Below, in pieces: positions 1 to 56,943 of a stretch of 56,943 nt of DNA. A program made the position numbers and the translations under genes. Position 1 is the first letter of the stretch. Every line of letters begins with the position of its first letter. The stretch is from Sphingopyxis sp. GTDB taxonomy: Bacteria; Pseudomonadota; Alphaproteobacteria; Sphingomonadales; Sphingomonadaceae. Under the pieces are notes generated by a model. That model saw only the letters and a program-made list of their open reading frames with translations. It was not told the DNA's origin and made no database searches. The stretch lies in the NCBI GenBank assembly GCA_016793775.1, contig JAEULK010000069.1:1-56943 (forward strand), given 5' to 3'.

Positions 1-41
1 AGACACGTCTGGCGCCAGCGTGTCTCGACTTCGCTCGACAC
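1..41. repeat. Inverted-repeat (REP-like) sequence at window edge
   Basis: AGACACG (1-7) pairs with CGTGTCT (19-25) around CTGGCGCCAG. A second arm pair, GTGTCTCGA (20-28) and TCGACAC (35-41), overlaps it around CTTCGC. It looks like the end of a short palindromic intergenic repeat. Its left limit may lie outside the window. Confidence 0.45.
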
Positions 42-65
42 AAGCGGAGGAAGGGAAAGGTCGCA

Positions 66-797
66 ATGACTATCCGCATCGCCATGTGGTCGGGCCCGCG
101 CAACCTGTCGACGGCGATGATGCGCAGCTTCGGCGCCCGCGCCGATACCCATGTCAGCGACGAGCCCTTTTACGGCGCCTACCTCCAGCACAGCGGCGAT
201 CCGCAGCCGATGATGGATGAGGTGATGGCGTCGATGGACTGCGACTGGTCTGGCGTCGCACGCAGCATGACCGGCCCGAATCCCGCCGCGACGCCGATCT
301 GGTACCAGAAGCATATGGCGCACCATATGGTCGGCCCCATAAGGCACGACGACCTGCCGGGGCTGCGCCACGCCTTCCTGATCCGCGACCCGGCGCGCGT
401 CGTCGCGAGCTATGCCGCGAAGCGCGTGATGGTGCGCCCCGACCATCTCGGCACCGACAAGCAGGTCGAATTTTTCGACCGCGAGGCCGACCGGCTCGGC
501 CATGCCCCGCCGGTGATCGACAGCGCCGACATCCTGCGCGATCCGCCCGCGATGCTGGCAAAGCTCTGCGCGGCGCTCGGCATCGCATGGGATCCCGCGA
601 TGTTGCGCTGGGAAGCCGGGCTGCGCGACACCGACGGCATCTGGGCGTCGCATTGGTACGACGCGGTGATGACCAGCACCGGCTTCGGCGCGCCCGACAA
701 GCCCGTGCCCGAACTCGACGCGCAGGGGTTGGTGGTCGCCGATGCGTGCCGCCCGGATTATGACTATCTGGCGCGGCACAAGATTCCGCTGTCCTAA
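66..797 (+). CDS. Sulfotransferase-like P-loop protein
   Basis: This 243-residue protein has the layout of small bacterial sulfotransferase-like proteins. SGPRNLSTAMMRSF (residues 9-22) resembles the loop that binds the 5'-phosphosulfate of PAPS, and HAFLIRDPARVVASY (102-116) resembles the 3'-phosphate-binding strand and helix with its R-D-P core. There is no signal peptide, so it is probably cytosolic. A GGAGGAAGGGAAAGG ribosome-binding region precedes the ATG. Homologues are sometimes labelled as branched-chain aminotransferases, but no PLP-binding motif is visible. Its acceptor is unknown. It lies upstream of the amidohydrolase on the same strand (54-base gap) and need not belong to the catabolic cluster that follows. 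Confidence 0.7.
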   Translation: MTIRIAMWSGPRNLSTAMMRSFGARADTHVSDEPFYGAYLQHSGDPQPMMDEVMASMDCDWSGVARSMTGPNPAATPIWYQKHMAHHMVGPIRHDDLPGLRHAFLIRDPARVVASYAAKRVMVRPDHLGTDKQVEFFDREADRLGHAPPVIDSADILRDPPAMLAKLCAALGIAWDPAMLRWEAGLRDTDGIWASHWYDAVMTSTGFGAPDKPVPELDAQGLVVADACRPDYDYLARHKIPLS

Positions 798-851
798 TAA
801 GTCCTGATTTGCCATCCAGTTACCGGGCACTAGCAACAGGGCGGAGAGATC

Positions 852-2177
852 ATGCAATCGCGAACGAAGTTCGGCAGTTTTCTGCGGGGAATCGCTGTCG
901 GCGGTGCGGCGCTTCTTGCGGCCACGACGGCGCATGCACAGGCCAGCGGCAGCACCGTCATCACTGCGGCGCGTTACATCGACGTGCTCGGCGGCAAGAC
1001 GGTCGACTATCCCGCGATCTTCGTCGGCGCCGACGGCCGCATCACCGGCATTGCGGATGCGCGCACCGTGCGCTGGGGATCGGACGTCAAGCATATCGAC
1101 CTCGGCGACAAGACGCTCTTGCCCGGTCTGATCGACATGCATGTCCATATCGACGGCCCCGCCGATATCGGCGGCTATAACGGACTCGAATATACCGACA
1201 GCTTCTGGGGCATGACCGCGGTAAAGAATGCGCGCGACATGCTCGACGCGGGCTTCACGACGATCCGCAACGTCGGCTCTTCGGACCGCAACGACATCGG
1301 GCTGAAACAGGCGATCGACGCGGGCTATGCGGTCGGGCCGCGGATCATCGGCGCGGGTTATGCGCTCGGTGCGACCGGCGGCCACTGCGATTCGACCTTC
1401 TTCCCGCCAAGCTTCGAGAAGGAGGATGCCAAGAAGGAGGGGATCGGCGATACCCCCGACGAGCTGCGCTATCAGGTCCGCCGCCAGCGCAAATATGGCG
1501 CCGAGGCGATCAAGGTCTGCGCGACAGGTGGGGTCTTTTCGCGCAACACCGAACCCGGCCAGCAACAGCTGAGCGAAGCCGAACTCAAGGCCATCGCCGA
1601 CGAAGCGCATCAATGGGGGCTGCAGGTCGCAGCCCACGCGCATGGCGCATCGGGCATTCGCGCCGCGATCGGCGCCGGCATCGACACGATCGAACATGCC
1701 AGCCTGGTCGATGACGAGGGCATTCGCATGGCGGTGGCGCGCAAGCGGCCGGTGTGGTTCTCGATGGATATCTACAACACCGATTACACCCAGGCCGAGG
1801 GCGCGAAGAACGGCGTGCTCGAGGATAATCTGCGCAAGGACCGCGAAATCGCGCAGGCGCAGCGCGACAATTTCAGGAAGGCGCACAAGGCCGGGGTGCG
1901 CATGGTGTTCGGCAGCGACGCCGGCGTGATGCCACACGGTCTGGTCGGCGGCCAGTTCAAGGTCATGGTCCAGTACGGCATGACCCCGCTGGAGGCCATC
2001 CAGGCCGCAACGCGCAACGCGGCGCAGGCGCTCGACCGCGAAAAGGACGTCGGTGCGATCGCGGTCGGTCGCTACGCCGACATCATCGCGATCGACGGCG
2101 ACCCGCTGGCCGACGTGCGCCAGCTCGAAAGCGTCGACGCGGTGGTCAAGGGCGGGGTGCTGGTGAAGGGGAGCTGA
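852..2177 (+). CDS. Secreted metal-dependent amidohydrolase (Xaa-Pro dipeptidase-like)
   Basis: This 441-residue protein starts with a Sec-type signal peptide (hydrophobic residues about 14-27, likely cleavage near AHA-Q at 29/30), so it should act in the periplasm. The body is a binuclear amidohydrolase barrel: HVH metal ligands at 97-99, the EAIKVCATGG strand with the bridging lysine, the VAAHAHG and TIEHAS strands with the next histidines, and FGSDAG with the final aspartate. These families hydrolyse amide or peptide-like bonds; members of this layout are often called Xaa-Pro dipeptidases or imidazolonepropionase-like hydrolases. The substrate cannot be read from sequence. A GGCGGAGAG site precedes the ATG. 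Confidence 0.8.
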   Translation: MQSRTKFGSFLRGIAVGGAALLAATTAHAQASGSTVITAARYIDVLGGKTVDYPAIFVGADGRITGIADARTVRWGSDVKHIDLGDKTLLPGLIDMHVHIDGPADIGGYNGLEYTDSFWGMTAVKNARDMLDAGFTTIRNVGSSDRNDIGLKQAIDAGYAVGPRIIGAGYALGATGGHCDSTFFPPSFEKEDAKKEGIGDTPDELRYQVRRQRKYGAEAIKVCATGGVFSRNTEPGQQQLSEAELKAIADEAHQWGLQVAAHAHGASGIRAAIGAGIDTIEHASLVDDEGIRMAVARKRPVWFSMDIYNTDYTQAEGAKNGVLEDNLRKDREIAQAQRDNFRKAHKAGVRMVFGSDAGVMPHGLVGGQFKVMVQYGMTPLEAIQAATRNAAQALDREKDVGAIAVGRYADIIAIDGDPLADVRQLESVDAVVKGGVLVKGS

Positions 2178-2190
2178 GGAGCGTCGGCGC

Positions 2191-2262
2191 CGCGAAGGCG
2201 GGGGCCGCTGTCGGTTTGCGCAGCGCCGCAGAACAAGGCGGCCCGCGGCCCCCGCCTTCGCG
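2191..2262. repeat. 18-bp inverted repeat, intergenic
   Basis: Two perfectly complementary 18-base arms (2191-2208 and 2245-2262) enclose a 36-base loop. The element lies between the convergent amidohydrolase and phosphatase genes. The arms are GC-rich with no T-run, so it is either a REP-like element or a rho-independent terminator without a clear U-tract. Confidence 0.75.
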
Positions 2263-2276
2263 GGGGCGACGGCTTT

Positions 2277-3056
2277 TTACACCACCAACCTATCCACCAT
2301 CGCCTCGCGCATTTCGGGGGTCAGGTTCAGCACCGCCTCGGCATAGGTCGGGACATCGCCATGGTCGCGGCGCACCGTGGCGAGCGCGGCGTCGAGGAAG
2401 ATCGGGTTGACCGACATCAGGGTGCGGACCGCATCGTCGGGGATTTCGGCATTATAGCGCGCGCGAATGACGTCGCCGCCTTGCGCGATCCGCTCCTCGA
2501 TCTTGCCGGCGCTGTTGGTCAGCAGATAATCCTGCATCAAATCGTCCTCATGCACGCCGAGCAGCCGGTGGACGATCGCCACCGCAAAGCCGGTGCGGTC
2601 CTTGCCCGCGACGCAGTGCACCAGACTGGGGGCATCATATTCGGCGAGCGCGGCGAGATAGAGCCGCAGCGTATCCACCAGCACCGGCCGGTACGGCATC
2701 CCGGCATAAGTATCGATCATCCGCGTCCGTGCGGTTTCGTTGTCGATCGTTCCCTTCGCCGCCTGCAGATGCGGGGCAAGGCCCGCGGTATTGCCGTCGG
2801 CGAACAGCACCCGCGCCGAAAAGCCGTCGGACCTTTTGCACGGGTGCGCGGCGCGCTCGTCGTCGCCACGCAGGTCGATGACCGTCTCGATCCCCAGTGC
2901 GTCGATGGCGTCGAGGTCGGCCGGGCTCGCATCCTGATGATGCGCCGAGCGCCACAAGAAGCCGCTGCGCAGCTTGCCGCCGCCCTCGACGTCGTAACCG
3001 CCATAATCGCGGAAATTGTGGATGCCGGACAGCGGCAGGACGCGCTCGGCGAGCAT
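2277..3056 (-). CDS. Tyrosine/dual-specificity phosphatase family protein
   Basis: This 259-residue protein carries the cysteine phosphatase loop HCVAGKDRTG at residues 147-156 (nucleophile Cys148, Arg154) and the N-terminal NFRDYGG motif of the Y_phosphatase3 group. Related bacterial enzymes remove phosphate from tyrosine, phosphoinositides or small phospho-metabolites. The reading frame continues far upstream, but the ATG at 3056 with AGGAGA eight bases before it is the natural start, only two bases after the crotonase stop codon. It is the last gene of a leftward racemase-crotonase-phosphatase operon. A phosphatase in a CoA operon is unusual; it might act on a phosphorylated intermediate, but that is inference. 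Confidence 0.8.
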   Translation of the reverse strand: MLAERVLPLSGIHNFRDYGGYDVEGGGKLRSGFLWRSAHHQDASPADLDAIDALGIETVIDLRGDDERAAHPCKRSDGFSARVLFADGNTAGLAPHLQAAKGTIDNETARTRMIDTYAGMPYRPVLVDTLRLYLAALAEYDAPSLVHCVAGKDRTGFAVAIVHRLLGVHEDDLMQDYLLTNSAGKIEERIAQGGDVIRARYNAEIPDDAVRTLMSVNPIFLDAALATVRRDHGDVPTYAEAVLNLTPEMREAMVDRLVV

Positions 3057-3058
3057 GG

Positions 3059-3862
3059 TCAGTCTCCTGTAAAAACGGGGGGGCGTTTTTCGACAAAGGC
3101 GTTGATCGCCTCGCGGTTGTCGGCGGTTTCGTGGACGATCGCCTGGTAAGCCGCGCTCAGTTCGAGGATGTCGCTCATCCGGCCGTGCTGCGCCTCGCGG
3201 AGCAGCCGCTTGGTGAGCCGCAGCGCGCGCGGCGGGTTGCACACGATGCGCTCGGCGATCGCGATCGCGCGACCCAGCAGTTCCGCGTCGGGCACCACTT
3301 CGGTGACCAGCCCATATTCCTTGGCCTGCGCCGCGTCGAAACGATCGCCGGTCAGGAACAGTTCGGCGGCGCGCGGATAGCCGAGGATCTTCTGCAGCAG
3401 CCAAGCGCCGCCATCGCCGGGAACGATGCCGACCTTGATGAAGCTGCACGCGAATTTGGCGCTTTCCGCCGCGATGCGGATGTCGCAGGTGCAGGCGAGG
3501 TCGGCGCCGAGCCCGATGGCGTGGCCGTTGACCGCCGCGATCATCGGCACCTCGCAGTCCATCAGCGCGCGGATCACCGCCTGCACGCCGCGGCGGTAAT
3601 TGGCGCGGGTGGAATCGGGCTGGTCGAGCACGCCGATGCCGGTGCGGTCCTGCATGCCTTTCAGATTGCCGCCCGCGCTGAACGCCTTGCCGCTGCCGGT
3701 CAGGATGATCGCGCTGACGCCGCGGTCGGCGCCGAGGTCGCGCATCGTATCGATGATGTCGTCGCAATCCGCATGCGTGCCTATCGCATTCATGCTCTCG
3801 GGCTTGACCATCGTCAGGATCGCGATCTTGCCGCGTCGTTCGACGCTCAGAAATTCGCCCAT
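3059..3862 (-). CDS. Enoyl-CoA hydratase/isomerase (crotonase) family protein
   Basis: This 267-residue crotonase-fold protein has the oxyanion-hole segments AFSAGGNLKGM and NGHAIGLGADLA. The two glutamates of classical enoyl-CoA hydratase (GGGCE and PE in the rat enzyme) are not conserved: the first position is Asp in GLGADLA, and the second is Phe in FACSFIKVG. The residue PGDGG loop is intact. Hydration by the standard mechanism is therefore unlikely; isomerase, hydrolase or C-C cleavage chemistry remain possible. It lies between the racemase (55 bases upstream) and the phosphatase (two bases downstream), so all three are probably cotranscribed. Confidence 0.8.
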   Translation of the reverse strand: MGEFLSVERRGKIAILTMVKPESMNAIGTHADCDDIIDTMRDLGADRGVSAIILTGSGKAFSAGGNLKGMQDRTGIGVLDQPDSTRANYRRGVQAVIRALMDCEVPMIAAVNGHAIGLGADLACTCDIRIAAESAKFACSFIKVGIVPGDGGAWLLQKILGYPRAAELFLTGDRFDAAQAKEYGLVTEVVPDAELLGRAIAIAERIVCNPPRALRLTKRLLREAQHGRMSDILELSAAYQAIVHETADNREAINAFVEKRPPVFTGD

Positions 3863-3917
3863 TCTCGTCTCCTTATCGGCAGCGGCAGGCTACGCCTCGC
3901 CGCCGCCGCGTGCAAGT

Positions 3918-5048
3918 TCAGCGCACCGCGCCCCCGCTGCGCAGCGCCGCAATCTTGTCGGTATCGTAACCGAGCCCCGCGAGCACGGCATCGCCGTCGC
4001 TGCCCGGCGCGGGGGCTGGGCGCGGCGTGTCGTTGATCGTCGCCGAATAGCGCGGCGCGGGGGCAGGGTGTGGTACGCCCGCGACGGTCACGAAAGTCTC
4101 GCGCGCGACATTGTGCGGATGGTGCGGCGCTTCGGTCAGCGACAGCACGGGCGCGAAGCAGACGTCGGTCATCTCCATCAACTCGCACCATTCGTCGCGC
4201 GTCCTGGTCGCGAACAGCGCGGCGACCGTCGCTTTCTTGGCGGGCCAATTTTCCTGGTCGTCCTGCACGTCGAAAGCGGGGTCGTCGTCGAGCCCGGTCT
4301 TGGAACGGAGCAGCGCGTAAAATTGCGGTTCGATCGACCCGATCGAGATGAACTTGCCGTCGCTGCAGGTATAGGTGTCGTAATAGGGCGCGCCGCCGTC
4401 GAGCCGGTTCACGCCCGGCTGATCCTGGATCATGCCGGCGCCGTGGAACCACCAGCTCATGCCCGCGAGCAAAGCCGACCCGTCGGTCATCGCGCAGTCG
4501 ATCACCTGGCCCTCGCCGGTCTTCGCGGCATGAAGCAACGCGCTCGACATACCAAAGGCGAGCATCATGCCGCCGCCGCCGAAGTCGCCGACATAGTTGA
4601 CCGGCGGCACCGGCTTTTGCCCCGCGAGGCCGATCGTGTGGAGCACGCCCGACAGCGAGATATAGTTGATGTCGTGACCGGCGGCCTGCGCATAGGGGCC
4701 GAACTGGCCCCAGCCGGTCATGCGGCCGTAAACGAGCTTGGGATTGTCGCCGAGCAGCACATCGGGCCCGAGCCCGAGCCGCTCCATCACGCCGGGACGA
4801 TAGCCCTCGATGATCCCGTCGGCGCTCTTGCAGAGGTCGCGCGCGATCTGCACGGAGTCGGGGTTCTTCATGTCGAGCGAGATCGAGGTGCGGTTCCGCG
4901 ACAAGGGATCGCGGGGGTCCATGAAGCCGCCGGGGCGGTCGATGCGGATGACTTCGGCGCCATGGTCGGCGAGCATCATGCCGCAGAAGGGGCCGGGGCC
5001 GATGCCCGCGAATTCGATGATGCGGATACCCTGAAGCGGACCTGCCAT
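3918..5048 (-). CDS. Alpha-methylacyl-CoA racemase (CaiB/BaiF family)
   Basis: This 376-residue protein belongs to CoA-transferase family III and has the racemase rather than transferase signature: GHDINY with His125, GDFGGGG with Asp155 and EPQFY with Glu239. These match the catalytic His, Asp and Glu of human AMACR and mycobacterial MCR in type and position. Such enzymes interconvert (2R)- and (2S)-methylacyl-CoA so that S-specific dehydrogenases can act. An upstream in-frame ATG exists at 5111, but the ATG at 5048 follows GGGAGAAAAAG at good distance and begins the conserved GPLQGIRIIEFAG segment. First gene of the leftward operon. Confidence 0.87.
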   Translation of the reverse strand: MAGPLQGIRIIEFAGIGPGPFCGMMLADHGAEVIRIDRPGGFMDPRDPLSRNRTSISLDMKNPDSVQIARDLCKSADGIIEGYRPGVMERLGLGPDVLLGDNPKLVYGRMTGWGQFGPYAQAAGHDINYISLSGVLHTIGLAGQKPVPPVNYVGDFGGGGMMLAFGMSSALLHAAKTGEGQVIDCAMTDGSALLAGMSWWFHGAGMIQDQPGVNRLDGGAPYYDTYTCSDGKFISIGSIEPQFYALLRSKTGLDDDPAFDVQDDQENWPAKKATVAALFATRTRDEWCELMEMTDVCFAPVLSLTEAPHHPHNVARETFVTVAGVPHPAPAPRYSATINDTPRPAPAPGSDGDAVLAGLGYDTDKIAALRSGGAVR

Positions 5049-5227
5049 GTCTTTTTCTCCCATCTTGCTCCCTCGGCCATGCCGACGCGAAACGGGCAGC
5101 GCAAGGGTCAAGCGGTGCTGCGGAGGAATAGGATTTCTTTGCGGCCAAGCTGTCGCCGCCGGGGCGATCGAAACCGCGAAGCGGAATGTTGCACTAATGT
5201 GCCAGATAACTTCAAAATGTCGCGGAA

Positions 5228-5255
5228 CTGTCAGGCTTTTGCAGTCCGCCTGTCA
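5228..5255 (+). promoter_or_regulatory. Possible PHO-box-like half-sites upstream of phoX
   Basis: CTGTCA occurs at 5228-5233 and again at 5250-5255 in the same orientation, 22 bases apart, which is two turns of the 11-base period used by PhoB. They lie 24-51 bases before the PhoX start. The copy expected in between is poorly matched, so this is suggestive only. The rest of the 5049-5278 gap holds the racemase ribosome-binding site and no other clear element. Confidence 0.35.
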
Positions 5256-5278
5256 CCCCGCACCCTTATCGCGCGGCC

Positions 5279-6649
5279 ATGGAACGGGCATCCGTCGCAC
5301 TCGATCGCCGCGGCTTCGCCAGGGGGCTGATCGCCACCGCCTTTGCCGGGCTTGCGCTTCACAGCCGCCATGTCTCCGCAGCGATGCTGGCGGGCGAAAA
5401 CAGGTTCGGCGCGCCGATCCCCGATCCCGCGGGCCTCCTCGATCTGCCGAAAGGCTTTTCGTACAAGATCGTCTCGCAATATGGCCAGCCGATGAGCGAC
5501 GGGCGGCAGGTACCCAACAGCGCCGACGGCATGGGTTGCACGACCTTGCCCGACGGGCGGCTCTGCCTGATGCGCAACCACGAACTCGGCACCGACGAGT
5601 TGAAGCACGGCGCATGCCCGGTGGGCACGAGCGGCGACGCGGCGGCGTTCGACTGCTACCGGGGCGGCAGCGGCGAGGCTTTGCCGGGCGGCGTCTCGAC
5701 GATCATTCTCGATCCCGCGAACCTCGCCGTCGAGGAGCAATATCTCTCGCTCGTCGGCACCATCTATAACTGTGCGGGCGGCATCACCCCCTGGGGCACC
5801 TGGCTTAGCTGCGAGGAAGATGTCTCGCGCGCGGGCGGGTTGCACAAGGAGGACCATGGCTGGGTCTTCGAAATCCCCGTCTCGCCGGGGGGGCTGGTCA
5901 GCGCCGCGCCGATCAAGGCGATGGGCCGCTTCAACCATGAAGCCGCGGTCGTCGATCCCAAGAGCGGCGCGATCTATATGACCGAGGACCGGCAGGATAG
6001 CCTCTTCTACCGCTTCCTGCCCGCCGTGCCGGGCCAGCTCCACAAGAGCGGGCGGCTGCAGGCGCTGGCGCTGGTCGATCCGGCGTTGTCGGATACGCGC
6101 AACTGGACGCGCCCGGTGCTGGCGACGGGCGACTGGCACGATGCGCGCTGGATCGATCTCGACGAAGTCGAGAGTCCGAAGGACGATCTGCGCAAACGCG
6201 GCGCCAAAGCGGGCGCGACGATCTTCGCGCGCGGCGAGGGCGTACACAGCGGCGATGGCGAGATTTATTTTACCTGCACCTCGGGCGGTCCGGCGCGGCG
6301 CGGACAGATCATGCGCTATCGCCCGTCGCCGGCCGAAGGCACGGCAGCCGAGGGGGCGGCACCGGGGCAATTGCAATTGTTTGTCGAAACGACCGATCCC
6401 GAGCATTTCAGCTTCGGCGACAATCTGAGCGTCGCGCCCAATGGAGACCTGATGGTCTGCGAGGACCGGCGTGGCAGCCGGCCCGACAATTGGCTGCGCG
6501 GTGTGACGCCCGAAGGGAAAGTCTATCCCTTCGCGCGGGTCAGCGCGGCGACCAAGGTATCGGGCGTCTGCTTCGCGCCCGATGGCGAGACGATGTTCCT
6601 GAACCTCTATAATCCGGCACGGACGATCGCGGTGCGCGGGCCGTTCTAA
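5279..6649 (+). CDS. phoX: PhoX-family (DUF839) alkaline phosphatase-like protein
   Basis: This 456-residue protein starts with a Tat-type leader: DRRGFARG (residues 9-16) followed by a hydrophobic stretch, so it should be exported folded to the periplasm. The mature part has PhoX/DUF839 landmarks: the NSADGMGCTTLPDGRLCLMRNHE region, GGITPWGTWLSCEED, MGRFNHEA, and the VHSGDGEIYFTCTSGG and NLSVAPNGDLMVCED propeller segments. PhoX enzymes are calcium/iron-dependent phosphomonoesterases that release phosphate, although many DUF839 proteins are untested. No good ribosome-binding site precedes the ATG at 5279. It faces the thiolase operon and seems unrelated to the CoA genes. Confidence 0.78.
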   Translation: MERASVALDRRGFARGLIATAFAGLALHSRHVSAAMLAGENRFGAPIPDPAGLLDLPKGFSYKIVSQYGQPMSDGRQVPNSADGMGCTTLPDGRLCLMRNHELGTDELKHGACPVGTSGDAAAFDCYRGGSGEALPGGVSTIILDPANLAVEEQYLSLVGTIYNCAGGITPWGTWLSCEEDVSRAGGLHKEDHGWVFEIPVSPGGLVSAAPIKAMGRFNHEAAVVDPKSGAIYMTEDRQDSLFYRFLPAVPGQLHKSGRLQALALVDPALSDTRNWTRPVLATGDWHDARWIDLDEVESPKDDLRKRGAKAGATIFARGEGVHSGDGEIYFTCTSGGPARRGQIMRYRPSPAEGTAAEGAAPGQLQLFVETTDPEHFSFGDNLSVAPNGDLMVCEDRRGSRPDNWLRGVTPEGKVYPFARVSAATKVSGVCFAPDGETMFLNLYNPARTIAVRGPF

Positions 6650-6653
6650 AGTC

Positions 6654-6751
6654 CCCCTCCCACTTGTGGGAGGGGTTAGGGGAGGGCATGTCAAAAGGAC
6701 AAGCCGCCCACAAACAGACCCTCCCCCGACCCCTCCCGCAAGCGGGAGGGG
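6654..6751. repeat. Double-hairpin intergenic repeat (copy 1)
   Basis: Two perfect 10-bp hairpins, 6654-6663/6666-6675 and 6730-6739/6742-6751, have CCCCTCCC arms and two-base loops and are separated by 54 bases. The same architecture recurs at 14602-14723. It lies between the convergent PhoX and thiolase genes, where it may also end transcription from both sides. Confidence 0.8.
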
Positions 6752-6774
6752 AGAGAAAAGGCCTGTTCTGATCT

Positions 6775-8025
6775 TCAGATCCGTTCGATGATGATCGCCG
6801 GCGCCATACCGCCGGCGGCGCACATGGTGACGAGGCCGTAGCGGCCGCCCGAGCGTTCCAGTTCGTCGAGCGCGGTACCGATCAGGATCGAGCCGGTGGC
6901 GCCGATCGGGTGGCCCAGCGCCATCGCGCCGCCGTTGATGTTCACCTTTTCCCGGTCGAGTTCGAGGTCGCGGATGAACTTTTCGGCGACCACGGCAAAG
7001 GCTTCGTTGATTTCCCAGACGTCGATGTCGTCGGTGGTCAGTCCGGCCTTTTCGAGCACCTTCTTCGCCGCCGGAACCGGGGCGTTGAGCATCAGCGTCG
7101 GATCGTCGCCCTGGTTGGCATAGGCGACGATGCGCGCGCGCGGCTTCAGGCCATGCTTGTCCGCATAGTCTTTCGAGGTCAGCAGCAGCGCCGCGGCGCC
7201 GTCGACGACCCCCGACGAGTTGCCGGCGTGGTGCACGCCTTCCCATTCGAGATCGGGATAGACGCGCTGGATCTGCTTGGCGAAGGTGACGCCGTTGCCG
7301 AGGTCGAAGTCCTTGAGCGCGGCAAAGCTGGCTTTGAGGCCCGCGAGGCCTTCGGCGGTGGTTTCGGGACGCGGGAATTCCTCGCGGTCGAGCGCGACGC
7401 TGCCGTCCTCGTTATAGACGGGGACGACCGACTTGGCGAAGCGGCCTTCCTTGATCGCGCGGTCGGCGCGTTGCTGGCTGACCAGCGCAAGCGCATCGAC
7501 GGCTTCGCGGCTGATGCCTTCGCGCGCGGCGATCGCGTCGCCGCACACGCCCTGGTGCGACTGCGGGTGGATCGCGTCGAGCGCGGCGTTGCCCGACCCC
7601 ATGCCGAGCGGCTTGAGGCCGGCATTGGCTTCCTCGGCGCCGATGGTGGCGGTGTAGCTCATCATTTCGGTGCCGCCGGCGATGACGCAATCTTCCATGC
7701 CGGACATCACCGTCGCGGCGGCGAAGTTCACGCTGCTGATGCCGCCGCCGCAGAAGCGGTCGAGCGTCGTGCCCGAGGCCTTGGTGTCATAGCCCGCAGC
7801 GAGTGCGGCCATGCGGCCGAGGTCGCCGCCCTGCTTGCCCTTCTGGGTCGAGGTCGACCAGATGATGTCGTCGACGGTCGCGGTGTCGAGATTGTTGCGC
7901 TCCTTGATCGCCTTCAGCACCGTCGCGGCGAGATGCTGCGGGTGGAGGTGCGAGAGCGCGCCCTTGCCGGGCTTGCCGACCCCGCGGGGGGTACGGACGG
8001 CGTCGATGATATAGGCTTCGGACAT
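6775..8025 (-). CDS. Acetyl-CoA acyltransferase (thiolase)
   Basis: This 416-residue protein is a complete thiolase: nucleophile Cys92 in TLDRFCGGGISSVN, the histidine motif NGGAMALGHPIGATG, and the C-terminal CAAGGMAPA with the second cysteine. It should cleave 3-oxoacyl-CoA with free CoA, releasing acetyl- or propionyl-CoA, or run the reverse condensation. The frame is open further upstream, but ATG 8025 follows AAGGAAACCCGTG. It is the last gene of the leftward operon starting at 11142, after the ACAD pair and an HSD10-like dehydrogenase, which together give dehydrogenation, 3-hydroxy oxidation and thiolysis. A dedicated hydratase is missing from this operon. Confidence 0.88.
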   Translation of the reverse strand: MSEAYIIDAVRTPRGVGKPGKGALSHLHPQHLAATVLKAIKERNNLDTATVDDIIWSTSTQKGKQGGDLGRMAALAAGYDTKASGTTLDRFCGGGISSVNFAAATVMSGMEDCVIAGGTEMMSYTATIGAEEANAGLKPLGMGSGNAALDAIHPQSHQGVCGDAIAAREGISREAVDALALVSQQRADRAIKEGRFAKSVVPVYNEDGSVALDREEFPRPETTAEGLAGLKASFAALKDFDLGNGVTFAKQIQRVYPDLEWEGVHHAGNSSGVVDGAAALLLTSKDYADKHGLKPRARIVAYANQGDDPTLMLNAPVPAAKKVLEKAGLTTDDIDVWEINEAFAVVAEKFIRDLELDREKVNINGGAMALGHPIGATGSILIGTALDELERSGGRYGLVTMCAAGGMAPAIIIERI

Positions 8026-8050
8026 CACGGGTTTCCTTATGCAGAGGGGA

Positions 8051-8833
8051 TTAGCGAGGGGCCATGCGGATCGCGCCGTCCAACCGGACGGCCTGGCCGT
8101 TGAAATAGCTGTTGCGGACCATCTCCATCGCGAGGCTGGCATATTCCTCGGCCTTGCCGAGCCTTTTGGGGAAGGGGACCGACGCGCCGAGGCTGGCGAG
8201 AACCGGTTCGGGCAGGCCCGCGACCAGCGGCGTGCTGAACACGCCCGGCATGATCGAATTGACGCGGATGCCGAGGTCCATCAGGTCGCGCGCCATCGGG
8301 AGCACTAGCCCGTTCACCCCCGCCTTCGCCGAGCCGTAGATGACCTGGCCGATCTGCGCGTCCTGCGCCGCGACCGAGGCGGTGAGGATGATCGCGCCGC
8401 GCTCGCCGTCCTCGAGTTCGGGCAGGGTCGCCATGCCCTCGGCCGAGATCGACGCGATGCGGTAGCTCGCGGTCAGGATGCCCGCGACGCCATAGGCATA
8501 ATCCTCGGTCGGGGTGCGGCGGAAGCTGCCGCTCGCCTTGTCGAACGCCAGCGTCTTGCCACGGCGTGAGGTCATCGCGCAATGGACGCAGACGCGTTCC
8601 TGCCCATGCGCGGCGCGTGCGGCCGCATAACCATCGAGCACCGATTGTTCGTCGGTGATGTCGACATGAACGAACAGCCCGCCGAACGCCGCCGCGACCT
8701 CTTCGCCGAGCGCGTCGTTGATGTCGAAGATCGCGACCTTCACCCTCGACGCGGCGAGCGCCTCGGCGGTCGCGCGGCCGAGGCCCGACGCCCCGCCGGT
8801 GACGACGGCTGCGATATCATTGTCGATCTTCAT
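8051..8833 (-). CDS. SDR dehydrogenase, HSD10 (3-hydroxyacyl-CoA dehydrogenase type 2)-like
   Basis: This 260-residue classical SDR has the nucleotide motif TGGASGLG, the catalytic serine in LTASVAAQ and the YGSAK active site 13 residues later. The arrangement TASVAAQDAQIGQVIYGSAK is characteristic of HSD10/type II 3-hydroxyacyl-CoA dehydrogenases, which oxidise 3-hydroxyacyl-CoA and some hydroxysteroids with NAD. Its place between the ACAD pair and the thiolase fits the third beta-oxidation step. It is clearly paralogous to the protein at 52407-53201, sharing long identical blocks such as MARDLMDLGIRVNSIMPG. Confidence 0.85.
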   Translation of the reverse strand: MKIDNDIAAVVTGGASGLGRATAEALAASRVKVAIFDINDALGEEVAAAFGGLFVHVDITDEQSVLDGYAAARAAHGQERVCVHCAMTSRRGKTLAFDKASGSFRRTPTEDYAYGVAGILTASYRIASISAEGMATLPELEDGERGAIILTASVAAQDAQIGQVIYGSAKAGVNGLVLPMARDLMDLGIRVNSIMPGVFSTPLVAGLPEPVLASLGASVPFPKRLGKAEEYASLAMEMVRNSYFNGQAVRLDGAIRMAPR

Positions 8834-8845
8834 GCGCGCGCCTCC

Positions 8846-10051
8846 TCAGGCCGGAATCTGGTTGAACGGCACGCCCTTGTCGGGGCGATGGTCCTGGGGC
8901 AGGCCGAGGATCTTTTCGGCGATGGTGTTGAGCAGGGTCTCGTCCGACCCGCCCGCGATGCGGCCGGTGGGGGCGTTGATCCAGCTCGACGTCCAATTCT
9001 CCTTCTGCGAGGCATGGTCGTCGTAAGCGAAACCGCCCGAGCCTTGCAGGTCGATCGCGAGTTCGGACAATTTCTGCCGCGAACGCACCGCGACGAGCTT
9101 GTTGAGCGAGCCCTCGGGGCCCGGGACCATTCCCGCCTGCATCATCGCCATCGCGCGCGCGGTGATCGATTGCAGGCCATTGCGCATCGCATAGTTGCGC
9201 GCGATCTGCTGGCGGATGCGGCCGTCCTCGATCGCGGGCTTGCCGTTGAGTTCGGTGTCTTTCGCCAGATCGACGAACAGGTCGAGATGCGGGCCGAAGC
9301 CCGCGCTGTCGGTCGCGACATAGCGTTCGATCATCAGCGTCGCGATCGCGACCGCGAAACCGCCGCCGACCGGCGACATGCGGTGGTCGTCGCCGATCTT
9401 CACATCGTCGAAGAACACCTCGTTGACGTGGCTGTCACCGCCGACGAGCTTGATCGGGCGCACGGTGACTCCCGGCGCCTTCATGTCGACCCAAAAATAG
9501 GTCAGCCCCTTGTGCTTGGGCACATTGGGGTCGGTGCGCACAACGATGACGCCATAGTCGCTGTACTGCGCCCAGCTGGTCCAGATCTTCTGGCCGTTGA
9601 TCTTCCAGCCGTTGCCGTCGATATCCGCCTTGGTGCGCAGGCCCGCCAGGTCCGACCCGCCCGAGGGTTCGGAGAAGAGCTGGCACCAGATTTCCTCGCC
9701 CTTCAGCGCCTTGAGGACACGCTCCTTGACGAACTCCTTGTCGCTGCCGAACTGCATCAGCACCGGGATCGGCATGCCGAGCGAGATGCCGAAATAGAAG
9801 CTCGGGAAACCGTGCTTCATTTCCTCGCCGTCGAAGGTGACCTTTTCGAGATGACCAAGGCCCTGGCCGCCATATTCGGTCGGCCAGTTGATGCCGGCAT
9901 AGCCCGCGTCGAACTTGGCGCGCTGATAGCGGCGGCCGAGTGCGAGGTCGTCAGCTTCGGACAGGCCCTTGCGGGCTTCCTTGCCATAGGCCGGGACCAT
10001 CGATTCCAGCCACGCCGCGGCCTTGGTCCGATAGGCATCGAGATCGCTCAT
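8846..10051 (-). CDS. Acyl-CoA dehydrogenase, large subunit type
   Basis: This 401-residue ACAD has the flavin/substrate signature FSEPSGGSDL at residues 126-135 and the C-terminal GRIAGGSDETLLNTIAEKILGLP. It overlaps the next, smaller ACAD (10048-11142) by ATGA. Such adjacent unlike ACAD pairs form alpha2beta2 heteromers in actinobacterial steroid degradation (for example FadE26-FadE27), so the two are probably subunits of one enzyme. The frame is open upstream; ATG 10051 fits the overlap. It desaturates an acyl-CoA to the 2-enoyl-CoA and passes electrons to ETF. The exact substrate is unknown. Confidence 0.85.
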   Translation of the reverse strand: MSDLDAYRTKAAAWLESMVPAYGKEARKGLSEADDLALGRRYQRAKFDAGYAGINWPTEYGGQGLGHLEKVTFDGEEMKHGFPSFYFGISLGMPIPVLMQFGSDKEFVKERVLKALKGEEIWCQLFSEPSGGSDLAGLRTKADIDGNGWKINGQKIWTSWAQYSDYGVIVVRTDPNVPKHKGLTYFWVDMKAPGVTVRPIKLVGGDSHVNEVFFDDVKIGDDHRMSPVGGGFAVAIATLMIERYVATDSAGFGPHLDLFVDLAKDTELNGKPAIEDGRIRQQIARNYAMRNGLQSITARAMAMMQAGMVPGPEGSLNKLVAVRSRQKLSELAIDLQGSGGFAYDDHASQKENWTSSWINAPTGRIAGGSDETLLNTIAEKILGLPQDHRPDKGVPFNQIPA

Positions 10052-11142
10052 GCAGCTTCTCCGGTCAGGCGGTCGACGAGGATATCCTCCCAGAACAGCA
10101 GATTGCCCTGTTCGATGGCGAGGCTGCGCGCGCGGCGGGTGTGGAGATGCAGCCCCAGCTCCCATGTCACGCCCATGCCGCCGTGGATCTGCACGCAGTC
10201 GCGCGACGCGCTATCATAGGCCTCGGTCGCCGAGATGCGCGCGGCGGCGGCGGCGGTGATGAAATCGGCCTGGCCCTCGCGCGATGCCGCATGGATGCAG
10301 TTGGCGCGTGCCAGCTCGACAAAACCATAAAGCTCGGCGATGCGATGCTTGATCGACTGGAAGGCGCCGATGACCTGCCCGAAGGCGCGGCGGGTGACCG
10401 CATAGTCGCGGGCGATCTCCATCATCGCCTCGGCGCCGCCGGTCTGTTCGTGCGCGGCGATCACCGCCTGCAGCGCCAGGATATGCAGCGCCGCATCGCG
10501 CGCCGCGCCGCCGAGGACGAGCGTTTCGACCGGCGTGGCGTCGAAGACGAGGTCGGCATAGAGGCGGCTGTTGTCGAAGCTGTCGATCGCGTTGCGCGTG
10601 ACATCGGCCAGCTCGGCGATGACCAGCACCGGCATGCCGGGGCCGTTGGCGTAGACCACCGCGATATCGGCGGCGAGCCCGCCAGCGACGCCCGTCTTGG
10701 TGCCGCTCAGCCGGTTGTCGGTGACCGTCACGCTCGGCAGGACGGGCAGGGCGTTCGATCCCGACGCGAAGGCGATCGCGCCGATCGTCTCGCCGCTGGC
10801 GAGGCTGGGCAAATATTTGGCCTTCTGCTCGTCGCTGCCGTAGAGTTCGATCGCCTTGGCGGCGCCGAAGCTGCCGGTGAGGAAGGGCGCGCCGCTGAGG
10901 CTGCGGCCCGCCTGGTGCGCGATCAGCCCCAGCTCGACGAGCCCTAGGTCGAGCCCGCCATAGGCTTCGGGGAGGGCGAGGGCGGTCCAGCCCTGTTCCT
11001 TCGCGGTGGTCCAGAAACCGTTGTGGAATTGGCCCGTGACTTCGAGCAGCGGCAGCAGCTCGTCCTTGTTCACCCGGGCTTCGAGCACGCGCCGCGACTC
11101 GGTCGCGATCGCTTGTTGGCCCTCGTCGTACAAAATCGACAT
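10048..11142 (-). CDS. Acyl-CoA dehydrogenase, small subunit type
   Basis: This 364-residue ACAD lacks the SEPxxGSD signature, having AIAFASGSN at that place, but keeps the C-terminal motif VQIHGGMGVTWELGLHLHTRR. This is the pattern of the partner subunit in heteromeric ACADs. A GTG six codons upstream (11160) is possible, but ATG 11142 has GAGGA eleven bases before it. It is the first gene of a four-gene leftward operon (ACAD, ACAD, SDR, thiolase). A perfect-arm inverted repeat lies 50 bases upstream at 11192-11207 and may control the operon. Confidence 0.84.
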   Translation of the reverse strand: MSILYDEGQQAIATESRRVLEARVNKDELLPLLEVTGQFHNGFWTTAKEQGWTALALPEAYGGLDLGLVELGLIAHQAGRSLSGAPFLTGSFGAAKAIELYGSDEQKAKYLPSLASGETIGAIAFASGSNALPVLPSVTVTDNRLSGTKTGVAGGLAADIAVVYANGPGMPVLVIAELADVTRNAIDSFDNSRLYADLVFDATPVETLVLGGAARDAALHILALQAVIAAHEQTGGAEAMMEIARDYAVTRRAFGQVIGAFQSIKHRIAELYGFVELARANCIHAASREGQADFITAAAAARISATEAYDSASRDCVQIHGGMGVTWELGLHLHTRRARSLAIEQGNLLFWEDILVDRLTGEAA

Positions 11143-11191
11143 GCGCGTTCGAGTCCTCACCCTCTATATGTTGTGGCCATCCAACCGGACG

Positions 11192-11207
11192 TTGACGTAA
11201 ACGTCAA
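11192..11207. promoter_or_regulatory. TTGACGTAAACGTCAA inverted repeat, probable operator
   Basis: TTGACGT and ACGTCAA are exact inverted arms around AA, 50 bases upstream of the leftward ACAD/SDR/thiolase operon. From memory this resembles sites described for LiuR-type MerR regulators of branched-chain and fatty acid catabolism. No MerR gene is in the window. The remaining part of the 11143-11384 gap shows no gene or other clear element. Confidence 0.6.
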
Positions 11208-11384
11208 GTGTAATTGCCGCTACGGCTGCTGGAAAAATGGATCGACCAAACCGCCGTCGATGGGAAAATTGGGACATGCCCGCTAAGATTGGGAAGCGCC
11301 ACCAACGGAAACTCGCCTTCCGTCCGATAGTGGGGACTGTCCTTATTTTCCTCGCACCGACGGCGCATCTGCATCCCTTTGCAT

Positions 11385-12185
11385 CTAGCGGACGCTGAAT
11401 TTCTTGGCCTTGTCGGCCATCAGCGCGGCGCGGTCGACTTGCGGCACGCCGACCGGATTGCCGATCTGGCAATATTTCAGGCCCTGCTGCAGCGCGACCG
11501 AGCGCGGGAGGTCGAGCGATTCCCAGATCGCCTTGACCGACCCCGCGGTCGCGGCCGGCGGCTTGGCAGCAATGGTGGCAGCCAGCTCGGCGGCGCGCGG
11601 CCACAGATCGTCGAGCGTGGTGATCTCGCTGACCAGCCCGATGCGCAGCGCGGTGCCCGCGCCGATGCGCTCGTCATTGCCGAGCAGCACCATGCGCAGC
11701 ACATCGTGCAGCGGCATATGATAGGTCATGCCGATCGGCTCGAGCGCGCTGGTCATGCCGTAAGTGACATGCGGGTCGAAGAAGGTCGCGTCCTCCGAAC
11801 AGATGATGATGTCGCTTTCGTTCAGCCAATAAAAGGCGCCGCCCGCCGCCATGCCGTGCACCGCGGCGATCACCGGCTTCCAGCATTTCATCGACTTGGG
11901 GCCGAGATAATTGCCGGGGTCCTCGCAGTGCCAGATATTGTCGAGGTCGACGACCGTGCCGCCTTCTTTCTGCGATTCCTTGACGTCGACCCCGGTGCAC
12001 CAGGCTTTGCCCGGCGCCGCGCGCAGTACGCAACAGTGGATGTCGTCCTCGCGCCCGATCCACTTCCACAGATGCTCGAATTCGTCCATCATCCGTTTGG
12101 TGAAGCTGTTCATCGCCTCGGGCCGATTGATCGTGATCGTCGCGACATGGTCGGCGACATCGACCAGGATGGTTTCATACTGCAT
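11385..12185 (-). CDS. Crotonase-family protein with non-standard active site
   Basis: This 266-residue crotonase-fold protein has the oxyanion-hole segments AWCTGVDVKE and HGMAAGGAFYW. Neither classical hydratase glutamate is present at its usual place; the second falls on His in TFFDPHVTYGM. The region LNESDIIICSEDATFFDP is otherwise typical. It is therefore better called a crotonase-family enzyme than an enoyl-CoA hydratase. ATG 12185 follows GAGGAAG at suitable distance. It stands alone on the minus strand and is divergent from the ACAD pair at 12277, with the 12-bp palindrome (12226-12237) in the middle, so the two transcripts are probably controlled together. Confidence 0.8.
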   Translation of the reverse strand: MQYETILVDVADHVATITINRPEAMNSFTKRMMDEFEHLWKWIGREDDIHCCVLRAAPGKAWCTGVDVKESQKEGGTVVDLDNIWHCEDPGNYLGPKSMKCWKPVIAAVHGMAAGGAFYWLNESDIIICSEDATFFDPHVTYGMTSALEPIGMTYHMPLHDVLRMVLLGNDERIGAGTALRIGLVSEITTLDDLWPRAAELAATIAAKPPAATAGSVKAIWESLDLPRSVALQQGLKYCQIGNPVGVPQVDRAALMADKAKKFSVR

Positions 12186-12225
12186 GATGGCTGCTTCCTC
12201 TCCCGGCACCTGTCATGGTTGACCT

Positions 12226-12237
12226 AGTTATACAACT
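12226..12237. promoter_or_regulatory. 12-bp palindromic site (one mismatch)
   Basis: AGTTATACAACT differs by one base from the AGTTATATAACT consensus. It is preceded by TTGACCT. It sits 40 bases from the crotonase start (12185) and 39 bases from the ACAD start (12277), almost exactly midway between the two divergent genes. Confidence 0.8.
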
Positions 12238-12276
12238 CGCTATGACACAGACCCATATGGAGGGGCAAGGCCTGCG

Positions 12277-13371
12277 ATGAATTTCGACCTTAGCGATGAA
12301 CAGAAAATGCTCGGCGAGCAAGCCCGGGCGCTGCTTTCGGACCTGTCGTCCTTCGACCGGCTGCGCAGCCTGATCGATTCGGGCGCCGAATGGGACGAGC
12401 CGCTATGGCGCGCGCTTGCCGAAATGGGCTTCCTCGGCGCGGCAATCCCCGACGAGCATGGCGGTCTCGGTCTCGGCGCGCTCGACCTCGGCGTCATCAT
12501 GGAGGCGCTCGGCGCCGCCAATGCCGCGGTGCCCTTCATGAGCTCGATCATCCTCGGCGCCGAAGCGATCCGGCTGGCGGGCAGCGAGGCGCAGAAGGCG
12601 GCGTGGCTCCCTAAGCTGGCGAGCGGCGAGGCGGTCGCGACCTTCGCTTATGCCGAGGGGCCGGGGCCGGTGTTCGCGCCCGGCGGCACAAGCATCGACA
12701 GCGGCCGGATCAGCGGCAGCAAGACGCCGGTTGCCGATGCGGGGATCGCCGACATTGCGGTCGTGCTCGTCGCCGACGGCAATTTTGCGCTGGTCGAACT
12801 CGACCAGTTGGGGGTGACGCGCACAAAGCTCGACAGCTTCGACCAACTCCGCGCCCACTACCGCCTCGATTTCGCCGATGCCGTGGCAGAGGCGATGCCC
12901 GGCACCGGCAAGCTGGACCGGCTGATCGACCAGGCCGCGGTGCAGGCCGCGTTCGAGGCCGTCGGTGCTGCCGAGGCCTGCCTGGCCATGGCGCGCGACT
13001 ATGCGATGGAGCGCCAGATGTTCGGGCGTCCGCTCGCGGGTTATCAGGCGATCAAGCACAAGCTCGCCGATGTCGCGGTGGCGACCGAGCTCGCCCGCTC
13101 CAACGCCTATTACGGCGGCTGGGCGGCCGAATCTTCGCCCGACGACCTGCCCGCCGCCGCCGCCGCTGCGCGCCTTTCGGGCATCAAATGCCTCGAAATG
13201 GCGGCGCGCGAGAATCTCCAGGTCCATGGCGGCATCGGCTATACCTTCGAGGCGAACTGCCATTTCTATTACCGGCGCGAACGCATGCTCGCGGTGCATC
13301 TCGGCAATCGCGGCTTTTGGGCCGATCGTCTGCTGAACGCGCAGCCCGGCAGCCAGGGAAAGGCGGCGTAA
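12277..13371 (+). CDS. Acyl-CoA dehydrogenase, small subunit type
   Basis: This 364-residue ACAD has no SEPxxGSD signature (FAYAEGPGP at that region) but has the C-terminal VHGGIGYTFEANCHFYYRR motif. It is the small partner of the ACAD that begins one base after its stop codon. The two probably form a heteromeric dehydrogenase. Transcription should start close to the palindrome at 12226-12237. The order small-then-large is shared with the operons at 8846-11142; the pairs at 20209-22405 and 43115-45215 have large-then-small order. Confidence 0.84.
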   Translation: MNFDLSDEQKMLGEQARALLSDLSSFDRLRSLIDSGAEWDEPLWRALAEMGFLGAAIPDEHGGLGLGALDLGVIMEALGAANAAVPFMSSIILGAEAIRLAGSEAQKAAWLPKLASGEAVATFAYAEGPGPVFAPGGTSIDSGRISGSKTPVADAGIADIAVVLVADGNFALVELDQLGVTRTKLDSFDQLRAHYRLDFADAVAEAMPGTGKLDRLIDQAAVQAAFEAVGAAEACLAMARDYAMERQMFGRPLAGYQAIKHKLADVAVATELARSNAYYGGWAAESSPDDLPAAAAAARLSGIKCLEMAARENLQVHGGIGYTFEANCHFYYRRERMLAVHLGNRGFWADRLLNAQPGSQGKAA

Positions 13372-13372
13372 G

Positions 13373-14596
13373 ATGGATTTCAACGACAGCCCGGCCGAAG
13401 CCGCCTTCCGCGCCGAAGCCCGTGCCTGGCTCGCCGCCCATGCTCCCGCGCATATACTCACCCCCGGCGGGAAAATCTCCGATACCGAGGAAGCCGACCG
13501 CGGCCGCGCGTGGATGCGCGAGCTTTACGCCGGCGGCTGGTCGGGGCTGACTTTCCCCAAGGCGCTCGGTGGCCGCGGGCTGTCGGGACCCGAGGCGGTG
13601 ATCTTCGCCGAGGAGGAGGGCAAATATCATCTGCCCAAGGGGCCGTTCACGTCGATCGGCACCGGCATGGCGCTCCCGGTCATCGCGAAGCACGGCACCG
13701 ACGAACAAAAGGCGCGCTTCATCGAGGCGACGCTGAAGGGCGACATCACCTGGTGCCAGCTCTTCTCCGAACCTTCTGCCGGTTCCGATCTCGCGGCGCT
13801 CCGCACCAAGGCGGTGCGCGCCGACGATGGCTCGGGCGACTGGATCGTCAACGGCCAGAAAGTCTGGTCGAGCTGGGCGCATCTGACTGACTGGGGCATC
13901 CTCGTCGTCCGCACCGACCCGACCTTGCCCAAGCACAAGGGGCTGACGTTCTTCGTCGTCGACATGAATACGCCGGGGATCGAGACGCGCCCGATCCGCC
14001 AGATTTCTGGCGCGAGCGAGTTCAACGAAACCTTCCTCACCGACGTGCGCATCCCCGACGCCAACCGCCTCGGCGCCGAGGGCGAGGGCTGGGCGTGCTG
14101 CATGACCGTGCTGATGGGCGAGCGGCTCGGTTCGGGCGCGCACCGCAGCGGAGTCGAACCGCTGATCGATTATGCGGCGTCGACCCCCGACGGCCATGGC
14201 GGAACCATGCTCGACGACCGCGCGATCCGCCAGCTGCTCGCCGAGGCGCTGGCCGACGAGCAGGGCGAACGCTTTTTCCAGGCGCGGCTGCGCACGATGG
14301 TGTCGAAGGGCGAGAACCCCGGCGCGCTCGCGGGCATGGTCAAGCTCGCCTATGCCGGCCGCTATCAGAAGACCAACGGCCTCGCGCTCGAACTGCGCGG
14401 CCTCGCAGGCATCGCGCCCGAGTCGGGGGATACCGCGACGACCGACGTCCAGTACGACTATATCTATTCGACCGTGATGCGCATCGCGGGCGGCGCCGAC
14501 GAGGTGCTGCGCAACCAGATCGCCGAACGCGTGCTCGGCATGCCCGGCGAGGTGCGCATGGACAAGGATGTGCCGTTCGAGACGTTGAAGGGCTGA
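13373..14596 (+). CDS. Acyl-CoA dehydrogenase, large subunit type
   Basis: This 407-residue ACAD has FSEPSAGSDL at residues 131-140, NGQKVWSSWAHLTDWGILVVRTD as the central beta-domain, and MRIAGGADEVLRNQIAERVLGMPG at the C-terminus. It begins one base after the small-subunit gene, which favours translational coupling and a joint enzyme. Family members in such pairs act on acyl-CoA side chains attached to bulky groups. It ends before a double-hairpin repeat that separates it from the convergent ligase. Confidence 0.86.
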   Translation: MDFNDSPAEAAFRAEARAWLAAHAPAHILTPGGKISDTEEADRGRAWMRELYAGGWSGLTFPKALGGRGLSGPEAVIFAEEEGKYHLPKGPFTSIGTGMALPVIAKHGTDEQKARFIEATLKGDITWCQLFSEPSAGSDLAALRTKAVRADDGSGDWIVNGQKVWSSWAHLTDWGILVVRTDPTLPKHKGLTFFVVDMNTPGIETRPIRQISGASEFNETFLTDVRIPDANRLGAEGEGWACCMTVLMGERLGSGAHRSGVEPLIDYAASTPDGHGGTMLDDRAIRQLLAEALADEQGERFFQARLRTMVSKGENPGALAGMVKLAYAGRYQKTNGLALELRGLAGIAPESGDTATTDVQYDYIYSTVMRIAGGADEVLRNQIAERVLGMPGEVRMDKDVPFETLKG

Positions 14597-14601
14597 AAAC
14601 T

Positions 14602-14723
14602 CCCTCCCCTTTAGGGGAGGGTCGGGGTGGGGCATGTCGAGGTTGCGCGAGGCAGCAGGACCCCACCCGCTGCGACTAGGCGGCAAGCCGCCAAGTCTCG
14701 CTGCCCTCCCCTAAAGGGTAGGG
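14602..14723. repeat. Double-hairpin intergenic repeat (copy 2)
   Basis: Hairpins at 14602-14610/14613-14621 (perfect 9 bp, loop TT) and 14704-14712/14715-14723 (one mismatch) flank an 82-base core. Arms of the CCCTCCCCT type and the GGGGCATGTC-like core entry resemble copy 1 at 6654-6751. It lies between convergent genes. Confidence 0.8.
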
Positions 14724-14733
14724 ATAAGCGTGC

Positions 14734-16221
14734 CTAAGCCGCGCGCCGCGCCTCCGCCGCCTTCGCCAGCGGCCCCGCCAGATCCTTCTTCAGGATCTTC
14801 CCGTTCGGGTTGAGCGGCATATGGTCGAGCACGACCAGGGTCCGCGGTACCTTGTTGTCCCCCAGATGCGCCTTGCAGAAAGCGATGATCTCGTCCGCGG
14901 TCGCCTCGCCGCAGCCGGGGCGCAGCGTCACCGCCGCGGCGATATCCTCGCCCAGGACCTCGTGCGGCACGCCGACCACCGCCGCCTGCTGTACCGCTGG
15001 GTGCAGGTGCAGCACGGTTTCGATCTCGAGCGGAGTGATGTTGTAGCCGCCGCGGATGATCAGTTCCTTCGAGCGGCCGGCCATAATCAGGTCGCCGTCG
15101 TCGTCGACGAAGCCCAGGTCGCCGGTCTTGGTCCAGCCGCCCTTGAAGCTCGTCGCGGTGGCCTCGGGATCGTTCCAGTATCGCCGCGTGTGCTTCTGCC
15201 AGCCGTAAATCTCGCCGACGACATTGGCTTCGGTGACGATCTCGCCCGCCTCGTCGCGGATCTGCATATGCGCGGGCAGCTTGCCGACGCAGCCGGGTTT
15301 GAGCACCTGCTCCTGGCTTGTGGTGCCCAGCCCGACCCCGCCTTCGGACATGCCGTAACTGTTGCGGATGCGCAGATGCGGCCACAGCTCGGCGGCGCGC
15401 TTGACCGAATCATGCGGCAACGGCGCGGTGCCGGTCATCAGATATTTGACCCCGTCCATGTCATAATCGCCGACGTCGGGGTGATCGAGCACGAGGCGCA
15501 GCATCGAGGGCACGAGATAGACGAGGTTCGGCCGCTTTGCGCGCGCGAGGTCGAGGAAGCCCTTGGGGTCGAATTTCTGCTGGGTGATCGCGGTTGCGCC
15601 GCCGCGTGCGGGCAGCATCACGATGCCGATATTGCCCCCCGATCCGGTGAGCGGCAACGCATTCAGCGTCGAGCGCGAACGGTCCATATTATAGCCGGTG
15701 ACGTTGGTCATCAAATCGGGGTGCGACACGACGACCCCCTTGATCTTGCCCGTGGTGCCCGAGGTGCCGAGAATTTCGGCGTCGGCATTGGCGTCGAGGC
15801 TCGCCTGGTCGGGCAGCGCGGCAATGTCGCGCGGCATGTCGGCGACGTGCCAGCTTCCCGCGAGGTCGAGCCCCGCGACCAGATCTGGCGCGTCGGTGAT
15901 GCAGAAGCGCGGCGCACACAGCGCGGCATAATCGGCGACCTCGCGCGGGCTCAATCGCGGGCTGATCGGGCAGGCGATGCCACCGGCGCGGAACACCGCG
16001 AACACCGCGATCGCCATCTCGACCGCGTGCGCGTTGCTGATCGGCAGGAACACGCGGTCGCCGGGAACCAGCCCCGCCGCCGCCAGCCCGCCGCCCACCT
16101 CGTCGGCTTCGCGATCCCACTGCGCGAACGTGATCTGCCGCCGGATATCGTCGTGCGCGATGTCGTCGGCCTGATGGCCGGCGCGCACCTTCAAGGCATC
16201 GCTGATGCGGCGAACTTCCAT
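14734..16221 (-). CDS. Acyl-CoA ligase (AMP-dependent synthetase)
   Basis: This 495-residue adenylate-forming enzyme has the ATP-binding loop GTSGTTGKIKGV, the NSYGMSEGG segment, WTKTGDLGFVDDDGDL, the hinge GRSKELIIRGGYNITP and the C-terminal lysine in NPNGKILKKDL. It should activate a carboxylic acid to its CoA thioester through an acyl-AMP intermediate. ATG 16221 follows AAGGGGA. It is divergent from the MaoC-like gene, with the perfect palindrome at 16265-16276 in between, so activation and a later pathway step share a promoter region. The acid is unknown. Confidence 0.88.
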   Translation of the reverse strand: MEVRRISDALKVRAGHQADDIAHDDIRRQITFAQWDREADEVGGGLAAAGLVPGDRVFLPISNAHAVEMAIAVFAVFRAGGIACPISPRLSPREVADYAALCAPRFCITDAPDLVAGLDLAGSWHVADMPRDIAALPDQASLDANADAEILGTSGTTGKIKGVVVSHPDLMTNVTGYNMDRSRSTLNALPLTGSGGNIGIVMLPARGGATAITQQKFDPKGFLDLARAKRPNLVYLVPSMLRLVLDHPDVGDYDMDGVKYLMTGTAPLPHDSVKRAAELWPHLRIRNSYGMSEGGVGLGTTSQEQVLKPGCVGKLPAHMQIRDEAGEIVTEANVVGEIYGWQKHTRRYWNDPEATATSFKGGWTKTGDLGFVDDDGDLIMAGRSKELIIRGGYNITPLEIETVLHLHPAVQQAAVVGVPHEVLGEDIAAAVTLRPGCGEATADEIIAFCKAHLGDNKVPRTLVVLDHMPLNPNGKILKKDLAGPLAKAAEARRAA

Positions 16222-16264
16222 TGCGGCTTAATCCCCTTGCGTCACTCTTGGGGATGTATTACCT

Positions 16265-16276
16265 AGTTATATAACT
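16265..16276. promoter_or_regulatory. 12-bp palindromic site (perfect)
   Basis: AGTTATATAACT, preceded by TTACCT. It lies 43 bases from the ligase start (16221) and 19 bases from the MaoC-like start (16296), between divergent genes. Confidence 0.85.
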
Positions 16277-16295
16277 CGTGACAAGGGAGATAAAG

Positions 16296-17582
16296 ATGGC
16301 CGAGGCGAAAACCGACATCAAAGAGAGCGATGAGTGGCAAAAGGCCGTCGCCTACGAGATTACCGACGCGGATATCGAGCGGCAGCGCAAATTGCTGGGA
16401 TTCGACCAGGCGGCGAAGACGCGCGAATATATCCAGACCGCGACCGAGGACAATATCCGCAACTTCGCGCACGGCATGGGCGACGACAAGCCGCTCTACA
16501 CCGATCCCAACTATGCGAAAAGCACGCGCTGGGGCAGCGTGATCGCACCGGGCATGATGGCGGGCATCATCAACAAGCCGATGAAGGGCGACCCGGTCCC
16601 CGACGAGATTAAGGCGCTCAAGAAGTCCCTGTTCAAGGGCGTCCACGTCTTCGTGTCGGGATCGCAATGGGACTTCTATCGCCCAATCTTTCCGGGCGAC
16701 ACGATCTACAGCTTCAACGGCGACGAGAGCGTCGAGGTCAAGCAGTCCGAATTCGCCGGCCGCTCGGTGATCGGTGTGCGCCGCGACGTGAAGATGAACC
16801 AGCGCGGCGAGGTCGTCGCGGTCTATCGCATCCTGCGCGTGCTCACCGAGCGCAAGACCGCGGTGAAGAAGGGCAAATATTCGGCGATCGAACCCGCCAG
16901 CTATACCGACGAGGAAATGCAGGCGATTGAGGACATCTATGCCGCCGAACGCGTGCAGGGCGCCGAGAAGCGCTGGTTCGAAAGCGTCGAGAAGGGCGAC
17001 TCGGTGGGATTGCAGGCCAAGGGGCCGCTGACCGTCACCGACGTCATCTGCTTCCACGCCGGCGGCTATGGCTTCGTGCCCTATGCGCCGACCGCCAACC
17101 GCCTCGCGCACAAGAACCGCCAGCGTATCCCCGCCTTCTATGTGAAGAACGAGCATGGCATCCCCGACGTCGCGCAGCGGCTGCACTGGGACCCGCTATG
17201 GGCGCAGGCGATCGGCAATCCGATGGCTTATGACTATGGGGTCATGCGCGAAAATTACCTGTGGCAATATCTCAGCGACTGGGCCGGCGACGATGCCGTC
17301 ATCACCCATATCCATGACGAGATTCGCAAGTTCAACTATATGGGCGACGTCCAGCGCGTCACCGGCGAGGTGCTCGCGAAGCGGCAGGAGGGCGGGCAGA
17401 GCCTGGTCGACGTTGCGGTGAAATTCACTAACCAGCGCGACGAGGAAACGGTGCGCGCGACCGCGACGATCGCGCTGCCGAGCAAGACCCGCCCGCAGCC
17501 GCTCTATCCGGCGGTGCCCGAGGAGCTGGCCGAGAAGGCGGTCGCGATGCTGGCGCGCCACCGCGAACTCGGCGGGGATTGA
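16296..17582 (+). CDS. Two-domain MaoC-like (double hotdog) protein
   Basis: This 428-residue protein reads as two hotdog halves. The N-half has GDDKPLYTDPNYAK (residues 62-75), which is the hydratase motif GDxNPLHxD with the catalytic His changed to Tyr68. The C-half has QRLHWDPLWAQ (about 294-304), similar to the RIHYDxxYA element of MaoC halves, and keeps His297. Family members hydrate 2-enoyl-CoA with R stereochemistry or dehydrate 3-hydroxyacyl-CoA; here the activity is probable but not assured. A GTG at 16278 is in frame, but ATG 16296 follows AAGGGAGA. It leads a transcript with two crotonases. Confidence 0.72.
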   Translation: MAEAKTDIKESDEWQKAVAYEITDADIERQRKLLGFDQAAKTREYIQTATEDNIRNFAHGMGDDKPLYTDPNYAKSTRWGSVIAPGMMAGIINKPMKGDPVPDEIKALKKSLFKGVHVFVSGSQWDFYRPIFPGDTIYSFNGDESVEVKQSEFAGRSVIGVRRDVKMNQRGEVVAVYRILRVLTERKTAVKKGKYSAIEPASYTDEEMQAIEDIYAAERVQGAEKRWFESVEKGDSVGLQAKGPLTVTDVICFHAGGYGFVPYAPTANRLAHKNRQRIPAFYVKNEHGIPDVAQRLHWDPLWAQAIGNPMAYDYGVMRENYLWQYLSDWAGDDAVITHIHDEIRKFNYMGDVQRVTGEVLAKRQEGGQSLVDVAVKFTNQRDEETVRATATIALPSKTRPQPLYPAVPEELAEKAVAMLARHRELGGD

Positions 17583-17601
17583 CCGGGCGCAGCTTTACCT
17601 A

Positions 17602-17710
17602 TCTCGTCACCCTGACCTTGTTTCAGGGTCCATGGCCCGACCTCTCCTTCGGCGCTGCGCCCAAGTCGAAGTCCGGCCATGGATGCTGAAACGAGTTCAG
17701 CATGACGAGA
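17602..17710. repeat. Long inverted repeat of sphingomonad type
   Basis: TCTCGTCA (17602-17609) pairs with TGACGAGA (17703-17710), and inside these GTTTCAGGGTCCATGGC pairs imperfectly with GCCATGGATGCTGAAAC. The whole gap between the MaoC-like gene and the next crotonase is this element. Sequences of this kind are scattered through sphingomonad genomes. Confidence 0.75.
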
Positions 17711-17735
17711 AAAAGGCGACGGCCGGGGAGGAAAT

Positions 17736-18533
17736 ATGGCAGACGAAATCCTGATCGACGATGATGCGGGCGTCCGTTTCATCACCCTCAATCGGCCCGA
17801 CCGATTGAACGCGCTGACCAGTTCGATCATGGCGCCGCTCGCCGACGCCTGCGCCGACGCCGCGCGCGACGCGTCGGTCGGCTGCGTCGTTGTGACCGGC
17901 GCGGGGCGGGGCTTTTGCGCCGGCGGCGACCTCAAGGAAGGCGGCGCCGACAAGGCGGTCGTGCCCGCCAATCCGGAGGTCGGCAGCCGTACCGAACAGG
18001 GCCATGTGCGCCTGCGCAGCTTCATGGAAACATCGCGCCTGCTGCATGAAATGCCCAAGCCGACGATCGCGATGGTCAACGGCCCCGTCGCGGGCGCGGG
18101 CATCGGCATCGCGGGCGCGTGCGACCTGCGTTTCGCGGGTCGGAGCGCGAGCTTCCTGACCGCCTTCGACCGCATCGGCGCGGGCGGCGATTTCGGCTCG
18201 ACCTGGTTCTGGACCAAGATCGTCGGCACCGGCGTCGCGCGCGAACTTTTCCTGCTTGGCGAGAAGCTGAATGCCGAAGAGGCCTATGCGAAAGGCCTCT
18301 ACACGCGCCTGTTCGACGATGAGGCGCTGCGCGAAGAAACGATGCAGGCCGCACGCCGCCTCGCCGACGGTCCGCGCATGGGCTATCGCTATATGAAGGC
18401 GAACCTCAACAATGCCGAGGATTGGGCCTTCGAGGCCGCGCTCGATGCCGAGGCGCTCAATATGACCCTCTCGACCAGCGCCACGGCAATGATCTGGCGC
18501 GAAAAGAAGAAGGCCGAAAATCCCGATGGCTGA
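17736..18533 (+). CDS. Crotonase-family protein lacking both hydratase glutamates
   Basis: This 265-residue protein has clear crotonase features: TLNRPDRLNAL, the oxyanion-hole stretch GFCAGGDLKEG and NGPVAGAGIGIAGACDL. At the two glutamate positions of enoyl-CoA hydratase it has Gly (GAGIGIAG) and Phe (SFLTAFDRIG). It may be an isomerase or a CoA-ester hydrolase rather than a hydratase. It follows the MaoC-like gene after an inverted repeat and overlaps the next crotonase by eight bases, so it is at least cotranscribed with the latter. Confidence 0.8.
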   Translation: MADEILIDDDAGVRFITLNRPDRLNALTSSIMAPLADACADAARDASVGCVVVTGAGRGFCAGGDLKEGGADKAVVPANPEVGSRTEQGHVRLRSFMETSRLLHEMPKPTIAMVNGPVAGAGIGIAGACDLRFAGRSASFLTAFDRIGAGGDFGSTWFWTKIVGTGVARELFLLGEKLNAEEAYAKGLYTRLFDDEALREETMQAARRLADGPRMGYRYMKANLNNAEDWAFEAALDAEALNMTLSTSATAMIWREKKKAENPDG

Positions 18534-19323
18534 GTTCGCGCATATCCGCGTCGACCGCCACGATGGCGGCATCGCGGCGGTCGTCGTCGCGCGCGCCGAT
18601 ATCGGCAATGCCTCCTCGCCCGAGATGCTCGGCGAAATCCGCGATGCCTTTGCCGCGCTGTCCACCGATCGCGAGGTGCGTGCGATACTCTTCGCCGCCG
18701 AGGGCAAGCATTTCTCGGTCGGCGCCGATTTCGCTTTCCTGCAGCGGCTGACCGGCATGTCGGCCAGCGAAATCAAGGACACGGTCTACGCCAATTTCCA
18801 GGGCGCCGCGCGCGCCATCTATCGGTGCCCCAAGCCCACGCTCGCGCTCGTGCAAGGCGCGGCGGTGACCGTGGGCTGCGAACTCGCGCTCGCCTGCGAC
18901 TTCCGCATCGCCGCCGACAGCGCGATGTTCCAGGAAAGCTGGATCAAGCTCGGCATCATGCCCCCGCTCGGCGGCACCTTCCTGTTGCCCCGCATTATCG
19001 GACTCGGCCGCGCGATGGAAATGTGCCTGCGCGGCAAGCAGGTCCGCGCCGAGGAGGCGCTCGGCATCGGGCTGGTCAGCGAGGTGGTCGCAAAGGACGA
19101 TCTCGCGGCACGCGGGATGGACCTCGCCCGCGAACTCGCCGCCGCAGCGCCGCTCGGCTATGCGACGGTCAAACAGTCGATCCAGCGCGCGCTCGAAAGC
19201 AGCATGGAGGCCGAATGGCAGGCGAACCTGCCCAATCAGGCGCTGCTGCTCGGCAGCCGGGATCATCGCGAGGGGCTGGCGGCAATGACCGAGAAGCGCG
19301 CGCCGGGTTTTCGCGGGGAATAG
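18526..19323 (+). CDS. Crotonase-family protein
   Basis: This 265-residue protein carries HFSVGADFAFLQ and QGAAVTVGCELALACDF, which keeps the first hydratase glutamate, while the second position is Trp in MFQESWIKLG. PPLGGTFLLPR is the normal loop. With only one glutamate it could be an isomerase or an altered hydratase. Its start lies inside the preceding gene's end (eight-base overlap). It ends one base before the stop codon of the convergent thioesterase gene, leaving no room for a classical terminator. Confidence 0.8.
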   Translation: MAEFAHIRVDRHDGGIAAVVVARADIGNASSPEMLGEIRDAFAALSTDREVRAILFAAEGKHFSVGADFAFLQRLTGMSASEIKDTVYANFQGAARAIYRCPKPTLALVQGAAVTVGCELALACDFRIAADSAMFQESWIKLGIMPPLGGTFLLPRIIGLGRAMEMCLRGKQVRAEEALGIGLVSEVVAKDDLAARGMDLARELAAAAPLGYATVKQSIQRALESSMEAEWQANLPNQALLLGSRDHREGLAAMTEKRAPGFRGE

Positions 19324-19324
19324 G

Positions 19325-20113
19325 CTATCGGGGCCGCCCCGGCCCGACGAACACCGTCTGCGTCCCCCTCGCATAAACCCCGTATCCATCGGCGAACATG
19401 CTCTGCGCCACCGCATGCCCATTGCCCGCGCCCTCGGTATGGCAGTCGAGCAGGAACCACTCGCCGCGCGGCATGCGAAAGAACTGGATCGAGATGTCGA
19501 GGTTGGCGTAGCTCCATTCATGCGCGTGCGTCGCGCTGCCGACGCCATTGCCGAAATCGGCGAACAGGCACGCCTTGACGAAGGGCGACGTCGGCACGCC
19601 CGCCACCACCTCGCCGTTCATGCACAGCCACGCCACCCCGCGCCCCGGCTCGCGCGCCCGGCCCATGATCGGCCGCGTCCGGATCGCGCCCGCCATGCTC
19701 GCGCCGATGAGGAAATTATCTTCCGCGACGTTCGCGGGCGCCGGATGCGGCTGCGGCGCCGGGAACTCGGGCGTGTCCATCGCGCGCGCGAGCAGCACAT
19801 GCGCCTGTGCCACCATTTTCTCCCCCGCGAACAACTCGATGCGGTGCAACTGCGCCTGCCGCCCTTGACGCACGGGCACCTGTCGCGGGGTGAGCAAGGC
19901 GCGCGGCACCACCCCCAAAATGTCTATCGTCACGCGGCAAATCTCGAACCCCGCGTCGTATTCCGCCTGCTCGATCACATGCCCGAACAGCGCCGAAACC
20001 GGCCCGCCCGCGACGGCATCGGCGAACCAGGGGTTGCGCGACAGGCCCGTCGGGTCGAAACCCCCGGCGGTGGCTACGAAATAATGCGGGATCGGATCGG
20101 TCGGGTCGTTCAT
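19325..20113 (-). CDS. TesB-like acyl-CoA thioesterase (double hotdog)
   Basis: This 262-residue protein has the N-terminal hotdog (FDPTGLSRNPWFADAVAGG, residues 19-37) and the C-terminal hotdog typical of TesB-like thioesterases: YANLDISIQFFR with the conserved Asp, WFLLDCHTEGAGNGHAVAQS, and ARGTQTVFV with the Gln. It should hydrolyse acyl-CoA to free acid and CoA, perhaps relieving CoA trapping when an intermediate accumulates. It is a single-gene leftward transcript, divergent from the ACAD/WS-DGAT operon, with a perfect palindrome at 20160-20171 between them. Confidence 0.78.
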   Translation of the reverse strand: MNDPTDPIPHYFVATAGGFDPTGLSRNPWFADAVAGGPVSALFGHVIEQAEYDAGFEICRVTIDILGVVPRALLTPRQVPVRQGRQAQLHRIELFAGEKMVAQAHVLLARAMDTPEFPAPQPHPAPANVAEDNFLIGASMAGAIRTRPIMGRAREPGRGVAWLCMNGEVVAGVPTSPFVKACLFADFGNGVGSATHAHEWSYANLDISIQFFRMPRGEWFLLDCHTEGAGNGHAVAQSMFADGYGVYARGTQTVFVGPGRPR

Positions 20114-20159
20114 CGGCGCCCCATATCATGCTTGTCTCGCTGCACAACATGGTTGACGT

Positions 20160-20171
20160 AGTTATATAACT
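20160..20171. promoter_or_regulatory. 12-bp palindromic site (perfect)
   Basis: AGTTATATAACT, preceded by TTGACGT. It lies 46 bases from the thioesterase start (20113) and 37 bases from the ACAD start (20209), between divergent genes. Confidence 0.85.
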
Positions 20172-20208
20172 CAAGCATAGATTCGCCGACGACAAGGGAG
20201 AGCGAGCG

Positions 20209-21420
20209 ATGGACCTGAGCTATGGCGCGGCCGCCGAAGCCTTTCGCGCGGAAGTCCGCGCCTTCCTGTCGCTGCACTGGCCGCCGCCGTCGGACATGCG
20301 CGGCGCCGACCTGAAAGCCTTCATCCGCACCTTCCGCGCGCTCGCAACCGGCGAAGGCTATCTCTATCGCGCGATCCCGAAAATCTACGGCGGTTCCGAA
20401 CAGCCGGTCGATGTCATCAAGGCGCAGGTGATCCGCGAGGAATTCGCCCGCGCCCGCGCGCCGATGGAGGTCGGCGGTAACGGCATGAACATGACCGTGC
20501 CCACGCTGATCGAAAAGGGCACAGAGGAGCAGAAGGAGCTCTTCATCCAGAAGACCGTCGAGGGCGACTATATCTGGGGGCAGGGCTATTCCGAACCCGG
20601 CTCGGGCAGCGACCTCGCGAGCGTGCGGACCAAGGGCGAACTTTCGGCCGACGGGACGAAATGGATCATCAACGGCCAGAAAATCTGGACCTCGCAGGGC
20701 ATGCAGTCGACGCATATGTTCATGCTCGTGCGCACCGAGCCCCATGCGCCCAAGCACGACGGCATCACCTATCTGCTCATCGACCTCGACCAGCCCGGCG
20801 TCACCCGCCGTCCGATCCGTCAGATGACCGGCGAGAAGGGCGATCACACTTTCTGCGAATTCTTCTTCGACAATGCCGAGACGCCCGTGTCGTGGCAGGT
20901 CGGCGAGCGCGGGCAGGGCTGGACCGTCAGCCGCACGACGCTGAAGCACGAACGCGCCAGCATCGGCGGCGCCGACGGCCTCGGCAAGCAGTTCGCCAAG
21001 CTGGTCGATCTCGCGAAGGAGGTCGGCCGCATCGACGACCCGATCGTCCGCGACAAGCTGGCGCAGATCGAGGGATCGGTCCTGTCGCATCGCTATTCGA
21101 GCTTCCGTATCTTCAGCTGCGCCGCCGCGGGCGAGGATGCCGGCCCAGTGACCCTGATGATGAAATTGCTGCTCACCGAAATCGGCCACGAGATGGCTTT
21201 GCTCGCGCAGGAGCTGATCGGCGAGCATGGCTTCCTCGAGCCCGCGGGCGCGGGCGGGCGCGGCAATCGCGGGCGGCGCGGTCCCGAAAAATGGCTCGAC
21301 CAGATCATGGGCAGCCTCGGCAATTCGATCGCCGGCGGCGCGTCGAACATCCAGCGCAACATCATCGGCGAACGCGGCCTCGGCCTGCCGCGCGACCTCG
21401 CGATGGGCGGGGAGCGCTGA
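20209..21420 (+). CDS. Acyl-CoA dehydrogenase, large subunit type
   Basis: This 403-residue ACAD has YSEPGSGSDL at residues 127-136, NGQKIWTSQGMQSTHMFMLVRTE in the beta-domain and GGASNIQRNIIGERGLGLPRDL at the C-terminus. A glycine/arginine-rich insertion, AGAGGRGNRGRRGPEKW, stands before the last helices. The small partner starts two bases after its stop. AAGGGAGAG precedes the ATG. It leads a six-gene rightward operon with a WS/DGAT, two poorly known proteins and a flavoprotein. Confidence 0.86.
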   Translation: MDLSYGAAAEAFRAEVRAFLSLHWPPPSDMRGADLKAFIRTFRALATGEGYLYRAIPKIYGGSEQPVDVIKAQVIREEFARARAPMEVGGNGMNMTVPTLIEKGTEEQKELFIQKTVEGDYIWGQGYSEPGSGSDLASVRTKGELSADGTKWIINGQKIWTSQGMQSTHMFMLVRTEPHAPKHDGITYLLIDLDQPGVTRRPIRQMTGEKGDHTFCEFFFDNAETPVSWQVGERGQGWTVSRTTLKHERASIGGADGLGKQFAKLVDLAKEVGRIDDPIVRDKLAQIEGSVLSHRYSSFRIFSCAAAGEDAGPVTLMMKLLLTEIGHEMALLAQELIGEHGFLEPAGAGGRGNRGRRGPEKWLDQIMGSLGNSIAGGASNIQRNIIGERGLGLPRDLAMGGER

Positions 21421-21421
21421 C

Positions 21422-22405
21422 GTGCATTTCCACCTGACCGAGGAGCAGCAGGCGATCCAGGGCGCCGTGCGCGGCACGCTGGCCGACATCTGGCCGATCG
21501 AGCGCATCCACGCCTTTGCCGATGGCGACGAAGATTTCGACCGCGCGAGCTGGGACGCGCTGATGGCGCTCGGGCTCGGCGGGATGCTGACGCCGGGTAG
21601 CGGTATGGGACTGCTCGACGCCGCGCTTGTGTGCGAGGTCGCGGGAGAGGCTGCGGCGGCGGGTCCGCTGATCGGGCAATTGCTGGCGGTCGCGGCAGTC
21701 GCGGCGAGCGGCAAGGGCGATGCCGAGGCGCTGGTAAGCGGCACGCAGGTCGCGACGCTGGTGCATGGCGGCAGCGATTATGCACCCAGTGCGCGCGCAG
21801 CCGACCTGTTCCTGATCGTCGACCGGGAAAAGGGCGTGCGCCTGGTTCCCGCCGCCGAAGCGACCATCGAACCGGTGAAGGCCGCCGACCGTACCCGCCC
21901 GATGTCGAAAGTGGCCATCCCCGACAATGCAGGCGAAACACTCTTCTCGGCAGCCGACCCGATGACCGCGCGCCTCGCCGATGCCGCGCTCGTCCTGGTC
22001 GCCGCCGACGCGCTCGGCGGCGCGCAGAAGGTCACCGACATGAGCGTCGGCTATGCCAGGGAACGCGAGCAGTTCGGCCAGCCGATCGGGCGCTTTCAGG
22101 CGCTCAAGCACCAACTCGCGCATATGGCGCTCGATGTCGAACCGGCGCGCGCGCTCGTCTGGTACGCGGCCTATGCCTGGGACGCGCAGCTTCCCGATGC
22201 GCCGCGCGCCGCGGCGATGGCGAAGGCGCATCTGTGCGACGTCTATGTCCGCACGACCCGCGCGGCGGTCGCGGCGCATGGCGGCATCGGCTATACGTGG
22301 GAATATGGCCTGGGCTACTGGTTCCGCCGCGCGATGGCCGATCGCGCGTGGCTCGGCAGCCCCGCCGAGCATCGCGCGCGCGCCGCGACGCTGGCTGGCT
22401 GGTAG
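21422..22405 (+). CDS. Acyl-CoA dehydrogenase, small subunit type
   Basis: This 327-residue protein starts at GTG 21422, with GGGGAG nine bases before it and one base after the large-subunit stop; the open frame further upstream runs inside the preceding gene and is not expected to be used. It lacks SEPxxGSD and retains AAHGGIGYTWEYGLGYWFRR near the end. It is shorter than the other small subunits because the linker between alpha and beta domains is reduced. Role: partner of the 20209 ACAD. Confidence 0.82.
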   Translation: MHFHLTEEQQAIQGAVRGTLADIWPIERIHAFADGDEDFDRASWDALMALGLGGMLTPGSGMGLLDAALVCEVAGEAAAAGPLIGQLLAVAAVAASGKGDAEALVSGTQVATLVHGGSDYAPSARAADLFLIVDREKGVRLVPAAEATIEPVKAADRTRPMSKVAIPDNAGETLFSAADPMTARLADAALVLVAADALGGAQKVTDMSVGYAREREQFGQPIGRFQALKHQLAHMALDVEPARALVWYAAYAWDAQLPDAPRAAAMAKAHLCDVYVRTTRAAVAAHGGIGYTWEYGLGYWFRRAMADRAWLGSPAEHRARAATLAGW

Positions 22406-22408
22406 ACG

Positions 22409-23779
22409 GTGAGCGCATCCGATCCGTTGCGGCTCGCGCCAGGCGTCCGCCGCCTGCGCCCCGACGATCATTTCATGATCCTGTCCGAAACCGACGCGTC
22501 GCCGATGCATGTCGGGGCGCTGATCCTGCTCGACGTGCCCGAAGACCGGCACGGCGAGCTCGCCGCCGCGCTCCGCCGCCAGTTCGCCGACCGGCTGCCC
22601 GCGACGCCGTTGCTGGTGCGGCTGCACGAGGCGCCCGACGGTTACGACAGCGACGTGTGGGCCGATATCGCGAGCGCCGACCTCGACAGCCTGATCGCGG
22701 TCGAACCGCACGACGGCGCGTGGAGCGAAGCCGACCTCTACGCTGCGGTCGCCAGGCTCAATATGCGCCGCCTCGGCCTGTCGGGGCTGCCCTTCGCCGT
22801 GCATGTCTTCGAGCGGCTCGCCGAGGGCGGCAGCGCGCTCTACCTCAAGATGCACCATGGCGTCGCCGACGGCATCGGTTTCCAGACCGTGATGGGCCTG
22901 CTCAGCGACGCCGCCCCGCCCGCGACCGCACGCTTTGCCGACGCGCGCCTGCCCGAGCCCGAGAAATGGCGCGAAAAGGCCGATGCGCGGTTCGAAGCCG
23001 AAGCCGACTTGCGCGCCAGTCAATCCGCACAGCGCAAGCAAGCGCTCGCCGCGCTCGAAGCCTATAAGGGCGACCGTGAACCGACCCCCGAATTTGCGCT
23101 TTCGGGTCCGACCTCCGCCGAGCGCCGCTATGCGACGATCAGCCTGCCGCTCGCGCGCGTGAAGGCGGTGGGCAAGGCGCTCGATGCAACGATCAACGAC
23201 ATCTTCCTGACCCTCGCCAGCACCGCGCTACGCAACTATCTGCTCGAAACCGGCGATCTCCCCGATGCGCCGCTCGTCGTCAACTCGGCGCGCTCGTACC
23301 GCCGCCCCGAACATGGCGATTTCGGCAACCGCATCGTTGCGCTCCACCCGCATCTCGCGACGCACCTCGCCGACCCGGTCGAGCGGCTGCGCGCGATCCA
23401 GGCCTCCATGGCCGCCGAAATGCGACGCACCGGCTACGACGAAGCCCTCCTCGACGCCGCCGAAAAGCCGTTCGGCGCGCGCGATCGCCGCGCCGCCTTC
23501 GCCGATCGCCTCGCGGGCGGCAAAAGGCTGATCCCCGGCAACCTCACCCTGTCGAACGTGCCCGGTCCCACCGGGCCACGCAGCTATGCGGGCTTTACCC
23601 AGCGCCACAATTATCCGGTGCCGATCATCGGCTCGGGCCGTTTCCTCAACATCACCTCGCGGCGCAACGGCGGCAATCTCGACATGGGTGTGATCGCCGA
23701 TGCCGAAAAAGTGGCCGATGTCGGTCGCATCGCCGCGCTGTTCACCGCCGCGCTCGACGAACTGGAGTCCCTCGCATGA
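22409..23779 (+). CDS. Wax ester synthase/diacylglycerol acyltransferase (WS/DGAT)
   Basis: This 456-residue protein has the catalytic HHGVADG at residues 149-155 (HHxxxDG), the second motif NDIFLTLASTALRNYL, the GNRI segment and LSNVPGP. These enzymes move an acyl group from CoA to an alcohol or diacylglycerol and make storage wax esters or triacylglycerol. The start is GTG 22409, three bases after the ACAD stop, with a weak ribosome-binding site, so coupling to the upstream gene is likely. A WS/DGAT inside a degradative operon is unusual; it may esterify a pathway alcohol or store acyl-CoA. Confidence 0.85.
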   Translation: MSASDPLRLAPGVRRLRPDDHFMILSETDASPMHVGALILLDVPEDRHGELAAALRRQFADRLPATPLLVRLHEAPDGYDSDVWADIASADLDSLIAVEPHDGAWSEADLYAAVARLNMRRLGLSGLPFAVHVFERLAEGGSALYLKMHHGVADGIGFQTVMGLLSDAAPPATARFADARLPEPEKWREKADARFEAEADLRASQSAQRKQALAALEAYKGDREPTPEFALSGPTSAERRYATISLPLARVKAVGKALDATINDIFLTLASTALRNYLLETGDLPDAPLVVNSARSYRRPEHGDFGNRIVALHPHLATHLADPVERLRAIQASMAAEMRRTGYDEALLDAAEKPFGARDRRAAFADRLAGGKRLIPGNLTLSNVPGPTGPRSYAGFTQRHNYPVPIIGSGRFLNITSRRNGGNLDMGVIADAEKVADVGRIAALFTAALDELESLA

Positions 23780-24834
23780 CCAATGATCTGACGTTCAAGC
23801 CCGACGATGATCGCTACCACCAGCTTTCGGACGACGCTTACGAGACCGAGACCAACTGGTGGTCGTTCAACATCCCTGAACGCAAGATCGGCTGCTGGAT
23901 TCACGCACCCTATTATCCGAACCGCAAGGCGGTCACCTGGCGCATCTTCGCGTGGGACGACGAGGGATACGACCAGGCGCGCATGGCCTATTACCGCAAG
24001 GTCGAGGAGGCGCCGATGCCTGACGCCCCCGACCTCACCGACATCGTCTTTCCCGGCGACAGGAACGGTGCGGGCTACAGCCTCAAGATGCTCGAACCGG
24101 GCATGAAATATCGTCTGCAGTACGAGGACCCGTCGCGCGGCTTCGCGCTCGATTTCACCCACACGGGCCTCCACCAACCGCACCGCTTTCCGCCGGGCAA
24201 GCCGCCCTTCATGGCGACGCCGCATTACGACCAGCTCGGCCATGTCGAGGGCTGGATGACCTTGCGCGGCGAGAAGATCCGTATCGACGGCATTGGCGTG
24301 CGCGACCGCACCTGGGGCCCGCGCGGCGGGCCTTATGCGGCGAGCCCCAAAGTCTATGCCAATGACATGGAGCGCGTGAAGAACCCTGGCGGCGCACGCT
24401 GGCGCGAGATCGAGCGCGAGCGCGGGCGCGGCCGCATCCAGTATATCTTCGGCCACCGCCGCGACGGCACCGGCTTCTTGGGTTTCGCGCGCGTGCAGGA
24501 CGGCGACGCCAGCGGCTGGTCGCCGATGAACGCCGGCTGGATCCGCCGCGACGGACAATTCGGCAGCCTAGACGCCGCCAAATCGCGCATGCGCGTGTTC
24601 CGCAGTCCGCAGACCGGCTGGAGCACGCATATGCAGGTCGAACTCGTCGACGAGCATGGCCGCGAGATGAAAAGCGAAGGCTTCACCGTCAGCACGATGA
24701 GCGAGGCGGGTTATGGCGTGAACCAGCTGATGCGCTGGGACATCGACGGCGGCATCGGTTGGGGCGAGGATCAGGATGTGTGGAACCCGGTCCATTATGT
24801 CCGGATGCTCGACGCGCTGAAGGCGACCACCTGA
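23776..24834 (+). CDS. Uncharacterised protein, possibly CrtC/AttH lipocalin-like (DUF7064-like)
   Basis: I do not recognise a characterised function. The 352-residue protein is rich in tryptophan and aromatic residues, has no signal peptide or membrane segment, and contains two similar-looking strand-rich halves (NWWSFNIPERKIGCWIHAP and the later region with FGHRRDGTGFLGFARVQDG). GIGVRDRTWGPRGG looks like a conserved pocket motif. From memory this layout matches DUF7064/7065 and CrtC/AttH-like lipocalin-fold proteins found near acyl-CoA and steroid-type gene sets. It overlaps the WS/DGAT by ATGA, which suggests a joint role, perhaps binding a hydrophobic intermediate. Confidence 0.55.
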   Translation: MTNDLTFKPDDDRYHQLSDDAYETETNWWSFNIPERKIGCWIHAPYYPNRKAVTWRIFAWDDEGYDQARMAYYRKVEEAPMPDAPDLTDIVFPGDRNGAGYSLKMLEPGMKYRLQYEDPSRGFALDFTHTGLHQPHRFPPGKPPFMATPHYDQLGHVEGWMTLRGEKIRIDGIGVRDRTWGPRGGPYAASPKVYANDMERVKNPGGARWREIERERGRGRIQYIFGHRRDGTGFLGFARVQDGDASGWSPMNAGWIRRDGQFGSLDAAKSRMRVFRSPQTGWSTHMQVELVDEHGREMKSEGFTVSTMSEAGYGVNQLMRWDIDGGIGWGEDQDVWNPVHYVRMLDALKATT

Positions 24835-24861
24835 CATCAGGCAAAAAAGAGGGGAGCGGAT

Positions 24862-25353
24862 ATGCGGAACATCCTGATCGCGCTTGTGGCGGCGATTGCG
24901 CTCGCCGGGTGTCAACCCAAAGCCGAAACGGCGGCGCCCGCGCGCGATGCCAAGGCGGTGATGGAGGAGTTCTGGAAGAATACCGAAGCCAGCCGATTCG
25001 GCGCCAATGGCGCGCTGCTCGCCGACGACATCGTCTTCATCGACCCGATCTGGGGCCGCTATGAGGGCAAGGAGGCCGCAACCAAATTCCTCGCGCAATT
25101 CGAGGGCGCGGGCGACGGCTGCTGCACGCTCGACCGGCTGGTGACCGACGGCAATGTCGGCTGGGCCTTCTGGACGCTGCACGCGCCGGGCGACGAACAG
25201 CCATGGGTCGGCGTCTATCAGGTCAAGGACGGCAAGATCGTCTTTTACCAGGATATCCACCAGCGCGTTTACACCACCGACGAACAGGCGGCACACAAGG
25301 CGGCGTTCAAAAAGGCGCAGGACGCAAAGAAATCTGCCAAGACGGGCGAATGA
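24862..25353 (+). CDS. Lipoprotein with SnoaL/NTF2-like domain
   Basis: This 163-residue protein has a lipoprotein signal peptide with lipobox LAGC (Cys17), so it should be lipid-anchored in the periplasm. The rest resembles a SnoaL/NTF2-like cone: VMEEFWKNTEASRFGANGALLADDIVFIDPIWGRYEGKEA at the front and GVYQVKDGKIVFYQDIHQRVYTT near the end. The C-terminus is lysine-rich. AGGGGAGCG precedes the ATG. Its stop overlaps the next gene's start by four bases. Function is unknown; binding of a hydrophobic substrate during uptake is possible. Confidence 0.68.
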   Translation: MRNILIALVAAIALAGCQPKAETAAPARDAKAVMEEFWKNTEASRFGANGALLADDIVFIDPIWGRYEGKEAATKFLAQFEGAGDGCCTLDRLVTDGNVGWAFWTLHAPGDEQPWVGVYQVKDGKIVFYQDIHQRVYTTDEQAAHKAAFKKAQDAKKSAKTGE

Positions 25354-26285
25354 CGATCTTTTCGAACCTCGCGCTTCCCCTGATGTGCGCGCCGATGAGC
25401 TTTGCCTCGTCGGTGCCGCTCGCGACCGCGTGCTGCAAAGCCGGGGTGATCGGCGGCTGGCAGGGCGGGACGATCACGCCCTTCGAGCTGTTCGAGGACT
25501 ATCTGACCGCGCTTGCCGATACGGGCGGGGCGCCGCCGATCGTCAACATGCCCGCGCGCTGGGGCAGTGACCCTGCGGGTGCCGACCGGCTCGCGCTGCT
25601 CGAACGCTACCGCGTCCCGCTCGTCCTTTCGAGCCTCGGCGATCCCTCGGCGCTCGTCGAACGCGTGCATGGCTGGGGCGGACGCGTCGTTCACGACGTC
25701 ACCACGATGAAGCACGCCGAAAAGGCGATCGCGGCGGGCGCCGACGGGCTGATGCTGACCTGCGCCGGCGCGGGCGGGCATACGGGGTTCCTGACCCCGA
25801 TGGCGTTCGTTCCCGCCGTCCGGCGGATGTTCGGCGGGTTGCTGATCGTCGCCGGCGGCATCGCCGACGCGCATGGCGTCGCCGCGTCGCTCGCGCTCGG
25901 CGGCGATATCGCCTGCATGGGCACGCGCTTCATCGCCACGCCCGAAAGCGGCGTGGTCGAGGGGCATCGCAGCATGATCCCGACCGTCAACGCCGACGAC
26001 ATCGTCGCCTCGGCCGCGATGAACGGCGTCCCCGCGCACTGGATGCGCCAATCGATCGAGGCGGTCGGGCTCGACGCCAAGACGCTGCCCCATGCCCGTT
26101 CGCCGATGCCCGAAGGCGTGATGCCCTGGCGCGACATCTGGAGCGCGGGGCAGAGCGTCGGGTTGATCGATGGGGTCGAGCCGGTGGCGGACCTGGCGGC
26201 GCGGCTGAAGGGTGAGTTCGAGGCGTTGCCAGTCGGGCCTGACTGGCGCGCGCGACTGAAGGCTATCGACGCCGACTGGACCTAG
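25350..26285 (+). CDS. Nitronate monooxygenase-like FMN protein
   Basis: This 311-residue protein has the beginning LALPLMCAPMSFASS, GADGLMLTCAGAGGHTGF with the active-site histidine, IVAGGIADAHGVAASLALGGDIACMGTRF as the FMN phosphate-binding end of the TIM barrel, and a family-typical C-terminus. Proteins labelled nitronate monooxygenase also include FabK-like enoyl reductases and others of unknown role, so a reductive or oxidative step on a CoA ester is possible. ATG 25350 overlaps the lipoprotein stop (ATGA). Its stop lies in the first copy of a 31-bp tandem duplication. Confidence 0.78.
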   Translation: MTIFSNLALPLMCAPMSFASSVPLATACCKAGVIGGWQGGTITPFELFEDYLTALADTGGAPPIVNMPARWGSDPAGADRLALLERYRVPLVLSSLGDPSALVERVHGWGGRVVHDVTTMKHAEKAIAAGADGLMLTCAGAGGHTGFLTPMAFVPAVRRMFGGLLIVAGGIADAHGVAASLALGGDIACMGTRFIATPESGVVEGHRSMIPTVNADDIVASAAMNGVPAHWMRQSIEAVGLDAKTLPHARSPMPEGVMPWRDIWSAGQSVGLIDGVEPVADLAARLKGEFEALPVGPDWRARLKAIDADWT

Positions 26286-26321
26286 TCCATAGGCTATCGA
26301 CGCCGACTGGACCTAGTCCAT
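26260..26321. repeat. Perfect 31-bp tandem duplication at convergent gene ends
   Basis: Bases 26260-26290 are repeated exactly at 26291-26321 with no spacer. The unit begins AGGCTATCGACG and ends CCTAGTCCAT. The stop codon of the rightward flavoprotein gene (26283-26285) is in copy one, and that of the leftward reductase gene (26313-26315) is in copy two. Each gene therefore keeps its own C-terminus. Confidence 0.97.
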
Positions 26322-27302
26322 GACCAGCACGGTCCGCCCGGCGCTCTTGCCCGCCGCCGCATCCGCCATCGCCGCGCGAAAATCGTCGAGCTTGTAGGTG
26401 CGCGCCACCGCCGGGCGCAGCTTGCCTTCACCCGCCAGCGCGAACACTTGATCGCGGTTGGCCTCGCTCTTCTCGGGCTCGAAAATCCCGAACTGCCGCA
26501 CGTCGACGCCGATCAGGCTGGCGCCCTTCAGCAGCGGCAGATTGGTCTTGAGCGCCGTCATCCCGCCCGGAAAGCCGATTACCAGATGCCGCCCGTTCCA
26601 TGCCAGCGAGCGGAAAGCCGGGTCGGTCGCGTCTCCACCGACGGAATCGAACACGACGTCGATACCCTTGCCGCCGTTAGCGGCCTTGACCGCCTCGCGC
26701 CAGTCCTCGCCGCGCGCATCGACCACCGCATCGGCGCCGCCCGCCGTCGCCAGCGCGCGCTTGGCCTCGTCGGATGCCGAACCGATCACTCGCGCGCCGA
26801 GCAGCTTGCCGATCTGCACCGCCGCATAACCCGTCGCGCCGCCCGCGCCGAGCACCAGCAAGGTCTCGCCGGCCTTGAGTTGCCCGCGATCGACGAGCGC
26901 ATGCCAGGCGGTCGCATAGCTTACCGGAAAGACTGCGGCTTCCTCGAACGACAGCGCCTCGGGCATCTTGCGCACCACCCGTGCTGGCAGGTTCACCGCC
27001 TCGGCGAACATGCCGCCCCAGCCGCTCGCGACGACCTCGTCGCCCACCGCCAGCCCGGTCACCTCGGCGCCGACCGCCGCGATCACCCCGGCGCATTCGC
27101 TGCCCGGAATGAAGGGCACCGGCGGCTTCACCTGATAGCCGCCGCCCGCGGTCAGCACGTCGACGAAGCTGATCCCTGCCGCCCTGATAGAAATCCTCAC
27201 TTGAGTGGGCGAGGGCGGACCCGGATCATGCTCGACGAGGATGTAGTTTTCGGGCGGACCCAGTTCGTCGGTACGAACGGCGCGGGGCAGGGGAGCGATC
27301 AT
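26313..27302 (-). CDS. Zinc-independent medium-chain reductase (quinone oxidoreductase family)
   Basis: This 329-residue protein has the GroES-like N-terminal half (PFIPGSECAGVIAAVGAEV) and the NADPH-binding half with GAGGATGYAAVQIGKLLGARVIG. No structural-zinc cysteine cluster is present, so it belongs to the quinone oxidoreductase/enoyl reductase-like group. Such enzymes reduce quinones or 2-enoyl-CoA double bonds. It is a single leftward gene, divergent from the flavoprotein at 27370, and the perfect palindrome 27342-27353 lies between. Its final codons come from the second copy of the 31-bp duplication. Confidence 0.83.
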   Translation of the reverse strand: MIAPLPRAVRTDELGPPENYILVEHDPGPPSPTQVRISIRAAGISFVDVLTAGGGYQVKPPVPFIPGSECAGVIAAVGAEVTGLAVGDEVVASGWGGMFAEAVNLPARVVRKMPEALSFEEAAVFPVSYATAWHALVDRGQLKAGETLLVLGAGGATGYAAVQIGKLLGARVIGSASDEAKRALATAGGADAVVDARGEDWREAVKAANGGKGIDVVFDSVGGDATDPAFRSLAWNGRHLVIGFPGGMTALKTNLPLLKGASLIGVDVRQFGIFEPEKSEANRDQVFALAGEGKLRPAVARTYKLDDFRAAMADAAAGKSAGRTVLVMD

Positions 27303-27341
27303 CGGACACCTCTTGTTTTTGCGAGCTTAGAAGTATAACCA

Positions 27342-27353
27342 AGTTATATAACT
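27342..27353. promoter_or_regulatory. 12-bp palindromic site (perfect)
   Basis: AGTTATATAACT, preceded by ATAACCA, so that three ATAAC/GTTAT half-sites are clustered here. It lies 39 bases from the reductase start (27302) and 16 bases from the flavoprotein start (27370), between divergent genes. Confidence 0.85.
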
Positions 27354-27369
27354 ATTGGAGGATGGGCAG

Positions 27370-28350
27370 ATGGGTTTCAAGACGCGGATCACGGAAATGC
27401 TGGGCATTGAGCATCCGATCGTTCAGGGTGGCATGCAGGCGGTGGGCACCGCCGACATGGCGAGCGCGGTGTCGAACGCCGGCGGCCTCGGTATCATCAC
27501 CGCGCTGACCCAGCCGAGCCCGCAGGCGCTGCGCGACGAAATAGAGCGTTGCCGCTCGCTGACCGACAAGCCGTTCGGCGTCAATCTGACGGTCTTCCCG
27601 ACGATCAACTCGCCCGATTACAACGCCTATGCCGACGCGGTGGTCGAAAGCGGCGTGAAGATCATGGAGACCGCCGGCACCCCAGCTGTGCGCGAGATCT
27701 GGGCGCGAGTGAAGCCGCACGGGGTGACGATCCTCCACAAATGTACCGCGGTGCGCCATGCGCTGTCGGCCGAGAAGGCAGGCTGCGACATCATCTCGAT
27801 CGACGGCTTCGAATGCGCGGGGCACCCGGGCGAGGACGATATCCCGGGGCTGATCCTGATCCCCGCCGCCGCCGACAAGGTCAAGATCCCGATGCTCGCG
27901 TCGGGCGGCTTCGGGGACGGGCGCGGACTGATCGCCGCACTCAGCCTCGGCGCCGAGGGCATCAACATGGGCACGCGCTTCTGCGCCACCAGGGAAGCGC
28001 CGGTCCACGACAATGTGAAGCAGGCCTATGTCGATAACGACGAGCGCGGCAGCTTCCTGATCTTCCGCAACTTCAAGAACACGGCGCGCGTCGGCAAGAG
28101 CCCGGTCAGCGAGGAAGTCGTCCGCCGTCTCGCCGAACCCGACGCCAAGTTCAGCGATGTGCAGGAACTGGTAGCCGGCACCGCGGGCCGCGAACTGCTC
28201 CAGACCGGCGACCTCAGCAAGGGCGTCTTCTGGGCGGGCATGGTCCAGGGGCTGATCCACGATATCCCGACCTGTCAGGAACTGATCGACCGGATCATTT
28301 CGGAGGCCGAAGCAATCCTCGACCAGCGGCTCGCGGGTTTCCGCACCTGA
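27370..28350 (+). CDS. Nitronate monooxygenase-like FMN protein
   Basis: This 326-residue TIM-barrel flavoprotein has HPIVQGGMQAVGTADMASAVSNAGGLG at the start, DGFECAGHPGE with the candidate catalytic histidine, and MLASGGFGDGRGLIAALSLGAEGINMGTRF as the FMN-binding end. It is only distantly similar to the one at 25350. Paralogues of this group occur widely in degradation clusters without a proven role in nitronate metabolism. A TTG at 27355 is in frame, but ATG 27370 has GGAGGA seven bases before it. Single rightward gene whose stop is one base from the SDR stop on the other strand. Confidence 0.8.
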   Translation: MGFKTRITEMLGIEHPIVQGGMQAVGTADMASAVSNAGGLGIITALTQPSPQALRDEIERCRSLTDKPFGVNLTVFPTINSPDYNAYADAVVESGVKIMETAGTPAVREIWARVKPHGVTILHKCTAVRHALSAEKAGCDIISIDGFECAGHPGEDDIPGLILIPAAADKVKIPMLASGGFGDGRGLIAALSLGAEGINMGTRFCATREAPVHDNVKQAYVDNDERGSFLIFRNFKNTARVGKSPVSEEVVRRLAEPDAKFSDVQELVAGTAGRELLQTGDLSKGVFWAGMVQGLIHDIPTCQELIDRIISEAEAILDQRLAGFRT

Positions 28351-28351
28351 G

Positions 28352-29098
28352 CTATTGCTGCCCGCCATCGACGCGCACCAGCGCCCCCGTCGTATAGGAC
28401 GACGCGGGGCTCGCGAGCATCAGCGCGGCGGTGACGATCTCTTCGGGACGCCCCGGGCGCCCGAGCGCGACGGGCTGGGTTTCGCGCTTCCTCGGGTCCC
28501 ACGCTTCGGCGATGTCGGTCAGGAACGGCCCCGGGCTGATCGTGTTCACGCGTACCTTGGGCGCATATTCGCGGCTCAGTGACACCGTCATCGCGTTGAG
28601 CGCCGCCTTCGCCGATCCATAGGGGATGACCATCGGCAGCGGCATCAGCGCACCGGTCGAGCTGATATTGATGATGCACCCGCCGTCGCCCTCGCTCATC
28701 CGGTGCGCCACCTGGCTCGCGAGCCGGAACGGTCCCTTGAAATTCAAGTTCAGCACCGAATCGAAGAGATTCTCGGGCATTTCGTGGCTGGGGCAGGCGG
28801 GCGACATGCCGGCGTTGTTGATCAATATATCGACGCGCCCGAACTTCGCATAAGCCGCCGCGATCAGGCCGTCGATCTCGTCCCAGCGCCCGCAATGCAC
28901 GCCATAGGCCATCGCCTTGCGCCCGAGCGCGCGGCATTCCTCGGCGACGGTCTCGCAATTTTCCAGCTTGCGGCTCGCGACGATCACGTCGGCGCCGCGT
29001 GTCGCGAGCGCCTTGACCATACGATAGCCCAGCCCGCGCGAGCCGCCGGTGACGAGCGCGACCTTGCCGGTGAAATCGAAAAGCGGATCGGGGGTCAT
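28352..29098 (-). CDS. SDR oxidoreductase
   Basis: This 248-residue classical SDR has TGGSRGLG, INNAG, the catalytic NISSTGA serine region and the YGSAK site, and ends in the canonical DGG. Arg/Lys pattern after the second strand (ASRKLENCE) suggests NADP(H), though this is not conclusive. It is the last gene of the MarR-APH-ACAD-hydrolase-SDR operon, one base after the hydrolase stop, and may oxidise a hydroxyl or reduce a ketone of the same substrate. Confidence 0.83.
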   Translation of the reverse strand: MTPDPLFDFTGKVALVTGGSRGLGYRMVKALATRGADVIVASRKLENCETVAEECRALGRKAMAYGVHCGRWDEIDGLIAAAYAKFGRVDILINNAGMSPACPSHEMPENLFDSVLNLNFKGPFRLASQVAHRMSEGDGGCIINISSTGALMPLPMVIPYGSAKAALNAMTVSLSREYAPKVRVNTISPGPFLTDIAEAWDPRKRETQPVALGRPGRPEEIVTAALMLASPASSYTTGALVRVDGGQQ

Positions 29099-29099
29099 G

Positions 29100-30059
29100 T
29101 CAGTCTCCTGTGGGGGCGGTCATCGCCGCCGCGGCGGCCATCAGCCCGGCGTTGCAGCGATCGGCGATCACGGCGCCGGGCACCGCGTTGAAGGCGTGGA
29201 TCGCGCCGGCATAGCTGTGTAGCTCGACGGGCACCCCCGCCGCGGTTAGCCGCCGCGCATAATCGAGATTCTCGTCGAAGAAGAGGTCGAGGCTGCCCGT
29301 CGCGATATAGGCCGGCGGCAGGTTGGAAAGGTCATCGTCGAGGCTCGGCGAGAACCAGCCTTTGCGATCATCGTCGGCGGCATAATCGCCCTGCAGCGCA
29401 CCCCAGCCGAAACGATTGCTCGCGCGCGTCCAGATGAACTCGCCGGTGGTCGGATTATTGTAGGGGCAGGCGTCGCTCCCCGTGCGATGGTCCAGCATCG
29501 GATAGGTCAGAAGCTGCCCCGCGATCGCCGGCCCGCCGAGGTCGCGCGCCATGATCGCCAGCGCCGCTGCCAGCCCGCCGCCCGCGCTCTCGCCCGCGAC
29601 GACGATCCGGCCTGCGTCGAAGCCGAGGGCGTCGGCCTGTCCCGCGAGCCAGACGAGCGCCGAATGACAATCCTCCTGCGGGGCGGGAAAAGGGTGTTCG
29701 GGTGCGAGCCGATATTCGACCGACGCGACCGGAACCTCCGCCGCCATGGCGAGCGTGGCCGGGCCGGTCTGGATCTGGCTTGCCGACCCCATGACCATGC
29801 CGCCGCCATGGATGTGCAGGATCGCACCGCCGCCGGGCTTCGTTGCCAGTGGGCGATAGAGATAGACGGCGATGTCCGGCCCACCATGCGCCGACGGTAC
29901 CGTCACCACCTCGGGCAGGATCGCCGGCGCGGGCATGAAGGCATAGACCGTGCCCGCCTTTTCCCGGACCTCGGCGATCGGCGTTCCGGCGAGGTCGACC
30001 GGCGGGAACATGTCGAGCAGCGGCGCGATCTCGCGATCGACGAGGGGGCGAGTGGTCAT
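29100..30059 (-). CDS. Alpha/beta hydrolase, hormone-sensitive-lipase family
   Basis: This 319-residue hydrolase has the HGGG oxyanion motif (LHIHGGGMVMGS), the nucleophile elbow GESAGG, and late DLFFDENLDYARRL and HAFN segments that supply the acid and histidine. HSL-type (family IV) esterases cleave short-chain or lactone-like esters. An upstream in-frame codon exists at 30155, but ATG 30059 after GGAGAG gives the normal N-terminus. It is the fourth gene of the MarR-headed operon. An ester or lactone in the pathway is implied but not known. Confidence 0.84.
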   Translation of the reverse strand: MTTRPLVDREIAPLLDMFPPVDLAGTPIAEVREKAGTVYAFMPAPAILPEVVTVPSAHGGPDIAVYLYRPLATKPGGGAILHIHGGGMVMGSASQIQTGPATLAMAAEVPVASVEYRLAPEHPFPAPQEDCHSALVWLAGQADALGFDAGRIVVAGESAGGGLAAALAIMARDLGGPAIAGQLLTYPMLDHRTGSDACPYNNPTTGEFIWTRASNRFGWGALQGDYAADDDRKGWFSPSLDDDLSNLPPAYIATGSLDLFFDENLDYARRLTAAGVPVELHSYAGAIHAFNAVPGAVIADRCNAGLMAAAAAMTAPTGD

Positions 30060-30075
30060 GGCAATCTCTCTCCGT

Positions 30076-31353
30076 TCAGCCCTGCCGCGCCCGGATCGCC
30101 TCCAGCCAGGTCGGGATATGCTCGCTTGGGAACAGCCCCGGCGCGGGCGTCGCATTCTTCAGATAGGCTTTGGCGACCTGCACCTTGTGCACTTCGGTCG
30201 GGCCATCGACCAGCGCAATCGCGGGCAGTCCCATCCACATATCGGCGAGCGGCGTTTCGAGCGTGACGCCCAGGCTGCCATGGAGCTGGATCGCGCGCTG
30301 GACGATGTCGTGATAGACCTTCGCCATCTGGACCTTGCACATCGCGATATGCGTGCGCGCCGCGCCATGCGGCTCGTTGTCGATGATCCATGCGGTCTTG
30401 AGCACGAGCAGGCGGAATTGCTCGAGCTCGATGATCGAATCGGCGATCGCGCCCTGCACGAACTGATGCTCGCTGAGTTGCTTGCCCTGCGTGCGCCGCG
30501 ACACCGCGCGTTCGAGCATCATGTCGATCGCGCGCTGGCATTTGCCGACGGTTCGCATCGCATGGTGGACGCGCCCGCCGCCAAGCCGCGCCTGCGCGAC
30601 CTTGAACCCTTCGCCGGGTCCACCAAGCATCGCATCGAGCGGCACCCGCACCTTGTTATAGCGGATATAGGCGTGGGTGCCGTCGTCCTCGCCGCGGCTG
30701 TCGCCCATCGTCTGCGAATGGCGGATGAATTCGACCCCCGGGGTGTCGGTCGGCACGATCAGCATCGACATCCGGTTATAGGGCGGGTTGTCGGGATTGG
30801 TGACGACCATGACGATCAGGAAGGCGGCGTAGCGCGCGTTCGAGGAGAACCATTTCTCGCCCTCGATCACCCATTCATCGCCATCCTGATACGCGCGGCA
30901 CGCGAATTCCTTGGGGTCGGCGCCGGCCTGCGGCTCGGTCATCGAAAAGGTCGACACGATCGTGCCGTCCATCAGCGGCCCAAGGTAGCGCGCCTTCTGT
31001 TCGTCGGTGCCGAACATCGCGAGGATTTCGGCGTTGCCGGTGTCGGGTGCTGCGGTGCCGAAGACGGTCGGCGCCCAATAGCTGCGCCCGAGAATCTCGT
31101 TCATCAGCGCGAGGGTCAGCTGGCCATGGCCCGGCCCGCCGAGCTCGGCACCCAGATGGCACGCCCAAAGCCCCTGCGCCTTCACCTGCTCCTGCAACGG
31201 CGCCATATGGGCGCGCGATTCCGCGTTCGCGACATCATAGGGCGCGCCATGACCGGGAAAGAGCAGGTCCATCGGCTCGCACTCCTCGCGGACGAACTTC
31301 GCCATCCAGTCGAGCTTCGCCTGCAATTCGGGTTCGATGCGGAAATCGATCAT
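30076..31353 (-). CDS. Acyl-CoA dehydrogenase, ACAD10/11-like
   Basis: This 425-residue ACAD differs from the paired ones: it has FSMTEPQAGADPKEF instead of SEPxxGSD, and HGSLGVTLETPLADMW and PAIALVDGPTEVHKVQVAKAYLK near the end, as in ACAD10/ACAD11. In animals the ACAD10/11 dehydrogenase domain is fused to an aminoglycoside-phosphotransferase-like kinase, and the two act in turn on 4-hydroxyacyl-CoA. Here the kinase is the adjacent upstream gene (20-base gap). The pair is also reminiscent of LvaA/LvaC of levulinate degradation. It would eliminate phosphate from a 4-phosphoacyl-CoA if the analogy holds. Confidence 0.83.
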   Translation of the reverse strand: MIDFRIEPELQAKLDWMAKFVREECEPMDLLFPGHGAPYDVANAESRAHMAPLQEQVKAQGLWACHLGAELGGPGHGQLTLALMNEILGRSYWAPTVFGTAAPDTGNAEILAMFGTDEQKARYLGPLMDGTIVSTFSMTEPQAGADPKEFACRAYQDGDEWVIEGEKWFSSNARYAAFLIVMVVTNPDNPPYNRMSMLIVPTDTPGVEFIRHSQTMGDSRGEDDGTHAYIRYNKVRVPLDAMLGGPGEGFKVAQARLGGGRVHHAMRTVGKCQRAIDMMLERAVSRRTQGKQLSEHQFVQGAIADSIIELEQFRLLVLKTAWIIDNEPHGAARTHIAMCKVQMAKVYHDIVQRAIQLHGSLGVTLETPLADMWMGLPAIALVDGPTEVHKVQVAKAYLKNATPAPGLFPSEHIPTWLEAIRARQG

Positions 31354-31373
31354 GGGGGTTCCTTATGCAGGGA

Positions 31374-32441
31374 TCAGCCGATGAGGCGGATGAGTTTTTC
31401 GGCCTCGGCGAAATTGCCGCGCACCAGCCGGTCGAAAAAGCGCCCGGTCTCGGCGCTGAGGATGCCCTTGGCCGCCTGCGCGACCTTATATTCGAGGATG
31501 CAGCCGCCCTTGAACATCGCGAGGATCAGATAATAGTCGAAGCTCGCCATGTCGCGGCCGGTGCCTGCGGCATAATGCGCCATCAGCGCCTGCCGCGTCG
31601 GCCAGTCCATCACATTGTAGAGCGACTTTTCGGGGATGTGGCCGGGGAAACGCGCGTCGCGGATGCCGTTGCAGAACCACGCGAGGTCGAGCATCGGGTC
31701 GGCGATCGTCGATAGCTCCCAGTCGATCAGCGCGGTGAGGCGGCACGGCGGGTCGAACGCGAAGAGCGCATTGGGCGTGCCGACATCGCCATGGATGATG
31801 CCGGGGCGGAAATCGGCGGGCCGGTTCGCGCGCAGCCAGTCGCGTGCCAGCGCATAGCCGGGCAACTCGCGCCATTCGAAATCATAAAGCTGCTTGTAGC
31901 TTTTGATCTGGCCTTCCCAGCGATCGACCTGGCGCTCTAGGAAGTTGTCGGGCCGCCCGAAATCCTTGAGACCGACCGCCTTGTAATCGACATTGGCGAG
32001 CGCGATCAGCCCGTCGACCATCGCGAAAGGCACCTCGCGGGCGTGCGGCGGTTTGTCGAAGGGCGGGCGGTCGTGGATCCTGCCGTCGGTCAGGTCGGCG
32101 GGCCAGCCGGTGACCAGATCCATGACATAAAAGGGCGCGCCGATGACGTCGGCGTCGGCGCAGCTGCCGTGGCAGACAGGGTGGGGAACAGACGTGCCAT
32201 TCAAGGCGGTGAGCACCCGCGCTTCGCGTAGCACGCTCTTTTCGCTGCCAGGCGGCGGCACGGCAGGCGGACGGCGCAGGATGAGCGTTTCGCCACCGCG
32301 ATTGAGCGACAGGATGACGTTCGACGTTCCGCCATGGATTTTCGCGATCTCGAGTGGCCCGTCGCCGAGCGCCGGGATATGGGCGTCGAGCCACGCCGCT
32401 AGCCGTTCACGGTTCGCCAGCGCCGCCAGTTCGTCGCTCAT
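31374..32441 (-). CDS. APH-family kinase (ACAD10/11 or LvaA-like)
   Basis: This 355-residue protein has the phosphotransferase catalytic loop HGDVGTPN (His217, Asp219, Asn224) and the metal-binding IDWE (Asp240), plus the N-terminal lobe GGTSNVILSL and LRREA-like LREARVLTAL. The family covers aminoglycoside kinases, the kinase half of ACAD10/11 and LvaA, which phosphorylates 4-hydroxyvaleryl-CoA. Adjacency to an ACAD10/11-like protein supports the last two roles, not drug resistance. The start at 32441 overlaps the MarR stop (ATGA), although the frame is open further upstream. Confidence 0.84.
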   Translation of the reverse strand: MSDELAALANRERLAAWLDAHIPALGDGPLEIAKIHGGTSNVILSLNRGGETLILRRPPAVPPPGSEKSVLREARVLTALNGTSVPHPVCHGSCADADVIGAPFYVMDLVTGWPADLTDGRIHDRPPFDKPPHAREVPFAMVDGLIALANVDYKAVGLKDFGRPDNFLERQVDRWEGQIKSYKQLYDFEWRELPGYALARDWLRANRPADFRPGIIHGDVGTPNALFAFDPPCRLTALIDWELSTIADPMLDLAWFCNGIRDARFPGHIPEKSLYNVMDWPTRQALMAHYAAGTGRDMASFDYYLILAMFKGGCILEYKVAQAAKGILSAETGRFFDRLVRGNFAEAEKLIRLIG

Positions 32442-32896
32442 CCCTCGCGCTCCCGCAGATGGGCTTCGATCTCGGTGCGGATCGCGTGCATCCGCGCCGC
32501 CGCGTCGGCAAAGGTCGCGGCGTCGATCCGCGCCATCACCGCGCGCGTCACCGCCTGCGCGCGGGCGTGATCGGCGGCCTTCAGCGCGCGTCCGGCTTCG
32601 GTCGCGACCAGCAGCGAGGCGCGCTTGTGGTCGGGGTTGTCGGCGAAGGTGACCAGGTCCATTTCGGCCAGCCGGTTTGCGGCGCGCTGCATCACCTGTC
32701 GCGGGTGCCCCAGGCTGCGACCGATCTGCGCGACCGTCGGCGGCGTCGCGGCGTTGACCACCGCGGTCAGCACCATCAGCTCCATCTCGGGCAGCCCGCT
32801 CATCGCGCGCGTCTCGGCGAACAGCACGCGCATCCGGCCACGCAGCCGCGCGACCTCGTCGGCGAATCGTTCGAAATCGGGGAAGCGCTCGGACAT
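32438..32896 (-). CDS. MarR-family transcriptional regulator
   Basis: This 152-residue protein has the MarR winged-helix layout: LPEMELMVLTAVVNAATPPTVAQIGRSLGHPRQVMQRAANRLAEMDLVTFADNPDHKRASLLVATEAGRAL, with the recognition helix around GHPRQVMQRAANRL and the wing around DNPDHKRAS, followed by a helical dimerisation tail. It heads the operon with APH kinase, ACAD, hydrolase and SDR, so it probably senses an acyl-CoA or acid of that branch. Inverted repeats directly upstream (32907-32931) suggest self-regulation. The ribosome-binding site is weak. Confidence 0.86.
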   Translation of the reverse strand: MSERFPDFERFADEVARLRGRMRVLFAETRAMSGLPEMELMVLTAVVNAATPPTVAQIGRSLGHPRQVMQRAANRLAEMDLVTFADNPDHKRASLLVATEAGRALKAADHARAQAVTRAVMARIDAATFADAAARMHAIRTEIEAHLREREG

Positions 32897-32906
32897 GGCA
32901 CTCAGA

Positions 32907-32931
32907 TGTCAAATTGACACCATAGTGTCAA
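32907..32931. promoter_or_regulatory. Overlapping inverted repeats upstream of MarR gene, probable operator
   Basis: TGTCAAATTGACA (32907-32919) is a perfect inverted repeat around A. It overlaps TTGACACCATAGTGTCAA (32914-32931), a perfect 7-bp inverted repeat around CATA. Three TTGACA-type half-sites are thus spaced within 25 bases, 11 bases from the MarR start. Confidence 0.72.
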
Positions 32932-32937
32932 TATCGA

Positions 32938-33360
32938 TCAGCGCGAGGTCATCCGCTCGAACAGCGATCCCTCGGCCTGCCAGTCGATCCGCACCCTCCG
33001 GTGCGCAAAGCGCCAGCCGTCCCCTGCGCGCACAAGCCGGTCGTCATAGGTGCCGCTATGATCGGGCCCGAAATTGCTGTGCACGGTAAAATAGCTGCGC
33101 GCGGTCGCATCATCGCCCTCGACCGCGATCAGCGGGTTGGTGATATGGTGGCGGATGAAGGTCAGTCGCGTATCGCGCGTCCCCGACGACAGCGCCTCCT
33201 CGATCGCGGCCGGCCCCTGCGGCGCCTTGCCCAGATATTCGAGCACGCCGTCGTCGGCGAAACAGGCGGTCATGTCGCCCAGCCGCCCGCGGTCGCCATT
33301 ATAGGTGTAACGCGCGAGTAGGTCGCGGATCGCGTCGCGGTCGCTAGCGAGGTCAGCCAT
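32938..33360 (-). CDS. SnoaL-like NTF2-superfamily protein
   Basis: This 140-residue protein has the SnoaL/ring-hydroxylating-dioxygenase-beta-like fold: DRDAIRDLLARYTYNGDRGRLGDMTACFADDGVLEYLGK at the front and the RDTRLTFIRHHITNP and YDDRLVRAGDGWRFAHRRVRIDW strands later. It has no signal peptide. Proteins like this include SnoaL cyclases, ketosteroid isomerase-like enzymes and binding proteins. Arg, His and Asp residues in the pocket are compatible with an isomerase or dehydratase, but no function is proven. Its start overlaps the SMP-30 stop by eight bases. Confidence 0.75.
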   Translation of the reverse strand: MADLASDRDAIRDLLARYTYNGDRGRLGDMTACFADDGVLEYLGKAPQGPAAIEEALSSGTRDTRLTFIRHHITNPLIAVEGDDATARSYFTVHSNFGPDHSGTYDDRLVRAGDGWRFAHRRVRIDWQAEGSLFERMTSR

Positions 33361-34213
33361 TGTAATGCAGCTCCAGCCCCGGCTCGTCCCAGCGGATTTT
33401 CGCGAGCCGCCCCGTCTGCGACAGGGTGACATAGGCATCGCGGCGATCACCGCCGCCGAAGGCGATGTTGGTGACATAGGGCTCGCCGGCGATGTCGTGC
33501 TTGCTCACCCCGCCATCCGGCGTGATCGTCGTGATCCCGCCGTCGTATAGCGTGGCAACGCAGATATTCCCCGCCGCGGTCACCGCGAGGCTGTCGAAAC
33601 CCACGGGCCCCGGCGCCGTCGCGATCCAGGTCGGGCGCTGGGCCTCGACCTTGCGATCATAGCGCCACAGCCGCGCCTGATGCGTGTCGGCGACATAGAC
33701 ATATGTGCCGTCGGGCGACAATCCGACGCCGTTATACGACATCGCATGGCGGTTGATCGCGGCGACCGATGACCCGTCGGCCAGCGCGCTGAACAACCCG
33801 CTCGCGGTGCGGATGCCGTCGTGGCTCTTGCCGAGGTCCGTGAACCACAGCCGCCCTTCGGCATCGAAGACGATGTCGTTCGGCGCCTCGAGCGCGATGC
33901 CGTCGCAGCGATCGTAGAGCCGCTCGAACCGGCCCGTCGCCAGGTCGACGCGCTCGACGCGCCCCTCGTGCCCCGGCCCGCGCGCGTTCTGGAATTTGAC
34001 GAGGTCGAGGCCGCCATTGTTGCACACATAGAGCGCGCCGTCGGGGCCGATCGCGGCGCCGTTGGGCCCGCCGCCGATCTCGCAGACCGTCTCGGTCCGG
34101 CCGTTCCAGCAGCGGGTGACCCGCCCGCCGGCAAGCTCGACGACGATCACCGACCCGTCGGCCAACACCACCGGCCCCTCGGGAAAGGCGAGGCCTTCCG
34201 CGACGATCTCCAT
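33353..34213 (-). CDS. SMP-30/gluconolactonase family lactonase
   Basis: This 286-residue six-bladed propeller protein has the metal-ligand positions of SMP-30: Glu in FPEGPVV, Asn in EAPNDIVFD, Asn in SYNGVGLSPDG and Asp in GFDSLAV. The family contains gluconolactonases and other calcium- or zinc-dependent lactonases. A lactone formed by, for example, Baeyer-Villiger-type oxidation or spontaneous cyclisation of a hydroxy acid would be a fitting substrate, which agrees with the hydrolase and hydroxyacyl kinase downstream. It is the first gene of a leftward transcript, with a degenerate palindrome 20 bases upstream. Confidence 0.83.
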   Translation of the reverse strand: MEIVAEGLAFPEGPVVLADGSVIVVELAGGRVTRCWNGRTETVCEIGGGPNGAAIGPDGALYVCNNGGLDLVKFQNARGPGHEGRVERVDLATGRFERLYDRCDGIALEAPNDIVFDAEGRLWFTDLGKSHDGIRTASGLFSALADGSSVAAINRHAMSYNGVGLSPDGTYVYVADTHQARLWRYDRKVEAQRPTWIATAPGPVGFDSLAVTAAGNICVATLYDGGITTITPDGGVSKHDIAGEPYVTNIAFGGGDRRDAYVTLSQTGRLAKIRWDEPGLELHYNG

Positions 34214-34233
34214 ACACCTCTCCTGTATAACCT

Positions 34234-34245
34234 AGTTATGTATGT
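34234..34245. promoter_or_regulatory. 12-bp palindromic site (degenerate)
   Basis: AGTTATGTATGT keeps eight of twelve positions of AGTTATATAACT and is preceded by ATAACCT, giving ATAAC and GTTAT half-sites around CTA. It lies between divergent SMP-30 (34213, 20 bases) and SDR (34294, 48 bases) genes. Weaker than the other copies. Confidence 0.5.
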
Positions 34246-34293
34246 CTTGACACGCGCCGGCTCGGGGCGCAACCCTGTGCATAGGGAGAGACG

Positions 34294-35175
34294 ATGCCAG
34301 TACCAGCCCATCATATCGTGGCGACGCCGCCGCCTTTCGACGCGCCGCCCTATCCGGTCGACATCTTCGCGGGCCACACCGTGCTCGTCACCGGCGGCGG
34401 ATCTGGCATGGGGCTCGCGATGGCCAAGGCGTTCGCGCAGGGCGGCGCCAATGTCGTGGTGATGGGGCGCAGCATCGAGCGTGCGCAGGAAGGCGCCGCC
34501 GAAATCGCGAAGCTCGGCGTGCGCACCCATGCGATGAGCGGCGACGTGCGCCTGCCCGAAGCGGTCGCGGCCGCGTTCGACGAGGCCGAGGAAGCGCTCG
34601 GTCCCATCGACCTGCTCGCCAATAATGCCGGGGCCAATTTCCCGGTGCTGGCCGAGGATATTTCGCCCAATGCGTGGAACGCGGTCACGCGCATCGCGAT
34701 CGACGGCACCTTCCTCTGCTCGACCGAATATGCGCGCCGCCGCATCAGGGCGGGCAAGGGCGGGGCGATCGTCAACAACAGCGCGCAATATGTCTGGACC
34801 GGCTTTCCCGGCGACGCGCACAGCGCCGCCGCCAAGACCGCGCAGGCGACGATGACGAAGAAGCTGGCCGCCGACTGGGCGCCCCATGGCATTCGCGTCA
34901 ACGCGATCGCGGCGGGTTTCTTCCCGCACGCCAGTTCGACCGCCGGCAACCGCGAAGGCGGCACCGAACCGCTGCAGAACATGATCCCCGCCGGCCGCAC
35001 CGGCAGCATCTGGGAATTCGGCTGGCTGTCGGCGATGACCTGTACGCCGATCTTCGGCGCGATGACGGGGCAGGTGATCGTGCAGGACGGCGGTGAAAGC
35101 CTGCGCCGCTCGCTGATGATGCCCGACTATGTGCCACCGCGCGAACGTGCGGACGGCCCCTGGGGGTGGAAATGA
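34294..35175 (+). CDS. SDR protein, 2,4-dienoyl-CoA reductase-like (HxxxK site)
   Basis: This 293-residue SDR has TGGGSGMG, NNAGANFP and a His in place of the catalytic Tyr: DAHSAAAKTAQATMTKKLAADWAPHGIRVNAIA. The HxxxxK pattern, the NFP after NNAG and the late WELGWL-like EFGWLSAM are features of DECR2-type 2,4-dienoyl-CoA reductases, which use NADPH to remove conjugated double bonds. It shares this with the protein at 45970-46881. The N-terminus has an 18-residue leader before the Rossmann start. It overlaps the next gene by ATGA. Confidence 0.78.
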   Translation: MPVPAHHIVATPPPFDAPPYPVDIFAGHTVLVTGGGSGMGLAMAKAFAQGGANVVVMGRSIERAQEGAAEIAKLGVRTHAMSGDVRLPEAVAAAFDEAEEALGPIDLLANNAGANFPVLAEDISPNAWNAVTRIAIDGTFLCSTEYARRRIRAGKGGAIVNNSAQYVWTGFPGDAHSAAAKTAQATMTKKLAADWAPHGIRVNAIAAGFFPHASSTAGNREGGTEPLQNMIPAGRTGSIWEFGWLSAMTCTPIFGAMTGQVIVQDGGESLRRSLMMPDYVPPRERADGPWGWK

Positions 35176-35672
35176 ACGGCTGGCTGGCGGGCAAATGTGT
35201 GGCGATCGAGGGCGACAGCCCGGCGATCGTTTCGGCCTTCGAGGCGGCAGGCGCGACGCTTGTCGAGGACGAGGCCGATATCTGGGTCCATGTCGCGCCT
35301 CCCACCGCAACCAAGCCCGCGCACGAACTCACGCACACTGAATGGCGCGCCAGCATGGATGCCGGCCTCGACCGCCGCTTCCTCGGTGCCAAGGACTTCG
35401 CCGCATCATGCCGTGCGCGCGGACAGGGCGGTGCGGTGCTCTTCGTGGGGGCCCCCGAACAGGCGCTCGGTGCCGATCAGGCAGCCGCGGCGGGCGCACT
35501 CGGCAACCTCACCAAGACCCTCGGGGTCGAATGGGCACGCGACGGCATTCGCGTGAATAGCATTTTGACGCACGAGACCGGCGACACGCTCGGTTATATC
35601 GCCGCCTATATCGCCAGCGATTATGCCGCCTATGTCACCGGCGCGGTCATGGGCATCACCCTCGATGACTGA
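35172..35672 (+). CDS. Degenerate SDR-like protein without catalytic motifs
   Basis: This 166-residue protein is recognisable as SDR-like only from LGNLTKTLGVEWARDGIRVNSI and the closing GYIAAYIASDYAAYVTGAVMGITLDD. It has no glycine-rich TGxxxGxG (CVAIEGDSPAIVSAFEAAGA is at that place) and no YxxxK (AAAAGALGN instead), and it is about 90 residues shorter than a normal SDR. It overlaps the preceding SDR by four bases and the following one by eight, so it is translated in the same operon, not random decay. It may be a non-catalytic partner of one of the flanking SDRs. Confidence 0.75.
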   Translation: MNGWLAGKCVAIEGDSPAIVSAFEAAGATLVEDEADIWVHVAPPTATKPAHELTHTEWRASMDAGLDRRFLGAKDFAASCRARGQGGAVLFVGAPEQALGADQAAAAGALGNLTKTLGVEWARDGIRVNSILTHETGDTLGYIAAYIASDYAAYVTGAVMGITLDD

Positions 35673-36525
35673 CCGTATCCGCCTTGACGGGCAGGCGGCG
35701 TTCGTCACGGGCGGAGGAGGCGGCATCGGCCGCGCGATCGCGATCCGCCTCGCCGAAGCGGGCGCCGACGTCGCGATCTTCGACATCTTTCCCGAACGCG
35801 CCGACGAAGCCGCCGAACGGGTGCGCGACGCGGGCCGACGGGCGCTGGCGATCGCGGGCGATGTCATGGACAGCGACGCGCTCCGCGCCGCGATCGACCG
35901 GGCGGCGGCAGAGTTCGGCCGCCTCGATATCCTCGCCAACAACGCCGGCGGCGTCTCCGCACGCCCCTTCCTCGAGCAGAGCGAGCGCAGCATGCGCAAG
36001 CATATCGACATCAACCTGATATCGATGCTCGTCGCGACGCAGGCGGCGGCCAAGCATATGGTCGCGGGCGGGCGGGGCGGCTCTATCGTCAATGTCGCGA
36101 GCATCGAGGCAAGCCGCGCCGCGCCCAATTTCGCGGTCTATGCCGCGTGCAAAGCTGGGATGCTCAGCTTCACCAAATCGATGGCGGTCGAACTGTCGGG
36201 CCACGGCATCCGCGTCAACTGCATCGCCCCCGACCACACGATCACCCCCGGCAATCAGGGCAATCGCGCCGGTCCCGTCGATCCGGCGACCTGGAAGCAG
36301 CATGGCCCCGAAGCCGTCGATGCGATGAACCGTCTTATCCCGCTCGGCCGCGAAGGCGTCGATATGGAATGCGGTGACGCCGCGCTATTCCTGTCGAGCG
36401 CGATGGCGAGCTATATCACCGGCGTGCTGCTGCCCATCGACGGCGGTACCTGGGGATCGTCGGGCTGGATACGCGGGCGCGACGGCAAATGGACGCTCAA
36501 CGAAGGATTGTCTTTCGGCGCCTAA
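35665..36525 (+). CDS. SDR oxidoreductase
   Basis: This 286-residue SDR has TGGGGGIG, NNAGG, the NVASIEA serine segment and YAACK as active site. An acidic residue after the second strand (IFDIFPERADE) suggests NAD. A longer C-terminal tail, TWGSSGWIRGRDGKWTLNEGLSFGA, extends beyond the usual DGG. ATG 35665 lies within the end of the preceding gene (eight-base overlap); an earlier in-frame start at 35623 would only add non-conserved residues. It precedes the GntR gene after a 101-base gap without a clear motif. Confidence 0.82.
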   Translation: MTDRIRLDGQAAFVTGGGGGIGRAIAIRLAEAGADVAIFDIFPERADEAAERVRDAGRRALAIAGDVMDSDALRAAIDRAAAEFGRLDILANNAGGVSARPFLEQSERSMRKHIDINLISMLVATQAAAKHMVAGGRGGSIVNVASIEASRAAPNFAVYAACKAGMLSFTKSMAVELSGHGIRVNCIAPDHTITPGNQGNRAGPVDPATWKQHGPEAVDAMNRLIPLGREGVDMECGDAALFLSSAMASYITGVLLPIDGGTWGSSGWIRGRDGKWTLNEGLSFGA

Positions 36526-36626
36526 ATGGAGGAAATATCGGGAACATTGCGGGGTTGCGACAAAGGCCGTAAAGACGCAGCTAGAGAAAAGTCAAACAAC
36601 GCCGGGCAGGGGCAGGATTTGTGAAT

Positions 36627-37397
36627 ATGGAAAATAACGCCGCACGTATCAGGGTGCCCAAGACGTCGGAACTGGTCGCCGACCAGATCCGGGCCCAGAT
36701 CGTGCGCGGCGAACTGAAGGAAGGGGACTCGCTGCCGCCCGAAGGGACGCTGATGGCGACGCTCGGCATTTCGCGGCCGACGCTGCGCGAGGCGTTCCGT
36801 ATCCTTGAGGCCGAAAGCCTGATCAGCGTCGTGCGCGGCTCGCGCAGCGGCGCGCGGGTGCACCAGCCGTCGGTCGAGCTTGTGTCGCGTTACGCGGGCT
36901 ATCTGCTCGAAGCCGGCGGAACGACGATCGCCGATCTTTATGCGGCGCGGCTCGCGATCGAGCCGACGGTGGTGCGCTGGCTTGCGACCGCCAAGGGGCA
37001 GACGCCGGGCTTCGCGCAGGTGCGGCAGATGCTCGCCGAGCTACGGGAGATGCTCAACAGCGAAGGCTATGCCGAGTTCGTCGACAATGTCTCCAACTTT
37101 CACCAGACGCTCGTCGAGGCGACGGGCAACAAGACGCTGAGCCTGATGAACCGCATGCTGCTCAATCTCGGCCGCCATCACCAGAACGACTATCAGCGCC
37201 GCCACCCGCGCACGACCGAGGACAAGTATAAGAGCCTGCGCGCGGGCTTCAAATCCTTTGAAAAGCTCGTCACCTTGATCGAGGCGGGCGATGTCGAGGG
37301 CGCGGTCAACCATTGGCGGCTCCACCTGCGCAACGCCAACGACACCTGGGCGGCGCGCGGCGAGGGCGAGCGGATCGTCGACTCCCTGCACGGATGA
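36627..37397 (+). CDS. GntR-family regulator, FCD (FadR) subfamily
   Basis: This 256-residue regulator has the GntR winged helix (LVADQIRAQIVRGELKEGDSLPPEGTLMATLGISRPTLREAFRILEAESLI) and an all-helical FCD ligand domain with the metal-binding Asp/His pattern (DLYAARLAIEPTVV, FHQTLVEATGNKTL, NHWRLHL). Members sense acyl-CoA or carboxylic acids and usually repress. A GTG at 36621 is possible; ATG 36627 has CAGGA nine bases before it. It overlaps the following ligase by ATGA. It is a candidate regulator for the palindrome regulon, though no site is found before it. Confidence 0.86.
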   Translation: MENNAARIRVPKTSELVADQIRAQIVRGELKEGDSLPPEGTLMATLGISRPTLREAFRILEAESLISVVRGSRSGARVHQPSVELVSRYAGYLLEAGGTTIADLYAARLAIEPTVVRWLATAKGQTPGFAQVRQMLAELREMLNSEGYAEFVDNVSNFHQTLVEATGNKTLSLMNRMLLNLGRHHQNDYQRRHPRTTEDKYKSLRAGFKSFEKLVTLIEAGDVEGAVNHWRLHLRNANDTWAARGEGERIVDSLHG

Positions 37398-38899
37398 ATT
37401 TCGCCGACGCGATGATCGCCGCCGCGGCGCGTGCGCCGGGCGCCTATTTGGTCGTTGCATCGGACAGCCTGGCTTGCACCGCCACACTCGGCGAAGTCGT
37501 CGCGGCGGGGCGCCGCATGGGTACGCGGATGTCCGCCGCGGGCATCGGCCGGGGCGACATCATCGCCTGCATGCTTGCCAATTGGCGCGAATGGCTCGTC
37601 GTCGCGGTAGCCGCGGCACAGGCGGGCGCGGTGATGCTGCCCATCGTCACCATTTATGGCGCCAAGGAACTGGGCTTCATTCTGCGCCAGTCGGGCGCCA
37701 GATGGCTGTTCACGCCCGACCGCTTCCGCAATGTCGACTATCGCCAAGTCGTGGCTGATTGCGGCGACCTGCCGGCTCTCGAACGTCATGTCGCGACCGG
37801 CCCCGATTTCGATGCGCTCGAGGCCGATGGCCCGATCGCCGATCCGGTTCCGATGGACGCAAACGATCTCGCTTTGCTCGTCTACACCTCGGGCACAACC
37901 GCCGATCCCAAGGGGGTGATGCACAGCGCGCGCGGTTTCCTTGCCGAGATGGAAACGATGCGGCTGATGCGCGCGGGCACCGACGACGATGCGGTGATCT
38001 CGCCCTGGCCTCCCGGCCATGTCGCGGGCGCGCTGTCGATGTACCGTTTCCTCTGCCAAGGGACGCCGCTGATTCTGATGGATCAATGGGACGCGCGGCT
38101 CGCGGCCGAGCTGATCGACCGGCACAAGGTGACCTCGTCGTCGGGCACGCCCTTCCACCTCTCGGGCATGATCGCGGCCGCCGATGCGCAGGGCTATGAC
38201 CTGACCTCGCTCCGCCAATATCTTGTCGGCGCCGCGCCGGTGCCGCCGTCGCTGATCGAACGCTGCCAGGCCTTGGGCCTGGCGGTCTATCACTGCTACG
38301 GGTCGAGCGAGCATCCCACAGTGACCTCGGGCGTCGTCGACGACCCGCTCGACAAGCAGCTCCATACCGAGGGGCGCGCGATCCTCGGCTCCGAAATGCG
38401 CTTCGTCGACGACGACGGCAGAGACGTCGCGCCGGGCGAAGACGGCGAAATCTGCACGCGCGGCCCGGAGCTCTTCATGGGCTATCTCGACCCCGCGCTG
38501 AACGCGGCCGCCTTCCTGCCGGGCGGCTGGTACCGCACCGGCGACATCGGCCGCCTCGACGAGGGCGGCTATCTGCTGATCACCGACCGCAAGAAGGACA
38601 TCATCATCCGCGGCGGCGAGAATATCTCGTCCAAGGAGGTCGAGGCGGTGTTGCTCGGCCATCCGGCGGTGGCCGATGCGGCAGTGGTCGCCGCGCCCGA
38701 CGACCGCATGGGCGAGGTGGTGCGCGCCTGTGTCGTCCTCGCGCCGGGCGCGACGCTGGCGCTGCACGAAGTGCGCGATCATTTCCTCGCGGCGGGCATC
38801 GCGAAGCAGAAGACGCCCGAACGGCTGAGCATCCTGCCAGAGCTTCCGCGGAACGCATCGGGCAAGGTGCTGAAGCACGAACTGCGGCGGACTTCATAA
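37394..38899 (+). CDS. Acyl-CoA ligase (AMP-dependent synthetase)
   Basis: This 501-residue enzyme has the ATP-binding YTSGTTADPKGVMH, YHCYGSSEHPTV, WYRTGDIGRLDEGGYL, the hinge DRKKDIIIRGGENISS and the catalytic lysine in NASGKVLKHELRR. It resembles cyclohexanecarboxylate/long-chain type ligases, but the acid is not readable. It is translationally coupled to the GntR gene (ATGA), which suggests that the regulator controls it. A sphingomonad-type repeat follows. Confidence 0.88.
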   Translation: MNFADAMIAAAARAPGAYLVVASDSLACTATLGEVVAAGRRMGTRMSAAGIGRGDIIACMLANWREWLVVAVAAAQAGAVMLPIVTIYGAKELGFILRQSGARWLFTPDRFRNVDYRQVVADCGDLPALERHVATGPDFDALEADGPIADPVPMDANDLALLVYTSGTTADPKGVMHSARGFLAEMETMRLMRAGTDDDAVISPWPPGHVAGALSMYRFLCQGTPLILMDQWDARLAAELIDRHKVTSSSGTPFHLSGMIAAADAQGYDLTSLRQYLVGAAPVPPSLIERCQALGLAVYHCYGSSEHPTVTSGVVDDPLDKQLHTEGRAILGSEMRFVDDDGRDVAPGEDGEICTRGPELFMGYLDPALNAAAFLPGGWYRTGDIGRLDEGGYLLITDRKKDIIIRGGENISSKEVEAVLLGHPAVADAAVVAAPDDRMGEVVRACVVLAPGATLALHEVRDHFLAAGIAKQKTPERLSILPELPRNASGKVLKHELRRTS

Positions 38900-38903
38900 A
38901 CTT

Positions 38904-38987
38904 CGTCATTGCGAGCGAAGCGAAGCAATCCAGGCCGGTTTGCGCCTGCTCCGGATCGCCGCGTCGCTTCGCGCCTCGCAATGCCGA
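38904..38987. repeat. Intergenic inverted repeat of the CGTCATTGCGAGCG type
   Basis: CATTGCGAG (38907-38915) pairs with CTCGCAATG (38975-38983), and inner AGCGAAGCGA pairs loosely with TCGCTTCGC. It fills the gap between the convergent ligase and SDR genes. Similar sequences are common between genes in alphaproteobacteria. Confidence 0.8.
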
Positions 38988-38993
38988 GGTGCT

Positions 38994-39782
38994 TCAGTTG
39001 CGCATGATGAATCCGCCGTCGACGTTCAGCGCCTGCCCCGTAATCCAGTCCCCCGCCGGCGAACACAGTAGCAGCAACGCGCCCACCAGATCCTGCGGCT
39101 CCCCGCGCGGTTGTTTGACCACGCGCGCCATCGCCGCCTGCACGAAGGGGCTTTCCTCGGGGGTCAGCGCCTTGCCCGCGTCGGACATCGTCATCCCCGG
39201 CGCGATCGCGTTGACATTGACGTTCATCCGCCCGAGCTCGGTCGCAAGCGTCGTCGTCAGCCCGAGCAAGGCGACCTTGCTGATCCCGTAAGTCGTCTGC
39301 GCCGGAAAGCCGCCAGCCGACAGCTGGTTGACGATCTTGCCTCCGCCGCGCGCCTGGAACAACGGCACCGCCGCCTTGGAACAGATCAGCGCCCCGGTCA
39401 GGTTGACGCGCATCAGTTTGTCGAAATCGGCGATGCCGGTCTGGATCGCGGGGGTGCCGACCGCCTCGACCATCAGCGCCGCGTTGTTGACGAGGATATC
39501 GAGCCCGCCGAAGGCCGTGCTCGTTGTTTCCATCATCGCCGCGACCGAAGCCTCGTCGGCGATATCGACCTGCACCGCGATGGCCTTGCCGTCGGCATCA
39601 TTGATTTCGCCCGCGACGCGCTCGGCGCCTTCCCGGTTGAGGTCGGCGACGACGACGCTCGCGCCCGCATTGGCGAGCCCGACCGCATAGGCGCGCCCGA
39701 TCGAGTTGCCGCGCCCGCCCGCGCCGGTGACGATCGCGACCTTGCCGTCGAGTCGGAACTGGTCGTTGGTGAAATCGGCCAT
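38994..39782 (-). CDS. SDR oxidoreductase
   Basis: This 262-residue SDR has VTGAGGRGNSIGRAYA as nucleotide motif (three glycines with an inserted RGNS loop), NNAALM, LSAGGFP and YGISK. An acidic residue at VVVADLN suggests NAD. The best start is ATG 39782 with AGGAGG seven bases before it; a GTG two codons upstream would overlap the aldehyde dehydrogenase stop. It is the last gene of the P450-aldehyde dehydrogenase-SDR operon and may oxidise an alcohol made by the P450. Confidence 0.82.
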   Translation of the reverse strand: MADFTNDQFRLDGKVAIVTGAGGRGNSIGRAYAVGLANAGASVVVADLNREGAERVAGEINDADGKAIAVQVDIADEASVAAMMETTSTAFGGLDILVNNAALMVEAVGTPAIQTGIADFDKLMRVNLTGALICSKAAVPLFQARGGGKIVNQLSAGGFPAQTTYGISKVALLGLTTTLATELGRMNVNVNAIAPGMTMSDAGKALTPEESPFVQAAMARVVKQPRGEPQDLVGALLLLCSPAGDWITGQALNVDGGFIMRN

Positions 39783-39784
39783 GC

Positions 39785-41269
39785 TCACGCCTCCTGCTTC
39801 GGAAAGATCGGCGCGCCGACCCCGATGGTCACGGTCTTGTAATGCAGGAATTCGTCGATCCCCGCCTTGCCGCCTTCCTTGCCGAAGCCCGAGATGCCGA
39901 TACCGCCGAATGGGGTGTAGGGATTGATCTGGAACCCGCCGTTGACATAGACGCCGCCGGCGTTCAGCCGCTCCGAAATCCGGTGCACGCGCTGCAGGTC
40001 GTTCGACTGGATCATCGCGGCGAGGCCATATTCGCTGTTGTTCGCGATCGCGATCGCCTCTTCCTCGGTCTCGAATTTCATCACCACCACCGCGGGCCCG
40101 AAAATCTCGACCTGGCTGATCTCGTGATCGGGATCGGCATCGACGATCAGCGTCGGCTCGATGAAATTGCCAACGGCCAATTCGCCGCCACAGCGCCCGC
40201 CGCCGAGCAGGAAGGTTGCAGCGCCGTCCGCCTTGGCACGGTCGAACATGCCGAGGATGCGGTCGACCGCCGCCTTGTTGATCACCGGCCCGACCGCGAC
40301 CGTCGGGTCCATCGGATCGCCGACCTTGAACTGCCCGATGATCGCTTTCAGCCGCGCGACAAAATCGTCATAGACGCTGGCATGGACCAGCTGGCGGGTG
40401 GGGAGGGCGCAGCCCTGCCCCGACAGGCAGCCGACGGTCCAGAACACCGCGCGCTCAGCCGCCGCCTGGATATCGCAATCGGGGAAGACGAGGCTCGCCG
40501 ATTTGCCGCCGAGTTCCATCACCGACGGCTTGATCTCCTCGGCGCAGGCGGTCAGGATCTTGCGCGCGGTGATCGGGCCGCCGGTGAAGCTGATCTTGCG
40601 GATTTTCTTGTGCCGCACGATCGCGTCGCCCGCCTCGCCTGTGCCGGGGAAGATCGACAGCACGCCGTCGGGGACGCCCGCCTCCTTGCACATCCGCGCG
40701 AACATCTCGGGCGCGAAGGGGGTGATCTCGGCGGGTTTGCAGATCACGCAATTGCCCGCCGCCAGCGCCGCCGCGACCTTCATGCCCAGCGAAATCAGCG
40801 GGCCGTTCCAGGTGATGATGATGCCGACGATGCCGATCGGCTCGGGCACGGTGTAGCTGAGCTCACCGCGTGTATCGAAGGTCGAGATCAGTTCGCCCGA
40901 CATCTTGTCGCACCAGCCGGCATAATAGCGCGTCCACCCCACTGCGGTATCGACCCCGCGCTCGCCGACCATCAGCGTCGTGCCGCCGTCGAGCGCCGCC
41001 ATGCGCGCGAGTTCGGTCTTGTTTGCCTCGAGCAGGTCGGCAAGCCGGTTCAGTATGTCGCGCCGCACCTCGGGCGCGGTCCGGCGCCATGACTCCTGCA
41101 CCGCCACGGCCTTGGCGACCGCTTCCTCGACTTCCTTCGCGCCCGCGAGCGGGATGTCGGCCTGCGTCTGCTGGCTGACCGGGTGCAGATGCGGATGCGT
41201 CCCGCCGCTACCGCTCGACCGTTGTTCGTGCCCCAGATGCAGATGCACTGCGGGTGCTGCGCTTGCCAT
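39785..41269 (-). CDS. NAD(P)-dependent aldehyde dehydrogenase with His-rich N-terminus
   Basis: This 494-residue ALDH has the catalytic Glu in VMELGGKSASLVF, the catalytic Cys in SGQGCALPTRQL and the EIFGPAVVVMKF segment. It oxidises an aldehyde to the acid, fitting P450 hydroxylation followed by oxidation to a carboxylate. The N-terminal 30 residues contain His9, 11, 14, 25, 27 and 29, including HLHLGH and HPHLHP. This replaces the usual INPATGE start and could bind metal. ATG 41269 follows GGGAGA. It starts 24 bases after the P450 stop. Confidence 0.85.
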   Translation of the reverse strand: MASAAPAVHLHLGHEQRSSGSGGTHPHLHPVSQQTQADIPLAGAKEVEEAVAKAVAVQESWRRTAPEVRRDILNRLADLLEANKTELARMAALDGGTTLMVGERGVDTAVGWTRYYAGWCDKMSGELISTFDTRGELSYTVPEPIGIVGIIITWNGPLISLGMKVAAALAAGNCVICKPAEITPFAPEMFARMCKEAGVPDGVLSIFPGTGEAGDAIVRHKKIRKISFTGGPITARKILTACAEEIKPSVMELGGKSASLVFPDCDIQAAAERAVFWTVGCLSGQGCALPTRQLVHASVYDDFVARLKAIIGQFKVGDPMDPTVAVGPVINKAAVDRILGMFDRAKADGAATFLLGGGRCGGELAVGNFIEPTLIVDADPDHEISQVEIFGPAVVVMKFETEEEAIAIANNSEYGLAAMIQSNDLQRVHRISERLNAGGVYVNGGFQINPYTPFGGIGISGFGKEGGKAGIDEFLHYKTVTIGVGAPIFPKQEA

Positions 41270-41293
41270 GTCTCTATCTCCCAACGAAGTTGT

Positions 41294-42484
41294 TCAGGCG
41301 TCCCACGCCAGATGCAGATGTTCGAGCGCCATCACGCTGCCGCCGCGGCACGTCTCGTCGCCCTTGGTGACCTGCCGGAAATGGCCGATGCGGTCGAACC
41401 AGGCGCGGTAGAAGATGATCAGCTCCATGCGCGCGAGATGCAGGCCCAGGCAGGTGTGGATGCCCGATCCGAACGCGGCGTGGCGGTAGAATTGGCGCTC
41501 GACCGACACCGCCTTCGGGTCCTCGGTCAGCACCTCGTCCCAGCCGACGAGCGGCAGCGGCGCGAGGATGCAGTCGCCTGCGCGGAGCTGCGCGCCGCCC
41601 AGTTCGGTATCCGCAGTGACATAGCGCGGCGTAGCGACGAAGGCATAGCGGCGCAGCAGTTCCTCGACCATGTTCGGGATCACCGCGGGATCGTCGATCG
41701 CGCGCTGGCGCAGCTTCTCGTCATGCGCGAGGTGGCGCATGCCAAAGCTCATCGCATTGGTCACTGTGTCGAGCCCCGCGAGGAACATCAGGAAGCCGAT
41801 CGACATCAGCTCCTCGAAGCTCAGCTTGCGCCCATCGACCTCGCCCGCGATGATCTTCGAGATCATGTCGTCCTTGGGCTCGGCCATCCGCTGCTGGATC
41901 AGTTCGGCAAGGTTGCCGACGATCGCCTGCGCGAGCTGGTTGCGGTTCTCGTTGCTCGCCTGCGAATGGAAAAAGCCGGTAACGAGGCCGCGAAATTCCT
42001 CGAACTTCTCCATCGGAAAGCCGAACAATTCCATGAACACCGCGACGGGCAGCCGCGAGCCGATCGCCTCGACGAAATCGCATTCGCCCTTTTGGGCGAC
42101 CTCATCGAGCAACTGGTCGGTCCACGCCGTTATGCGCCCGTCGAGCGGCTCGATCGCCTTGGATTCGAAGAAGGGGCGCAGCATCTGGCGGTACGACCGG
42201 TGCTCGGGCGGGTCGAGCATCTCGGGGATCATCTTGGGCTGGTCGGGGTTGGGGGGGATCGAGAGGTAACGGCTCGAGAAGATTTCGGGATGCCGCACGA
42301 CATGCTGCACCGTCGCGCCGGTGTTGCACACCCAATGGCCGCCATGCGCGCTGGTCCAGAACACCGGCGGTGCGGTCTCCTTCAGCTCCCAATAGCGGTC
42401 GTGGCAATCGGCCAGCACGCCGGGGTCGGCGATATAGTCGAACTCAAAGACGGGCGTGCGCTCCGCAATCTGCGACTCGGTCAT
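41294..42484 (-). CDS. Cytochrome P450
   Basis: This 396-residue class I bacterial P450 has the oxygen-binding I-helix AGLDT (236-240), the ExxR pair Glu275-Arg278 and the haem-binding FGSGIHTCLG (338-347) with Cys345. It is soluble, so it needs a separate ferredoxin and reductase, which are not in the window. It probably hydroxylates a terminal methyl or ring carbon of the hydrophobic substrate, with the following aldehyde dehydrogenase and SDR continuing the oxidation. It is divergent from a TetR regulator with an inverted repeat between. Confidence 0.9.
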   Translation of the reverse strand: MTESQIAERTPVFEFDYIADPGVLADCHDRYWELKETAPPVFWTSAHGGHWVCNTGATVQHVVRHPEIFSSRYLSIPPNPDQPKMIPEMLDPPEHRSYRQMLRPFFESKAIEPLDGRITAWTDQLLDEVAQKGECDFVEAIGSRLPVAVFMELFGFPMEKFEEFRGLVTGFFHSQASNENRNQLAQAIVGNLAELIQQRMAEPKDDMISKIIAGEVDGRKLSFEELMSIGFLMFLAGLDTVTNAMSFGMRHLAHDEKLRQRAIDDPAVIPNMVEELLRRYAFVATPRYVTADTELGGAQLRAGDCILAPLPLVGWDEVLTEDPKAVSVERQFYRHAAFGSGIHTCLGLHLARMELIIFYRAWFDRIGHFRQVTKGDETCRGGSVMALEHLHLAWDA

Positions 42485-42506
42485 CTTCTCTCTCCCATTG
42501 ACGTAA

Positions 42507-42522
42507 GTAAACGATGGTTTAC
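42507..42522. promoter_or_regulatory. GTAAACGATGGTTTAC inverted repeat, probable TetR operator
   Basis: Perfect 6-bp arms GTAAAC and GTTTAC enclose GATG. TTGAC and GTCAA lie further out at 42499 and 42530. The site is 23 bases from the P450 start and 25 bases from the TetR start, in the middle of the 62-base divergent gap. Confidence 0.75.
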
Positions 42523-42546
42523 ATAGTGAGTCAACGGGGAGAGTTT

Positions 42547-43107
42547 ATGGAAACGATGATCGAAGCACCGGCCCGCGACGCCGACCGCACCCGCGCAGCA
42601 ATTCTTCGTGCTGCGCAGCAAGTCTTTGCCGCGAAAGGCTTTGCCGAGGCGAGGGTGCGCGACATCACCGCGCTCGCGGGGGTCAACCCGTCGCTGGTCA
42701 GCCGCTATTTCGGCGGCAAGCTGAAATTGTTCGAGGCCGCGCTCGACGCGGCGCTCGACCCGCGGCTGATGACCGACCTGCCGAAGGACGAGTTCGGCAA
42801 GATGATCGTCGCGCGCTTCGCCGATGAGGACGACCGTATCAGTCCGCTGCCGATGATGTTCAGCGCCGCTGCCGACAGCGAGGCGCGCGCGATCGCGCAG
42901 CGCCTGCTCCGCGAGCGCGTGTTCGAGCCGCTCAAGCACTGGTTCGGCGGCGGCGACGCCGATGTGAAGACGGCGCGCTTCATGATGGTCTCGCTCGGCT
43001 TCTTCGCCTACCGCGACCAGCTCCCGCTCGCCGAATTCGCCGGCCGCGTCGAACCGAGGCTGCGGCAATGGCTCGAATGCGAGTTCCAGGCCATCGTCGA
43101 CGACTGA
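42547..43107 (+). CDS. TetR-family transcriptional regulator
   Basis: This 186-residue protein has the TetR N-terminal helix-turn-helix: RTRAAILRAAQQVFAAKGFAEARVRDITALAGVNPSLVSRYFGGKLKLFEAAL, followed by an alpha-helical ligand domain. GGGGAGAG precedes ATG 42547; the open frame begins further upstream at 42514 inside the operator region. Divergent placement and the inverted repeat between suggest that it represses the P450 operon and itself. Its stop lies seven bases from the stop of the convergent ACAD. Confidence 0.87.
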   Translation: METMIEAPARDADRTRAAILRAAQQVFAAKGFAEARVRDITALAGVNPSLVSRYFGGKLKLFEAALDAALDPRLMTDLPKDEFGKMIVARFADEDDRISPLPMMFSAAADSEARAIAQRLLRERVFEPLKHWFGGGDADVKTARFMMVSLGFFAYRDQLPLAEFAGRVEPRLRQWLECEFQAIVDD

Positions 43108-43114
43108 CATCGCA

Positions 43115-44059
43115 TCAGGCCAGCAGGGCTTCGCGCGCCGCGGGCGCGATGAACTGCAACAGATGCGCACGCTTCAGCGGCAGGTGCGCCGCCGCTTCGT
43201 CGGTCATGCCGATGCCGCCATGGACCTGAATATTCGCCCGCCCATTGTCGAGCGCCCCTTGGTCGGCGAGCCGTTTCGCCGCTGCAACATGGAAGGCGGC
43301 GTCCGCAGCATTTTCGTCGAGCGCGCACGCCGCATAATAGAGCTGCGACCGCGCCGCCGCCGCGCGCACCGCCATGTCCGAGCACATATGCTTGAGCGCC
43401 TGGAACCAGCCGATCGGGCGATCGAACTGCTCGCGCAGCCTAGCATAATCGGCGGCCATGTCGCGCGCCGCATCGGCGCAGCCGACGGCATAGGCCGCGG
43501 CCAGCAATTGCAGATGCAGGGGAGGGCGCACATCGTCCTCGGTCCACACCGCGGTCGTCGCCCATCCCTGCTCGCTCTGCATCGTCGACAGGTCGATCGT
43601 CGGGCGATGCGCGGTGACATGCTGCTGGCGCGTCATCTGGTTCAGGAAGCGGTCGGGAATGTCGAACACCCGCACCGACCCCGGCTGGAGCAACAGCACC
43701 GCCGCCGAATCCACCGGGTCGAGCACACGCAGCGGCCCGGGCTCCTCGACCGTCAGCGCCAGCGCGACCTTGCCGTCGAACGGCTCCGCGAACCAGCGGT
43801 TCGCGACGGCCGAGGAGAGCAGCCCGATCGGCGCAAGGAAGCGCCCCAGCTCGGCGAACACCAGCGCCTCGGTCGCATGATCGAGCGCCAGCCCGCCATT
43901 GGCCTCGGGCGCGGTGAGGCGCGGCAGGCCCATCGCTTCCAGCTGATCCCACAGGCCGTCGGGGCGATCGCGCGCCGCCTCCAGCGCCATATGCTCGCGG
44001 CACCAGTCGGTCGTGGCGGTCTGGAAAGCGATCTGCTCGTCGTTCGGGGTCAGGTCCAT
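43115..44059 (-). CDS. Acyl-CoA dehydrogenase, small subunit type
   Basis: This 314-residue ACAD lacks the SEPxxGSD signature and has the C-terminal QVHGGIGMTDEAAAHLPLKR. It is the shortest small subunit in the window; its middle beta-domain (LALTVEEPGPLRVLDPVDSAAVLLLQPGSVRVFDIP) is reduced. ATG 44059 follows GAGGTGAGCG; the frame is open to 44188 within the neighbouring gene. The stop of the large-subunit gene is five bases upstream, so they are coupled. It is the last gene of the 47.7-43.1 kb operon. Confidence 0.82.
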   Translation of the reverse strand: MDLTPNDEQIAFQTATTDWCREHMALEAARDRPDGLWDQLEAMGLPRLTAPEANGGLALDHATEALVFAELGRFLAPIGLLSSAVANRWFAEPFDGKVALALTVEEPGPLRVLDPVDSAAVLLLQPGSVRVFDIPDRFLNQMTRQQHVTAHRPTIDLSTMQSEQGWATTAVWTEDDVRPPLHLQLLAAAYAVGCADAARDMAADYARLREQFDRPIGWFQALKHMCSDMAVRAAAARSQLYYAACALDENAADAAFHVAAAKRLADQGALDNGRANIQVHGGIGMTDEAAAHLPLKRAHLLQFIAPAAREALLA

Positions 44060-44063
44060 GCGC

Positions 44064-45215
44064 TCACCTCGACTTGGGAAGGCCGAGCAGCCGCTCGCCG
44101 ATGATGTCGCGCTGGATCTGCGCGGTGCCGCCCGCGATCGTTGCGGCGAAACCGCGCAGATAATCGCCGACGGCATCGTCGTCGCCATAGGCGAAGTCGA
44201 TGATGGCCTCGCCCATCAGCAGCACCGCCATGCGCTCGAGTCGCTGCCCGAGTTCGGAGGTGAAGAGCCGGATCACCGACGCCTCGGGGCCCGGCTGGCC
44301 GGTGCGCACGACTTCGGATATATTGCGATAGGTCATCGCGCGCACCGCTGCGACCTCGGCGCGCAGCTGCGCCAGATGGCCCGCGATCCGGTCGTCCTTG
44401 ATCATGCCGTTGGCGCGCGCCGCCGCGATCAGTTCCTCGATCTCGTGGCTCTGCTTGACCTGATCGGCGATGAAGCCCGTGCCGCGCTCGAAGCTCAAGG
44501 TCGACATCGCGACCTTCCACCCGTTGCCCAGCCCGCCGACGACATTGGTCAGCGGAATGCGGACATCGTCGTAGAAGACCTCGGCGAATTCGGTCTGCCC
44601 CGACATCTTGCGGATCGGTCGGACGGTGATGCCGGGCGCGTGCATGTCGCAAATGGCCCAGCTCAGCCCCTTGTGCCGCAGCGACCCCTCTTCGGTACGC
44701 AGCACCAGTTCCTGCCAGTCGGCGACATGCGCGAAGCTCGTCCAGATCTTCGACCCGTTGATGACCAGTTCGTCGCCCTCGATCCGCCCGCGCGTCTTGA
44801 TGCCGGCAAGGTCCGACCCCGCGCCGGGTTCCGAAAAGCCCTGGCACCAGATCGCCTCGCCCTTCAGGATGCGGGGCAGGTGATACGCCTTCTGCTCTTC
44901 GCTCGCGTTCAAAATCAGCGTCGGGCCGCCATGGTTGACCCCGACGAAATTGGCCCCGATCCACGGCGCGTGCGCCGCTGCATATTCCTCGAGCCAGATG
45001 ACCTGCTGCACGATCGACAGCCCGCGCCCGCCATAATCGGTCGGCCAGTTGATCCCCGCCCAGCCGGCGTCGAACAGCCGCCGTTGCCACGCCTTGTCGA
45101 ACCCGATCGCATCGGCCGCGTCGAGCGGGCGCTTCTCGGCGGGCACATGGGCGTGCAGCCAGTCGCGGCACTCTTCGCGAAAGTGCGTCTCCTCGGGCGA
45201 AAATCCGATGTCCAT
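44064..45215 (-). CDS. Acyl-CoA dehydrogenase, large subunit type
   Basis: This 383-residue ACAD has FSEPGAGSDL at residues 127-136, NGSKIWTSFAHVADWQELVLRTE in the beta-domain and IAGGTAQIQRDIIGERLLGLP at the C-terminus. GAIN-like WAGINWPTDYGGRGL is typical of the large subunits here (compare the 8846 protein). The start shares one base with the preceding crotonase stop (TGATG), so translation is coupled. Probable heteromeric partner: the 43115 ACAD. Confidence 0.86.
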   Translation of the reverse strand: MDIGFSPEETHFREECRDWLHAHVPAEKRPLDAADAIGFDKAWQRRLFDAGWAGINWPTDYGGRGLSIVQQVIWLEEYAAAHAPWIGANFVGVNHGGPTLILNASEEQKAYHLPRILKGEAIWCQGFSEPGAGSDLAGIKTRGRIEGDELVINGSKIWTSFAHVADWQELVLRTEEGSLRHKGLSWAICDMHAPGITVRPIRKMSGQTEFAEVFYDDVRIPLTNVVGGLGNGWKVAMSTLSFERGTGFIADQVKQSHEIEELIAAARANGMIKDDRIAGHLAQLRAEVAAVRAMTYRNISEVVRTGQPGPEASVIRLFTSELGQRLERMAVLLMGEAIIDFAYGDDDAVGDYLRGFAATIAGGTAQIQRDIIGERLLGLPKSR

Positions 45216-45973
45216 CAGCCGGGCGCCTTCGCGGCGGCCGCGATCGGCTCGCCCTTCTTGCGCATCGCCGGGTCGAAACCCGCGTTGCGCATCAGCTCGT
45301 GATTGAGCCCGGCGGCGATGCCCATGCCGTCGGTGTCGTAGATCAGCCGCTTGTTTTCGGCATTGCTGTGCCGGCTGTTGCCGAGAATCAGCGCCGCCAG
45401 TTCGGCGACCTTCGCGTCGAGGGCGTCATCGGCGACGCAGTAGTTCGCCAACCCCATCGCCGCAGCGTCCTCACCCGCATAGGGCTGGCACGTCAGCATC
45501 ATCTCGAGCGCTTTCGCCTGACCGACCCGCCGCGGCAGCCGCTGCGACAGCCCCCAGCCCGGCACGAGCCCCCACTTCCCATGCGTATCGGCAAAGCGCG
45601 CGCTCGTGTCGCAGACGATGAAATCCGCCGCGAGCGCGAGTTCGAGCCCGCCGGTGTAACAAGTTCCGCGGACCTTCGCGATCACCGGCTGGCGCAGCCG
45701 GGTCAGCCGCTCGACGATCAGCATCTCCTGCCGCAGCCAGCCGAGCGCGTCGGCGTGCGGCGGCGATTTGAGGTCGTGGCCGGCGCAGAAATGCCCGCCC
45801 GCGCCGGTGATCACCACCAGCCCGGCGTCGCCGACGCCCTCCTCGATATTGCGGATATGCGCGCGAAATTCGCGGAACAGGGCGCGGTCGATCGCGTTGC
45901 GCTTGTCGGGCCGGTTGAGCGTCAGCGTGCAGACGCCGTCCGCATCCTCGCGCAGGACCAGCGGCTCGTTCAT
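45215..45973 (-). CDS. Crotonase-family protein
   Basis: This 252-residue protein has LNRPDKRNAI, HFCAGHDLKS with the oxyanion hole, and RGTCYTGGLELALAADF, which keeps the first hydratase glutamate. The second position is His in RFADTHGKWGLVPGWG. It is therefore likely to be an isomerase, hydrolase or altered hydratase. The Gly-Trp-Gly loop replaces the usual GxGG. Its start overlaps the SDR stop by four bases, placing it between an SDR and the ACAD pair in the same operon. Confidence 0.8.
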   Translation of the reverse strand: MNEPLVLREDADGVCTLTLNRPDKRNAIDRALFREFRAHIRNIEEGVGDAGLVVITGAGGHFCAGHDLKSPPHADALGWLRQEMLIVERLTRLRQPVIAKVRGTCYTGGLELALAADFIVCDTSARFADTHGKWGLVPGWGLSQRLPRRVGQAKALEMMLTCQPYAGEDAAAMGLANYCVADDALDAKVAELAALILGNSRHSNAENKRLIYDTDGMGIAAGLNHELMRNAGFDPAMRKKGEPIAAAAKAPG

Positions 45974-46881
45974 GACCCGTCCCCGCGCGCCTTAGCGATC
46001 GCCGCCGCAGCGGTCCCGTCGGCTCGCGCCCGATGGCCGAATTGTTCGCGGATCGGAACGAACTCGGGCATCACCAAAGACCGCCGCAGCCAGTTGGCCG
46101 CATCGACCACCAAAGTGTGCCCGCTGATATAGGTCGCATAGGGCGAGCAGAGGAAGGTCGCCGCCCAGCCCAGTTCGCGCACTTCGCCGACGCGCATACC
46201 GGGGATCGTATTGTCGCCGCGCTCGCCGACGCGGTGCCGCGTCATATGGTCGGGCAGGTCGTCGTGCGGAAAGCGCCCCGGCGCGATGCAATTGACGCGG
46301 ATGCCGTCGGGCGCCCATTCGACCGCCAGGCTCTGCGTGAGGTTCGTCACCCCTGCCTTCGCCGCCGCCGAATGCGAGGTGCCCGGCCCGCCGGTCCAAC
46401 TGTACGTCGCACCGATGTTGAGGATAGCGCCGGGTAGCCCCGCCGCCAGCCGCCGCAGCGCAAACTCGCGGCTGCAATTATAGGTGCCGCCCAGCACGAT
46501 ATCGACGACGGTGCGAAAGCCGTTCGGGGTCATTTCTTCCGCCGGCGCCGGGAAATTCCCCGCGGCATTGTTGATCAGCACGTCGACCGGGCCAAGCTTG
46601 GCCTCGATCTCGTCGAAGGCGCGCGCGATCGCGTCGGGATCGCGCACGTCGCAGGCGACCGCAAGCCCCAAGGCGCCGACCGCTTCGATCGCGGCGATGC
46701 CCGCAGCGAGATGGTCGGGCTTGCGGCTGAGCACCGCGATCTTCGCGCCCAGTCGCGCGAACTCGATCGCCATGCCCTTGCCGAGCCCGGTGCCGCCGCC
46801 GGTGACCGCGACGACCTGTCCGTTGTAAGTGCCGTCGGGCAGGGCCTTGGCGCCAAGCGGCGGAGGGGAAGGGAGCGCCAT
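45970..46881 (-). CDS. SDR protein, 2,4-dienoyl-CoA reductase-like (HxxxK site)
   Basis: This 303-residue SDR has VTGGGTGLG, NNAAGNFPAPAE and TSHSAAAKAGVTNLTQSLAVEWAPDGIRVNCIAPG, with His in the Tyr position of the active site. NFP after NNAAG and ELGWAATFLCSPYATYISG are DECR-type features. It is similar in size and motifs to 34294-35175, including the tail LRRSLVMPEFVP versus LRRSLMMPDYVP, so the two are paralogues. ATG 46881 follows AAGGGGAAA. It lies two bases after the crotonase stop. Confidence 0.8.
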   Translation of the reverse strand: MALPSPPPLGAKALPDGTYNGQVVAVTGGGTGLGKGMAIEFARLGAKIAVLSRKPDHLAAGIAAIEAVGALGLAVACDVRDPDAIARAFDEIEAKLGPVDVLINNAAGNFPAPAEEMTPNGFRTVVDIVLGGTYNCSREFALRRLAAGLPGAILNIGATYSWTGGPGTSHSAAAKAGVTNLTQSLAVEWAPDGIRVNCIAPGRFPHDDLPDHMTRHRVGERGDNTIPGMRVGEVRELGWAATFLCSPYATYISGHTLVVDAANWLRRSLVMPEFVPIREQFGHRARADGTAAAAIAKARGDGS

Positions 46882-46882
46882 C

Positions 46883-47662
46883 TTATTTCCCCTTGTAGCT
46901 CGGCGCGCGCTTCTCGCGGATGGCGGCGCGGGCTTCCTGATAATCCTCGGTCTTGAACAGATAGGATTGCGCATAAAGCTCGGCGCGCGTGCCGGTGCGG
47001 ATCGTCGGGCCGTGCATCAGATTGATCATCTCCTTCGCCAGCGCGAGGTTGATCGGCGGCTTCGCGGCGATATCGCGCGCCATCTCCAGCGCCTTCACAT
47101 CGAGTTCGTCGGGCGCGACGACGAAATCGACCGCGCCCCATTCGAGCGCGGTCGCGGCATCGATCTTCTGCCCCGACATCACCATATATTTGGTCCGCGA
47201 CGGCCCGATCAGCGCGGTCATCATCTGCGTGCCTCCCGTGTCGGGCAGCACGCCGTACAAAATCTCGGGCAGCGCCATCTTCAGCGTCGTGTCGCTGATG
47301 CGGATATCGGCCGCGAGCGCCAGTTCGCACCCACCGCCGATCGCGCCGCCTTTCAACGCCGCGATGATCGGCTTGGTCGATTCCTGCATGCGCAGCCGCC
47401 CCTCCTGATGCCGCCGCACGAAGTGGAAATCGCTCTCGTCGCGCGCCCGGTGACCGAGCACATTGGTGTCGCGCCCCGAACAGAAGCTGCTGCCGTTGGC
47501 CCGGATCAGGATCGTGCTCGACTCGGTTTCTTCCAGTGCCTCGCCGAGCAATTTCTGGAACAGCGAGGACATATCATCGTCCATGGCATTGTGCCGGTCG
47601 GGCCGGTTCAATGTCAGGATATGCAAGGCGCCTTCGCGCTCGCTTTGGATCAGCTCGGCCAT
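46883..47662 (-). CDS. Enoyl-CoA hydratase with complete catalytic pair
   Basis: This 259-residue crotonase is the only one in the window with both classical glutamates: KGGAIGGGCELALAADI and KMALPEILYGVLPDTGG. It should hydrate 2-enoyl-CoA to (S)-3-hydroxyacyl-CoA, following the ACAD step in the same operon. An ATG at 47674 is in frame, but ATG 47662 has GGGAG five bases before it and begins the conserved ELIQSEREGALHILTLNRP segment. It is the first gene of the leftward operon, divergent from the tandem SDRs. Confidence 0.85.
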   Translation of the reverse strand: MAELIQSEREGALHILTLNRPDRHNAMDDDMSSLFQKLLGEALEETESSTILIRANGSSFCSGRDTNVLGHRARDESDFHFVRRHQEGRLRMQESTKPIIAALKGGAIGGGCELALAADIRISDTTLKMALPEILYGVLPDTGGTQMMTALIGPSRTKYMVMSGQKIDAATALEWGAVDFVVAPDELDVKALEMARDIAAKPPINLALAKEMINLMHGPTIRTGTRAELYAQSYLFKTEDYQEARAAIREKRAPSYKGK

Positions 47663-47698
47663 CTCCACTCCCATTTTCTTTGTGACAGGGCTTGCACG

Positions 47699-47710
47699 AC
47701 ATATATAACT
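47699..47710. promoter_or_regulatory. 12-bp palindromic site (two mismatches)
   Basis: ACATATATAACT on the plus strand, that is AGTTATATATGT on the minus strand, with GACTT before it on that strand. It lies 36 bases from the enoyl-CoA hydratase start (47662) and 36 bases from the SDR start (47747), exactly midway. Confidence 0.68.
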
Positions 47711-47746
47711 AAGTCAATTACGTCGAACGGCATGGGGAGAGACGAA

Positions 47747-48511
47747 ATGGCCGAACTGAGCGGAAAGACCGCGCTCGTCACCGGCGCGTCGCGCGGCATC
47801 GGCGCGGCAATCGCGCGCCGACTCGGACAGGCGGGCGCGCATGTCGCGGTCAATTATGCGGGCAGCAAGGATGCCGCCGACGCGCTCGTCGCCGAGATCG
47901 TCGCCGATGGCGGCCAGGCCTTTGCGGTCCAGGCCGACGTCGGCACGATGGCTGGCATCGAGTCCATGCTCGCGGCCTGCGACACGGCCTTTGGCGGCAC
48001 CCCCAATCTCGATATCCTCGTCAACAATGCCGGGGTCGGCGGCGAAGGCGACACAGGCAGCCTCAGGAAATGCGACGAGGCGCTGTTCGACCGCATGATC
48101 GCGGTGAACCAGAAGGCGCCGCATTTCATCACCCAGCTCTGCCTCGACCGCCTTCGCGACAATGGCCGCATCGTCAACATCGGCTCGCTCGGCGGGCGTT
48201 CGGCGCTGCCGCCCTTCGCCGCCTATGCCGCGACCAAGCGCGCGCTACAAAGCCTGACGATGTCCACCGCGGTCGTCGTCGGCCCGCGCGGCATCACCTG
48301 CAATCTCGTCGCGCCGGGCGCGGTCGATACCGAATTCAACAAGGCGCTGTCCGAAAAGCCCGGCTGGGCCGAAGCCACGTCGAAGCTCACCCCGATGAAG
48401 CGCCTCGGCGTGCCCGGGGATATCGCGGGCGCGGTGATGATGCTGTGCCGCGACGAGGCGCATTGGGTCACCGGCCAGATCGTCGAAGCGAGCGGAGGGC
48501 TGTTCCTGTGA
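47747..48511 (+). CDS. SDR oxidoreductase (tandem copy 1)
   Basis: This 254-residue SDR has TGASRGIG, NNAGVGG, NIGSLGG and YAATK; the closing EASGGLFL replaces the usual DGG. ATG 47747 has GGGGAGAG eight bases before it; the ATG at 47732 would put that site inside the gene. It is a close tandem duplicate of the next gene: same length, no gaps, and most residues identical by eye. It leads the rightward SDR/ligase operon. The substrate is probably a hydroxyacyl or keto intermediate. Confidence 0.83.
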   Translation: MAELSGKTALVTGASRGIGAAIARRLGQAGAHVAVNYAGSKDAADALVAEIVADGGQAFAVQADVGTMAGIESMLAACDTAFGGTPNLDILVNNAGVGGEGDTGSLRKCDEALFDRMIAVNQKAPHFITQLCLDRLRDNGRIVNIGSLGGRSALPPFAAYAATKRALQSLTMSTAVVVGPRGITCNLVAPGAVDTEFNKALSEKPGWAEATSKLTPMKRLGVPGDIAGAVMMLCRDEAHWVTGQIVEASGGLFL

Positions 48512-49272
48512 CCGAACTCAATGGCAAGACCGCGCTCGTCACCGGCGGCTCGCGCGGCATCGGCGCCGCGATCGTGCGGCGGCTGGGGCAAGCGGGCGCG
48601 CATGTCGCGGTCAACTATGCGGGGAGCCGCGACGCCGCCCTGGGGCTGGTCGCGGAGATCGCACAGGCGGGCGGCAAGGCTTTCGCGATCCAGGCCGATG
48701 TTTCGTCGCTGTCGGGGATCGAGATGATGTTCACCGCCTGCGACCGCGAATTCGGCGGTGCGCCCAATCTCGACATCTTGATCAACAACGCCGGGGTCGG
48801 CCGCGGCGGACGCGACGGCACGCTCAAGGGCGCGGGCGAGGCGCTGTTCGACGAATTGTTCGCGGTCAACGTCAAGGGCCCGCATTTCGTCACGCAGGCC
48901 GCGCTGCCGCGGCTGCGCGACGGGGCGCGCATCGTCAATATCGGCTCGATGTCGGGCAAGGTCGGCCAGCCCTTTGCCGCGAGCTATGCGATGACCAAGC
49001 GCGCGATTCAGAGCCTGACCTTTTCGACCGCGCTCGCGGTCGCCAAGCGCCAGATCACCTGCAACTGCATCGCCCCCGGCGCGGTAGCGACCGAATTTAT
49101 CGCGGCGCTCCGCGAACAGCCGGGCTGGGACGAGGCCACCGCCAAGCACACCCCGATGGGCCGTCTCGGCGAGCCCGAAGATATCGCGGGCGCGGTGATG
49201 ATGCTGCTCGGCGACGACGCGCGCTGGGTTACCGGGCAAGTCATCGAGGCGAGCGGAGGGCTCGCGCTCTGA
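48508..49272 (+). CDS. SDR oxidoreductase (tandem copy 2)
   Basis: This 254-residue SDR has TGGSRGIG, NNAGVGRGG, NIGSMSG and YAMTK, ending EASGGLAL. It starts at GTG 48508, which overlaps the stop of copy 1 by four bases. The two proteins align over their whole length without gaps and differ mainly around the substrate loop (residues 97-120) and helix after the active site, which suggests divergence in substrate or direction. Confidence 0.83.
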   Translation: MTELNGKTALVTGGSRGIGAAIVRRLGQAGAHVAVNYAGSRDAALGLVAEIAQAGGKAFAIQADVSSLSGIEMMFTACDREFGGAPNLDILINNAGVGRGGRDGTLKGAGEALFDELFAVNVKGPHFVTQAALPRLRDGARIVNIGSMSGKVGQPFAASYAMTKRAIQSLTFSTALAVAKRQITCNCIAPGAVATEFIAALREQPGWDEATAKHTPMGRLGEPEDIAGAVMMLLGDDARWVTGQVIEASGGLAL

Positions 49273-50771
49273 TGGCGCTGATGACCGAAAAACTGCGCGC
49301 GATCATGGCGCTCGATCCCGACCGGACGCAGATCGACTTCGGCGGCACCGACTATAGCTGGCGCCAGATCGCCGACACGGTCCGCGCGATCGAGGCCACG
49401 CTCGATACGATGGGCTTGCCCGAGGATGCCCGCATCGGCGTGATGCTGCGCAACCGCCCAGGCCATGTCGCGGCGATCGTCGCGGTGCTCTCGACCGATC
49501 GCTGCCTCGTGACGCTCAATCCGATCCTGCCCGACGCGATGCTGTTCGCCGACGTCGAAACTCTCGGCCTGCCGGCGATCATCGCCGACGCCACCGACTT
49601 CGCGCGCGCCGGCCTTGCCGAAGCGCTCGCCCGCGCCGGTTCCGCGATCATCGAGATCGATCCGCATCTGGCCGGCGTTCGTGTCGTGCAGGGCGCGGTC
49701 CGCACCCATATCCAGACATCTCCGGGCGTAGCGATCGAGATGCTCACCAGCGGCACGACCGGACCGCCCAAGCGCGTGCCCCTGAGCCGCGACGCCTTCG
49801 ACGCCAGTTTTCGCGGGTTCACCAGATATGAACGCGGGCGCAGCTTCGACGATCCGCCGCGGCTCAATTCGGGCTGCACGATGGTCGTCAATCCGCTCAC
49901 CCATATCGGCGGCATCTATGGCTGCATCGGCGCGCTCGCGGCGGGACGGCGGATCGCGCTGCTCGAAAAATTCAGCGTCGAGGCCTGGGTGTCGGCGGTG
50001 CGCCGCAACCGCCCCGCGGTCGCCTCGGCGGTGCCGTCGGCGGTGCGCATGCTGCTCGACGCCGACGTCGATCCCGCCGACCTCGCCAGCCTCAAATCGC
50101 TGATCACCGGCACCGCGCCGCTCGCGCCCGATCTCGTCGACGCCTTCATGGCCAAATATGGCATCCCGATCTGCAGCAATTACGGCGCGACCGAGTTTGC
50201 CGGCGCGATCGCGGGCTGGACGATCGACGATTTCCGCGCGCTCTGGCCGGAAAAGCGCGGCGCCGTCGGCCGCGTCCACGCCGATATCGAGGCGCGCATC
50301 GTCGATGCCGCAAGCGGCGCGATCCTGCCGCACGGCGCCGAAGGCTTGCTCGAGATCAAGGGGCGGCAACTGGGCAACGCCCTGCAATGGCTGCGCACCA
50401 CCGACCGCGCGCTGCTCGACGAGGACCGCTTCCTCTTCATCAAGGGGCGCGCGGACAATGCGATCATCCGCGGCGGCTTCAAGATTCATCCCGACGATGT
50501 CGTGGCTGCGCTGGGCGACCATCCGGCGATCCGTGAAGCCGCCGTCGTCGGCGTCCCGGACGAGCGCCTCGGCGCGGTCCCCGCCGCCGCGATCATCCTC
50601 AAGGACGGCGTCCCCGCGCCTGCGCCCGACGACCTCAAGGCGTGGCTCAAGGACCGGTTGATCGCCTATCAGGTCCCGGTCCTTATCCGCATCGTCCCCG
50701 ACTTCCCGCGCACCCCATCGATGAAACCCTCGGCACCCGGGCTGCGCGAACTGTTTGCAGGAGAGAGCTGA
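49272..50771 (+). CDS. Acyl-CoA ligase-like protein (AMP-dependent synthetase)
   Basis: This 499-residue adenylate-forming protein has the ATP-binding loop LTSGTTGPPKRV, SNYGATEFAG and the hinge GRADNAIIRGGFKIHP. Two motifs are altered: the usual RTGD is LRTTDRALLDEDRF, and the C-terminal lysine is in TPSMKPSAPGL instead of a SGKI-type motif. It probably still activates an acid, but these changes deserve a caution. The start shares one base with the SDR stop, and its own stop shares one base with the next start. Confidence 0.82.
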   Translation: MALMTEKLRAIMALDPDRTQIDFGGTDYSWRQIADTVRAIEATLDTMGLPEDARIGVMLRNRPGHVAAIVAVLSTDRCLVTLNPILPDAMLFADVETLGLPAIIADATDFARAGLAEALARAGSAIIEIDPHLAGVRVVQGAVRTHIQTSPGVAIEMLTSGTTGPPKRVPLSRDAFDASFRGFTRYERGRSFDDPPRLNSGCTMVVNPLTHIGGIYGCIGALAAGRRIALLEKFSVEAWVSAVRRNRPAVASAVPSAVRMLLDADVDPADLASLKSLITGTAPLAPDLVDAFMAKYGIPICSNYGATEFAGAIAGWTIDDFRALWPEKRGAVGRVHADIEARIVDAASGAILPHGAEGLLEIKGRQLGNALQWLRTTDRALLDEDRFLFIKGRADNAIIRGGFKIHPDDVVAALGDHPAIREAAVVGVPDERLGAVPAAAIILKDGVPAPAPDDLKAWLKDRLIAYQVPVLIRIVPDFPRTPSMKPSAPGLRELFAGES

Positions 50772-51589
50772 TGGAAAGCTTCGCCGGAAAATCGGTGATC
50801 GTCACCGGGGGCGGCAAGGGGGTCGGGCGCGGTATCGCCGAAGCCTTCGCTGCCGCCGGGGCCGAGGTGATGCTCGGCGCACGGACCATCTCCTACGCCG
50901 AGGATGTGAAGGCGGGGATCGAGAAGGCGGGCGGCATCGCCGAATGTTTCGCCGCCGATATCGCGAAACATGCGGATTGCCGCGCACTCGTCGCGACGAC
51001 GGTCGAGGCGTTTGGCGGAGTCGATATCGTCGTCCACGCCGCCGCCGACATCCCGCACGGCGGACTCGGCCATGTCGACGACGAGCGGCTCGAAGCGGGC
51101 TTCGCGAGTATTGCCAAGGCGGCCTGGTGGCTGCTCGATGCGGCGCGCCCACATCTGGCAAACGCTCGCGACGGGGGGCGCTTTATCGCGATCGGCTCGA
51201 TCAACGGCACCTTCAACGTCGTCCCCAACATGACGGCTTATGGCATGGCGAAGGCCGCGCTCGATGCCTTCATCCGCGCCGCCGCGGGCGACGTCGTCGG
51301 CGAGGGCATCACCGTCAATGCGATCAACCCCGGCCTCGTCGCCAGCGACCGCGCGAAGGCCGTGCTCGGCGACGAAGGCCTCGCCGCTTATGGCGCGACC
51401 GTGCCCGTCGGCCGCGCGGGCACGCCCGCGGACATCGCCCACGCCGCGCTGTTCCTCGCCTCGGCGCGCTCGGACTATATCACCGGCACCACGATCAAGA
51501 TGGACGGCGGCTCGACCGTCGCGGCTTCGCCGGGACGCAACGACATTTTGCAGGATCGGCTCAAGCTCCAGCACGGAAAGGCCCCCTGA
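50771..51589 (+). CDS. SDR oxidoreductase
   Basis: This 272-residue SDR has TGGGKGVG, VHAAADIP in place of the NNAG motif, AIGSINGTF and YGMAK as active site. The DGG motif is followed by a 20-residue tail STVAASPGRNDILQDRLKLQ. The open frame extends upstream through the ligase end, but ATG 50771 with GGAGAG fits. It is cotranscribed with the ligase (TGATG) and the next SDR. Confidence 0.81.
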   Translation: MESFAGKSVIVTGGGKGVGRGIAEAFAAAGAEVMLGARTISYAEDVKAGIEKAGGIAECFAADIAKHADCRALVATTVEAFGGVDIVVHAAADIPHGGLGHVDDERLEAGFASIAKAAWWLLDAARPHLANARDGGRFIAIGSINGTFNVVPNMTAYGMAKAALDAFIRAAAGDVVGEGITVNAINPGLVASDRAKAVLGDEGLAAYGATVPVGRAGTPADIAHAALFLASARSDYITGTTIKMDGGSTVAASPGRNDILQDRLKLQHGKAP

Positions 51590-51590
51590 C

Positions 51591-52385
51591 ATGGACCTCG
51601 GGATCAAGGGCAAGGTCGCATTGGTATTCGGCGGCTCCAAAGGCATCGGCCTCGGCTGCGCGCACGAATTTGCGCGCGAGGGCTGTCGCGTCGTTATCGC
51701 CGCGCGCACCCAATCCACCATCGACGCTGCGGTCGCCGAGGTACAGTCCGCGGACGGGCAGGCGATCGGCATCTCCGCCGACTGCACGACGAAGGACGGC
51801 ATCGGCCAGGCAGTGCAGGCGGCGACCACCGCCTTCGCTCCACCCGACATCCTGATCTTCAACGTCGACTCCGGCCCCAAGGGCAGTTTCCTCGAGGTTA
51901 ACGACGACACCTTCGCCGCCGCGAACACCAACAATGTCATGGCGTTCCGCTGGGCGGTGCAGGCGGTGATCCCGCATATGCAGAAACAGGGCTGGGGCCG
52001 CATCCTCACCATCGGCACCAACTCGGTGAAGGCGCCGCACCGCAAGCTCGCGCGCGCCGCGCAGAACACCTACCGCGTCGGCGCGCTCGCGCTGTCGAAG
52101 ACGATCTCTGCCGAGCTCGGCCCGATGGGCATCACCGTCAACAGGCTCGGCACCGGCGCCATCGCGACGCCGCAGTTCAGGGACGTCTTCACGAAGATCG
52201 CCGAGGCGCAGGGCCAGACCTATGACGAGCATATCGCCCAGCGCACTGCCGCCTATCCGATCCCGCGCATGGGCACGCCCGAGGATATGGGCGCCGCCGC
52301 GGCCTTCCTCTGCTCCGATCGTGCGGGCTTCATCACCGGCCAGGTTCTCGTGATCGATGGTGGCAATCTCGAAGTTCTGCAATAA
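51591..52385 (+). CDS. SDR-family protein with altered active site
   Basis: This 264-residue protein has VFGGSKGIGLG and the final DGGNLEVLQ of an SDR. At the active site APHRKLARAAQNTYRVGALALSK has Gln and Arg where Tyr and Lys normally stand, and the NNAG motif is FNVDSGP. This resembles the SDR subgroup with LxxSNxxRxxL instead of YxxxK. Catalysis may use other residues or be lost. ATG 51591 lies one base after the preceding stop. Sixth position in a run of SDR and ligase genes. Confidence 0.77.
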   Translation: MDLGIKGKVALVFGGSKGIGLGCAHEFAREGCRVVIAARTQSTIDAAVAEVQSADGQAIGISADCTTKDGIGQAVQAATTAFAPPDILIFNVDSGPKGSFLEVNDDTFAAANTNNVMAFRWAVQAVIPHMQKQGWGRILTIGTNSVKAPHRKLARAAQNTYRVGALALSKTISAELGPMGITVNRLGTGAIATPQFRDVFTKIAEAQGQTYDEHIAQRTAAYPIPRMGTPEDMGAAAAFLCSDRAGFITGQVLVIDGGNLEVLQ

Positions 52386-52406
52386 TTAGCTATCAAAGGA
52401 ACCGAT

Positions 52407-53201
52407 ATGAAATTGGGAAGTGACATTGCGGCGGTAGTGACGGGCGGTGCCTCGGGCCTCGGCCGCGCCAGCGCCGAGGCGCTGGCAAGCGAAGGCGTCA
52501 AGGTCGCGATCTTCGACGTCAACGAAGAGGGCGGCAAGGCGGTGGCCGACGCGATCGGCGGCATATTCTGCAAGGTCGACATAACCAGCGAAGACAGCGT
52601 CGTTGCGGGCTATGATGCCGCCCGCGCTGCGCACGGCCAGGAACATATCCTCGTCCATTGCGCGCAAATCTCGAAGGGCGGCAAGACCGTCCGCTTCGAC
52701 AAGACGACCGGGGGCTATGTCCGCTACGCGACAGAGGATTATGCCTTCTCGGCGCAGGGCATCCTGATCGCCAGCTATCGGCTCGCCTCGCTCGCTGCGC
52801 TCGGCATGGCGAATGCCGAGCCGCTCAACGAGGATGGCGAGCGCGGCGCGATCGTGCTCACCGCCTCGGCGGCGGCGCAGGACGCGCAGATCGGGCAGGT
52901 CGGTTACGGCTCGCTCAAGGCCGGGGTGAACGGCCTCGTCCTGCCGATGGCGCGCGACCTGATGGACCTCGGCATCCGCGTCAATTCGATCATGCCCGGC
53001 ATCTTCGCCACCCCGCCGATGCTCGCGGTGAAGGACAAGGCGCCCGCGATCTTCGAGGGTCTTGCCGCCTCGGTGCCGTTCCCCAAACGCCTCGGCCATC
53101 CGCACGAGTTCGGCAGCCTCGTGCTCGAACTTGCGCGCAACGGCTATTTCAACGGCCAGACGCTCCGCCTCGACGGCGCGATCCGCATGCCCCCCAAATA
53201 G
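52407..53201 (+). CDS. SDR dehydrogenase, HSD10-like
   Basis: This 264-residue SDR is the paralogue of the 8051-8833 protein: TGGASGLG, TASAAAQDAQIGQVGYGSLK with the serine and YxxxK, and ARDLMDLGIRVNSIMPG, ending LDGAIRMPPK. It should oxidise 3-hydroxyacyl-CoA with NAD. The most marked difference is in the substrate loop near residues 195-215 (FATPPMLAVKDKAPAIF versus FSTPLVAGLPEPVLASL), so the two copies may prefer different chain ends. It starts 21 bases after the previous stop and has AAAGGAA before the ATG. Confidence 0.85.
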   Translation: MKLGSDIAAVVTGGASGLGRASAEALASEGVKVAIFDVNEEGGKAVADAIGGIFCKVDITSEDSVVAGYDAARAAHGQEHILVHCAQISKGGKTVRFDKTTGGYVRYATEDYAFSAQGILIASYRLASLAALGMANAEPLNEDGERGAIVLTASAAAQDAQIGQVGYGSLKAGVNGLVLPMARDLMDLGIRVNSIMPGIFATPPMLAVKDKAPAIFEGLAASVPFPKRLGHPHEFGSLVLELARNGYFNGQTLRLDGAIRMPPK

Positions 53202-53211
53202 GATCGATGAT

Positions 53212-54231
53212 TTGAACGCACCCCAGCAATTCCCCTTCGCGCGCCACTCGGCGGGGCCCGCCCCGCTCCGCCGCCCGGGCTCGATCCGCCGCACCAGCTC
53301 GATCGATTCCGACTGGCCCGACGGCTTCGGCCAGCCATGGATCATGTCGGGGTGCGTGCGCGACCTGCTGACGCCGTTCGAAGGAAAACCCGTCGCGCTC
53401 GCCAGCGGCGAGTTCCGTATCCGCACCTCGCCGATCCGCGAGATCATGGAGATCGACGTCGCGCCGCATCATGCGCGCGCGCAGGAGATGGTCGGGGTGC
53501 GGGCAGGGGGCGCGAGCCGGCAGGCGCTGGCGGCGACGCTCGGCGACCTGCGCGGGACGCCGCTGTTCCAGCTGCTCGACGATTTTGCCGGCGCCAGCCT
53601 CGTCGCCGGGTGGATATGGTCGCGCTGGGCGCCCGACTGGCACGAGCGGATGCGTGCGAACCGTGAGAAATTGGGAGCGGGCAGTAAGGGGCGGATGGTC
53701 AATATCTGCACCGGCTTCACCGAGGGCGGCAGTTCGCTCTCGGACGACGGCGATGTCGATCATAGCGATCAGTCGGCGACCGAGGTTGGCCCGCTCGCCA
53801 ACCCCGACGATCCCGCCGGCTGGCATGAGCTGCCGGTGCAGGAGGGGCGCCCGCTCGCCCGCCGCGCTCGCCGCATCGACCTTTGGCGCGCCGAGGGGGT
53901 GATCAAGGTCGACGCGGGGTTTCAGGACAGCGGCCCCAACCCGCAGGGCACGCGCACCGCGATCCACGAATATCGCGTCTATGCCGAAATCGACGAGGCG
54001 AGCGGCACCCTGCTCGCGCTCCAGGCCTTGCCGCTGATCCTGCCGTTCCGCGAATGCCCCGGCGCCTCGATGAAGGCGGCGCGCATGGTCGGGCAGAATG
54101 TCGGGGAATTCCGCCAGGCGGTGCTCGACACGCTCGTCGGCACGATCGGCTGCACCCATCTCAACGATGTGCTGCGCGCGCTGGCCGATATCCCGCCGCT
54201 CGCAGCGATGTTGCCCGAAAACCACGACTGA
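53212..54231 (+). CDS. DUF2889-type protein, function unknown
   Basis: This 339-residue protein begins with the family-typical RRPGSIRRTSSIDSDWPDGFGQPWIMSGCVRDLLT and has two strand-rich parts with no signal peptide or membrane segment. I assign it to the DUF2889 family from this N-terminus. The only start that keeps the conserved segment is TTG 53212, with AGGA upstream; the first ATG (53344) would remove it. It follows the HSD10-like gene after 10 bases. Its co-occurrence with ligases and SDRs suggests a role in CoA catabolism, which is not known. A gap of 118 bases separates it from the receptor. Confidence 0.68.
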   Translation: MNAPQQFPFARHSAGPAPLRRPGSIRRTSSIDSDWPDGFGQPWIMSGCVRDLLTPFEGKPVALASGEFRIRTSPIREIMEIDVAPHHARAQEMVGVRAGGASRQALAATLGDLRGTPLFQLLDDFAGASLVAGWIWSRWAPDWHERMRANREKLGAGSKGRMVNICTGFTEGGSSLSDDGDVDHSDQSATEVGPLANPDDPAGWHELPVQEGRPLARRARRIDLWRAEGVIKVDAGFQDSGPNPQGTRTAIHEYRVYAEIDEASGTLLALQALPLILPFRECPGASMKAARMVGQNVGEFRQAVLDTLVGTIGCTHLNDVLRALADIPPLAAMLPENHD

Positions 54232-54293
54232 CACCGTTTCCGTAGCGTTTCATGACAAATTGACGCAATCCACTTGTCTGACGTGTTAGACTT

Positions 54294-54305
54294 AGTTATA
54301 TAACT
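54294..54305. promoter_or_regulatory. 12-bp palindromic site (perfect) before the receptor
   Basis: AGTTATATAACT, preceded by GACTT, ends 44 bases before the receptor start. A weaker inverted pair GTCT/AGAC (54276-54291) lies just upstream. This is the only copy not between divergent genes, and links uptake to the catabolic genes. Confidence 0.85.
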
Positions 54306-54349
54306 GGCCAGCGAGGACGCCAGGAAGCCTCGCGGGGAGGATGTTGACC

Positions 54350-56764
54350 ATGATTTTCAAGCAAAAGCGCGATTCGGCTCGCTTGCTCGTTGCGGTTTCG
54401 ATGGCGGCAATGGCGCTGTCTTCGGTCCCGGCCTTTGCCCAGGATGCCGCCGCGCCTGCCGACGAATCCGAATATGACGACGACGCGATCGTCGTGATCG
54501 GCGTCACCAAGCAGGACGCCAACATCCAGGACACCCCGATTGCGATCACCGCCTTCAGCGGCGACAAGCTGACCGATCAGGGCATCAACAAGGTCGACGA
54601 AATCGCGACCTTCACCCCCGGTTTCAACATCCGCGGCGCCGGCAACAATCCGACCGCGCTGACCTTTTCGATGCGCGGCCAGATCCAGGTCGACAACCTC
54701 GCGACGCTCGAACCGTCGGTCGGCACCTATCTCGACGAAATGTATGTTGCGCGCGCCTATGGCCTCAACGTCGAGTTGACAGACATCGAGAGCGTCCAGG
54801 TTCTCAAGGGTCCGCAAGGCACCTTGTTCGGCCGCAACACCTCGGCCGGCGCGGTGCTGATCCAGACCGCCAATCCGCGCTACGGCGAATATTCGGGCAA
54901 GGTCAGCGCGACCTATGGCCGTTTCGACGAGCGCACCGGCCAGGCGGTTCTCAACCTCGGCCTCAGCGACAAGCTCGCGATCCGCGGATCGCTCTATTAT
55001 CAGAAGCGCGACGGCTACAAGACCGACGTCGATACGGGGCGCAAATATGAAGGGCGCGAGACGTGGAACGGCCGCGTCAAGCTCGGCTGGAAGCCGACCG
55101 ATACCTTCGAGGTGATCCTGTCGGGCGAATGGTATGATACCTTCATCGACGGCCCGGCGCGCCAGAACCTCTTCTTCAACGCGCCGCCGAACTTCGGGGC
55201 CGCCAAGCCGATCGTCGACGGCATCGCCGCGACCGATCGCGCGCAGTTCGACGGCAATCCCAATCGCGTTTCGGTGACGCCGCCGACTGCGGTCTTCGGT
55301 GCCGACCCGCGCGGTATCTTCAACGACACGCGCACCCAGACCTACATCGCGAAGTTCATCCTCGACACCAGCTTCGGCCAGGTGCGCTTCATCAACGGAT
55401 ATCGCGGGGTCCAGAGCGAAAACCTCGTCGATCTGGACGGCTCCAGCTTCGCCGCCCACTTCACCGAAGGCACGCAGGATCTGAAGCAATATTCGTCCGA
55501 ACTCCAGGTCACCGGCACCGGCTTCAACGACCGGCTGAACTTCGCCGCGGGCCTCACCTATTTCAAGGAAACGGGTTTCGACCAGTCGCGCTCGAACCTG
55601 TTCGGCGCCACCTTCACCGCCGGTCCGACCGTTCCGCCGCAATTCGTCGGCGCGACCAACTGGTCGAACTTCAGCGGCACGATCGATAACAACAGCTTCG
55701 GCATGTACACCCAGCTCAATTACGAGCTGACCGATGCGCTCAGCATCATCGGCGGGCTGCGCTATTCGATCGACGACAAGGGCGTGACCACCCAGTCGGG
55801 CGATGTCGCGAACAACAGCGACACCTTCGTCCGCTGCAGCCCGATCGGGACGCCCATTCCGTGTCTGCGCACCAACAAGGAGAATTTCACCAACCTGTCC
55901 TACACCATCGGCGTCGATTATGACGTGACCGAAGACATCCTGGTCTATGCCAAGCACAGCAAGGGCTATCGTTCGGGCGCGCTGCAACTGCGCACGCTGA
56001 CGCTGGCGGACTCGATCCCGTCGCAGCCCGAACTGGTCTATGAACAGGAACTCGGCATCAAGACGAGCTTCCTCGACGGTCGCGCCCATTTCAACGTCGC
56101 GGGTTATCACAACGTCGTCAAGGGTGCGCAGCGCAGCCCGGTACTCGCGCCGAACGGTCTCAGCCAGACGGTGATCGAAAACGCCGACACCGAAACCTGG
56201 GGTGTCGAGGTCGATGCGGCGTTTGAAATCACCGACGGCTTCACCGTTTTCGCCAATGGCGCGCTCACCAATCCCAAATATACCAAATATGAGGGCAAGG
56301 GTGTGTCGGGAGCCTTCGGCAGCCAGGTGATCGTCCCGATCGACAAGACCGATTTCCGCTTCGCCGGTATCGTCGAGGAGCAATTCTCGGTGGGCGCCAC
56401 CTATAAAAAGGATATCGGCAATGTCGGGCTCGATGCCAACATCGTCTATGCCTGGCAGGGCAAATTGCCGCAGCTCGAAATTCCCGAGCGGCTGCTGACC
56501 TCGACCGGCGTCGGCGGCCTTGGCCTGACGCCGGCGCAGGCGGCCCAGGTGCTCGCGGTATCGGAGGCTGACTCGCTCGGCATCCTCAACGCGCGCGTCG
56601 CGGTCAGCTTCGGGCCCGAGAAGAATTTTGAACTGGCGCTGTGGGGCAAGAACCTGACCAACGATCAGGAACAGCAATATACGCTGCTGCTGAGCAACAT
56701 CTACATCGGCACCTCGTACAATGAACCGCGTCGCTACGGCGTGACCGGAACTTTCAAATTCTGA
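54350..56764 (+). CDS. TonB-dependent outer-membrane receptor
   Basis: This 804-residue receptor has a signal peptide (cleavage probably after AFA at residue 30), a TonB box-like DAIVVIG (45-51), a plug domain (DTPIAITAFSGDKLTDQGI, GTLFGRNTSAGAVLIQT) and a beta-barrel ending in the aromatic residue of YGVTGTFKF. It is complete and similar to the IroN/FecA-like receptors that sphingomonads use for large organic substrates. ATG 54341 is also in frame, but ATG 54350 has GGGGAGG at nine bases. The palindrome upstream suggests induction with the degradation genes. The substrate is unknown. Confidence 0.9.
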   Translation: MIFKQKRDSARLLVAVSMAAMALSSVPAFAQDAAAPADESEYDDDAIVVIGVTKQDANIQDTPIAITAFSGDKLTDQGINKVDEIATFTPGFNIRGAGNNPTALTFSMRGQIQVDNLATLEPSVGTYLDEMYVARAYGLNVELTDIESVQVLKGPQGTLFGRNTSAGAVLIQTANPRYGEYSGKVSATYGRFDERTGQAVLNLGLSDKLAIRGSLYYQKRDGYKTDVDTGRKYEGRETWNGRVKLGWKPTDTFEVILSGEWYDTFIDGPARQNLFFNAPPNFGAAKPIVDGIAATDRAQFDGNPNRVSVTPPTAVFGADPRGIFNDTRTQTYIAKFILDTSFGQVRFINGYRGVQSENLVDLDGSSFAAHFTEGTQDLKQYSSELQVTGTGFNDRLNFAAGLTYFKETGFDQSRSNLFGATFTAGPTVPPQFVGATNWSNFSGTIDNNSFGMYTQLNYELTDALSIIGGLRYSIDDKGVTTQSGDVANNSDTFVRCSPIGTPIPCLRTNKENFTNLSYTIGVDYDVTEDILVYAKHSKGYRSGALQLRTLTLADSIPSQPELVYEQELGIKTSFLDGRAHFNVAGYHNVVKGAQRSPVLAPNGLSQTVIENADTETWGVEVDAAFEITDGFTVFANGALTNPKYTKYEGKGVSGAFGSQVIVPIDKTDFRFAGIVEEQFSVGATYKKDIGNVGLDANIVYAWQGKLPQLEIPERLLTSTGVGGLGLTPAQAAQVLAVSEADSLGILNARVAVSFGPEKNFELALWGKNLTNDQEQQYTLLLSNIYIGTSYNEPRRYGVTGTFKF

Positions 56765-56795
56765 GGACCACAGGGCGCTCCCTAGGGAGCATTGG

Positions 56796-56830
56796 GGGAG
56801 GGACGGCTTGCCGGCCCTCCCTCTTTTTTT
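56796..56830 (+). terminator. Rho-independent terminator after the receptor
   Basis: GGGAGGGACGG (56796-56806), loop CTTG and CCGGCCCTCCC (56811-56821) form an 11-bp stem with one mismatch, followed by TC and seven T. It lies 32 bases after the receptor stop. Confidence 0.88.
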
Positions 56831-56857
56831 GACCCCAGTTTTGCCTTTGCTGGCCCG

Positions 56858-56943
56858 CCCCCCCCCCCGGCGGCCAAGGAGGAAGGAGGGATATACAAGA
56901 GGACCGGGCCCGGCAGGCGCGGCCGCAGGGGACGGCCCCGGGC
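56858..56943. other. Low-complexity window end with 11-C run
   Basis: An uninterrupted run of 11 C (56858-56868) is followed by purine-rich and GGGCCC-type sequence to the window edge. No reading frame or known element is visible. It could be natural or poor-quality assembly at a contig end. Confidence 0.5.

Follow-up and report, generated by a model that had tools for sequence, protein, structure and literature searches.

The locus raises the question of why one short palindrome recurs at the promoters of a catabolic gene cluster in Sphingopyxis sp., and which protein would read it. The window analysed was the whole stretch of 56,943 nt (contig JAEULK010000069.1, here C36). Perfect copies of a 12-bp palindrome had been reported in an earlier note at 16265, 20160, 27342 and 54294, along with copies bearing one mismatch (12226) and two mismatches (47699); all were found again, the window holding four perfect copies, and the copy at 34234, said to carry four mismatches, has three upon recount. 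A further copy with three mismatches, at 36409, is internal to an SDR gene and devoid of the operator flank. The window contained five copies with at most one mismatch versus none in 100 shuffles, and eight with at most three mismatches versus a mean of 0.98 and a maximum of 4 in 100 shuffles. Scanning of the genome (up to one mismatch) yielded 6 perfect and 3 one-mismatch copies in 3.93 Mb, versus 0.0013 perfect copies expected from a dinucleotide model, and a search for copies outside catabolic promoters assigned all 6 perfect ones to the promoters of genes for catabolism or uptake. The described location at six divergent promoters and before a TonB-dependent receptor agreed with Pfam assignments and start codons, all seven reported copies ending no more than 50 bases from a start codon.

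The predicted recognised unit is a 19–22-bp element offset from the 12-mer. The sites share a 19-bp odd palindrome, TATnnnAC-nTA-GTTATATA, whose centre lies one base to the left of that of the 12-mer, and a third half-site (AST) adjoins it; the 12-mer has a symmetry of its own because this third half-site stands beside the 19-bp palindrome. The TTGAC- or ATTAC-like bases noted previously before the copies are present and belong to the left half of this longer element, and sites 34234 and 47699, weak as 12-mers, are strong in the 19-bp register. The element was derived by palindromic expectation maximisation (EM) on upstream regions of homologues, outside Sphingopyxis, of a GntR-family protein of the window designated GntR1 (see below). 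Fifty-three loci (L159–L211) were reduced to 44 via shared 24-mers; L141–L158 (Sphingopyxis or near, including some metagenome-assembled genomes without that label) and L212–L219 (too distant) were left out. Among the widths tried (17, 18, 19 and 20) the best was 19, and the 12-mer, the width of which lay outside this range, was therefore replaced by the 19-mer as the operator unit. The resulting motif, TATntAACtaaGTTanATA, had a log-likelihood ratio of 212 versus 38 to 52 in 12 shuffled sets. Its top seven matches in the window (20.7 to 26.4 bits) were exactly the seven reported sites (Table 1), and the next-best match scored 15.4 bits, the maximum over 50 Markov nulls being 15.7. Two lower matches were excluded from the operator count: one of 15.4 bits at 25241, within a gene, and one of 12.3 bits at 42515, located at the TetR start. 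The third box in the promoters of GntR1 itself tends toward the far side. That the asymmetric flank would in every case point to the regulated gene was considered but abandoned, given this far-side box and the uninformative nature of divergent promoters.

Table 1. Predicted operators, regulators and targets (window coordinates unless a contig is named; gene starts and strands in parentheses)
Feature	Coordinates	Strand	Flanking genes	Basis
Operator (19-mer 12216-12234 + third box ACT)	12216..12237	+	enoyl-CoA hydratase (12185 or 12209, -); acyl-CoA dehydrogenase pair (12277, +)	20.7 bits; conserved in relatives
Operator	16255..16276	+	AMP-dependent CoA ligase (16221, -); MaoC/FAS1-dehydratase-like protein (ATG 16296, +)	26.4 bits, best match in window; conserved
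Operator	20150..20171	+	4HBT-type thioesterase (20113, -); acyl-CoA dehydrogenase (20209, +)	20.9 bits; conserved
Operator	27332..27353	+	zinc-type dehydrogenase (27302, -); nitronate-monooxygenase-like protein (ATG 27370, +)	24.7 bits; conserved
Operator (19-mer 34224-34242)	34224..34245	+	SMP-30/SnoaL/MarR string (34213, -); SDR/GntR/CoA-ligase string (34294, +)	22.8 bits
Operator	47699..47720	-	enoyl-CoA hydratase (47674 or 47662, -); SDR (47747, +)	23.3 bits
Operator	54284..54305	+	precedes TonB-dependent receptor	24.9 bits; conserved
MarR-family regulator	32438..32896	-	in string behind site 34224	Pfam
GntR1, FCD-subfamily GntR regulator, predicted binder	36621..37397	+		Pfam, profile, homologue-promoter motif
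GTAAAC-N4-GTTTAC palindrome at P450/TetR start	42507..42522	.		11/11 Sphingopyxis clusters listed
TetR regulator	42514..43107	+	divergent from P450	own palindrome
TonB-dependent receptor, regulon target	54341..56764	+		Pfam; ATG 54341 or 54350
GntR2, second GntR/FCD protein	C35:2661-3356			operator copy before gene

Comparison with related strains showed that orthologous promoters of other Sphingopyxis genomes also carry the sites; in those genomes, the window and contigs C35 and C52 form one island of about 75 kb. Perfect copies were carried by 14 island-bearing Sphingopyxis genomes (G009 and G019 judged from match positions only), and the perfect 12-mer was absent from 33 of 48 members of the genus; a single copy in G027, below 15 bits, was rejected as an operator and taken as chance. 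Sites scoring 21 bits or more lie between the SMP-30/MarR and SDR/GntR sides in G044, G012, G035, G001, G010, G043, G026, G031, G037 and G030, and the promoter equivalent to 47699 has a perfect 12-mer in G037, G043, G010 and G018. In G037, the hydratase/dehydrogenase divergon has been relocated away from the island with its operator site retained. Sites limited to functionally linked promoters and kept in relatives, the pattern by which a single regulon was judged, were thus what was observed, and the earlier proposal of one operator joining uptake, CoA activation, dehydrogenation, hydration and thioester hydrolysis has good backing from conservation, clustering and specificity.

The protein most likely to bind these sites appears to be GntR1, which has an N-terminal GntR winged helix (PF00392, E 3.7e-17, above the curated cut-off) and a C-terminal FCD domain (PF07729, E 4.3e-19). 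Its structure model (pLDDT 86) is helical in the C-terminal part, and the Foldseek matches listed were mostly GntR proteins with TM scores of only 0.34 to 0.57, taken as a basis for family membership alone. Outside Sphingopyxis, the region directly upstream of the gene itself has a site of 12 bits or more in 28 of 44 GntR homologues and stays under 12 bits in the other 16. Among 397 genomes of the family, the extended motif was present in all 8 with a GntR1 orthologue of at least 65% identity versus 5 of 389 others (Fisher p 9e-14). The exact extended pattern occurred in only 4 of 16 family genomes with homologues of 47–56% identity, weaker sites being found with the profile in most; G265 had one motif copy and no GntR1 match, and in G432, which has a homologue at 50%, no site exceeded the null. 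The 38–45% relatives in three Sphingopyxis genomes (G022, G023 and G040), which have no perfect 12-mer, were taken as paralogues. A GntR1 of 88% identity was found in S. panaciterrae DSM 27164. The element, its conservation and specificity, and its link to GntR1 are direct results of these computations. It had also been stated that neither candidate regulator has the site before its own gene. This holds in that no strong site directly precedes the Sphingopyxis GntR gene, as seen in a scan of 77 of 79 loci from which L156 (no upstream sequence) and L217 (a duplicate of L215) were dropped, but site 34224–34242 heads both the string 34294 (SDR), 35166, 35623 (SDR) and 36621 (GntR) and the opposite string 34213 (SMP-30), SnoaL and 32438 (MarR); the GntR1 gene is therefore under its own predicted operator. 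The positions of this site and of those before the 28 homologue genes would fit autoregulation, as expected of the FCD subfamily.

Among solved structures, NanR of E. coli (6on4, 6wfq) matched the GntR1 profile best (E 1.4e-17), and it was also the top Foldseek match. As described in the available part of PMC8012715, NanR is a GntR/FCD sialic acid repressor with an operator of three GGTATA repeats; this half-site is close to GTTATA of the present operator and half-sites are repeated in both, but the NanR repeats are direct whereas the present core is inverted. The full set of four NanR zinc ligands (Asp172, His176, His222 and His244) was not found in GntR1: none of 28 aligned sequences, GntR1 included, has Asp at the Asp172 position or His at the His222 position (positions counted from the alignment), and His161 and His235 are kept in all 28. 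GntR1 scored 105 bits against NCBIfam NanR (NF003011), far under the cut-off of 260. According to the accessible portion of PMC8651671, DhdR of Achromobacter denitrificans is a GntR D-2-hydroxyglutarate repressor acting on the promoter of its own gene, and its footprinted operator, GTTATCAGATAAC, has the half-site GTTAT as in the present operator; its half-sites point inward with 3 bases between them, whereas those of the present core point outward (ATAAC-N3-GTTAT). For the FadR subfamily, the available part of Suvorova et al. (2015, PMC4494728) gives the consensus TKGT/ACMA with GT and AC separated by 3 or 2 nt, NanR and BioR as exceptions, divergon sites that usually serve both operons, and an extra half-site 7–12 nt from the centre. 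The FCD-type C-terminal domain, divergon sites and extra half-site are common to those regulons and the present system, whereas the centre here, AC-N3-GT, departs from GT-N2-3-AC.

Identification of the binder was weighed against other proteins. Within Sphingopyxis, co-occurrence hardly separates the candidates because the island genes occur together. A minor chance was assigned to GntR2 being the main binder, or to both GntR proteins binding the same operators. In the Sphingopyxis sp. genome studied, the GntR2 gene follows the end of an operator copy by about 55 nt, and the best site upstream of GntR2 scores 7.8 to 24.5 bits in the 15 loci listed (4 below 14 bits). Of the 21 genomes with a close GntR1, 20 have a GntR2 match (15 of 15 Sphingopyxis plus G392, G441, G369, G428 and G133), so that in these the site could belong to GntR2 or be used by both proteins; over 50 residues, the HTH regions of GntR1 and GntR2 are 42% identical. 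Against this, 13 genomes with a GntR1 homologue (47–66%) have no GntR2 match (E 1e-25), and in 12 of them, one marginal and 3 in the EM training set, a site near GntR1 exceeds the locus null maximum; among 54 genomes searched, all 24 with a GntR2 match also have a GntR1 homologue. Binding by the MarR or TetR protein is highly improbable. Both genes lie in the island, MarR behind a site, but MarR has no match (E 1e-20) in 7 of the 21 close-GntR1 genomes (G017, G030, G392, G369, G428, G133 and G419) and TetR none (E 1e-30) in 4 (G369, G428, G133 and G419), G030 and G419 being incomplete assemblies, and genomes without these matches still hold sites. Of the two candidates named previously, GntR fits by motif and profile; MarR was rejected on its phylogenetic profile, as was TetR, which also has a palindrome that is probably its own operator (GTAAAC-N4-GTTTAC). 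Slighter still is the chance of a mere promoter element, or of random AT-rich sequence, with no dedicated protein: the repeat resembles TATAAT-like -10 sequences and lies near start codons, but it is palindromic, is common to GntR promoters of other genera, and occurs perfectly six times at catabolic promoters versus about 0.001 expected, with none in most of the genus.

It is thus quite likely that the sites serve as operators of a single regulon, its own operon included, to which a GntR1 dimer is predicted to bind. The dimer would contact the 19-bp palindrome with the third half-site alongside and cover the start regions of the divergent catabolic operons, the TonB receptor gene and its own operon; transcription would most likely be blocked, and release may be brought about by an intermediate of the pathway, plausibly a CoA thioester. 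Physical binding, repression, inducer and substrate are what we infer from the computed links, the substrate being perhaps the side chain of a steroid-like or other polycyclic isoprenoid. That GntR1 binds but activates is unlikely, if somewhat less so than a leading role for GntR2. Activators exist among GntR proteins, and sequences read by eye had no -35/-10 pair at a constant distance from the sites; however, the distance from the end of the 19-mer to the start codon is 4 to 51 nt (alternative starts counted), so that the sites coincide with the likely core promoters or lie downstream of them, and NanR and DhdR, relatives with studied operators, are repressors in the accounts available. KstR and KstR2, TetR repressors of actinobacterial steroid catabolism, likewise place one repressor over a large CoA-thioester catabolic island, although both protein family and operator differ from those of GntR1. 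A more specific possibility, rather less likely than not, is that GntR1 is an FCD-type GntR protein without the NanR-type metal-ligand set, with an unusual operator of outward half-sites plus an overlapping third, such that two dimers may share three half-sites, that it answers to a CoA thioester of an undescribed polycyclic-isoprenoid pathway, and that it forms a circuit with GntR2, which it controls or competes with.

Within the open-access literature, a scope outside which most subscription papers fall, nothing was found on this regulon or its substrate, or on GntR, steroid degradation and sphingomonads in combination, and the 12-mer appeared only in unrelated mouse work; GntR had no occurrences in the main texts of PMC12175502 and PMC12882949, as far as these were available. 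Very probably, the repeat marked by the 12-mer is where a single GntR-type repressor, whose gene lies in the same island, docks, and the site therefore links one predicted switch to a whole uncharacterised sphingomonad degradation pathway. For a catabolic island of about 75 kb, common in whole or part to Sphingopyxis, Novosphingobium and Blastomonas-type genomes, a predicted master switch, its operator and a target list are now in hand. The operator sequence lets regulon members beyond the island be sought, and the GntR/FCD family gains a non-canonical candidate operator.

The palindromic 12-mer AGTTATATAACT of the earlier note was recovered in the window together with all of its copies, and six perfect copies were observed in the whole assembly (3,928,115 bases in 106 contigs), four in the window and two on contigs C35 and C52, with 0.0013 expected genome-wide under a dinucleotide model. 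A whole-assembly search allowing one mismatch gave three more (Table). As judged from Pfam and start-codon checks, these few copies adjoined catabolic or uptake genes; a three-mismatch copy at nt 36409 of the window lay inside an SDR gene. On contig C92, an operator copy of 21.2 bits (nt 9664-9685 of fetched stretch L012) adjoined an SDR gene beside MaoC and thiolase genes, outside the catabolic island, and this locus could belong to the regulon as a satellite operon. At nt 54276-54291, GTCTGACGTGTTAGAC overlapped the TonB-receptor operator in its left half; its counterpart in relative G031 had both 7-base arms perfectly inverted, GTCTAAC-GT-GTTAGAC.

Table. Predicted operator sites and regulator genes in the window and on other contigs of the assembly
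Feature	Position	12-mer copy	Gene context or family
Site	12226	one mismatch	enoyl-CoA hydratase / acyl-CoA dehydrogenase pair
Site	16265	perfect	CoA ligase / MaoC-like
Site	20160	perfect	thioesterase / acyl-CoA dehydrogenase
Site	27342	perfect	zinc dehydrogenase / NMO-like
Site	34234		SMP-30 string / SDR string
Site	47699		enoyl-CoA hydratase / SDR
Site	54294	perfect	TonB receptor
Site, outside window	C35:4626	perfect	thiolase-like gene
Site, outside window	C35:2595	one mismatch	GntR/FCD gene (GntR2) opposite amidohydrolase
Site, outside window	C52:18731	perfect	two CoA ligases, opposed
Site, outside window	C92:11173	one mismatch	SDR with MaoC and thiolase genes as neighbours
GntR1	36621-37397 (+)		GntR/FCD regulator
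GntR2	C35:2661-3356		GntR/FCD protein (FCD 3.2e-8, GntR 6e-7)
MarR	32438-32896 (-)		MarR
TetR	42514-43107 (+)		TetR, divergent from P450

Comparison with related strains, as the earlier note had proposed, showed recurring sites at orthologous promoters. At least one perfect 12-mer was present in 15 of 48 genomes of the genus (source genome counted); the island regulator is encoded in 14 of these, and the remaining one, G027, carried a solitary copy. The same search gave one copy each in 4 of 31 more distant genomes. Stretches were fetched from 12 relatives, 11 with island sites plus G027, and in four of them (G044, G012, G035 and G001) a single stretch of 72-75 kb contained the sites of C36 (the window), C35 and C52. 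These contigs form one continuous island in relatives; the ends of the window are thus assembly breaks within it. Orthologous genes at the site promoters, where present, mostly shared 60-98% identity, and some island genes were absent or represented by paralogues only. One such case is the TonB receptor of G010, G043 and G018, with 39% identity, whose promoter nevertheless had a site. The hydratase/dehydrogenase divergon of G037, located at C2:1715918, a long way from the other island genes, retained the site between 88% homologues of both window genes. Two sites in G017 (C1:537326 and 537368) preceded a Pfam-identified TonB-dependent receptor gene whose product did not match the window receptor at more than 45% identity and is thus at most a candidate orthologue of it.

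A motif was learned from 230-nt upstream regions of non-Sphingopyxis GntR1 homologues (L159-L211; 53 sequences, reduced to 44 without a common 24-mer) by palindromic EM seeded with random words of the training sequences, to which the window contributed nothing. The best width among 17-20 was 19, giving TATntAACtaaGTTanATA, for which the log-likelihood ratio was 212, compared with 38-52 for twelve Markov-shuffled sets, and 28 of the 44 sequences scored at least 12 bits. The seven best matches in the window were exactly the seven sites (26.4, 24.9, 24.7, 23.3, 22.8, 20.9 and 20.7 bits), the eighth reaching 15.4 bits (maximum across 50 nulls, 15.7). The copies at 34234 and 47699, previously called weaker, are both strong by this motif. 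The claim that no site precedes the GntR gene holds only for its immediate upstream region, where none of the 15 best-matching loci (L141-L155) had a strong site, whereas the site at 34224 heads the gene string containing GntR1; in ten relatives, the corresponding position carried a site scoring 21 bits or more. The observation is sound, and evidence that does not draw on the window now links it to a predicted regulator.

In the aligned sites, AC was kept at -4/-3 and T at -1 ahead of the 12-mer, with a TRT tendency at -10 to -8. The symmetric unit is TATnnnAC-nTA-GTTATATA, larger than the 12-mer and centred one base to its left; the 12-mer ends in three bases, AST, that form a third box. In 10 fetched stretches, 53 sites scored at least 14 bits, and 37 of them had a full AST on one side, versus 2.5% of random positions; the count is biased upwards because the stretches had been fetched by an AST-containing pattern. 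For GntR regulators, extra half-sites lying 7-12 nt from the centre are described (PMC4494728). The extended pattern ACNTAGTTATAYAAST matched 13 of 397 family genomes, five of which lay outside the genus and carried 2-7 copies apiece, and the reversed-pattern control gave 3 single matches.

Close GntR1 orthologues (at least 65% identity) occurred in 15 of 48 Sphingopyxis genomes, namely the 14 island-regulator genomes with a perfect 12-mer and G017, which had the extended motif. Outside the genus, 6 of 11 genomes selected for the motif had such an orthologue. Among the 397 family genomes, all eight with a close orthologue had the motif; of the other five motif genomes, G396, G255, G197 and G115 had 48-53% homologues and G265 none, while twelve more with 47-56% homologues lacked the exact extended pattern. 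The family comparison gave a Fisher p of 9e-14 and the genus table (14/1/1/32) one of 4.5e-10, neither of which takes shared ancestry into account. MarR, another candidate in the earlier note, had no match in 7 of the 21 close-GntR1 genomes (G017, G030, G392, G369, G428, G133 and G419), and TetR none in 4 (G369, G428, G133 and G419), G030 being 73% complete and G419 assembled in 350 contigs. The TetR/P450 gap carried a different palindrome, GTAAAC-N4-GTTTAC (nt 42507-42522), in all 11 Sphingopyxis clusters listed; this is likely the local TetR's own operator. The G044 island encoded an additional TetR regulator (TetR_C_38; L036, 2357-3070), with no operator of at least 15 bits near it among the sites listed. 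GntR1 copies of 65-86% identity in MAGs labelled Gammaproteobacteria or Rudaea (L149, L162 and L178) would reflect mis-binning or horizontal transfer.

The island also encodes a second, divergent GntR/FCD regulator, GntR2, with an operator copy ~55 nt upstream of its gene. GntR2 matches were found in all 15 Sphingopyxis with close GntR1 and in G392, G441, G369, G428 and G133, with 40-44% identity in G318, G375, G422 and G417, and were absent in 13 genomes having a 47-66% GntR1 homologue. In 12 of these 13, an operator near GntR1 scored higher than any of 20 nulls generated for that locus, marginally in G269 (17.5 versus 17.0); the G432 site did not (15.0 versus 15.5). The training set included the top-scoring sites of G396, G269 and G419 and none of the other nine. 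Nine GntR2-less genomes had a site of 25.8-27.0 bits ~1.2 kb before GntR1, followed directly in eight by an open frame, by eye an acyl-CoA dehydrogenase, as Pfam confirmed in both tested (G197 and G395); further sites preceded alpha/beta hydrolase, thiolase, enoyl-CoA hydratase and TonB receptor genes (one each Pfam-tested). Since operators occur near GntR1 in genomes without GntR2, GntR1 is the predicted binder, and GntR2 is taken as a probable target that may also bind the operator.

GntR1 is a GntR/FCD protein by Pfam; its structure model (pLDDT 86) and Foldseek concur on the family only. Such regulators usually repress by blocking promoter access. The operator positions are compatible with GntR1 acting likewise, in that its binding would block access and cause repression. 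Its nearest solved relative, NanR, is described as a repressor with its operator in the promoter (PMC8012715). GntR1 and all 28 aligned sequences retain two of NanR's four Zn ligands and lack the other two, which lowers the likelihood of a metal-bound carboxylate as effector; judging by the target genes, a CoA thioester is a candidate.

The island encodes paired acyl-CoA dehydrogenases, a ChsH2-type OB-fold partner and thiolase-like proteins, one of which has its best match among solved structures in 6ok1, a lipid-transfer protein. This set suggests that the side chain of an isoprenoid, steroid-like or other, is degraded. Two P450s, and no Rieske or ring-cleavage dioxygenase, were found among 50 proteins examined by family. 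A repressor with its regulon is an ordinary kind of system, but here the operator is unusual and the pathway uncharacterised.
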